DNA of 35,725 nucleotides from Treponema sp. UBA3813 (lineage in GTDB: Bacteria; Spirochaetota; Spirochaetia; Treponematales; Treponemataceae): assembly GCA_002368605.1 (NCBI GenBank), contig DFEB01000048.1, positions 1-35,725 on the forward strand, given 5' to 3'. The position numbers and the translations under genes were made by a program. Below, one piece after another: positions 1 to 35,725 of this stretch. Under the pieces are notes generated by a model, which made no database searches, had not been told where the DNA came from, and worked only from the letters and a program-made list of their open reading frames with translations. Numbering within the stretch: position 1 is the first letter of the stretch; every line of letters begins with the position of its first letter.

Positions 1-110
1 AGATTCTTCCACGCCGCATCACAGGCACATGTGCAAAACACCAGCGCGAGCTCACTGTAGCTATCAAACGCGCACGCAACATCTGCTTGTTGCCATTCGT
101 TACAGAGTAA
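1..110 (+). CDS. rpsR: 30S ribosomal protein S18 (3' end only)
   Basis: The frame starting at base 3 encodes the last 35 residues of bacterial S18 and stops at TAA 108-110. The end is the typical basic S18 tail: [18 protein letters not shown], then a run with AIKRARN and the terminal LLPFVTE. The 5' part lies outside the window. S18 binds the platform of the small subunit next to S6. It sits just upstream of rplI, as in the common bacterial order rpsF-ssb-rpsR-rplI, so the two are probably co-transcribed. Confidence 0.93.
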
Positions 111-184
111 ATCTAAAATCTTAAGCCTCACGATCCAACTCCTGGTGACGCGGGGCGCAAATAATACAAGAGGAGCTTGTTAAA

Positions 185-733
185 ATGAAAGTTATTCTTT
201 ATACAGATGTAAAACACCTTGGTGAAATGGGTGATGTTAAAAATGTTGCAAACGGATACGCTCGCAATTTCCTTTTCCCACACATGTATGCAGTTCCATA
301 CAATGATCAGACTGTAGCTTACTTCGAGTCTCGCAAAGAAGAAATCGAAGCACGCAAAGAACAGAAGCGAAAGGATGCTGCAAGCCTCAAAGACAAACTT
401 GAAGCATTGGCAATCGAACTCAAAGTTCCTGCTGCTGCAAACGGCAAACTCTTTGGATCAGTTACATCACTCACAGTTTCTGAATTCTTGGCTAAGAACG
501 GATTTGAAGTTGAACGCAAACGAATCGAAATTCCTGGCGTTACAATCAAATCTGTTGGCAACTATCACTGTACAATCCACCTTTATGAAGCTCAGACTGC
601 AGAAGTTAAAATTGCTGTAATCGCACAGGAAGATTCTTCCGCAAAAAAAGAAGCTCCTAAAAAGGCTGAAAAAGCAGCAAAAGAAGAGTCTGCTCCTGCA
701 GAAGAAGCTTCTGCTGAAGAGAAGTCAGAGTAA
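185..733 (+). CDS. rplI: 50S ribosomal protein L9
   Basis: L9 binds 23S rRNA near the base of the L1 stalk. The N-terminal domain is clear: MKVILYTDVKHLGEMGDVK followed by NGYARNFLFP, the RNA-binding segment of the family. A long central helix (about residues 45-75) leads to a C-terminal domain ending near residue 150. The ATG is preceded by SD AGAGGAG at 169-175. At 182 aa it is longer than the usual roughly 150 aa. The extra C-terminal 30 or so residues are low-complexity Lys/Glu/Ala, probably disordered. It lies 74 bp after rpsR and is followed by a hairpin terminator, which closes the ribosomal protein operon. Confidence 0.97.
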   Translation: MKVILYTDVKHLGEMGDVKNVANGYARNFLFPHMYAVPYNDQTVAYFESRKEEIEARKEQKRKDAASLKDKLEALAIELKVPAAANGKLFGSVTSLTVSEFLAKNGFEVERKRIEIPGVTIKSVGNYHCTIHLYEAQTAEVKIAVIAQEDSSAKKEAPKKAEKAAKEESAPAEEASAEEKSE

Positions 734-740
734 CTTAAAT

Positions 741-763
741 AGAAATTACCTCATGTAATTTCT
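741..763. repeat. Perfect 9-bp inverted repeat after rplI
   Basis: AGAAATTAC, a five-base loop, then GTAATTTCT. It begins 7 nt after the rplI stop codon and lies upstream of the real terminator. No U-tract follows, so it is not itself an intrinsic terminator. It could stabilise the 3' end or be an operator; the sequence does not decide. Confidence 0.6.
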
Positions 764-779
764 GCTTTGAAAATAAAAA

Positions 780-807
780 GGGCTGTCTTTTTAGGCAGTC
801 CTTTTTT
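780..807 (+). terminator. Intrinsic terminator between rplI and dnaB
   Basis: An 8-bp stem with two G-U pairs (GGGCTGTC 780-787 with GGCAGTCC 794-801) is followed by six T (802-807). It should end the rplI transcript. The dnaB SD begins 9 nt later, so some read-through into dnaB is plausible. Confidence 0.75.
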
Positions 808-828
808 GTCATACGAAGGGAGAAAATC

Positions 829-2160
829 ATGGATTCTGTTTTGAAAGATACGATACCGCCTCACAATGATGAGGCAGAACGCGCAACTCTGGGTGCAATG
901 CTCCTGAATTGGGGAGCGGTCAGTTCTATTGCAACGCTTTTGCGGGCCGAGCATTTTTATTCTCAGCAGAATCAAGTTATTTTCCGCGCAATGATGCGGC
1001 TCTTCTCAAAAGGAGAAACTTGCGACACTCTGGCGCTTGTGGAAGAGCTTTCAAAAAGCGGTCAGCTTGACGCTTCGGGAGGAGCGGCCTATATCGCTTC
1101 CCTTACGGATGTTGTTCCGACGGCAGCAAATATCGAATATTATGCAAAAATTGTCTTTGAGCGCGCAACACGCCGAAGTCTTATCGATGTTTCCCAGCAA
1201 ATAAAAGCCTCAGCTTTCGATGAAACAAGGGATTCAAAACTCATCCTTGAGGAAGCTGAAAAAAAGATTTTTGACCTTGCCGACAACGAGCAGACAACAG
1301 TCGTTCATTCCATGGGCGATATCGTTCCGCTCACCGTGGACATGATTGAAAAAAACTACAAGAGCAAGAACACTTTTACGGGCATTCCGTCAGGTTTCTC
1401 AAAACTCGACACAATGACCAGCGGCTTCCAAAAGGCAGAGCTTATCATTATTGGTGCCCGCCCTTCAATGGGAAAAACCGCCCTCGCCCTCAACATGATG
1501 GAGCATATCGCCGTCACAAAAAAGATTCCCTGCGGCTTTTTCTCTTTGGAAATGTCCCATGTGCAGATTGGGCAGCGTCTCCTGTCTCAGAATGCCAGAA
1601 TCGCCGGCACAAAACTGCGAACAGGTATGCTAAAACTCGACGATTTCCAGAAAATCAATGACGCTGCTGGCCGTTGCTATGATGCGCCTCTTTACATCGT
1701 GGACACTCCGAACATGCAGCTTATTGACTTGCGTGCCATGGCTCGGCGCATGAGAACAAATCAAAAAGTTGAGATTATCTTCATCGACTATATCGGTTTA
1801 ATTGCCACAGAAAACAGCGCAGCTCCTGTCTACGAACAGGTAAGTGAGATTTCTAAATCTCTAAAATCCCTCGCACGAGAGCTGAACATTCCTATTGTAG
1901 CCCTTTGTCAGGTAAGCCGAGACGCAGAGGGCAATGAGCCTTCACTAAATCAACTCCGTGGCTCAGGCTCAATCGAACAAGATGCGGATGTAGTTATGTT
2001 CATTCATAGGGAAAGAAAAAAGCAGGAAGAAGGTGAGGCAGAGCCAGTACAGGACGCAAAAATCATCGTGGCAAAACAGCGAAACGGTCCGATTGGCGAT
2101 GTTCCGCTCCTCTTCCTCAGTTCAATCACGCGCTTTGAAAACAGAGCAAATGAAGAATAA
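829..2160 (+). CDS. dnaB: Replicative DNA helicase DnaB
   Basis: This is the hexameric 5'-3' helicase that unwinds the replication fork and recruits primase. The N-terminal helical domain begins with PPHNDEAERATLGAMLL (about residues 10-26). The RecA-like C-terminal domain has Walker A GARPSMGKT at about residues 209-217 and Walker B IIFIDYIG with Asp near residue 320. The arginine-rich region is seen as LRGSGSIEQDADVVMFIHRE. At 443 aa it matches the normal family length, and no intein is present. The start is fixed by SD AAGGGAG (816-822). Linkage to rplI is a common bacterial order and is also seen in treponemes. Confidence 0.97.
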   Translation: MDSVLKDTIPPHNDEAERATLGAMLLNWGAVSSIATLLRAEHFYSQQNQVIFRAMMRLFSKGETCDTLALVEELSKSGQLDASGGAAYIASLTDVVPTAANIEYYAKIVFERATRRSLIDVSQQIKASAFDETRDSKLILEEAEKKIFDLADNEQTTVVHSMGDIVPLTVDMIEKNYKSKNTFTGIPSGFSKLDTMTSGFQKAELIIIGARPSMGKTALALNMMEHIAVTKKIPCGFFSLEMSHVQIGQRLLSQNARIAGTKLRTGMLKLDDFQKINDAAGRCYDAPLYIVDTPNMQLIDLRAMARRMRTNQKVEIIFIDYIGLIATENSAAPVYEQVSEISKSLKSLARELNIPIVALCQVSRDAEGNEPSLNQLRGSGSIEQDADVVMFIHRERKKQEEGEAEPVQDAKIIVAKQRNGPIGDVPLLFLSSITRFENRANEE

Positions 2161-2180
2161 GTTTTTCAAATAAACAAAAA

Positions 2181-2224
2181 AAAAGCCCTTCGCCTTGAAA
2201 AGTAACTCAAAACGAAGGGCTTTT
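2181..2224. terminator. Bidirectional terminator between dnaB and the P83-like gene
   Basis: A perfect 12-bp stem (2181-2192 AAAAGCCCTTCG with 2213-2224 CGAAGGGCTTTT) encloses a 20-nt loop. It is flanked by an A-run on the left and T-rich sequence on the right, so it can work on both strands. It sits between two convergent genes. Confidence 0.85.
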
Positions 2225-2243
2225 GCTTTTTATTCAGCTTGCA

Positions 2244-4097
2244 TTATTTTGCGCTATTGTAAAGATTTGAAGCTGAATTAACTGTCTTTTGAATGATATT
2301 CTGACCATTAGAGCTTGAAGCCGGAGAAATGCTAGAAAGGTCTTTCGGGTTCAAGATGATTGGAGTATCATTTGAGTCGTTTACGAGGATGCCTTTAGAG
2401 GTAATGGTAATTGGTGTAGCAGCGTTTACTGTTACAGTAGAACGGAGAAGATTCTCTACATTACCATTGTATTTACCAATATAGTGATTTGAACCTTCCT
2501 TAATTACACAGTAATAGCTTCCGTCTTTTTCGATAAGAACAGATGTCTCTGCAAGAATCTCTTTACTCTCAGCAGCAATTTCAAGATTCTTTTTGTCAAT
2601 TTGAACGAGACGAACTGCACCGTTACCGAAGTTTGTTCCAGCGATTGCAATAAAGTTCTCACCGTCTTCGTAAGCAGTTCTTCCTCGAATAACCGTTACT
2701 GGAGACTCTTTGATAACAGTTCCATCCTGAGTGTTCATCTTAACAAGTCCAGAAGCAACGCCTGCATCATCAATATTCTTTAAACCGTACATGACATTTT
2801 CATCTTGATTCTTTGATGACTCAGCGATAAGTTCCTGCTGATCTTTTGCAATTGAAGTACGCTCCTCCTGAGCCTCATTGCGTTTCTGGTCAGCGGCATT
2901 CTGAGCATTGTCGGCAGAGGTCTGAGCCTGAGAAGCGCTTTCTGCCTGTGCCTCAGTTTTTTGGGCCTGAGAATCAGCTTCTTTCTGTGCCGAAGCAGCT
3001 TCTTTTTGAGCAGAATCAGCTTCTTTCTGAGCTGATGTTGCTTCATTCTGTGCCGAAGCAGCATCCTTCTTTGCTTGATCAGCTTCTTTCTGAGCGTCAG
3101 CGGCATTTTTCTGAGCCTCGGCATCATTTGGATTCTGCTTTGCATTTTTCTTCGCATCGTCAGCGGCTTTTTGAGCAGCGGCAGCATCAGCCTTTGCCTT
3201 TTCTGCATCAGCCTTTGCCTTTTCCGCATCAGCCTTTGCCTTTTCTGCGGCAGCTTTTGCTTCTGCAGCTTTTTTGTCAGCTTCAGCCTGCTTTTTCTGT
3301 TCCTCAGCGAGTTTAGCCTTTTCTGCGTCAGCCTTTGCCTGAGCGTCATCGGCTTTTTCCTGTGCATTGTCAGCCTCGCGTTCCTTGATGTCTACCATAT
3401 CTTTGCGGGCATCAATTCCCTTGTCTTCTTCACCCTGCATTGATTTAACGACTTCTTTATCTGAAATGAGGGATGTATCGACAGTGCTCAAGCCTCCATT
3501 CAAGTCGTAGAGAGGAATGATAATCTGAGTTTTGCCAGGCCAATCCTGATAATTTGTTGACAGACCAACTATAGAAGATGAGAGATTGTTGATAACAACA
3601 TCTTTGTATTTTGGTTTGAAATAATCGAGATTACCACGATAAACGGCATTGTATACAGTTACGAATGTTGCGATTGTATCAGCATCTTTGTTTGAATAGC
3701 CGTATGCCGCAGACAGATAGGCTGAAATAATGCGTCGCAAGTTAGTGATATGATCAACGGTGGCGTCTTTTCCAATGATTATGATGTCGGCGTCCATCTT
3801 TTCTTTTACGCTAGGATCGACGGCATGAATCACCTGATATCGGTTTGACGAACCGAAAGTTCCAGCTTTTTGGGTATTTCCTTTTACAGATTCTCCAAGT
3901 CCGGAACCAATCTGACGAATCTGCTCAATTGTATTGATTACAGAATGTGGGCCAGAATAATTTCGGAAGACAATCGTATCAGCAGCCCCTGCGCTCTGCA
4001 ACTCGTTTCGATTGACTTCAAGTGCATTCACTCCTGCTGTTACAAAAAAAAGTGCAAGGCAAGAAAATACATTTTTTAAGACTTTTTTAGCGTTCAT
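2244..4097 (-). CDS. P83/100-family antigen-like exported coiled-coil protein
   Basis: A 617-aa protein resembling the spirochaete P83/100 family (Borrelia p83/100, T. pallidum homologue), whose molecular role is not established. Its signal peptide (MNAKKVLKNVFSCLALFFV...VNA) has a likely cleavage after residue 24. A globular N-terminal part runs to about residue 235. Then come about 190 residues of Ala/Lys/Glu/Gln heptads (AEKAKAD, SAQKEA units), forming a long alanine-rich coiled coil. A beta-rich C-terminal domain covers about residues 430-600. No lipobox is seen, so it is probably periplasmic or secreted. The start at 4097 is chosen because AAAGGAGG lies 5 nt upstream; an upstream in-frame ATG at 4133 lacks an SD and overlaps the promoter. 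Confidence 0.85.
   Translation of the reverse strand: MNAKKVLKNVFSCLALFFVTAGVNALEVNRNELQSAGAADTIVFRNYSGPHSVINTIEQIRQIGSGLGESVKGNTQKAGTFGSSNRYQVIHAVDPSVKEKMDADIIIIGKDATVDHITNLRRIISAYLSAAYGYSNKDADTIATFVTVYNAVYRGNLDYFKPKYKDVVINNLSSSIVGLSTNYQDWPGKTQIIIPLYDLNGGLSTVDTSLISDKEVVKSMQGEEDKGIDARKDMVDIKEREADNAQEKADDAQAKADAEKAKLAEEQKKQAEADKKAAEAKAAAEKAKADAEKAKADAEKAKADAAAAQKAADDAKKNAKQNPNDAEAQKNAADAQKEADQAKKDAASAQNEATSAQKEADSAQKEAASAQKEADSQAQKTEAQAESASQAQTSADNAQNAADQKRNEAQEERTSIAKDQQELIAESSKNQDENVMYGLKNIDDAGVASGLVKMNTQDGTVIKESPVTVIRGRTAYEDGENFIAIAGTNFGNGAVRLVQIDKKNLEIAAESKEILAETSVLIEKDGSYYCVIKEGSNHYIGKYNGNVENLLRSTVTVNAATPITITSKGILVNDSNDTPIILNPKDLSSISPASSSNGQNIIQKTVNSASNLYNSAK
3184..3246 (-). repeat. Three tandem 21-bp repeats in the coiled coil
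   Basis: Three nearly identical 21-bp units (3184-3204, 3205-3225, 3226-3246) encode consecutive ADAEKAK heptads. One base (T/C) differs between units. Looser 21-bp units encoding SAQKEA-type heptads fill about 2970-3110. Such repeats allow in-frame heptad gain or loss. Confidence 0.85.
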
Positions 4098-4123
4098 TAA
4101 ATCCTCCTTTAAAGAACAGAAAA

Positions 4124-4132
4124 AGTATATCA
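4124..4132 (-). promoter_or_regulatory. Extended -10 promoter of the P83-like gene
   Basis: On the minus strand the sequence reads TGATATACT, i.e. TGn immediately before TATACT (4129-4124), an extended -10 element. No good -35 is visible. The predicted start near 4117 gives a leader of about 20 nt that contains the strong SD AAAGGAGG. Confidence 0.55.
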
Positions 4133-4176
4133 CATATTTAAGGCAAATGCCACAAATTGATTAGGGTATATGAAAA

Positions 4177-5994
4177 TTATTTTTTCTCAAGATCAATCAT
4201 TTTTGTAAGGACATCTCTGGCATAATCACGCACGGACTTATCATACTGAGGATAAAAAAGATGAGAGATAATATTCTTTCCCTGCCTGTTAAGGGCAGGC
4301 CGCCCCATGTAGCGGCAAATCTCATAAGTCGCATCGCAAACGGCTTTCAAGAGCAAAGTTTCCGACGGCTGAATTTTCCCCATGACAAGATTTTCCAAAG
4401 ACTGAAGCATCTGACCGTTTTCATCATAGGCACAAATACCAGCAAAAGAGACAATAGAAAGCAACTGACTCGAATCCATTTGGCTTGACAATAAGCTGGC
4501 AAAATAAAGGGAAAATTCCCTTGTTCCTGTTTTTGCCATGAGATATAGAAGATTTTGCGTATAGACGGCATTTTCAGCAAAAAAATTATTGTATGTCCGA
4601 CTTTGGAAAGCAGCCTGAGTTGAATAAGATTTAATGTAATTATCCGCTTCTGTTTTTAAAAGAGAAAGATATTCTTCTTCATGCAGACCATAATCACCTT
4701 TTTTGAAAGCATCGGAAATTTCACTCATTTTTTGCAAAGAAAGCTCACGGATACCGTACTCATCCGCAATGGGATTCGGAGCTTTTGCTTTTATATATGA
4801 AATTTGTGCCGGCTTTGATTTTGCTGTTTTTTTTGATTTTGTAGTTTGATTCATCAGATAGGCTTTCATAGTCCAGTCTTTCATGCATAGGACTATGTAA
4901 TTTTTATTTGTATAGAACATGGAATTCCATTTTGAGGTCTGGGGAAGTTTTGCAACATAAAGAATCGTACCTTCCTCATTGAATTCACAGGCAGAATAAG
5001 AGCCGCTTATAAAAAAACCTGATGGAGTAGAGCGGGCTAATTTAAAATCAGCAGGAGCAATCTGACCAACTTGAAAGCGATTTAAAATTTCTCCAGAATC
5101 AGTTTTTACGATAACAGCCTCAGTTCTGGAAGAATTCTGAAAGAAAAAAGCGGAATTTAATGTCTCAGGCGAATAACAGATTGAGAAAGCTCCCACTGTG
5201 TTTCCTGAACCATTCACCCATTTTGAGTCTGCAACTCCATTCTCTCCGACAGTCACAAGCCCAAGTGAGCCGTTTTTGAGAGAGACCAAGACACCTTTCT
5301 CGCATGTTTTCAGGGCTGAAACTATGCCTGAAAAAGTAATGTCTTCAAGTCTCACGCCAAAAGGAGAATATCGGTTGGCAACAGAACAATTGTTTTTCGG
5401 ATTCTTCAAAACTAAAAGCAAACTCCCATCATCAAGAATTTCAATGGGAAATGCGGCAAGCTCCGGTGTATCTGCCTTCCATTTTCGGTTTCCGTCAATG
5501 CCATAACAAGCTATGCCCTTTTTTCCGCGGACATAGACCCGGCCGTCCCGCCCCACAAGAGGAAAATCCGTGATTTTAAAAGGACAATTCACTGTCCAGA
5601 GAGTAAGGCCGGAGGGATTAACAAGACTCAAATGGGAAGAATCAGTGACAACATAGAGAAAATCACCGAAAGCTGAGATATAGGGACTTGGCCGTCCTTT
5701 TATGCTTCTCTGCCAGATTACATTTCCCGCACTGGTACAGGCAGAAAGAAGGCGGCCGTCACTCAAAAGGGCAACTCCGTAGGAAGTCTCAATACACGGA
5801 GAAACTGCCACTCCGCCGATGACAGCCTGCCAAGATGGTTCCTGAGTGGTCAAATCTGCCGTGCGCAAAGCCTTCTGCGAGAAAATGAGGAACGAGGAAT
5901 TAGAAATCAGGAATGTAAGGATAAATGCCTTTATGATATTTTTTTTTGATTTTGGGAGGAAGATGCCTATCCATTTCCATTTTTCATTTTCCAT
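4177..5994 (-). CDS. Exported PQQ-like beta-propeller protein of unknown function
   Basis: About 605 aa. A basic N-terminus and one hydrophobic segment (FILTFLISNSSFLIFSQ) form a signal peptide or anchor. Residues about 50-390 contain repeated blades of the PQQ/WD-like type, e.g. GVALLSDGRLLSACTSAGNV followed by IWQR, DGRVYVRGKKGIACYGIDGN followed by RKW, and DGSLLLVLKNP. Residues about 410-600 look alpha-helical. No catalytic motif is recognised. It probably acts as a periplasmic scaffold, like BamB-type propellers, but that is only an analogy. It starts 16 nt after rlmD, so it is likely in the same operon. An in-frame GTG at 6000 is an alternative start; both share SD AAGGA. The first 12 codons are low-complexity A-rich sequence. 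Confidence 0.7.
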   Translation of the reverse strand: MENEKWKWIGIFLPKSKKNIIKAFILTFLISNSSFLIFSQKALRTADLTTQEPSWQAVIGGVAVSPCIETSYGVALLSDGRLLSACTSAGNVIWQRSIKGRPSPYISAFGDFLYVVTDSSHLSLVNPSGLTLWTVNCPFKITDFPLVGRDGRVYVRGKKGIACYGIDGNRKWKADTPELAAFPIEILDDGSLLLVLKNPKNNCSVANRYSPFGVRLEDITFSGIVSALKTCEKGVLVSLKNGSLGLVTVGENGVADSKWVNGSGNTVGAFSICYSPETLNSAFFFQNSSRTEAVIVKTDSGEILNRFQVGQIAPADFKLARSTPSGFFISGSYSACEFNEEGTILYVAKLPQTSKWNSMFYTNKNYIVLCMKDWTMKAYLMNQTTKSKKTAKSKPAQISYIKAKAPNPIADEYGIRELSLQKMSEISDAFKKGDYGLHEEEYLSLLKTEADNYIKSYSTQAAFQSRTYNNFFAENAVYTQNLLYLMAKTGTREFSLYFASLLSSQMDSSQLLSIVSFAGICAYDENGQMLQSLENLVMGKIQPSETLLLKAVCDATYEICRYMGRPALNRQGKNIISHLFYPQYDKSVRDYARDVLTKMIDLEKK

Positions 5995-6010
5995 TTTCAC
6001 TTATTCCTTT

Positions 6011-7273
6011 TTACTCGGTGTACTCGAAATTCGCCAGGGATTCAATGTGAGCGGTATGAGGGTAAAAATCCAGGAGATAGAGCTTTGAGAGCCTGTATCC
6101 TGCTTTTACGAGGAAATGAGCGTCACGGGCGTGGGTGCTGGGATTGCAGCTGACGGAGCGGATTTGGGGGATTTTTGACCGGCAGAGCCACTGACAGACA
6201 GCCTTTTCCATGCCAGAGCGTGGAGGGTCAATCACCACGGCTTCAAAAGGACCGTTGTTGGCAATGTAATTTTCCGCGCTGAATTTAATCCAGTTCTCGC
6301 CGGAAAGCCCGAAACTCTCGTGATTCCTGCCCCGGAGATTTTCCTCGGCAAAGACGATTGCGTCCCGGTTATGCTCCACCATGCAAACCTTGTCGAATAA
6401 ATCCGCAAGGAAGACAGAGAAAGTGCCACAGCCAGAGTACATGTCCAGAAGATTTCGGCCTCCCATGTTGACCGTGATTTCTGAAATCGTTTTTTCAAGG
6501 ACAGAAAGATTGGACTGAAAAAAGCCCTGCACGTCAAAGGCTATGCTTTTTCCCAGCAAGTTGACTTGGCAGCGGTTATTCTGATTCAGGGTAGTTCCCG
6601 CAAAGTGGCGGTTGGACTGCAAGCGGAGCTTTTCTTTTCGCTTTGAGGAAGCTCCCTGCACTTTGATTTCTTTTTGAGCCTTTTCCCGCTCCTGGGCAAC
6701 GATGACCTTACTTACAGAAGGATTTTGCGAGAAAATGCCCTCCGTTATGACCCGCTCGTCTCCGAAAAGGTGAACGCGGCCCCGTGGCCGGGCAGCTTGA
6801 GCCGTATTTTTTAGATAGCCGTTGATTTCTTTCGTGGCGATGGGGCAGCTTTCAAGACTGATGATTTCATTGCTCATTTTTTTGTTAAAGCCGCCGTCGG
6901 TGAGCTGGATTCGGGAACGGTAATTTTTGTCTTCGGATGAAAGAACTTCGATTGGCGGACATTGGATTCCCTCACGCTCAAAAGAGTCTTTTAAAATCGC
7001 TTTCCTTAACTCAATCTGGTATTCAGAATCAATATGCTGCAAGTTACAGCCGCCGCAAGAGCCGTAAAGAGGGCAGAAGGGCTGGACACGGTGGGGAGAT
7101 GGCTTAAGGATTTTAGTGATTTTCGCAAGGTCATAGTCCCGGAAAGATTTTGTGATTTCGATTTCAAGCTCTTCATCTGGAAGGGCGTAGGGAATAAAAA
7201 CATTCTTTCCGTTTACGCGGGCAAGACAATCCCCACCAGCAACCATTTTTTCTGTGCGTACGATTTGAGACAT
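6011..7273 (-). CDS. rlmD: 23S rRNA (uracil-5-)-methyltransferase, RlmD/RumA type
   Basis: An S-adenosylmethionine-dependent enzyme of the TrmA/RumA family that makes 5-methyluridine in RNA. An N-terminal TRAM-like domain (MSQIVRTEKMVAGGDCLARV) is followed by [4Fe-4S] ligands Cys67, Cys73, Cys76 (CPLYGSCGGC) and Cys143, matching E. coli RumA spacing. SAM motifs are FFQSN and LLDMYSGCGTF, followed by DPPRSGME. The nucleophile is Cys376 in SCNPSTHARD, with the catalytic Glu in HIES near the end. The start at 7273 (420 aa) is chosen because it matches the TRAM start and lies 6 nt after a TTGTAG-17-TATATT promoter. An in-frame ATG at 7324 would lie upstream of that promoter. The target (23S U1939 or another U) is not proven by sequence. 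Confidence 0.9.
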   Translation of the reverse strand: MSQIVRTEKMVAGGDCLARVNGKNVFIPYALPDEELEIEITKSFRDYDLAKITKILKPSPHRVQPFCPLYGSCGGCNLQHIDSEYQIELRKAILKDSFEREGIQCPPIEVLSSEDKNYRSRIQLTDGGFNKKMSNEIISLESCPIATKEINGYLKNTAQAARPRGRVHLFGDERVITEGIFSQNPSVSKVIVAQEREKAQKEIKVQGASSKRKEKLRLQSNRHFAGTTLNQNNRCQVNLLGKSIAFDVQGFFQSNLSVLEKTISEITVNMGGRNLLDMYSGCGTFSVFLADLFDKVCMVEHNRDAIVFAEENLRGRNHESFGLSGENWIKFSAENYIANNGPFEAVVIDPPRSGMEKAVCQWLCRSKIPQIRSVSCNPSTHARDAHFLVKAGYRLSKLYLLDFYPHTAHIESLANFEYTE

Positions 7274-7279
7274 TTCAAT

Positions 7280-7308
7280 AATATAATCAAAAAAAGGACT
7301 TTCTACAA
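7280..7308 (-). promoter_or_regulatory. rlmD promoter, leaderless configuration
   Basis: Minus strand -35 TTGTAG (7308-7303), 17-bp spacer, -10 TATATT (7285-7280). The expected transcription start coincides with the A of ATG 7273. No SD precedes that ATG. Confidence 0.55.
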
Positions 7309-7325
7309 CATTCACAAAAGTCATC

Positions 7326-7354
7326 TTTCAATTAATTCAACCTTGTGCTACAAT
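7326..7354 (+). promoter_or_regulatory. mnmA promoter with extended -10
   Basis: Extended -10 TGC-TACAAT (7346-7354), with a weak -35 TTTCAA 17 bp upstream (7326-7331). The -10 ends 8 nt before the ATG at 7363, so the leader would be 0-3 nt unless the downstream ATG at 7399 is used. Confidence 0.55.
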
Positions 7355-7362
7355 AGGCAAAT

Positions 7363-8559
7363 ATGATTAATGAAGTTTCAGATTACGAAGTTTTAGATAT
7401 GCCCAAAGCGGGCGACAGGGTTGTTGTCGGCATGAGCGGCGGCGTGGATTCAACTTTGACAGCCCTCATGCTGAAGGAAAAGGGCTGCACGGTCATCGGT
7501 GTCACTATGTCCTTGTGGGACGGTCATTTACCCGAAATCAAAAGCGAAAAGAAGATGCGGGAAGCCTGCTATGGACCTGGCGAAGAAGAGAATATCGAAG
7601 AATGTCAGAAATTCTGCGCCGAGCACGGAATCGAATATCATGTGATTGAAGTTCAGGAAACTTACAAAGAAAAAGTCCTTGAATATTTCAAGGCAGAATA
7701 CCGGGCGGGCAGGACCCCAAACCCCTGTATCCAGTGCAACCGCCACATCAAATTCGGCGCCCTTTTGGACGGAATCGAAAATCTGGGCATTGACTACGAT
7801 TATTTCTGCACAGGCCACTACGCTAAAATCGTCCGGCCAAAAAAAGGTCTTTTCGGAAGCGAAGAGCGCCCCTGCATGATTGCCACCGCCGCCGACATCA
7901 CCAAAGACCAGACATATTTTATTCACCGCATTCCAAGCCGGGTTTTGGAAAAGGTGCGATTTCCCCTTGCCACGATGAAAAAGAGTGAGGTTTTCGAGCT
8001 GGCAAAAAAAGCAAATCTTGAGGCCGCAAACCGTGAAGAAAGTCAGGATTTTATCGGGGAAGAATATTTTGACATCCTCTTTTCTGACAAGCCTTCCGTT
8101 CCCGGTGACATCATAGACCTTGACGGGCATGTCCTTGGCCGCCACAAGGGAATCGAGCATTATACGATTGGTCAGAGGCGGGGACTGGGAGTTGCCGTAA
8201 GCTATCCGGTCTATGTTCAGGCAATCGACGCGAAAAACAATGTGGTGGTTCTCGCCCCCAACGATGCCTTAAATTCCAGCGCCCTCATCGCAGACGATTT
8301 TGTCTGGCCGGCAGACCTTGAGCCACCAGAAGGCGAGGAATTTGAAGCCGATGTAAAAATAAGGCTTGCAAGCCGCCCCGTAAAAGCAAAAATCAGCCGC
8401 TACACTCCGGGCGAGGACGACACTTTCTCCTACAAAGGCCAGCCCTGGCTCGTGACATTCGCCGAGCAGCAGAGGGCAGTAGCCCCCGGTCAGAGCGCAG
8501 TCCTCTACAAAGACAATGTGATTCTGGGTGGAGGGATTATTGCGAAAGCGATAAAATAA
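7363..8559 (+). CDS. mnmA: tRNA 2-thiouridylase MnmA (variant lacking the second catalytic Cys)
   Basis: It makes the 2-thio group of U34 in Lys, Glu and Gln tRNAs. The PP-loop is MSGGVDS (residues 24-30). The catalytic segment NPCIQCNRHIKFG carries Cys122 and Cys125; Cys125 aligns with E. coli Cys102. The C-terminal beta domain has HYTIGQRRGLGVA. The usual second cysteine motif (S-x-x-[IL]-C-F-I) reads ESQDFIG (226-232) and is two residues shorter, so that cysteine is absent. Cys69 sits in ACYGPGE. At 398 aa it is slightly longer than usual. The start is uncertain: ATG 7363 has only a weak AGG and an adjacent promoter, while ATG 7399 (MPKAGDRVVVGMSGG) fits the family N-terminus. Confidence 0.9.
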   Translation: MINEVSDYEVLDMPKAGDRVVVGMSGGVDSTLTALMLKEKGCTVIGVTMSLWDGHLPEIKSEKKMREACYGPGEEENIEECQKFCAEHGIEYHVIEVQETYKEKVLEYFKAEYRAGRTPNPCIQCNRHIKFGALLDGIENLGIDYDYFCTGHYAKIVRPKKGLFGSEERPCMIATAADITKDQTYFIHRIPSRVLEKVRFPLATMKKSEVFELAKKANLEAANREESQDFIGEEYFDILFSDKPSVPGDIIDLDGHVLGRHKGIEHYTIGQRRGLGVAVSYPVYVQAIDAKNNVVVLAPNDALNSSALIADDFVWPADLEPPEGEEFEADVKIRLASRPVKAKISRYTPGEDDTFSYKGQPWLVTFAEQQRAVAPGQSAVLYKDNVILGGGIIAKAIK

Positions 8560-8563
8560 TTTT

Positions 8564-9649
8564 CTAACTTCTACCTTTCTTTTTCCCAAGCCTGACGCCA
8601 ACTCCCAGCTGGGTGAGGGTGTTTTTGATGGCGTATTCAAGCTCGGTTCGCTGGGGATTCATGGGAAGCACGAAATGGCGGCACTGGTTCCAGGTTTTCG
8701 TGTAAAGCTCGCCGGCCGCGCTCTTGGTGGAGACTTCCTTTTTCCAGTCGGTGAGGGAAGAGATAAAATCGTAGACCAAGTAAGTGAGCCTTTTTCCAAG
8801 TCGGGATTCAGGCTCTGTCTTAACGAGGGAATCAAGCTCCTTTAAGTGAAGCATGTATTTTTTTTCGTATGAGCGATCCGCGTACATGAGGGCACAGGCA
8901 GATGGCTGAAGATACATGAAAATATCCGCGTCCATTGCCGCGCTCACGATTTCGAAAGAATGCCCTGAATTAATGATTTTAAGCAATTCCTCAGTGAGGC
9001 GGGAAGGCGAGACAGGCGAGAGCAGGTGGGCGCTCTTACGGATTTTTGATTTGAGGGAGTGGGGAAGCTTACAACCAGTGGTGGCGCTGTATTTTACCGC
9101 GCGGAGCATACGAACAGGGTCTTCCACAAAGATTCTGTCCAGCGGAATGACCGGGTGAATCACTTTCTTTTTTATGTCCTCGACTCCGTTCACATAGTCT
9201 ATGACATGTTCTTTGATGGGGTCGTAGTAAAGGGCGTTGAGGGTAAAATCCCGCCGCTGGACATCCTCGTCCATAGTTCCGAAGGAATTTCCCACAGAAC
9301 CGTCACATATTGAGCGGAAAGTTGAGACCTCAAATATTTTCTGACCGAAAAAGACATGAACCAGACGGAAGCGTTTTCCGATAATCCGTGAATTTCGGAA
9401 GAGTTTCTTGATTTTTGAAGGGGTAGCCTCAGTTACGATGTCAAAATCCTTGGGCTTTTTGCCTACAATAAGGTCACGAACAGCCCCGCCAACTATATAG
9501 GCATCAAATCCACATTCACGCAAATGCCTGATAATGTAAAGTGCGTCGGGGTCAACCTGACTTACCGGAATCTTATGTTCTTCTTTTGTATAGATAACAG
9601 CCTTTTTAACTGGCTTACCCCTGCTGTCTGAAGAATAACGAACTAACAC
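8564..9649 (-). CDS. pcnB: Poly(A) polymerase / tRNA nucleotidyltransferase family protein, PcnB-like
   Basis: A class II nucleotidyltransferase. The head-domain signature is YIVGGAVRDLIVGKKPKDFD with the catalytic DxD; RIIGKRFRLVHVFF follows and RRDFTLNALYYD comes next. The G-[KR]-[RK]-F-[RK]-L-[VA]-HV pattern is what usually separates bacterial poly(A) polymerases from CCA-adding enzymes, so PcnB is favoured, but a CCA-adding role cannot be excluded without a biochemical test. 361 aa, with a basic tail (RLGKKKGRS). The start is GTG 9649, with no SD and a promoter directly upstream. The stop codon is only 4 bp from the mnmA stop on the other strand. Confidence 0.83.
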   Translation of the reverse strand: MLVRYSSDSRGKPVKKAVIYTKEEHKIPVSQVDPDALYIIRHLRECGFDAYIVGGAVRDLIVGKKPKDFDIVTEATPSKIKKLFRNSRIIGKRFRLVHVFFGQKIFEVSTFRSICDGSVGNSFGTMDEDVQRRDFTLNALYYDPIKEHVIDYVNGVEDIKKKVIHPVIPLDRIFVEDPVRMLRAVKYSATTGCKLPHSLKSKIRKSAHLLSPVSPSRLTEELLKIINSGHSFEIVSAAMDADIFMYLQPSACALMYADRSYEKKYMLHLKELDSLVKTEPESRLGKRLTYLVYDFISSLTDWKKEVSTKSAAGELYTKTWNQCRHFVLPMNPQRTELEYAIKNTLTQLGVGVRLGKKKGRS

Positions 9650-9658
9650 AATGCAGAC

Positions 9659-9687
9659 ACTATAATATTTTCTCGCGTCTTGTTCAA
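9659..9687 (-). promoter_or_regulatory. pcnB promoter, nearly leaderless
   Basis: Minus strand TTGAAC (9687-9682), 17-bp spacer, TATAGT (9664-9659). The -10 ends 9 nt before the GTG start. Its -35 box overlaps the -35 box of the divergent purC promoter. Confidence 0.55.
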
Positions 9688-9708
9688 CTTTAAAAATAAG
9701 AATAGACT
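9680..9708 (+). promoter_or_regulatory. purC promoter
   Basis: TTGTTC (9680-9685), 17-bp spacer, TAGACT (9703-9708). The predicted leader of about 14 nt contains SD TAGGAG. No purine riboswitch fits in this short leader. Confidence 0.5.
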
Positions 9709-9728
9709 GTAGGCATTAGGAGCTAAAA

Positions 9729-10595
9729 ATGAAAAAGATTATCAGCGGTAAAGTCCGCGAAGTTTATGATTTGGAAGACGGCCGCATGGTCATCGTCACC
9801 ACAGACCGCATCTCTGCTTTCGATGTGATTCTTCCGACCATGATTACCGACAAGGGCAAGGTCTTGAACGCCCTCTCAAATTTCTGGTTCGATTTGACTA
9901 AGGACATCACCAAGAACCACATGATTTCTTCAAATCTGAAGGATATGCCATCTGAATTCCAGAAGCCTGAGTATGAGGGACGCACGATTCTTGTCAAAAA
10001 GCTCAAGATGATTCCTTACGAGGTCATCGTCCGCGGCTACATGTTCGGAAGTATGTACGAGGCCTACAAAAAGGGCGAGCCTTTCCTCGGTCACTCATTC
10101 ACGAAAAAATACGAGCAGGCCGAAAAACTCGATGAGCCAATCGTTACTCCTTCGACAAAAGCCGCAGAGGGCCACGACATCAATGTCACCATCGACTATA
10201 TGAAGGAAGACCTTGACAAGCTTTATCCTGGAAAGGATTTGGGAAGCAAAATCGAGAAGACAGCCCTTGCAATCTACAAGAAATGCTACGAGCACGCCGC
10301 AAAGAACGGAATCATCATCGCTGACACGAAATTCGAGTTCGGCCTTGACGAGAACGGCGACCTTGTTTTGGGCGACGAAGTCCTCACTCCGGATTCAAGC
10401 CGCTTCTGGAACGCAGCCGAATACAAAGTAGGAACAAGCCCTGCAAGCTACGACAAGCAGTTTATCCGCGACTGGCTCAAAGAGCACAACCTTGCCGGCG
10501 ACCCCAACATCAAGGAAGTTCCGGCTGATGTGGTCAAAAAGACCAGCGAACTTTACCACGAGTGCGTGCGTAAAATCACCGGAAAAGATTTGTAA
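9729..10595 (+). CDS. purC: Phosphoribosylaminoimidazole-succinocarboxamide synthase (SAICAR synthetase)
   Basis: It joins aspartate to CAIR using ATP in de novo purine synthesis. The N-terminal nucleotide site is GKVREVYDLEDGRMVIVTTD, then RISAFDVILP. The central EVIVRGYMFGSMYEAY and the C-terminal DTKFEFGLDENG plus GDEVLTPDSSRFW are typical of the family. 288 aa, normal for the longer bacterial/eukaryote-like form. SD TAGGAG (9716-9721) precedes the ATG. It stands alone here, with no other pur genes in the window. Its presence argues for a purine-prototrophic treponeme rather than a reduced-genome pathogen. Confidence 0.96.
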   Translation: MKKIISGKVREVYDLEDGRMVIVTTDRISAFDVILPTMITDKGKVLNALSNFWFDLTKDITKNHMISSNLKDMPSEFQKPEYEGRTILVKKLKMIPYEVIVRGYMFGSMYEAYKKGEPFLGHSFTKKYEQAEKLDEPIVTPSTKAAEGHDINVTIDYMKEDLDKLYPGKDLGSKIEKTALAIYKKCYEHAAKNGIIIADTKFEFGLDENGDLVLGDEVLTPDSSRFWNAAEYKVGTSPASYDKQFIRDWLKEHNLAGDPNIKEVPADVVKKTSELYHECVRKITGKDL

Positions 10596-10628
10596 AATAT
10601 CAGAAAAATCCATTTTTTCTTACAAAAT

Positions 10629-10657
10629 TTGAATAAACCGATGTGGTAAGATATTCT
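10629..10657 (+). promoter_or_regulatory. hppA promoter
   Basis: TTGAAT (10629-10634), 17-bp spacer, TATTCT (10652-10657). The predicted start near 10664 gives a leader of about 33 nt with SD AAGGAG (10686-10691). This rules out the longer open frame from 10643. Confidence 0.65.
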
Positions 10658-10696
10658 CGTCAGAAAATTTTCAAAAAGTTTCTGCAAGGAGTATCA

Positions 10697-12874
10697 ATGA
10701 ACTTCATCGGTTTATTGCTTTTGGCAGCCCTTGCTGCTTTAGCATACGCGGCTTTTAACTTCTTTAAAGTTAAAAAGCTGGAAGAAGGAACGGAACAGAT
10801 GGCAAAAATCGCCTCTGCAATCCGTGTCGGAGCCAACACATTCATCGAGTATGAATACAAAGTGTTGGTCTGGGTCGTTCTTATCGTTGCCGTAATCGTC
10901 TGGCTCGCTTTGGACTGGTATGTTGCCGTAGCCCTTTTGCTCGGCTCTTGTATGTCTGCCTCTGCAGGCTTTATCGGCATGAAAATCGCAACTTACGCGA
11001 ATGTCCGCGTAACCAACGAGGCCCGCAAGACAGAGAACATCGGTCAGACCTTAAAAGTCGCTTTCCGTGGCGGTTCTGTAATGGGCTTGTGCGTAGGCGG
11101 TTTCGCCCTTTTGGGTCTCGGAATCGTTTTCTGCGTATTCGGGCTGGGCTTAGGCTGGCTGGACTCTCTTGAAACGGCTAAATGCTGGCTCACAAAAATC
11201 GAAATCATTAAATTCCCCAACATTCTTTCTGGTTATGCTTTGGGCTGCTCAATGGTCGCAATGTTCAACCGTGTAGGCGGCGGAATCTACACAAAGGCCG
11301 CTGATATGGGTGCTGACCTGGTCGGAAAAACAGAGGCTCACATTCCTGAGGATGATCCCCGTAACCCTGCCACAATCGCTGACAATGTTGGCGACAATGT
11401 AGGTGATGTCGCAGGTCTCGGCTCAGATCTTCTTGAAAGCTATGTTGCTTCAATCGTTGCGGCAATTGCCCTGGCATACAACCTCATCGTAAAGGTAGGC
11501 GTTCCTTCTGACTCACTCAACGCCCTTTACACATTCCCGCTTGCTTTCGCTGCTTGTGGTCTTTTGGCCTGTATCATCGGCGTTGCTTCGCTTTTGGTCA
11601 AAAATCTTTCAAAATCAAAGAAAGTTCACCAGCAGCTGAACGCGGCCACATGGATTGGTGCCGGAATCACACTGGTTGCCGGGGTCGTTCTTTCATACTT
11701 CCTTTTCAACAACAAGGGACTTGATTTTGCCGCTCTCGGCTTTAAGGCCGGCTGGGCTTCTCCATTCATTGGCGGGGCAGTGGGTGTCGTAGCAGGTATC
11801 TTAATCGGTATCGTCGCTGAATATTACACATCTTCTGACTACAATCCCACAAAACGCCTTGCAGAGGCAAGCCGCGAGGGTTCAGCCCTTACAATCACTT
11901 CAGGTCTTGCCCTGGGTATGAACTCTTGTATGCTTCCATGTATCATCCTAGGGCTTGGAATCATCCTTGCTTACTATCTTGCAGGTCTTTACGGTGTTGC
12001 GATGAGCGCAATGGGTATGCTCTCATTCGTCTCGCTCACTGTTTCTGTAGACACTTACGGCCCGATTTCGGACAATGCCGGCGGTATTGCCGAGATGTCT
12101 AAACTCCCTGAAGGCGTCCGCGAAATCACCGACACCCTTGATGCTGTGGGAAACACAACCGCCGCCATCGGAAAGGGCTTTGCAATCGGTTCAGGCGGTC
12201 TTGCAGCCCTCTCACTCATGCTCTCATACATGTATTCAATTCCAGGCGAAAAGCTCACCGGCGGAGTTCCGCAGCTCAACATCATGGAGCCGATGACTCT
12301 GGCAGGTGCAATCGTAGGCGGCGCAATCCCATTCTTGTTCTCAGGCATGTTGATTGACGCTGTCGCAAACGCAGCACGAAAAATGGTTGAGGAAGTTCGC
12401 CGTCAGTTCAAGGAAAATCCTGGCATTTTGGCAGGGACCAGCGATCCTGACTACAAAACCTGTATCGGAATCTCAACAAAAGGCTCAATCGGCCAGATGA
12501 AGGTTCCGGCTCTCATGGCAGTAGTAATTCCTGTTGTGTGCGGTCTCTTGTTCGGAGCAAACTTCGTCGGCGGTATTTTGATTGGCTCTACAATCTGTGC
12601 GATTATGATTGCTTTGTTCACTGGAAACTCCGGCGGAGCCTGGGACAACGGCAAGAAGTACATCGAGCAGGGCGGCCTTGAAGGAATCAAAAAAGGCGGC
12701 GAGGGCTATGACGCAGTTCATGATGCGGCAGTAGTCGGCGACACTGTAGGTGACCCGCTCAAAGACACTGTAGGCCCCTGTATGGACATCTTCATCAAGA
12801 TTATGTCTACAGTCTCACTTGTAGCAGTTTCAGTTTTCGCCCACTACAACTTGTGGGCAGTCCTCTTTAACTAA
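10697..12874 (+). CDS. hppA: Membrane-bound ion-pumping pyrophosphatase, K+-dependent type
   Basis: It hydrolyses PPi and pumps cations out of the cytoplasm; about 16 membrane helices across 725 aa, normal length. The pyrophosphate site is GGGIYTKAADMGADLVGKTE, followed by DNVGDNVGD from residue 229. In GNTTAAIGKG the residues Ala489 and Gly492 occupy the positions that are Lys and Thr in K+-independent enzymes, so it should be K+-stimulated. Glu247 in DLLESY matches the transmembrane Glu position of Na+-pumping members, whereas classic H+ pumps carry this Glu one helical turn later. A Na+ (or Na+/H+) pump is therefore inferred. The ATG 10697 has SD AAGGAG and a promoter directly upstream. 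Confidence 0.95.
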   Translation: MNFIGLLLLAALAALAYAAFNFFKVKKLEEGTEQMAKIASAIRVGANTFIEYEYKVLVWVVLIVAVIVWLALDWYVAVALLLGSCMSASAGFIGMKIATYANVRVTNEARKTENIGQTLKVAFRGGSVMGLCVGGFALLGLGIVFCVFGLGLGWLDSLETAKCWLTKIEIIKFPNILSGYALGCSMVAMFNRVGGGIYTKAADMGADLVGKTEAHIPEDDPRNPATIADNVGDNVGDVAGLGSDLLESYVASIVAAIALAYNLIVKVGVPSDSLNALYTFPLAFAACGLLACIIGVASLLVKNLSKSKKVHQQLNAATWIGAGITLVAGVVLSYFLFNNKGLDFAALGFKAGWASPFIGGAVGVVAGILIGIVAEYYTSSDYNPTKRLAEASREGSALTITSGLALGMNSCMLPCIILGLGIILAYYLAGLYGVAMSAMGMLSFVSLTVSVDTYGPISDNAGGIAEMSKLPEGVREITDTLDAVGNTTAAIGKGFAIGSGGLAALSLMLSYMYSIPGEKLTGGVPQLNIMEPMTLAGAIVGGAIPFLFSGMLIDAVANAARKMVEEVRRQFKENPGILAGTSDPDYKTCIGISTKGSIGQMKVPALMAVVIPVVCGLLFGANFVGGILIGSTICAIMIALFTGNSGGAWDNGKKYIEQGGLEGIKKGGEGYDAVHDAAVVGDTVGDPLKDTVGPCMDIFIKIMSTVSLVAVSVFAHYNLWAVLFN

Positions 12875-12886
12875 GTCATAATTTTT

Positions 12887-12946
12887 AATGCATAATTCAC
12901 AATTGCCAGCTTTTCTGCACAAGGCAGTGTGGATTATGCATTTTTT
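12887..12946 (+). terminator. Long hairpin terminator after hppA
   Basis: The arm 12887-12907 pairs with 12923-12942 in a stem of about 20 bp with one mismatch region, closing a 15-nt loop, followed by T residues to 12946. The arms contain the AT-rich motif AATGCATAAT. It should terminate hppA and isolate the lipoprotein locus. Confidence 0.75.
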
Positions 12947-13099
12947 CTGCGAATCAAAAACACGAATTTTTTAGACTTTTTGGAATTCTTAATAAAAATT
13001 AAGGAAAAAAAATCAGCAAAAAACATATAAAAGACTTTATTTATAAGAAAAACAGAAGTATCCTATAGGAAATAAAATTATAAAAAGTCAGAGGTGTCT
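12947..13099 (+). promoter_or_regulatory. AT-rich upstream region of lipoprotein gene A1
   Basis: No gene is present. It holds two A-tracts (A8 at 13005-13012, A6 at 13018-13023), then ATATAAA. A weak promoter candidate is TTTATT (13036-13041), 17 bp, TATCCT (13059-13064). SD AGAGG lies just before ATG 13100. The order of elements matches the region upstream of gene A2. The exact promoter is uncertain. Confidence 0.4.
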
Positions 13100-16000
13100 A
13101 TGAATAAAAAATCATTCGCGCCGCAAATGTTTTCTACGCTGTTTTTCTCCATCGTCCTCTTTGTGTCTTTGTTTCTTTCATGCAACATGGATGTCGGCTT
13201 AGGCGAGGAAGTCGATCTTGAAGCCCCTGTAATATCCGTACGCTCACTCGTTTCATCCACGACAGAACTGGACTCAACAGAATTGACGGGTGCAATTTTT
13301 GTTAAAAAGAACATCACCATCAAAGGAACGGCCACGGACAACAAAAAAGTTGAATCCGTTCAAATCTGGACTAAATACTCAAACGAGACCTCATACTCAC
13401 ACCTTACGAATGCCTCTCTGTCTGGAACAGAGTGGAAAGCCGATATCAGTTTTCCAAAAGAAGGCGCTGTTTTCGTCCGCTTTTTGGCGGTAGATGGAAG
13501 CGACAACTCTTCTCCAAAATCTTCCCGCGTAATCACGCTTTTCGTCGATGAGACAGCCCCTGTCGCCTCGGCATGGTACATTGACCGCGAAATCAACGGC
13601 ATTCAGTACAATCTTCGCGACCTTGAAACCCTCAAAGAGCTAGACCTCAATGCCACCGAAAACAAGGATGCCGCGCAAAACGAGCAGTTCAAGATTTCTG
13701 CCACGGTCACAGAAGCAATGGGCATACAGTTCGTAAAAATGAAGATTCTCGACGAAGAGGGTAATCTGATTCTTACAAAAGAAAAAACCGATGACTCAAG
13801 TTTATATGCGCCTGTATTTGAGGTAAAAAAGTCAGAGCTCATTGCAGGAAAATCTGCGCTTTCAAGCGGGGCTTACACAAGCGACGGAAAGGCCGCATCT
13901 CACTTCCTCCATGTCATTTATGACTCAGCAGATGTCACAAATCCAACAAACGAAGTTGAAAATGCAGAAATTGACGGCGGATACTTTATCTGGCTTCCTG
14001 AAAACGACATTCCAAGAATAAGCATTTCAGATTTATCGGCAAATGATAATAATGACGGCACAATCAACCTGCATGTAAAAGACTCCCTCAGTATCACGAT
14101 TTTCGATGACGATGCCCTGGCCAGCGCAAAATGTACCCTGAGCGGCACAGGCTATACGACTACAACAAAAAACTGGACAGCTACAAACAACGAGCGGGAG
14201 ACGGTAATGGCACTCTCAATGCCTGAAACTCCGACAACGCTCACCCTTAAAGTTGAGGCAGCTGCGGCCACATGTAACACCCAAAATTCCTCAAGCAAAA
14301 ATGTTACAAAAACCTATACCGTAAATGTCACAGACGATTCAACTCCGCTACTGCTTATCTCAGAGCCATCTAACAATACTACGCCGGCAGTTTCTATGTC
14401 TTTGGACAACTCTAGTGCCACTGTCACGGTAAAAGGCCAGTCTTATGACACGGCAGGCTGTAACTATCTGCTGTTCGTATGGGTTCCAGATTCTCTCCAA
14501 AGCTCAAGCAAACTCACCACGGCAAGCAACTATCTCAACAGCCTTACATCGTATCCGGCGGCAAATTCTTCTCCGACAACAATTTCAAGCGGGGATTATG
14601 CAGGTCTTAAAGTGTGGAGCGTTACTCTCAAATCGGAAACCATTGAAAGTGGATTTAAAAAACAAGATTTCGACTTCACTTTTGACTTAATGAGTGATTT
14701 CACCTGCAACGGCACTAACGAAAAAGCAAATAGCAAATACTTCCTGGCCCGCCTTGTGCGAACAGATGGCAAATACTCTGACAACGAGTACACTCTCACC
14801 GCTGATGATTTGCTTCCGACTATCGTGGGCATTACTCCAAGTCAGGACATGCAGATTCAAGAAGTAGGCTCTGACCTAGTCCTTGAATTCTACGGAAAAA
14901 AAGACTCTGGTCTTGCAATGGATTCAAGCAAATACAAAATCGAACTTGTCGGCTACAAAGACGAGGTTGAAGACAGCAAGCCTGTCCCATATACCGAAGG
15001 CGGGAAAGCCAAAAATTATGAGCTTTCTGGAGAATACAAGACAGGCATTGCCGATTCATCTATGAAAACATATCAGGCAACAATCTCTAAAGACTTCCTC
15101 GTCGCATGTAATAATGAAGGCGTCAAGCCGAAATTCCAATTCTATGCCACGGACTTATTCGGCAACGAGGGAACTGCTCAATACACGGTCGTGCTCTCAA
15201 GCCTTCCACAGCTCAAGTCACTCTCTTCAACCTCATCAACAATCCGAAAGCTGGGGGATGAAATCATCATTTATGCTTCTTTCAGTGACACGGTAAGCGT
15301 GGCGAACGGCAGCAAGGCTTACATCAAGCTTGCGGGAATCAGCGGAAGCGCGACAAACAGAGACAAGGCTTTCTACAAAGAAGGCTCTGGCTCAACAACA
15401 TTACAGTTCAGCTACACTGTACAGGAAGGAGACTCTTCTTCTTGTCTCTATATCAACAACTCCACAGGAACGCCTATCGTAGTAAACGGTGACACGACTC
15501 TTTCAAATGGCGCTCATTTGGATACGCTTGACTCAACAGTATACCCTCATACGGAAACTATCAAACCAAGTAACAAGACAATCCAAATTGACGGAACTCC
15601 GCCAAGCGTATCAAGTATTACATTTACAAGCACGGCAGATTCTACAAAGAACAAAGACACAAATGGTGTAACATGGCTCAATGAAGGAAAAACGCTCACG
15701 GCAACGATTAAAATGAGCGAAGCCGTACAGATTCAAGGAAGCCCGAAATTTATAATCAAAGTCGGCTCAACTGAAATGTACCTTCCTTTTGCAAGCAAAA
15801 ACGACAGCGAAAAGACCATTACATTCCAAAAGAAAATCTCATCAGAGGACGCTGATCCAGAAGGAGAAATCACCTACATTCCGTCAAAGTGTATTAAAAA
15901 CGGTACTAGCGGAGAAAATAACAGTGCCGAAATCGTAGACAGTTTTGGAAATGTCCTCACCCTAAATGCAAGCACGGTATCGAAAAAAGCAAACTTTGGA

Positions 16001-18586
16001 ATCGATACGACGCCGCCAGTAAGTCCAACAGTTACGATTAAAGACGCAAGCTCAGGCTCGACTGTTTCTTCCACAAAATACAACAAGCCGGTTCTTGTAA
16101 TCGTGAGCGATGCAAATGAAAAGTCTACGGAATTCTCAAAAGATGCAGGAAGTTCTTGGGATGAATACAAAAACGACGGAAGTACAAACGGAATCAATAC
16201 TGCCGGCGCATACACCATTACGGCACGCCGAACCGATTGGGCGGGAAATATCTCTGACTACGCAGATCCGATTTCGCTTGACATCAATACAAATTTCCCA
16301 AGCTTCACCGTAGAGTGCCAGAGCGCGGACGGCAACTACAAGGCTGGAAAGACGCTCACTTTTAAAGTGCAGTTCGCAAACAAGGTTAAAGTCACTGGCG
16401 AAGGCGCCTACATTCAGATGAGTAAATTCTATGATACAGACACCGTAGGAACTGGTGCAAACGACGGTAAAGCTCTTCTTACAGGAACTGGAAGTTCAAA
16501 ATCAACAATAACACTCAACACAGAAATTGACTCAGCGACATTCGTTTACGAAGTTCAAGACCCTGATGAGTTCACTCTCAAAATCGAACAGGACGGAGTA
16601 AAACTCAATGGCTTTGAGGACAGCTACGGAATCGCATGGGACGAAAGCTCGAAACTTGCTGCCTCATATCCACGAAGCGCAATCCATTGTGACGGAGTAG
16701 CTCCAAAAGTCGTGAGCATGACACCAAGCGGAACGAAAACTAGTGCAAGCGATGGACTTTCTGTTTACGCGCAGGGCAATGTAATTAAACTCGTATTCAG
16801 TGAGGAAATCCAGAAGGCAAGCGGAAATTTAATATTGCGGCAGGTTAAACTCTGGCCACTTCCACCGGTTTTGAGCGCAACGGACTTCAATACAATCTGC
16901 AATGAGCTTGACTCTGACGGAAAAGAATACCTTGCAATGCGAGACTCTGACGGAAGCTACCTTGAGGACGCACAGCCAGATATCGGTTTGACAAATGCTA
17001 TGGTTCCTGTCCTTGATTTATATCACGGAAGAGGGCAGTATGTCGGACCCTACAAAAAATCAATGCAAGGAATAAAACTGGGTACGAGCAACACCTATGT
17101 TCCAGATACGGAAACTAAATTCGTGCTTGACTTTGACATCGATATTTGGGAAACAGATAAAGAGCATTATTTCGGAAAAACATATACGACATACACTCAA
17201 TCTGATTTCAACAAAAACACAGCCTTCCAGAACGGCAGGCTTAAAATAACAGAGCCAAACAGTTCTTCAAACGGCTCTCTGCGTACTGCACAAGGAATCC
17301 GCGATGTGCTTGAGAAGGCTGGTTACCATGAGCGAGTTCTTGATGTCACATCTGCAAGCGTTGTTTTAGGCTCTGACAACAAGACTGTCACAATTACATT
17401 CCCCCAAGGTCTCTGCGACACTAGTGCTGATTTACCTTACGGCCGTGAATGGGAACTTGTCATCGAAAAAGGCGCCTTCATGGATGCAACAGGAAACGAA
17501 TTCGGTGCAGAAGCAAACGGTACGATAGCAAAAGCAGATGCAGTTCAGGCGTCAGACGGAAGCAAAAAACAGCTTACTGTCGGAACAAGCGTTTCAAGTG
17601 AGTATGGCACTTATTCAGGCGCGTGGGGAAGGGCAAGAGCTTTAATCACTGACGGCTCAAATCCTCTAGTCCTTATTCAGGACGGAACTAAAGACTCATT
17701 CTACTCAGACAAGGTCGCCTCTCCTGTCGTCCGCGTTGACCGCTACAGCTACGGATTTGGAATTTATCAGAGTGATTCCAGCGGAAACAAAGCTAGCATT
17801 ATCGCCGATAAGGAAAGCACAATAAACGGAACGAAAATCGCAAACGGCGTGACTTACGCCGATGCCGTGAAGCCGACGGGCTATGTGCGCACCCGTATCG
17901 ACTGTGAGACAAAAAATTCCCTTGTGTCATACACAAAGGCAACGGCTTCATATTCAACAAGCTCAACTCGCACGGAAACATATAATCCTAACGGCAACAA
18001 TTATCCTCTTGTAGAACTTTATGAGCCCACAAATCCCTCATCACTGACAAGTTTCTCTGGGTATACCACTGAGACCGTTTCTGATAAGAGCAATGTGAGC
18101 CTGATTTTCGCGGGCGGAAATGGAAAATACAATGAAGCCTGCAAGCAGTTTATTGTCGCAACAGCTACTCGGACTGGATTTACATCTTCTAATACAGGAG
18201 CTGAGGGAATCTGGCAGACAGTCGTGTGCTATAACCCTCCAAAGAAAAGCGGAATTAACGGAGAAGGAGTCGCTTCGAATCGTGAAGGTTACAGGAATTA
18301 CTATATCCGAGGAACAACAGGCTTTGGCGGTGAGCCTTATATCTCACCCTTCCCACTTCGCGGAGGATTGCTTGGAACGCCTTATGTGCGCGCGACTTAC
18401 CGTGAGAATAACGGAACTACAACCACAACACCATATTATTGGGTAAGCTATGAAGTGCTTGTCGAGTCTTCATTCCTAGGAAGAGGAAGTCCTGGAACAG
18501 GATGGACATGGAACAGCAATGGATGTGATCAGGGCAAGATGGAACCTGGTGCTCTTTCTGTTATTACAGGAATGTATCTGTACTAA
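13100..18586 (+). CDS. Giant Ig-like repeat lipoprotein, gene A of copy 1 (A1)
   Basis: 1828 aa. The lipobox ends FLSC with Cys28 as the predicted lipidation site, followed by GLGEEVDLEAP. Modules, approximate residues: Ig-like 41-154; YIDREINGIQYNL at 159; FIWLPEND near 295; ITIFDDD near 332; SwmB-type Ig-like modules at 717-780, 859-914 and 1079-1174; a chitobiase-C-terminal/FN3-like module (995-1064, FSKDAGSSW); an SbsA-like module with insertion (1201-1474, PPVLSATDF); a second such FN3-like module near 1595 (YVRTRIDCE); and a C-terminal PFPL domain (1731-1828). No enzyme motif is seen. The ATG has SD AGAGG; an in-frame GTG at 13094 overlaps it. Gene B1 follows after 21 nt, so the two are surely co-transcribed. 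Likely a surface or periplasmic binding protein (inference). Confidence 0.85.
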   Translation: MNKKSFAPQMFSTLFFSIVLFVSLFLSCNMDVGLGEEVDLEAPVISVRSLVSSTTELDSTELTGAIFVKKNITIKGTATDNKKVESVQIWTKYSNETSYSHLTNASLSGTEWKADISFPKEGAVFVRFLAVDGSDNSSPKSSRVITLFVDETAPVASAWYIDREINGIQYNLRDLETLKELDLNATENKDAAQNEQFKISATVTEAMGIQFVKMKILDEEGNLILTKEKTDDSSLYAPVFEVKKSELIAGKSALSSGAYTSDGKAASHFLHVIYDSADVTNPTNEVENAEIDGGYFIWLPENDIPRISISDLSANDNNDGTINLHVKDSLSITIFDDDALASAKCTLSGTGYTTTTKNWTATNNERETVMALSMPETPTTLTLKVEAAAATCNTQNSSSKNVTKTYTVNVTDDSTPLLLISEPSNNTTPAVSMSLDNSSATVTVKGQSYDTAGCNYLLFVWVPDSLQSSSKLTTASNYLNSLTSYPAANSSPTTISSGDYAGLKVWSVTLKSETIESGFKKQDFDFTFDLMSDFTCNGTNEKANSKYFLARLVRTDGKYSDNEYTLTADDLLPTIVGITPSQDMQIQEVGSDLVLEFYGKKDSGLAMDSSKYKIELVGYKDEVEDSKPVPYTEGGKAKNYELSGEYKTGIADSSMKTYQATISKDFLVACNNEGVKPKFQFYATDLFGNEGTAQYTVVLSSLPQLKSLSSTSSTIRKLGDEIIIYASFSDTVSVANGSKAYIKLAGISGSATNRDKAFYKEGSGSTTLQFSYTVQEGDSSSCLYINNSTGTPIVVNGDTTLSNGAHLDTLDSTVYPHTETIKPSNKTIQIDGTPPSVSSITFTSTADSTKNKDTNGVTWLNEGKTLTATIKMSEAVQIQGSPKFIIKVGSTEMYLPFASKNDSEKTITFQKKISSEDADPEGEITYIPSKCIKNGTSGENNSAEIVDSFGNVLTLNASTVSKKANFGIDTTPPVSPTVTIKDASSGSTVSSTKYNKPVLVIVSDANEKSTEFSKDAGSSWDEYKNDGSTNGINTAGAYTITARRTDWAGNISDYADPISLDINTNFPSFTVECQSADGNYKAGKTLTFKVQFANKVKVTGEGAYIQMSKFYDTDTVGTGANDGKALLTGTGSSKSTITLNTEIDSATFVYEVQDPDEFTLKIEQDGVKLNGFEDSYGIAWDESSKLAASYPRSAIHCDGVAPKVVSMTPSGTKTSASDGLSVYAQGNVIKLVFSEEIQKASGNLILRQVKLWPLPPVLSATDFNTICNELDSDGKEYLAMRDSDGSYLEDAQPDIGLTNAMVPVLDLYHGRGQYVGPYKKSMQGIKLGTSNTYVPDTETKFVLDFDIDIWETDKEHYFGKTYTTYTQSDFNKNTAFQNGRLKITEPNSSSNGSLRTAQGIRDVLEKAGYHERVLDVTSASVVLGSDNKTVTITFPQGLCDTSADLPYGREWELVIEKGAFMDATGNEFGAEANGTIAKADAVQASDGSKKQLTVGTSVSSEYGTYSGAWGRARALITDGSNPLVLIQDGTKDSFYSDKVASPVVRVDRYSYGFGIYQSDSSGNKASIIADKESTINGTKIANGVTYADAVKPTGYVRTRIDCETKNSLVSYTKATASYSTSSTRTETYNPNGNNYPLVELYEPTNPSSLTSFSGYTTETVSDKSNVSLIFAGGNGKYNEACKQFIVATATRTGFTSSNTGAEGIWQTVVCYNPPKKSGINGEGVASNREGYRNYYIRGTTGFGGEPYISPFPLRGGLLGTPYVRATYRENNGTTTTTPYYWVSYEVLVESSFLGRGSPGTGWTWNSNGCDQGKMEPGALSVITGMYLY

Positions 18587-18607
18587 GGCGAAGAGGAGAA
18601 CAGAATT

Positions 18608-21600
18608 ATGAAAAAAGTATGTATTATCAAAAAAATCACGAATCTCGCTCTTTTTGCCTTGATTGGACTTATCGCTTCTTGTGGCGAAAACTCAGGCTTG
18701 GGTGAGGCCGTTGACCTTACGGCTCCTATCGTTACGCTCACTTCTCACAACGACAATGACAGCGTTGCTTCGACTTTCACGCTCAAGGGAACGGTCTGGG
18801 ACAATGAAGCTGTCAGAAGCCTTGCTATAGACTTTGAAGACGCTGATATTCACTACTCAATAACCCCCGGCAATTCATGGCAGAAAAAATCAAAAGAGAC
18901 GGGTGGCGTATGGACCGCCATGGACGACTCAAAGGCAAAATGCATCAAATCAGGGGATACTTGGTCATGGTCGATTTATATTGATACCACAAGTGACAAA
19001 AAGGATGGCTTTACAGACACAACATATACGATGAGCGCAGTCGCGGTTGACTCAAGTGGCAACTCTGGAAAAAACTCAAAGGTTGATTGTTCTCTCATCG
19101 TTGATGAAAATGATCCAAATGTCACGATTAATAAGCCTGATATTTTTACGGACTATGCCAATATCTCTTCAAAAAGCACAAATTACAAACTTCAAGACGG
19201 TAACAGCCTCGCACGGCTTATGAACGGCGATGTCACATTCTCTATTCAGCAGGGAGGTGCAATTTCCTTCAAGGAACTCCGGGTTGAATTTGATAACGGC
19301 ACGACCGAATGGGAAAAACATACGGCAGACGACCTGACAGCTTACACTGACACAGAAAGCATTGCGAATGCCATAACAGGCGATGCGCTACCACCGACAG
19401 TCTATTACACAAAAACTCTTAAAGTAAACGAAAACGGAATCACGGACCTGAGAGCCGTTGACCTCACTGTAAAAGCAAGCGAATGGGCATCGAGTGAAAA
19501 GGGTAAAACTAACGGTCTCGACACAGGAATGCACATTATCCGAATTGTTACCACGAGCCTTAGCCCATCAAACGCATGGCAGCGGAAAGTTGTCGGCTAC
19601 TTTGTCTGGTGGCCGGAAGCTGACACGCCTTGGGTAACGGTTTATCAGGGTGATGACAGCGATAAAGGAAATGATGCCAGCGAAGTCTATCCAGGCTCGA
19701 ACATATCTGGAAGCGCACAGGACGATGACGGAATCAAAAGCCTCACTTACACGCTCAAAAAGAAAACGACCGAAAACAATGAGGATACATGGAAGGCCGA
19801 AAAAGAAAATATAAGCCTATCTCTGTCTGAAGTCGGCGGAAAATATTCAGCATGGTCTCTTGTGGCCCCGACTCTCAACGGAAATTACTGCCTTTCTGTC
19901 ACTGTCACGGATATTTACGGCACATCATCTACAACGACAAAATACTTCAAGACACTCGACATCAAGCCGCCTACAATTGAATTTGATCCTTCTTCGGCAC
20001 AGAACGCTTCTTCTGCGCTCACATCAAATCATAAAATCACATTCTCAGGTCTGGTTGCCGATGACGGAGACATCGATTCGCTCAAAGTTGTCTATTTGAA
20101 TCCAAATCTTTCAAATGACGCAACGAATAAAATCAAGTACATGAGCGGAACCGACACAGACTGGGACGACATCACTAGCGGAAACAAAGACGACTCAGGC
20201 AATATCGTCTATGACCTCACCACAAGCTTAAAATCTAAGGGAAACAGCAGCGGCAAGAGCTACTCATTCTCAAAGACATTCGATGTTTTCGAAGATCTTG
20301 GAATTGACGGAGAAACAAAAACGCTCACTGCTCAGGATTTTGTTTTCAGAGTCGTGGACAAAGGCGGCACAAAGACTGTCAAAATGATTTCCCTTACAGG
20401 CGACAGCACAGCCCCAAGCCTAACATTTGACAAAATCGTTTTGGAGAACGGCGGAACAAGCCTTACCTACGATTTAACAAATGAAATTCCAAACCTTCCT
20501 GTCATTAAGTCGGGAGCAAAAGCCACATTGTCAGGAACATGGGGCGACAACTCATTTGACACATGGAAAGATACAAGCAAAATCGGAAAAATTTCTGTCA
20601 CCTGGAACGGAAGTGATAAGGTCACCGTCACGCCGAATGCAAACCGAAGCTGGAGTGCAAGTGTAAGCGATGTTCCAAGCGACTCTGGAACAATCAAAAT
20701 CAGCCTCTCTGATTTCGGCGGAAACACAAAAGCCGTTACAAAATCCGTGTTCATCGAGTCCAACACAACGAAACTTGAGCGAATCGGCTCTGATTCAGAC
20801 GACGGCTCATATAAAAAAGACTCTGAAATTCTCATAACTCTTGAATTCACCAAGAACACGACATGGATCGGAAGCGAGCCAAGCCTTACCCTCAACAATG
20901 GCGGTGTAGCAAGCTTTGATAGCGGAAAAGACACTGCAAAACATATCTTCAAATATACGGTTAAGGGAAATGAGAGCGAAAGCACTGAGCAGCTGTTTGT
21001 CAAAACAATCAATCAGGCGGGAACGACATGGACAGAAGCTTCAGGAGCAACATTCACTGTTGAAATACCTGAAGATACAAAAACTCTCAAAACAAGAAAT
21101 ATCAAAGTTGATACAAAAGCTCCGACCATCAGCTCTATCACAGCGATTACTCCTGCAGGCGCATACAAGGCCAATAGCGACATCATAATAATGATGGAAT
21201 TCAGCGAAGATGTAAGCGTAGTGACTTCAAGCGGAGTGCTTAAAGACAAGCTCAAGATTAACTTCAAAGATTCTCTTAATACGACCGATGCAAGCGCAAG
21301 CGGCTCAAAATTCGTCATCTTCACTTACACAGTAGGTGAGAACGACAATTCTTCAAAACTCGAATATTACAGCATTGAACATGATGACGTCACTATCACC
21401 GATGAGGCAGGAAATGAACTTACATCTTGGAAGCCAGAGTCTACCTTCAACAAGGCAATTGTAATCGACACAAAGAAACCTAATCCTCCGACAGTCAATC
21501 CCGCATGGGGAAGCGCGCAAGTCGTCATAAGCGAAAGCGGAAGTTCATTTACAATTTCAAGTGATGAGTCAGACACAACAATTGAATATACTCTTGACGG

Positions 21601-23560
21601 TTCTAACTACCAAAATTACAAGACTGGTGAGACAATCAAACTCACTAACAACGGAAAGTACACTGTCAGCGCACGGCAAACCGACAAGGCGGGAAACATT
21701 TCAGATGAAAGTACGGCGATTACCGTAACCGTGGACAAGGGAGAACTTTTCACAAGTTTGAGCGCAACAACATACTCAGGAACATATTCAAAGCAAAAAG
21801 GCGGAGAAGTCACCGGTATAATCAATTTCAGAAAGAGCGTAAAAATAACAAAAGGCGCAAAAGTCACCCTCAATGTAAAGAGAGGCACTCAAAGCACACT
21901 TGAAGTTCCGATTACAGAATGTGTGTCAGGCGATGGAGAAGCAAGCACATTCCATTTCACATATACAATTGAAGATGGCGACTCAATAGAAAACAATGGA
22001 ATGCTCGATGTAACAGAATGGAGTTTTGAGGAAATAACATTAGACTCTAGTACTGTCAGCATGAAATATGAGGATAAGGTCTCTAGCGGAAGCGGAAAGG
22101 CATTCACCGACAACCGAGAGATTTATATTCTCACAGGAAAGCCGACTGTCCAAAGCGTAAACTTGACGGGAGAGGGAAGTGCGGCAATCCTTAAGATTAC
22201 TTTCGACCGGGAAATCACAAAGCTAAGCGGAAACATCACCTTTACGCAGGACACAAGCTCTTACCGTGTTCCGGCTGTGCTTACGGCAAGTGAATACAAC
22301 AGCATTCCAACTGCGGCACAAAGCTCATACTCAAAGGGAATGAACGGTGCGACACTGGGAAGTGACAGCACTCTCACGAACGACACGAGTACAAAATATG
22401 TGCTTGATTATACCAAAGATATCGATGATTCTACTTTAGTCGGATATTTTACAGCCGCGAACTTGCATATAGTCTCTATTCCTATTGTTGCAAGTGCCGT
22501 AGAGGCAAATGAAAATGTCCTTACGGTCACGCTTGGCTCGACTTATACGCTTCCTACAAAGGGTGCGACATATACGCTTTCAATTCCAGCCAATGCGGTT
22601 ACAGACGAGGCTCAAAATAATAATGAAGAATACACAACAGACGGAACGAGCTCAAAACCTCATTTGGTGGCAGAAGGCGTTGAATCTCCTGAAATCCGAA
22701 TAAACAAGGAAAGTCAGAAAATCACTATCTCAAATGCCAGCACGCCGACGACAACGGCAAGCGTAAACACTCCGGCAACTGCCAATATGAAAATAAGCTG
22801 CCGTACTCCAGGAGCAACTATTTACTACGCAAAAACAACGGACGCTAATGCAAAAAGCGCGACTTCAACAGTAAACACTACGATTACAGTCTCACAAACG
22901 GCAAAACCGAAAGTTTCCTCTCTGCCAACTTACTCTTCAAGCACGGCTGTAACCTTAACAGGCACTCTTGGAACAGCAGTTACCAGCTATGACACGGCGA
23001 CAGGTATGAAATATGCGATTGCAGCCTATGCTAAAAAAGATTCTTACGAATCTGACAAATCTTATGAATACGCGACTAGAACCGTCCTCAAATTGAAAAT
23101 CAGTGTCTACGGTAACGGAAGTGACTGTGCCTATGGCGTTGCTTCCGACGTGACAGAAAACGGCACAACTCTGACTTACGACAAGCTTAGAATCTGGATT
23201 CAGGGCGGAGACGCGACTTCAGGCGGAAACAGCCTTGACCCATTCCCACTTTCATGGGGCGAAAGCACGAATTTCAAACTTATGGAAGGAAGCCACACAG
23301 GAAACAGTATGCAAGGTTACTATTATTGGGTTACATGGGATTTGAACGCCACTGCCTACCATGGCTTTGTCCTGGGAAATGTGCATGACTTCGGCACAAG
23401 CGGAATAGGTCCTTCCATCTACTACGCCACTGACTGTGGATGGACAAAGTTCAAGAGTTCATATCCGCTCTATCCAGGCGAAACCCTTGAGATGATTACA
23501 TCAGATTACGGCGGTAACAAATTCCAATTTAACTATAAACTCAAGTGTACTGTTAACTAA
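18608..23560 (+). CDS. Giant Ig-like repeat lipoprotein, gene B of copy 1 (B1)
   Basis: 1650 aa. The lipobox LIASC places lipidation at Cys25, followed by GLGEAVDLTAP. Approximate modules: Ig-like 39-171; FVWWPEAD near 331 opening an Ig-like module to about 451; further Ig-like modules 455-598 and 658-718; SwmB-type modules 735-835 and 853-957; a chitobiase-C-terminal/FN3-like module (985-1045, TIEYTLDGSNYQNYK); another SwmB-type module (1055-1172); an SbsA-like module with PAVLTASEY insertion (1178-1355); a second FN3-like module (GATIYYAKT, from 1393); and a PFPL C-terminal domain (1528-1650). Its module order parallels gene A. SD AGAGGAG precedes the ATG. A terminator follows directly. Function unknown; a binding or adhesion role is inferred from architecture. 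Confidence 0.85.
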   Translation: MKKVCIIKKITNLALFALIGLIASCGENSGLGEAVDLTAPIVTLTSHNDNDSVASTFTLKGTVWDNEAVRSLAIDFEDADIHYSITPGNSWQKKSKETGGVWTAMDDSKAKCIKSGDTWSWSIYIDTTSDKKDGFTDTTYTMSAVAVDSSGNSGKNSKVDCSLIVDENDPNVTINKPDIFTDYANISSKSTNYKLQDGNSLARLMNGDVTFSIQQGGAISFKELRVEFDNGTTEWEKHTADDLTAYTDTESIANAITGDALPPTVYYTKTLKVNENGITDLRAVDLTVKASEWASSEKGKTNGLDTGMHIIRIVTTSLSPSNAWQRKVVGYFVWWPEADTPWVTVYQGDDSDKGNDASEVYPGSNISGSAQDDDGIKSLTYTLKKKTTENNEDTWKAEKENISLSLSEVGGKYSAWSLVAPTLNGNYCLSVTVTDIYGTSSTTTKYFKTLDIKPPTIEFDPSSAQNASSALTSNHKITFSGLVADDGDIDSLKVVYLNPNLSNDATNKIKYMSGTDTDWDDITSGNKDDSGNIVYDLTTSLKSKGNSSGKSYSFSKTFDVFEDLGIDGETKTLTAQDFVFRVVDKGGTKTVKMISLTGDSTAPSLTFDKIVLENGGTSLTYDLTNEIPNLPVIKSGAKATLSGTWGDNSFDTWKDTSKIGKISVTWNGSDKVTVTPNANRSWSASVSDVPSDSGTIKISLSDFGGNTKAVTKSVFIESNTTKLERIGSDSDDGSYKKDSEILITLEFTKNTTWIGSEPSLTLNNGGVASFDSGKDTAKHIFKYTVKGNESESTEQLFVKTINQAGTTWTEASGATFTVEIPEDTKTLKTRNIKVDTKAPTISSITAITPAGAYKANSDIIIMMEFSEDVSVVTSSGVLKDKLKINFKDSLNTTDASASGSKFVIFTYTVGENDNSSKLEYYSIEHDDVTITDEAGNELTSWKPESTFNKAIVIDTKKPNPPTVNPAWGSAQVVISESGSSFTISSDESDTTIEYTLDGSNYQNYKTGETIKLTNNGKYTVSARQTDKAGNISDESTAITVTVDKGELFTSLSATTYSGTYSKQKGGEVTGIINFRKSVKITKGAKVTLNVKRGTQSTLEVPITECVSGDGEASTFHFTYTIEDGDSIENNGMLDVTEWSFEEITLDSSTVSMKYEDKVSSGSGKAFTDNREIYILTGKPTVQSVNLTGEGSAAILKITFDREITKLSGNITFTQDTSSYRVPAVLTASEYNSIPTAAQSSYSKGMNGATLGSDSTLTNDTSTKYVLDYTKDIDDSTLVGYFTAANLHIVSIPIVASAVEANENVLTVTLGSTYTLPTKGATYTLSIPANAVTDEAQNNNEEYTTDGTSSKPHLVAEGVESPEIRINKESQKITISNASTPTTTASVNTPATANMKISCRTPGATIYYAKTTDANAKSATSTVNTTITVSQTAKPKVSSLPTYSSSTAVTLTGTLGTAVTSYDTATGMKYAIAAYAKKDSYESDKSYEYATRTVLKLKISVYGNGSDCAYGVASDVTENGTTLTYDKLRIWIQGGDATSGGNSLDPFPLSWGESTNFKLMEGSHTGNSMQGYYYWVTWDLNATAYHGFVLGNVHDFGTSGIGPSIYYATDCGWTKFKSSYPLYPGETLEMITSDYGGNKFQFNYKLKCTVN

Positions 23561-23582
23561 AATCTCATCTAAAAGAGAGTTT

Positions 23583-23619
23583 TCCCCTAAAGGCATTGCG
23601 CTTTTAGGGGATTTTTTTT
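23583..23619 (+). terminator. Terminator of lipoprotein operon copy 1
   Basis: A 12-bp stem with one G-U pair (TCCCCTAAAGGC 23583-23594 with 23600-23611), loop ATTGC, then eight T (23612-23619). It is almost identical to the terminator at 34375-34411, including the preceding AAAAGAGAGTTT. Confidence 0.93.
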
Positions 23620-23757
23620 GGAGTTTTTAGAGTTTATGAAGGAGGCTGTGACAAAAAAATGCAAAAAAAAGTATATAAATTCTTAAAAAATATTTAGTTA
23701 TTTATGAAAACCATTTAAAATAAGACTAAATTAATCTGAAAAAAGTTTGAGGATTCT
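23620..23757 (+). promoter_or_regulatory. Upstream region and promoter of lipoprotein gene A2
   Basis: No gene. Two A-tracts (A7 23653-23659, A8 23663-23670) precede GTATATAAA. The promoter candidate is TTTAGT (23693-23698), 17 bp, TAAAAT (23716-23721), giving a leader of about 30 nt with SD GAGG. This mirrors the A1 upstream region. Copy 2 therefore probably has its own promoter. Confidence 0.5.
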
Positions 23758-26700
23758 ATGAATAAAAGTATGGGGCAAGTCGCTCGTAATTTCAGTATAA
23801 TTTTGTTTTTTTCCGTTTTTTGCTTTTTTTCATGCAATATGGATGTCGGCTTAGGCGAGGAAGTCGATATCGTTGCTCCTAAAGTATCCATAGTTTCCAT
23901 GAGTTCTGAAAATGAAAGCACATATTCTTTTGCAGGAGGAGTCTTCTGCCACCGCGAAGTAGCTTTCACAGGAACAGCAAGCGACAACAAAAAAGTCACG
24001 AGCGTACATGTCCAGATTAAATGGGCAGATGAAACATCCTTCAAAGAGTTTAAGACGGCGAGTCTTTCTGGTGAGAACTGGTCGTTAGGCTTTACATTCG
24101 AAAAAGAGGGTACGGCATTTCTAAAGTTCATAGCAGAAGATGCTCAGGGAAATCAAGGGGCGCGCTCTTCAAAAACAATAATCCTCTTTGTTGATGAGAA
24201 AGCACCAATTGGTAATGCGTGGTACATTGACCGGAAAATCAACGGAATACAGTACAACCTTCATTCTCTCGAAGAACTGAAATCCATTGACCTCAACAAA
24301 TCTGAGAACATAGACGCCGCTCAGAATGTAGCATTTGCAATCAGTGCAAACTTCAATGATACAATGGGTATCGATGACAAGAATCCGCCGAAAATCTCGA
24401 TTTATGATGAGGATGGAATCCAAGTCTGTGAGATTTCAAAAACCAATGACAGCACCGTATATGCGCCTGTTTATGAGATTACCGAAGCAATCCTTAAAAG
24501 TGGAAAAGACGGTCTTAAAACGGGAAAGCATTATCTTCAGGTTCGCTACACTGCGAGCGATATCGTCACGACTCCGGCGGCAAACAAAATCTCTTATGAT
24601 GAAACTAATAGCGATGACACATGGTTCATTTGGTATCCAGAGGCAGACAAACCCCGATATGAGCTTTCTACGGAAATCTCAGAAAACGCAATCACTGCTT
24701 ATGTAAATGATGTCATCAGTATCACGATTTTTGACGATGATGAGTTGGATTCAGCAAGCTATTCATTCGCTTATAAAGACCAAGACGGAAATTCAAAGAC
24801 AAGTTCTGACATTGCAAGTATCAGTAGCGGAGAACGCGAAAAAACCCTCATTGTAAAAATGCCCTCAACTCCGCAAACAGCAAGCCTTACAATACAAGGC
24901 AAGGGCAAAAAAGGCGAAACTGACGGCGGAGAAGCAATTAACGAAACAATTACAGTTAATGTCATTGACGAGTCAAGTCCTATGCTTCTTATCACATCGC
25001 CAAAGAACAATTCAGTACCAGCAGTCTCAATGACAGGCTCAACAAATGCAAAAGTCACAATCGAAGGTCAGGCACTCGATGCTTCCGGCTGTGACTATCT
25101 TGAATTCGTCTGGGTTCCAGATTCAATCGCCCAAACAGCAACAGAAAAATCAGCAATAGCAAAAGATTTCCTCTCAAGCCTGAACACTGTCGAAAAGCAC
25201 AATAAGTACAGAACGGCAGGTAGCCTCAAAAAGACGGAAATAAACGAGGTGGGAGTTCTTTGGTCAGTTCCTCTCACAAAAACAGGAAGCACTGCAGGTT
25301 TCATAACGCAGACATTCAGTTTTGAAGTTGACTTGTTCACCGACTTCATGAGCGAAAACAAACAGGCAAGTGATAAATATTTTGTTGCCCGCCTGACCAG
25401 GGGAGCAAACACCGGAGTCTTTTCTGAATACAGGCTCGCTGGAGACACATCAAATCCAACCATTACGCCAATTTCTCCAAGCGGAGATATGGCAATCATT
25501 TCGGCAAGCGAAGCCCTTGTTCTTGAATTCAAAGGTACAAAAACAAGCGGAATCGGAATGGATTCAAGCGCCTATGAAATTCGCCGCGTAGACTCAAACG
25601 CAAATGACGGAATGTTTGGCACATACGACTCATCACTTGGTTATGCAAGAGTAACGGGAAGCTATGATGAGGCAACAGAAACATTTAAGTCCCAAGCTAT
25701 TTCCACGGATACGCTTCAGGCTTGGAAAGAAAAGGGCGTAAAACCAAAATTCCAGTTCTTTGCAAAGGATTTGTTCGGTAACGAAGGAAAAGACCAGTTT
25801 ACGGTCGTAATCAGCACGCTTCCACTTTTAAAGAGCATAACATCTCCGTCATCAACACTCAGTAAGATGGGTGATGAAATTCTGATTAACGCAGTCTTTG
25901 ACAACACAGTCACCGTATCTGATACAAGCTCAATGTATGTAAAACTCTCCGGAATAAATAATTCTGACACTTCAGTCGTAACGAACAAGGCATATTACAA
26001 AACAGGCTCCGGCTCAACAACGCTGGTATTTGTCTATAAGGTAAATGAAGGCGATTCTTCTGACAAACTTTGTGTCGTTAATGACAGCGGAAGCCCGATT
26101 GCAGGACTTTCATCATCTGTCGCGACCTTGGTAGATAGCAACGGAAATTCCACCGTCACAGCTGAAAACCTTCTTCAAAACAAAAAAACTATCAAGATTG
26201 ACGGAATTTCTCCAAAAATCAGCAGCGCAACGATAGAAACCGACATTGATTCTTCGGAAATTGCAAATTACCAGAACAACGGAAGCACTTATCTCAAAGA
26301 GGGCAGAACTTTATCCGTAAAAATCACAACCTCGGAAGCAGTGCAGATTCAGGGTTCTCCGGCATTTGTCTTTAATGTCGGCTCTCAGTCGGTCTCACTG
26401 CCCTTCGTAGGACAGAGCGGAAATACTATCACATTCAGCAAAAAAATCACATCAGATACAGATGAAAATCCTAACGGACCGCTTTATTATATCCCGAACG
26501 ACTGCATAACGGCTTACAATACCATTGTCGATGCAGCAGGAAACAAACTTGTCCTGAACAGTGGCACAAACTCTAAAAGTGCAAATATCGTAATCGACAC
26601 AATAAAGCCAGCCACCCCGACGGTAAATGTCACTGACTCAAAAGGAAATAAAGTTACTGGCGGAAAAGTCGCCAACTATGCGAATTTCTATGTATCTCTT

Positions 26701-29397
26701 CTCGATGATGAGCTCAAAAAAACCGAATACTCAACGGACGGCGGAAGTTCTTGGCCAACGGATAACATAATCTCAGAAGGTGCGGGAAACACAGTCAAAC
26801 TCACATCTTCTTGTGAGCTCACCGCGCGCCGAACAGACTATGCCGGAAATATTTCAGATTACTCTGACATAATCAGCCTTGAAATCAACAGCACATTCCC
26901 GCATTACGATATAGAATGCGTGAATCCAGACGGAAATTATGCCGCCGGAAGGAAACTTGTCTTTAAGGTAACATTTGACGAAAAAGTCTCTTTCAAAGAG
27001 GACTCAATTTCATCGGCATATATTCTCGTAAGCGGTCACAGCGGAGAATCATACGCACAGGGAAAAAATTCAGGAAAGGCATATCTTTCAAACAAAAACG
27101 GCATCAAGCTTACGGAAGCACAGGAAAAAATAGATTTTGTTTACTTCGCTTATGAAGTTCAGGATCCGGACGAATTTACTCTCAAAGTAAACAAAGGAGA
27201 TGTCTTCCTTGAAGGATTCAGCGACATGTACGGAATAGAGCAGGGAAGCAAAACACTTGACGATGACTACGACCGAACTTCAATTAAATGTGACGGCGTT
27301 GCCCCGAAAGTCGTTAAAATGGCTCCGGACGGAGCTACAGCAAGTGCAAATGTCTACTCAAACGGCAGAAAAATCGTGCTTACCTTCAATGAAAATGTCA
27401 GCCGTGCAAACGGTAATATCATCATCCGCCGTATAGCGAACTGGGCAATTCCACCTGTCCTTACGGCAAGTGAATTCAGCACGATTACAAAGGCACTCAC
27501 CAGCGAACAAAAAGAAATTCTCTCACGGCAGGAAAAGGGAATCGACATGGAAGATTCGGAGAGTCTTTATCCGGGAGTAAGCGGATCCGCAAACATTTAT
27601 TATCACGGAACAGGCCAGTTTGTCGGTCCTTACAAAAAATCAACTCAGGGCATTAACACCTCCACAGGTCTTCCAGATACCAGCACAAAATATGTCCTTG
27701 ACTTCGATATTGGTATCCGCGAAAAAGATGAAGTCACCCATCATATCGGAAAGACTTTCCGCACGACCGGCAGTGGCTCGTCATACACAGAAAACCCAGC
27801 CCCCAAAACCCCGAATGACACTGGCAATGAACGAACAGGAAGCCAAATTCGGGCGACGCTTGAGGCAGCACATTACCATGAGAGAATCGTCGATGTCACA
27901 TCAAAATATGTAAGCATAAACGGAAAAACCGTTACAATCGATTTTCCTGATGGCTTAGTCGGAGACAGCAATTTGCCAGCCGGAAGGAAATGGGAACTTG
28001 TCATTGAAAAAGGCGCTTTCATGGACTCAACGGGAAACTACTTCGGTGCCGAAGCTGACGGAAGATGGGACACAATCCTTGCGGATGCAGTTCAAGAGTG
28101 CAATGGAACGACATGCACGCAGTATACAATCGGCTCAGAATTTGAAAACACTTATGACAAATATCCAAGCTCATCATGGGAGAGGGCACGAGACTCTATC
28201 AGCGACGGCTCTTCGCCTGTCGTTCTCATCAAGAACGGCTCTAACGAATATTTCTGGTCCAGCGGGGTAGCGACTCCGGTAATCCGAGTTGACAGATATT
28301 CTTACGGCTTCGGAGTTTATCAGGTTGATTCAAACGGCCAAAAAGAAAGTACATACATTAGCGATGACAAGATAAAGCCGACAGCCTATGTGCGTGTGCG
28401 AATTGACTGCGAAAGCGACGGAGCTGAAGTTACCTATGGCTCATCAATGGTTGAGGCAGGGGAAAGCAATGCGACAGTCGATTATCCAACTGCAGCGGAC
28501 TGTACAAGTACGACTTCAGAAACAGCAAATCCTTCAATTACAGGCATCAGCACAAGCAAATCCTACAGCGAAGGAACATTCTTTGCAGGAGGTAACGGAA
28601 ACTACCAAAAAGCCTGCAAACAGTTCTTTAAGGCAAGCGCAAGCATAAACGGAGCGACGGCAACGGGTTATGAAGGCGTTTTCCAGACTGTCGTGCAGTT
28701 CTTCGCACCCTATGGAAACACAGGTCAAGCCGGCGCACAAGAAGAAGGCCATAATCACTTCTCAATCCGAGGAACCACCGGCTGGGCAGGCGAGCCTTAT
28801 ATCGCTCCGTTCCCGCTCCGTGACAATCAGCTAGGCTCTCCCTACCTCAAGAGATGCTATAGGGAAGATTTTGTTGAAGCCAAGCCAATTAATTTTAATG
28901 ATTACGGTTATATAAAAACAATTACAAAAGATATTCAGGCTCGACCTGCTAATTGGTGGGGTGCAACACAAATCCTTACAGCAGATGAAATTTCTGAAGC
29001 AACAAGTTTAAGCGTAAAATTTACTAAATGTGATAACAACTTTGGTTTAAAAGGCAGTGAAAACACGGATAAAAAAGCATGGTGTACAGATTATAACAAC
29101 TTTTCAACAGAGACACCGCTTTCTAATGATGTCTTTGCTGAAGCAAAAAATAATGGTCTCTATATAGAAAGTGGATATACAGACTACACTGTCGAAATAA
29201 AGCTTTATTCAAAATTACTGCCAGAAATTGATGCAGGCCATTACGACTACTACTGGTGCTCATACGAAATTCTTGTGAATTCATCGTTTTCGGGTCATAG
29301 TTGGGGTAGCGGAGGTCATTACAACTGGTGTTGTAATTGGGGCTGGATGATTCCTGGCGAATACAGCCGCGCTGTCAAAATGAGGAACTGGGAATAA
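23758..29397 (+). CDS. Giant Ig-like repeat lipoprotein, gene A of copy 2 (A2)
   Basis: 1879 aa, paralogue of A1. The lipobox ends FFSC (Cys26), followed by GLGEEVDIVAP. The same landmarks follow in the same order: YIDRKINGIQYNL, FIWYPEAD, ITIFDDDEL, SwmB-type modules with GSGSTTLVFVYKVNEGD and GSPAFVFNVGS, an FN3-like module with EYSTDGGSSW, QDPDEFTLKV, the SbsA-like module with PPVLTASEF, RVDRYSYGFGVYQ, and a C-terminal GEPYIAPFPLR (PFPL from residue 1684). It differs from A1 by about 125 extra codons near the C-terminus (28870-29244). The tail is Trp/Cys-rich (YNWCCNWGWMIPGE). SD GAGG precedes the ATG. B2 follows after 20 nt. Confidence 0.85.
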   Translation: MNKSMGQVARNFSIILFFSVFCFFSCNMDVGLGEEVDIVAPKVSIVSMSSENESTYSFAGGVFCHREVAFTGTASDNKKVTSVHVQIKWADETSFKEFKTASLSGENWSLGFTFEKEGTAFLKFIAEDAQGNQGARSSKTIILFVDEKAPIGNAWYIDRKINGIQYNLHSLEELKSIDLNKSENIDAAQNVAFAISANFNDTMGIDDKNPPKISIYDEDGIQVCEISKTNDSTVYAPVYEITEAILKSGKDGLKTGKHYLQVRYTASDIVTTPAANKISYDETNSDDTWFIWYPEADKPRYELSTEISENAITAYVNDVISITIFDDDELDSASYSFAYKDQDGNSKTSSDIASISSGEREKTLIVKMPSTPQTASLTIQGKGKKGETDGGEAINETITVNVIDESSPMLLITSPKNNSVPAVSMTGSTNAKVTIEGQALDASGCDYLEFVWVPDSIAQTATEKSAIAKDFLSSLNTVEKHNKYRTAGSLKKTEINEVGVLWSVPLTKTGSTAGFITQTFSFEVDLFTDFMSENKQASDKYFVARLTRGANTGVFSEYRLAGDTSNPTITPISPSGDMAIISASEALVLEFKGTKTSGIGMDSSAYEIRRVDSNANDGMFGTYDSSLGYARVTGSYDEATETFKSQAISTDTLQAWKEKGVKPKFQFFAKDLFGNEGKDQFTVVISTLPLLKSITSPSSTLSKMGDEILINAVFDNTVTVSDTSSMYVKLSGINNSDTSVVTNKAYYKTGSGSTTLVFVYKVNEGDSSDKLCVVNDSGSPIAGLSSSVATLVDSNGNSTVTAENLLQNKKTIKIDGISPKISSATIETDIDSSEIANYQNNGSTYLKEGRTLSVKITTSEAVQIQGSPAFVFNVGSQSVSLPFVGQSGNTITFSKKITSDTDENPNGPLYYIPNDCITAYNTIVDAAGNKLVLNSGTNSKSANIVIDTIKPATPTVNVTDSKGNKVTGGKVANYANFYVSLLDDELKKTEYSTDGGSSWPTDNIISEGAGNTVKLTSSCELTARRTDYAGNISDYSDIISLEINSTFPHYDIECVNPDGNYAAGRKLVFKVTFDEKVSFKEDSISSAYILVSGHSGESYAQGKNSGKAYLSNKNGIKLTEAQEKIDFVYFAYEVQDPDEFTLKVNKGDVFLEGFSDMYGIEQGSKTLDDDYDRTSIKCDGVAPKVVKMAPDGATASANVYSNGRKIVLTFNENVSRANGNIIIRRIANWAIPPVLTASEFSTITKALTSEQKEILSRQEKGIDMEDSESLYPGVSGSANIYYHGTGQFVGPYKKSTQGINTSTGLPDTSTKYVLDFDIGIREKDEVTHHIGKTFRTTGSGSSYTENPAPKTPNDTGNERTGSQIRATLEAAHYHERIVDVTSKYVSINGKTVTIDFPDGLVGDSNLPAGRKWELVIEKGAFMDSTGNYFGAEADGRWDTILADAVQECNGTTCTQYTIGSEFENTYDKYPSSSWERARDSISDGSSPVVLIKNGSNEYFWSSGVATPVIRVDRYSYGFGVYQVDSNGQKESTYISDDKIKPTAYVRVRIDCESDGAEVTYGSSMVEAGESNATVDYPTAADCTSTTSETANPSITGISTSKSYSEGTFFAGGNGNYQKACKQFFKASASINGATATGYEGVFQTVVQFFAPYGNTGQAGAQEEGHNHFSIRGTTGWAGEPYIAPFPLRDNQLGSPYLKRCYREDFVEAKPINFNDYGYIKTITKDIQARPANWWGATQILTADEISEATSLSVKFTKCDNNFGLKGSENTDKKAWCTDYNNFSTETPLSNDVFAEAKNNGLYIESGYTDYTVEIKLYSKLLPEIDAGHYDYYWCSYEILVNSSFSGHSWGSGGHYNWCCNWGWMIPGEYSRAVKMRNWE
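28870..29244 (+). other. Extra ~125-codon segment in A2, absent from A1
   Basis: A1 passes from YREN through a Thr-rich stretch of about eight residues to YYWVSYE. A2 has YRED, then about 125 codons, then YYWCSYE. The segment is visibly richer in A+T than the flanks, with more TTT, TTA and AAT codons. It encodes a Trp-containing, beta-looking stretch (PANWWGATQIL, LSVKF, YTVEIKLYS). It looks like a domain inserted into, or deleted from, one paralogue. Confidence 0.7.
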
Positions 29398-29417
29398 TCA
29401 CAAAAAAGAGGAAAAAC

Positions 29418-32400
29418 ATGAAAAAAGTTTCTATAATTAAAAAATTAACGAATCTCGCTCTTTTGACTTTAACAGGAGCATTGTTTTTCTCATGTGGAGA
29501 CAGCACTGGCTTGGGAGAGGCCGTTGACCTTACGGCTCCTGTCGTAACGCTTACTTCTCATTCAGACGATGACACCGTAGCCAACGAATTCACGCTGGCA
29601 GGAACTGCATACGATAACGAAAAACTCGCCCTTATCACGATTGATTTTGAAGACGCAGACATACATTATAGCGTAACTCCCGGCAGCGTATGGAAAAAGA
29701 AAACATCAACCACAGACTGGACGGAGCTTTCTTCCACCGAGGCTGGATGCTCGCTTTCAGGAGACACATGGCATTGGAATGTACTTGTAAAAACCGATGA
29801 CAAAAAAAGCACTAAAACAGACTACACCTATGAGCTTAGTATTATCGCAGAAGATGCAAACGGGAATTCAGGCAGAAACTCTAAAGTAGAATGTACGCTC
29901 ACCGTTGACACCAAAAATCCAGATGTCTCAATCACCAAGCCTGATCTTTTTAAAACACCACACTCAGATGCAAAAACAAAGGCAGAATCATACAATCTCA
30001 AAGATGGAAATGTTATCGCAAGGCTTCTAAACGGTGACATATATTTTTCTGGCAGACAGTCAGATTCTATTTCCTTCAGAGAATTGCTTATTGAATTTGA
30101 CGCAGGAGAGCTTTCCGCAAACACGGCAATCGTAACTGACTTAGCAAAATATCCGGAACTCTCAAATCCGAAAGCTCAGGAAGTAAGTGACACCGTAAAA
30201 TTTGAGGGTGAAAGTGAAAAACCGAAAGTCTATTACTCTAAACTCATTAAAGAAAATTCCCGCTCATGGGAATTCACGGTGGCGGCAGGCGAATGGGTAA
30301 GCGAGACAAAAAATTCAGACCTTATGACAGGAAGACACTTAATCCGCGTAGTTTCAACGAGCGTGAGCAATTCTGGAGCATGGCAGAAAAAAATTCTCGG
30401 TTATTTTATCTGGTGGCCGGAAGCTGATATGCCATGGCTTATCACATATCTCGGTGATGAAACAGATAAAGGAAGTTCCGCCTACGAAGTCTATCCGTCT
30501 TCAAGTTTCACAGGACAGGCACAGGACGATGACGGAATAAAAAAACTCACATATACGATTCAGAAAAAAAATGGCGATGTTTTTGAAAATTACTCCTCTG
30601 GAAAACTCGGTCTCTCAGAAGACGGCGCTAAATATGCCCCTTGGAGCGTTACAACTCCGTCAGAAAACGGCAATTTCAAACTTATAGTAGATGTTGAGGA
30701 TTTGAACGGAAACAAAGACACCCTTGAGCGATATTTCAAAACACTTGATGTTTCTCCGCCAAAAATTGAAATCACCTCTCCAGAAAGCAGTTCTTCTGTT
30801 TTGGCAAATTCAGATGCCACAATCAAATTCAAAGGAAATGTCTCTGACGACGGGCTTGTAAGTTCTTTATGTATCGCTTTCCTTAATCCTGCAAAAAGCG
30901 ACGATGCAGCAAACAAAATCGCCTATATGAACGGCAGCGCAGAGACTGCGCCATGGGCACAGGCGACTGAATCGGGTTATACAGACTCTATTGGAAATAA
31001 AATTTACAAAATCACGCTGGGAAGTCCAGACTCTTCAAGCGGAAGAAATGTCTATACCTTCTCAAAGACCTTTAATATTTTCTCCAATCTCGGCATAGAC
31101 GGCACGACAAAGACACTTGATGCCCTTGACTTTGTCTTCCGTGCAGAAGATTCTGGAAGCAATACCGTTCAGGTATTCTCTCTCACTGGAGACACTGAAG
31201 TTCCAGAACTTACAATCGAAAAACTCGTCTTAAAAAATGGTTCAACAGTCGCAAAAGATGTAAGTTTCACTGGAGACGATACGCCGACACTTCCAGTCAT
31301 AAAACCAAGCCATACAGCAACAATTTCAGGAAAATGGAGCGACAATTCTACAAGCAAATGGACAAGCACATATAAATCAAAGATAGGCGACATCAAGCTT
31401 ACATGGGCCAACAATGAAATCAGCGCGACACGAAAGAATGACGGAACATGGACGGCAGAAGTTTCAAATTCGCTTCTTCCGATAACAAGCGGTTTGATAC
31501 AGGCAAGCATAAAAGACTATGCCGGAAACACGAAAACCACAAGCCGTTCAGTCTTCATTGAAAGCGCAGAAGCTGGTCTTGAAAGCATTGGCTCAGATTC
31601 TGATGACGGATTCTATTCTAAAGGAAATTCTATTCTCATTACCCTTGAATTCACAAAAGCAACTACTCTAAGTCAAGGAGCAAATCCACCGACACTCACG
31701 CTAAACAACGGCGGAGAGGCGATTTATAATTCAGGAAGTGGTACTTCAAAGCATGTATATAAATATACCGTAGGTGAAAGCGACACGAGTGTTGAAAAAC
31801 TCGATGTCACGGCAATAAAAAAGAACGGAGCGGTATGGAAAGATTCTTCGACTGAAGAAACAATAGAAGTTTCTCTTCCTGCGGCAGGAAATAGAATCGG
31901 CAATACGCGAAACATCACCATCGATACGGAAGCGCCGAAAATTGAGTCGGTGACTGCACTCTCAAGTTCCGGTTATTATAAAGAAGGCGCATCAATTCTT
32001 CTTATGCTGACTTTCTCTGAAAGCGTATCTATTGAAAATGCTTCAAATCTTGAGCTTTCATTCACGCACAATTCCGCAAAGACATCGGGAGTTTCTGCAA
32101 GCTCAAAGAATGCGATTTTCACATACACTGTTGCCGACGGTCAAAACACGGATGAGCTAAAGCTTCAGAGTCTGTCGCACGATTCCGTAATCATAAAAGA
32201 TGAGGCGGGAAATACTCTTGAAAATTGGACTCTCCCGAATACAACACTGACCAACAAAATCGTAATCGACACGATGGCTCCAGACGCCCCAGAAGTCAGT
32301 GTCGGCTGGAGCAAGCCCGTAATATTTGAGGCAACGAATTTCAGCATTACAGGTGAGACAGGAGCAACAATCGAATACTCTACCGACAACGGCTCTTCTT

Positions 32401-34358
32401 GGATGAGCTATAAGGGAACAGAAATTTCTCTTACAAACAACGGAACTTACAATGTAACGGCCCGTCAGACAGACAAAGCGGGAAATGTTTCCCCAAATGC
32501 GACCGTCCAAACAGTTACGATTGATAAAGGCGAACTCTTAAGCAAAATCACCGCAAAAACGGTTTCTGGTTCATACTCAACAAATACAAGCACAAAAATC
32601 ATAGAAGGACTTATCAATTTCAGAAAAGAAGTCAAAATAGCAAGCGGTGCAAAAGTCACATTAAATGTCGGCAACAAAAATGATGGCACGACATCAAGAG
32701 AAGTTCAAATCACCACTGCTGGTACAAGCGTAAAACAACACAAATTCGAATATGAAATAAAAGAAGGTGACTACATCAATTCAAGTGATGGAAAACTCGA
32801 TGTAACAGATTGGACAGTAAATTCTGTTGAAATCACAGCTGATGCAGGAACTGTAACAGCGGATGTCTCTCTTCCGGTAACAGGAGATGGAACAGAAAAA
32901 GCATTTGCCGACAACCGGGAAATTTATATTCTCACAGGAAAGCCTGAAATTAATAGTGTTTCCTTAACAGGAAAGGGAAGCGATGCTGTTTTAAAAATAA
33001 CCTTTGACCGTGAAATCAGTAAAATGAGCGGGGAAATTGTATTTACTCACGACGAAGATTCCTACCGTGCTCCGTCAGTGCTGAGCGTGAGCGAATTCAA
33101 CGAGCTCAAAAACAAGCTTTCATCTTACTACACAAAAGGCATGAACGGTGCCGTAAAAAATGGCAACTACCTTGAAAATGACACAACAACGAAGTATGTT
33201 CTTAACTTTGAGAATGAAAACACAAAGACAGAAATTACGAAGATTTTCAAAGACGCAGAGAAACACATTGTAAGGATTCCGATAGTCTCAAGCGCAGTGA
33301 GCGTGGAGGATGAAAAAGTCCTTACCGTTAAACTTGGAAGCACATACCAGCTTCCTGTAAAAGGCTCAACTTATAAGCTCCTTATCCCTGCAGCTGCTGT
33401 TACGGATGCATGTCAAAACAAAAACACTGAGTATGAGACAGACGGAACAACAAGCAAGCCTCACTTAGTCGCAGAGGGAATAGAAGATCCTGTAATAAGA
33501 ATCAACAAAAAAGGGCAGACTATCACAAGTTCCGGAGTCACAGCGACTTCGAGCGTAGAGATGCCGACTTCTGCTGGTGTAAAGATTGACTGCCAGACTC
33601 CAGAAACTACTATTTATTATGAAACAAATCAAAATGCCAGTAGTCAAGTTTCGGTCAAAGAATCTCCGAAGTACTATAATACAAAAACAACTGATGCCAC
33701 GATCCCAAATACGATAAATAAAAAATACGAAAATGAGTTTTCTATTGGAGGCGGCACGGCATCCTACGACATGAAGGGACTCAAAATCGCCATTGCCGCA
33801 CGCGCAGAGAAAACTTCTGATTCCAGCGTTAAGAGCGATCCTATCTATGAGTATGCGACAAGAACAGTATTGAAATTTAAAATTGATGGTGCCTATGATA
33901 CAGCTGAAGATAAAGGTCCTAGCTACAAGGAGACTTCGATAAAGGAAAATGGCAATACGCTCAAATACGCAGATTTAAAGGTATGGGTGTTTGGAGGCGA
34001 TGCGCCTTATGGCGGAAATACGCTAGATCCGTTCCCCCTTTCTTGGAACGATAGCAAAAACTTTAAGCTTATGGCAGGTTCTTGGTCTGATACAAGTTCT
34101 GGAAAAATGAACGGTACTTGGTATTGGATTTCCTGGGACATCACAACAAATACATACCATGGATTCGCAATCGGTGATGTTCCAAGCGATGCTAACGAAA
34201 ATGGACCTACGACTTGGTATGTCGGTGAATGTGCGTGGGCTGGACAAAAAATAAACTATATATTGTATCCTGGAGAAACGCTTGAAATGCTTCTTAAATC
34301 GGGAAATAATTATAATACGACATATTACTTCCGTCTAAAGAACGAAGGTTCTAGGTAG
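29418..34358 (+). CDS. Giant Ig-like repeat lipoprotein, gene B of copy 2 (B2)
   Basis: 1646 aa, paralogue of B1. The N-terminus MKKVSIIKKLTNLAL is nearly the same as B1. The lipobox ends LFFSC (Cys26), then GLGEAVDLTAP. It repeats the B1 landmarks: DFEDADIHYS, FIWWPEAD, QAQDDDGIKKLTYT, LGIDGTTKTLDALDFVFR, two SwmB-type modules with TLEFTKATTL and MLTFSESVSI, the FN3-like ATIEYSTDNGSSW, DNREIYILTGKPEI leading to SVLSVSEF, a second FN3-like ETTIYYETN, and a PFPL C-terminal domain (motif at residue 1538). The start at 29418 is set by SD AGAGG (29407-29411); a longer frame from 29337 would overlap A2 by 61 nt. It ends in TAG with a terminator 16 nt later. No catalytic motif is recognised. Confidence 0.85.
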   Translation: MKKVSIIKKLTNLALLTLTGALFFSCGDSTGLGEAVDLTAPVVTLTSHSDDDTVANEFTLAGTAYDNEKLALITIDFEDADIHYSVTPGSVWKKKTSTTDWTELSSTEAGCSLSGDTWHWNVLVKTDDKKSTKTDYTYELSIIAEDANGNSGRNSKVECTLTVDTKNPDVSITKPDLFKTPHSDAKTKAESYNLKDGNVIARLLNGDIYFSGRQSDSISFRELLIEFDAGELSANTAIVTDLAKYPELSNPKAQEVSDTVKFEGESEKPKVYYSKLIKENSRSWEFTVAAGEWVSETKNSDLMTGRHLIRVVSTSVSNSGAWQKKILGYFIWWPEADMPWLITYLGDETDKGSSAYEVYPSSSFTGQAQDDDGIKKLTYTIQKKNGDVFENYSSGKLGLSEDGAKYAPWSVTTPSENGNFKLIVDVEDLNGNKDTLERYFKTLDVSPPKIEITSPESSSSVLANSDATIKFKGNVSDDGLVSSLCIAFLNPAKSDDAANKIAYMNGSAETAPWAQATESGYTDSIGNKIYKITLGSPDSSSGRNVYTFSKTFNIFSNLGIDGTTKTLDALDFVFRAEDSGSNTVQVFSLTGDTEVPELTIEKLVLKNGSTVAKDVSFTGDDTPTLPVIKPSHTATISGKWSDNSTSKWTSTYKSKIGDIKLTWANNEISATRKNDGTWTAEVSNSLLPITSGLIQASIKDYAGNTKTTSRSVFIESAEAGLESIGSDSDDGFYSKGNSILITLEFTKATTLSQGANPPTLTLNNGGEAIYNSGSGTSKHVYKYTVGESDTSVEKLDVTAIKKNGAVWKDSSTEETIEVSLPAAGNRIGNTRNITIDTEAPKIESVTALSSSGYYKEGASILLMLTFSESVSIENASNLELSFTHNSAKTSGVSASSKNAIFTYTVADGQNTDELKLQSLSHDSVIIKDEAGNTLENWTLPNTTLTNKIVIDTMAPDAPEVSVGWSKPVIFEATNFSITGETGATIEYSTDNGSSWMSYKGTEISLTNNGTYNVTARQTDKAGNVSPNATVQTVTIDKGELLSKITAKTVSGSYSTNTSTKIIEGLINFRKEVKIASGAKVTLNVGNKNDGTTSREVQITTAGTSVKQHKFEYEIKEGDYINSSDGKLDVTDWTVNSVEITADAGTVTADVSLPVTGDGTEKAFADNREIYILTGKPEINSVSLTGKGSDAVLKITFDREISKMSGEIVFTHDEDSYRAPSVLSVSEFNELKNKLSSYYTKGMNGAVKNGNYLENDTTTKYVLNFENENTKTEITKIFKDAEKHIVRIPIVSSAVSVEDEKVLTVKLGSTYQLPVKGSTYKLLIPAAAVTDACQNKNTEYETDGTTSKPHLVAEGIEDPVIRINKKGQTITSSGVTATSSVEMPTSAGVKIDCQTPETTIYYETNQNASSQVSVKESPKYYNTKTTDATIPNTINKKYENEFSIGGGTASYDMKGLKIAIAARAEKTSDSSVKSDPIYEYATRTVLKFKIDGAYDTAEDKGPSYKETSIKENGNTLKYADLKVWVFGGDAPYGGNTLDPFPLSWNDSKNFKLMAGSWSDTSSGKMNGTWYWISWDITTNTYHGFAIGDVPSDANENGPTTWYVGECAWAGQKINYILYPGETLEMLLKSGNNYNTTYYFRLKNEGSR

Positions 34359-34374
34359 ACTAAAAGAGAGTTTT

Positions 34375-34411
34375 TCCCCTAAAGGCATTTGGCTTTTAGG
34401 GGATTTTTTTT
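34375..34411 (+). terminator. Terminator of lipoprotein operon copy 2
   Basis: A 12-bp stem with one G-U pair (34375-34386 with 34392-34403), loop ATTTG, eight T (34404-34411). Same stem sequence as the copy 1 terminator. Confidence 0.93.
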
Positions 34412-34460
34412 GCAGCATAGGGACTATGGATGAGACTTCTCGTGTCCAATTTTCTTTTCA

Positions 34461-34489
34461 TTGTATAAATCCCTTTTTTTCGCTATAAT
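34461..34489 (+). promoter_or_regulatory. metG promoter, leaderless configuration
   Basis: TTGTAT (34461-34466), 17-bp spacer, consensus TATAAT (34484-34489). Only 8 nt (TTCTTCTT) separate the -10 from ATG 34498, and none of them resembles an SD. Confidence 0.75.
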
Positions 34490-34497
34490 TTCTTCTT

Positions 34498-35725
34498 ATG
34501 AAGAACATTAAACTCAAAGAAAAACGACTTATCACATCGGCTTTGCCTTATGTAAATAATATTCCTCATCTGGGAAACCTGATTCAGATGCTTAGTGCAG
34601 ATGTCTTCGCACGATTCTGCCGTTCACGCGGATACGAGACAATGTATGTCTGCGGAACTGACGAATACGGAACTGCAACTGAGACAAAGGCTTTGCAGGA
34701 AAAAAAGACTCCGCGCGAGCTTTGCGATTACTACTATGCGATTCACAAGGACATCTATGAGTGGTTCGACATCGCTTTTGACAAATTCGGACGCACTTCA
34801 AACGAGGAATGTACTGAAATTACACAGAGCATTTTCAACGACCTGGACAAAAACGGCTTCATCAAGGAGCACACTTCAAAGCAGCTTTTCTGCCCTAAGT
34901 GCAATATGTTCCTCGCAGACCGTTATGTTGACGGCACCTGCCCGAAATGCGGAGCTACCGATGCCCGTGGCGACCAGTGCGACTCATGCGGCACTCTTCT
35001 TGACCCGACCCAGCTTTTACAGCCTCGCTGCCACACCTGCGGCTCAACTCCTGAAGTACGCGAGACAAAGCATCTTTACATCGACCTTCCTTCAATTGCT
35101 CCAAAACTTGAAGAATGGATGGAGAAGGCTAGTGTCGAAGGAAAATGGAGCGCAAACGCAATCCAGATGACAAAGGCTTGGATTCGTGACGGCCTCAACG
35201 AGCGAGCAATCACACGAGACCTCAAGTGGGGAATCCCGGTTCCAAAATCCGGCTACGAAAACAAAGTCTTCTATGTGTGGTTCAACGCCCCCATCGGCTA
35301 CATGTCAATCACCAAGCAGCTGGAAGACGAAATGAAGGCCTCTGGCAAGGAATCCTTCGACTGGAAAAAGTGGTGGCTTCCTTCAGAAAGCGAAGAGGCA
35401 AGCGACAAGACTGGAAGCGACATCAAGCTCTTCCAGTTCATCGGAAAGGACAATATCCCATTCCACACCGTAGTCTTCCCATGCTCTGAAATCGGAACCG
35501 GCCGGGACTACACAAAGCTCTATCACATGTCTTCAACTGAGTTCCTTAACTACGAGGACGGAAAATTCTCTAAGTCAAAGGGCGTGGGCGTATTCGGAAG
35601 CGACGCAAAAGAAAGCGGAATCAAAGCCGACGCGTGGAGATTCTACATCTACTATAACCGCCCGGAAAATCAGGACTACCAGTTCACTTGGAAGGATTTT
35701 CAGGAAAAATACAACAAGGAGCTTA
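34498..35725 (+). CDS. metG: Methionyl-tRNA synthetase (3' end outside window)
   Basis: It charges tRNA-Met. The class I HIGH motif appears as HLGN in [16 protein letters not shown] (about residues 12-27). The zinc-knuckle insertion has four Cys pairs (CPKC, CPKC, CDSC, CHTC; about 130-185), i.e. the two-knuckle form. [26 protein letters not shown] and the KMSKS loop KFSKSKG follow. The first 409 codons are present. The start [20 protein letters not shown] fits the family. No SD is present and a consensus promoter abuts the start codon, which suggests a leaderless mRNA. Confidence 0.96.

Follow-up and report, generated by a model that had tools for sequence, protein, structure and literature searches.

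The window analysed here, a 35,725-nucleotide stretch of DNA, is one whole contig (C24) of the 2.6 Mb genome of Treponema sp. UBA3813, which is 88.5% complete; its relatives in the named-genome scan described below are Treponema. Four giant lipoprotein genes lie on it as two successive units, each composed of an A gene followed by a B gene (A1-B1 and A2-B2, Table 1). The partners are separated by 21 nt in the first unit and 20 nt in the second, 197 nt lie between the units and a stem-loop terminator closes each of them, confirming the arrangement that an earlier note had read from the DNA, in which four adjacent lipoprotein genes form two terminator-closed A-B units. The four frames are not chance products, being very long and having full-length relatives in other genomes. 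In the open reading frame list A1 starts slightly earlier, at GTG 13094, while the listed TTG frame of B2, from 29337, would overlap A2.

The units are preceded by an H+-pyrophosphatase gene and followed by a methionyl-tRNA synthetase gene. With gene names assigned from Pfam matches, the flanking families comprise rplI, dnaB, P83/100, PQQ, trmA-type, mnmA-type, polyA-polymerase-type, purC, hppA and metG, all housekeeping genes except the P83/100-family and PQQ-type members. The P83/100-family gene carries 21-nt tandem repeats in a stretch rich in Ala, Lys and Glu.

Table 1. Coordinates of the genes, protein regions and loci discussed (window positions unless residues or a locus are given).
Feature	Position	Strand	Details
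A1 giant lipoprotein gene	13100-18586	+	1828 aa, start ATG 13100
B1 giant lipoprotein gene, A paralog	18608-23560	+	1650 aa
Terminator of unit 1	23570-23620	+	12-pair stem, 8 T; ends 23619
A2 giant lipoprotein gene	23758-29397	+	1879 aa
B2 giant lipoprotein gene	29418-34358	+	1646 aa, start ATG 29418
Terminator of unit 2	34360-34412	+	stem-loop and 8 T; ends 34411
A1 repeat-rich middle	aa ~676-1240		profile self-comparison
B1 repeat-rich middle	aa ~705-1204		profile self-comparison
A1 A-type C-terminal head	aa ~1690-1828		
B1 B-type C-terminal head	aa ~1495-1650		
Borrelia P83/100-family gene	2244-4133	-	403 bits
Signal peptidase II (LspA), window genome	G000:C61:79358-79834		PF01252, E 6e-33
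Solo-A loci	L091:638-5296; L102:9977-13879		no B
Further giant GLG lipoprotein genes	L066:17471-19999; L109:21116-24856		downstream of A-B pair, same strand
Match to A N-terminus	G057:C15:100119-100397		inside open frame of 10,197 aa
TPR-rich protein	L138:15693-18587		G102, downstream of A-B pair
Putative barrel proteins	L082:822-6047; L081:12911-18172; L070:13738-19680; L107:2380-6774		
Frame downstream of barrel gene	L128:1-6894		G061; 99 and 63 bits against A and B profiles

Predicted lipid anchor, repeats and C-terminal heads

Each of the four proteins has a signal with a lipobox Cys, read directly as LSC in A1, ASC in B1 and FSC in both A2 and B2; the Cys is followed by NMDVGLGEEVD in the two A proteins, GENSGLGEAVD in B1 and GDSTGLGEAVD in B2. 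A Cys with [GA][LM]G within the next nine residues was found in 21 of the 23 A rows that have an N-terminus (the 24th row is truncated) and in 24 of 25 B rows, the exception (CETPIGLG in L107) missing only the end of the pattern. Signal peptidase II is encoded in the window genome, and PF01252 was matched in 57 of 59 genomes. With a lipobox Cys in all four proteins and the peptidase gene in the genome, A and B have the hallmarks of bacterial lipoproteins. A passage in PMC8049484 says that bovine gut treponemes are without signal peptidase II, a statement that fails for the window genome and for G015, assigned to T. bryantii, as LspA is present in both.

Self-comparison of the family profiles revealed clear internal repeats in the middle third only. 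The C-terminal 140-160 residues form two related yet distinct heads, A-type and B-type. In 97 genomes each head profile found its own type, with weaker cross-matches of the A head to the B proteins of G090, G031 and G015 (E 7e-7 to 0.002) and of the B head to G038 A (E 0.001). Two very short frames, in G008 (43 aa, E 0.006) and G019:C15 (92 aa, E 0.002), also matched and are left out of the head counts below; there were no matches to any further protein. Both head alignments were built without L103 and L105. In B, aromatic residues peak in the last 100 positions, where W, Y and F make up 18-20%; the C-terminal end of A holds 14-16%, a content that is not unique within that protein.

The description of the proteins as Ig-like, made in the earlier note, calls for qualification. 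Big_13 is sub-threshold in B1 (22.9 bits) and B2 (25.8 bits, cut-off 27) and A1 and A2 have no Ig-type Pfam match, but in relatives from the phylum Big_13, Big_5 and CHB_HEX_C-type domains score above their Pfam cut-offs, and L138 A and B, L141 and L144 exceed the Big cut-off. Residues 740-1250 of B1 resemble stretches of plasmid-borne proteins in eight records, six of which are annotated as Ig-like, cadherin-type, autotransporter-associated or DUF4347. These matches are partial, none spanning 80% of B1, and carriage on plasmids was rejected, as was a phage origin (no PHROGs match at E 0.01 for A1 and B1). The A and B profiles found no PDB match below E 0.01. The earlier note had suggested a surface-layer, adhesin or polysaccharide-binding complex as a possible function. 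In the four window proteins no SLH or other S-layer anchoring domain was detected at E 1, and no S-layer or carbohydrate-binding family reached its cut-off (Pfam and NCBIfam).

Several known systems resemble the family in some features and differ in others. Leptospira LigA and LigB are spirochaetal lipoproteins with long Ig-like arrays, and A and B are likewise spirochaetal lipoproteins, with putative Ig-like repeats. Lig-type repeat lipoproteins, however, are defined by tandem Big_2-type repeats, to which the four window proteins gave no Pfam match at E 1, and A and B differ from them in being paired paralogs with a GLG motif and type-specific C-terminal heads. The middle repeats resemble the Ig-like stretches of large Ig-repeat surface proteins such as Salmonella SiiE, although the match to PDB 2yn3, which we take to belong to SiiE, is not significant (E 0.05); A and B differ from SiiE-like proteins in their lipid anchor, and the window flanks are mostly housekeeping, with no secretion gene adjoining. 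Likeness to SusC/SusD, in which one operon encodes a lipoprotein of the outer membrane together with its barrel partner, was seen only in G076 and L107, whereas the four window proteins have no SusD match and no TonB-dependent receptor is found among the flanking genes of the window, which sets them outside that class. The OmpL47-type model NF047446 matches short stretches of A1, B1 and B2 below its curated cut-off (29.3-36.8 bits, cut-off 40), leaving most of each protein unmatched, and does not match A2.

Pairing of A and B

Comparison of the A and B profiles aligned 1429 columns at 22% identity (probability 100, E 1e-136). By this measure A and B are full-length ancient paralogs, which implies that duplication happened twice: first in the distant past, giving rise to A and B, and again later, producing two units. 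The literature search found no paper describing the A-B pair.

A scan of named genomes, anchored on the A alignment and by design blind to B alone, yielded 27 loci. The hosts are T. bryantii (L087), T. ruminis, Candidatus T. merdequi and metagenome assemblies from rumen, omasum, rectum, colon and horse faeces, some without a stated source; Emb289 (L107) is presumably termite-derived. B follows A directly in 24 of the 27 loci; in the remaining three, one contig ends within A and two hold A without B. Within the 24, A occupies more than one frame in three and is cut by the contig in two. Broken A genes are found in the drafts L086, L096 (the same as G002) and L107, and also in G090, a one-contig genome. 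From the other side, 15 genomes, the window genome among them, gave a strong B match, and in 14 of these A stands directly before B; several of the 15 are also in the A-anchored scan. In G093 A is divided between two contigs, and in the fifteenth genome, G007, the contig ends before A. Among 97 genomes, both heads occur in 14, B only in one (the contig end), A only in none and neither in 82 (Fisher p 5e-16, uncorrected for kinship). In both window units the two heads lie in adjacent genes with A first, the order of every Treponema-type pair observed.

In the phylum the B head is present in 15 of 296 genomes, and nine regions were fetched (G134 is not among them). Two of these, G325 and G176, are Treponema pairs already counted in the A scan, and G102 and G235, which belong to a different family within the class, likewise have A before B. 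G191 holds an unequal pair (1333 and 818 aa), G156 a pair of uncertain type and G097 and G111 single proteins rather than pairs, while in G366 the contig ends. The TPR-rich protein of G102 begins in a similar way to the product of the gene that follows the G235 pair, and has a weak, sub-threshold match to the Slam TPR model.

The two As without a partner, the T. ruminis A and the second A of the roe-deer Treponema RGIG4406, form one clade. The former is flanked by the same neighbouring genes as the units of the window. Both have shortened middle regions (163 and 426 aa) and are without the GLG motif after the lipid Cys, a motif kept in all 21 remaining A rows that include an N-terminus. The earlier note had proposed an obligate pair, a view that homologues usually found alone would have refuted. 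Such solitary homologues are confined to two of the 27 A loci, from one clade, no B is clearly alone in the 15 genomes that carry it, and the pairing is strengthened by the adjacent, A-before-B arrangement that the observed Treponema pairs share with two genomes of another family; 'obligate' is nonetheless too strong, because a solo-A lineage exists. In L066 and L109 the A-B pair is followed by a further giant GLG lipoprotein gene. One very long frame in G057 contains a match to the A N-terminus, and other relatives have open frames of about 3000-5600 aa with an A-like N-terminus.

The middle regions of the partners match in length. They are long in both partners in 14 pairs (A 496-613 aa, B 479-528 aa), short in both in three (A 189-201 aa, B 158-185 aa) and long in both in ten further pairs. 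Over the first 17 pairs the A and B lengths correlate with r 0.99, a value in which the long/short contrast represents one phylogenetic switch in one clade rather than 17 separate observations; the 24 long pairs by themselves still give r 0.73, uncorrected for kinship. Outside the middle, and again uncorrected for kinship, the correlation over 17 pairs is 0.49 for the N-terminal and -0.02 for the C-terminal part.

History of the two units

The trees placed A2 with the A, and B2 with the B, of RGIG4406, leaving A1 and B1 outside, and AU tests rejected trees in which the window copies were held together (p 8.8e-7 for A, 0.0017 for B). The expectation that A1/A2 and B1/B2 are each other's closest relatives was thus contradicted, and a recent tandem duplication is ruled out. 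The first trees exclude the A of G002, G007 and G093 and the B of G007, with G090 A entered as its longer piece only; the larger A tree is without the A of L084, L086, L095, L096, L103 and L107 (broken, partial or off-contig) and the larger B tree without the B of L095. For 21 pairs the A and B trees have 15 of 18 splits in common, compared with at most three in label shuffles, and the A-B Mantel r is 0.97, agreement that plain co-inheritance would also produce. As the two topologies agree, the genes appear to have been inherited, or to have moved, as units. The horse MAG Horse_feces302 contains two pairs of different clades (L088 and L104), so multiple pairs per genome are not unique to the window.

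The terminators are near identical over ~50 bp, compared with protein identities of 46% (A1/A2) and 49% (B1/B2), and are far more alike between the window units than with RGIG4406, which has a different sequence at that position. A pattern covering both stems matched twice in the window and in none of 100 shuffles; those are the only two copies across the 2.6 Mb assembly, which rules out membership of a repeat family. Coding DNA identity between the units (0.53 for A, 0.55 for B) does not exceed their identity to RGIG4406 (0.53-0.58), excluding gene conversion along whole genes. In their leaders and A-B junctions the window units align better with each other than with RGIG4406, and they share exact runs of 30 and 24 nt at the GLG motif. 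Since the window also shares exact matches as long as 26 nt with RGIG4406, the terminators are the one striking sign of edge homogenisation. Together the sequence comparisons suggest that the duplication is old, or that unit 1 is mosaic or replaced, rather than that the window carries a fresh tandem copy. The likeness of the terminators runs against a simple old split, and local conversion of the unit edges, or replacement of the interior, is possible.

A proposed paired stalk and its alternatives

The lipobox, the paralogy of A and B, their pairing, the matched change of the spacer and the type-specific heads are features of the sequences themselves. On balance we lean towards the view that A and B are paralogous subunits of one envelope-anchored hetero-oligomeric stalk with a two-part C-terminal head. 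Each chain would be a lipoprotein with a signal, a Cys and a conserved G-L/M-G motif, continuing through an N-terminal third and a spacer of Ig-like β-sandwich repeats to its own type of head. The two would be made from one operon and run side by side, and their contact would force the spacers to match in length. Such an arrangement would demand a change of at least 300 residues in both genes of the same clade, as is observed. The heads would then sit together at the tip of the stalk, presumably at the cell surface, where they might bind, for example, plant fibre, mucin or another microbe. The likeliest use of the stalk is adhesion, whether to fibre, mucin or other cells; no ligand is claimed here. 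The two units of the window genome would be an old set, two variants of one device. Against the stalk model it must be said that the long/short match reflects a single switch, that the co-occurrence and length correlations carry no correction for descent, that A is solitary in two genomes, that some A genes are broken and that the deeper relatives are single or unequal, while a surface location supposes a putative exit of A and B from the periplasm.

A and B could instead be independent surface adhesins of one expanded paralogous family, neighbours through tandem duplication and operon stability, that form no complex. Their paralogy, the existence of solo A and the occurrence of other giant GLG lipoproteins in tandem (G003, G045, G035 and G009) are consistent with this proposal, which we nevertheless consider unlikely in view of the co-occurrence of the type-specific heads in several families, the position of A first in every Treponema-type pair and the alteration of the middle region in both genes of the same clade.

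It is somewhat less probable that the pair is a scaffold in the periplasm or at the inner face of the outer membrane, with a structural role such as sheath spacing, rather than a surface binding device. In Escherichia coli an Asp after the lipid Cys keeps lipoproteins in the inner membrane, and many members have Asp or Glu directly after that residue; the phylum-wide range of the family also suits a scaffold. However, a general structural part would not be expected to be so patchily distributed (the B head is present in 15 of the 97 genomes), and duplicated, divergent variants would better fit ligand-facing proteins.

The least probable proposal adds to A and B an Ig-array protein with a putative outer-membrane barrel, giving a three-part outer-membrane complex. 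Genes for this family (about 1460-2470 aa, Big_7 Ig arrays, matched in 69 of the 97 genomes) lie directly upstream of A in G076 and Treponema Emb289 and, in G035 and G045, of other giant GLG lipoproteins, four cases met via the lipoproteins and hence a biased sample; such a lipoprotein also adjoins the barrel gene in six of 20 further barrel loci. Conversely, none adjoins it directly in the other 14, the barrel is a reading of the C-terminus (which ends in Phe) with no barrel family match, and its presence in 13 of 15 B-holding genomes against 56 of 82 others gives no clear link. There is no barrel match in G007 or in the window assembly, itself 88.5% complete; as the protein was not found in the window genome, it is not required for A-B on present evidence. 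In G061 a barrel gene is followed, after other frames, by one that scores against both the A and the B profile.

The paired stalk may have a wider reach, although we put this forward as a doubtful extension: a phylum-wide device in which co-evolving paralogous lipoproteins form a parallel, length-matched heterodimeric stalk with a two-part head unseen in other proteins of the relatives searched. This would constitute a new class of adhesive or sensing fibre, possibly docking on the Ig-barrel outer-membrane protein in some species.

The guts of animals that feed on fibre commonly harbour treponemes, and the molecules that hold these to fibre or to partner microbes are, to our knowledge, poorly defined. 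A passage in PMC5541161 cites co-culture work in which T. bryantii raised the degradation of straw by two cellulolytic partners, although it 'is not capable of degrading ...'. This species carries one A-B pair. The paired, length-matched lipoprotein family is a concrete candidate for the contacts of treponemes with fibre or with other microbes.
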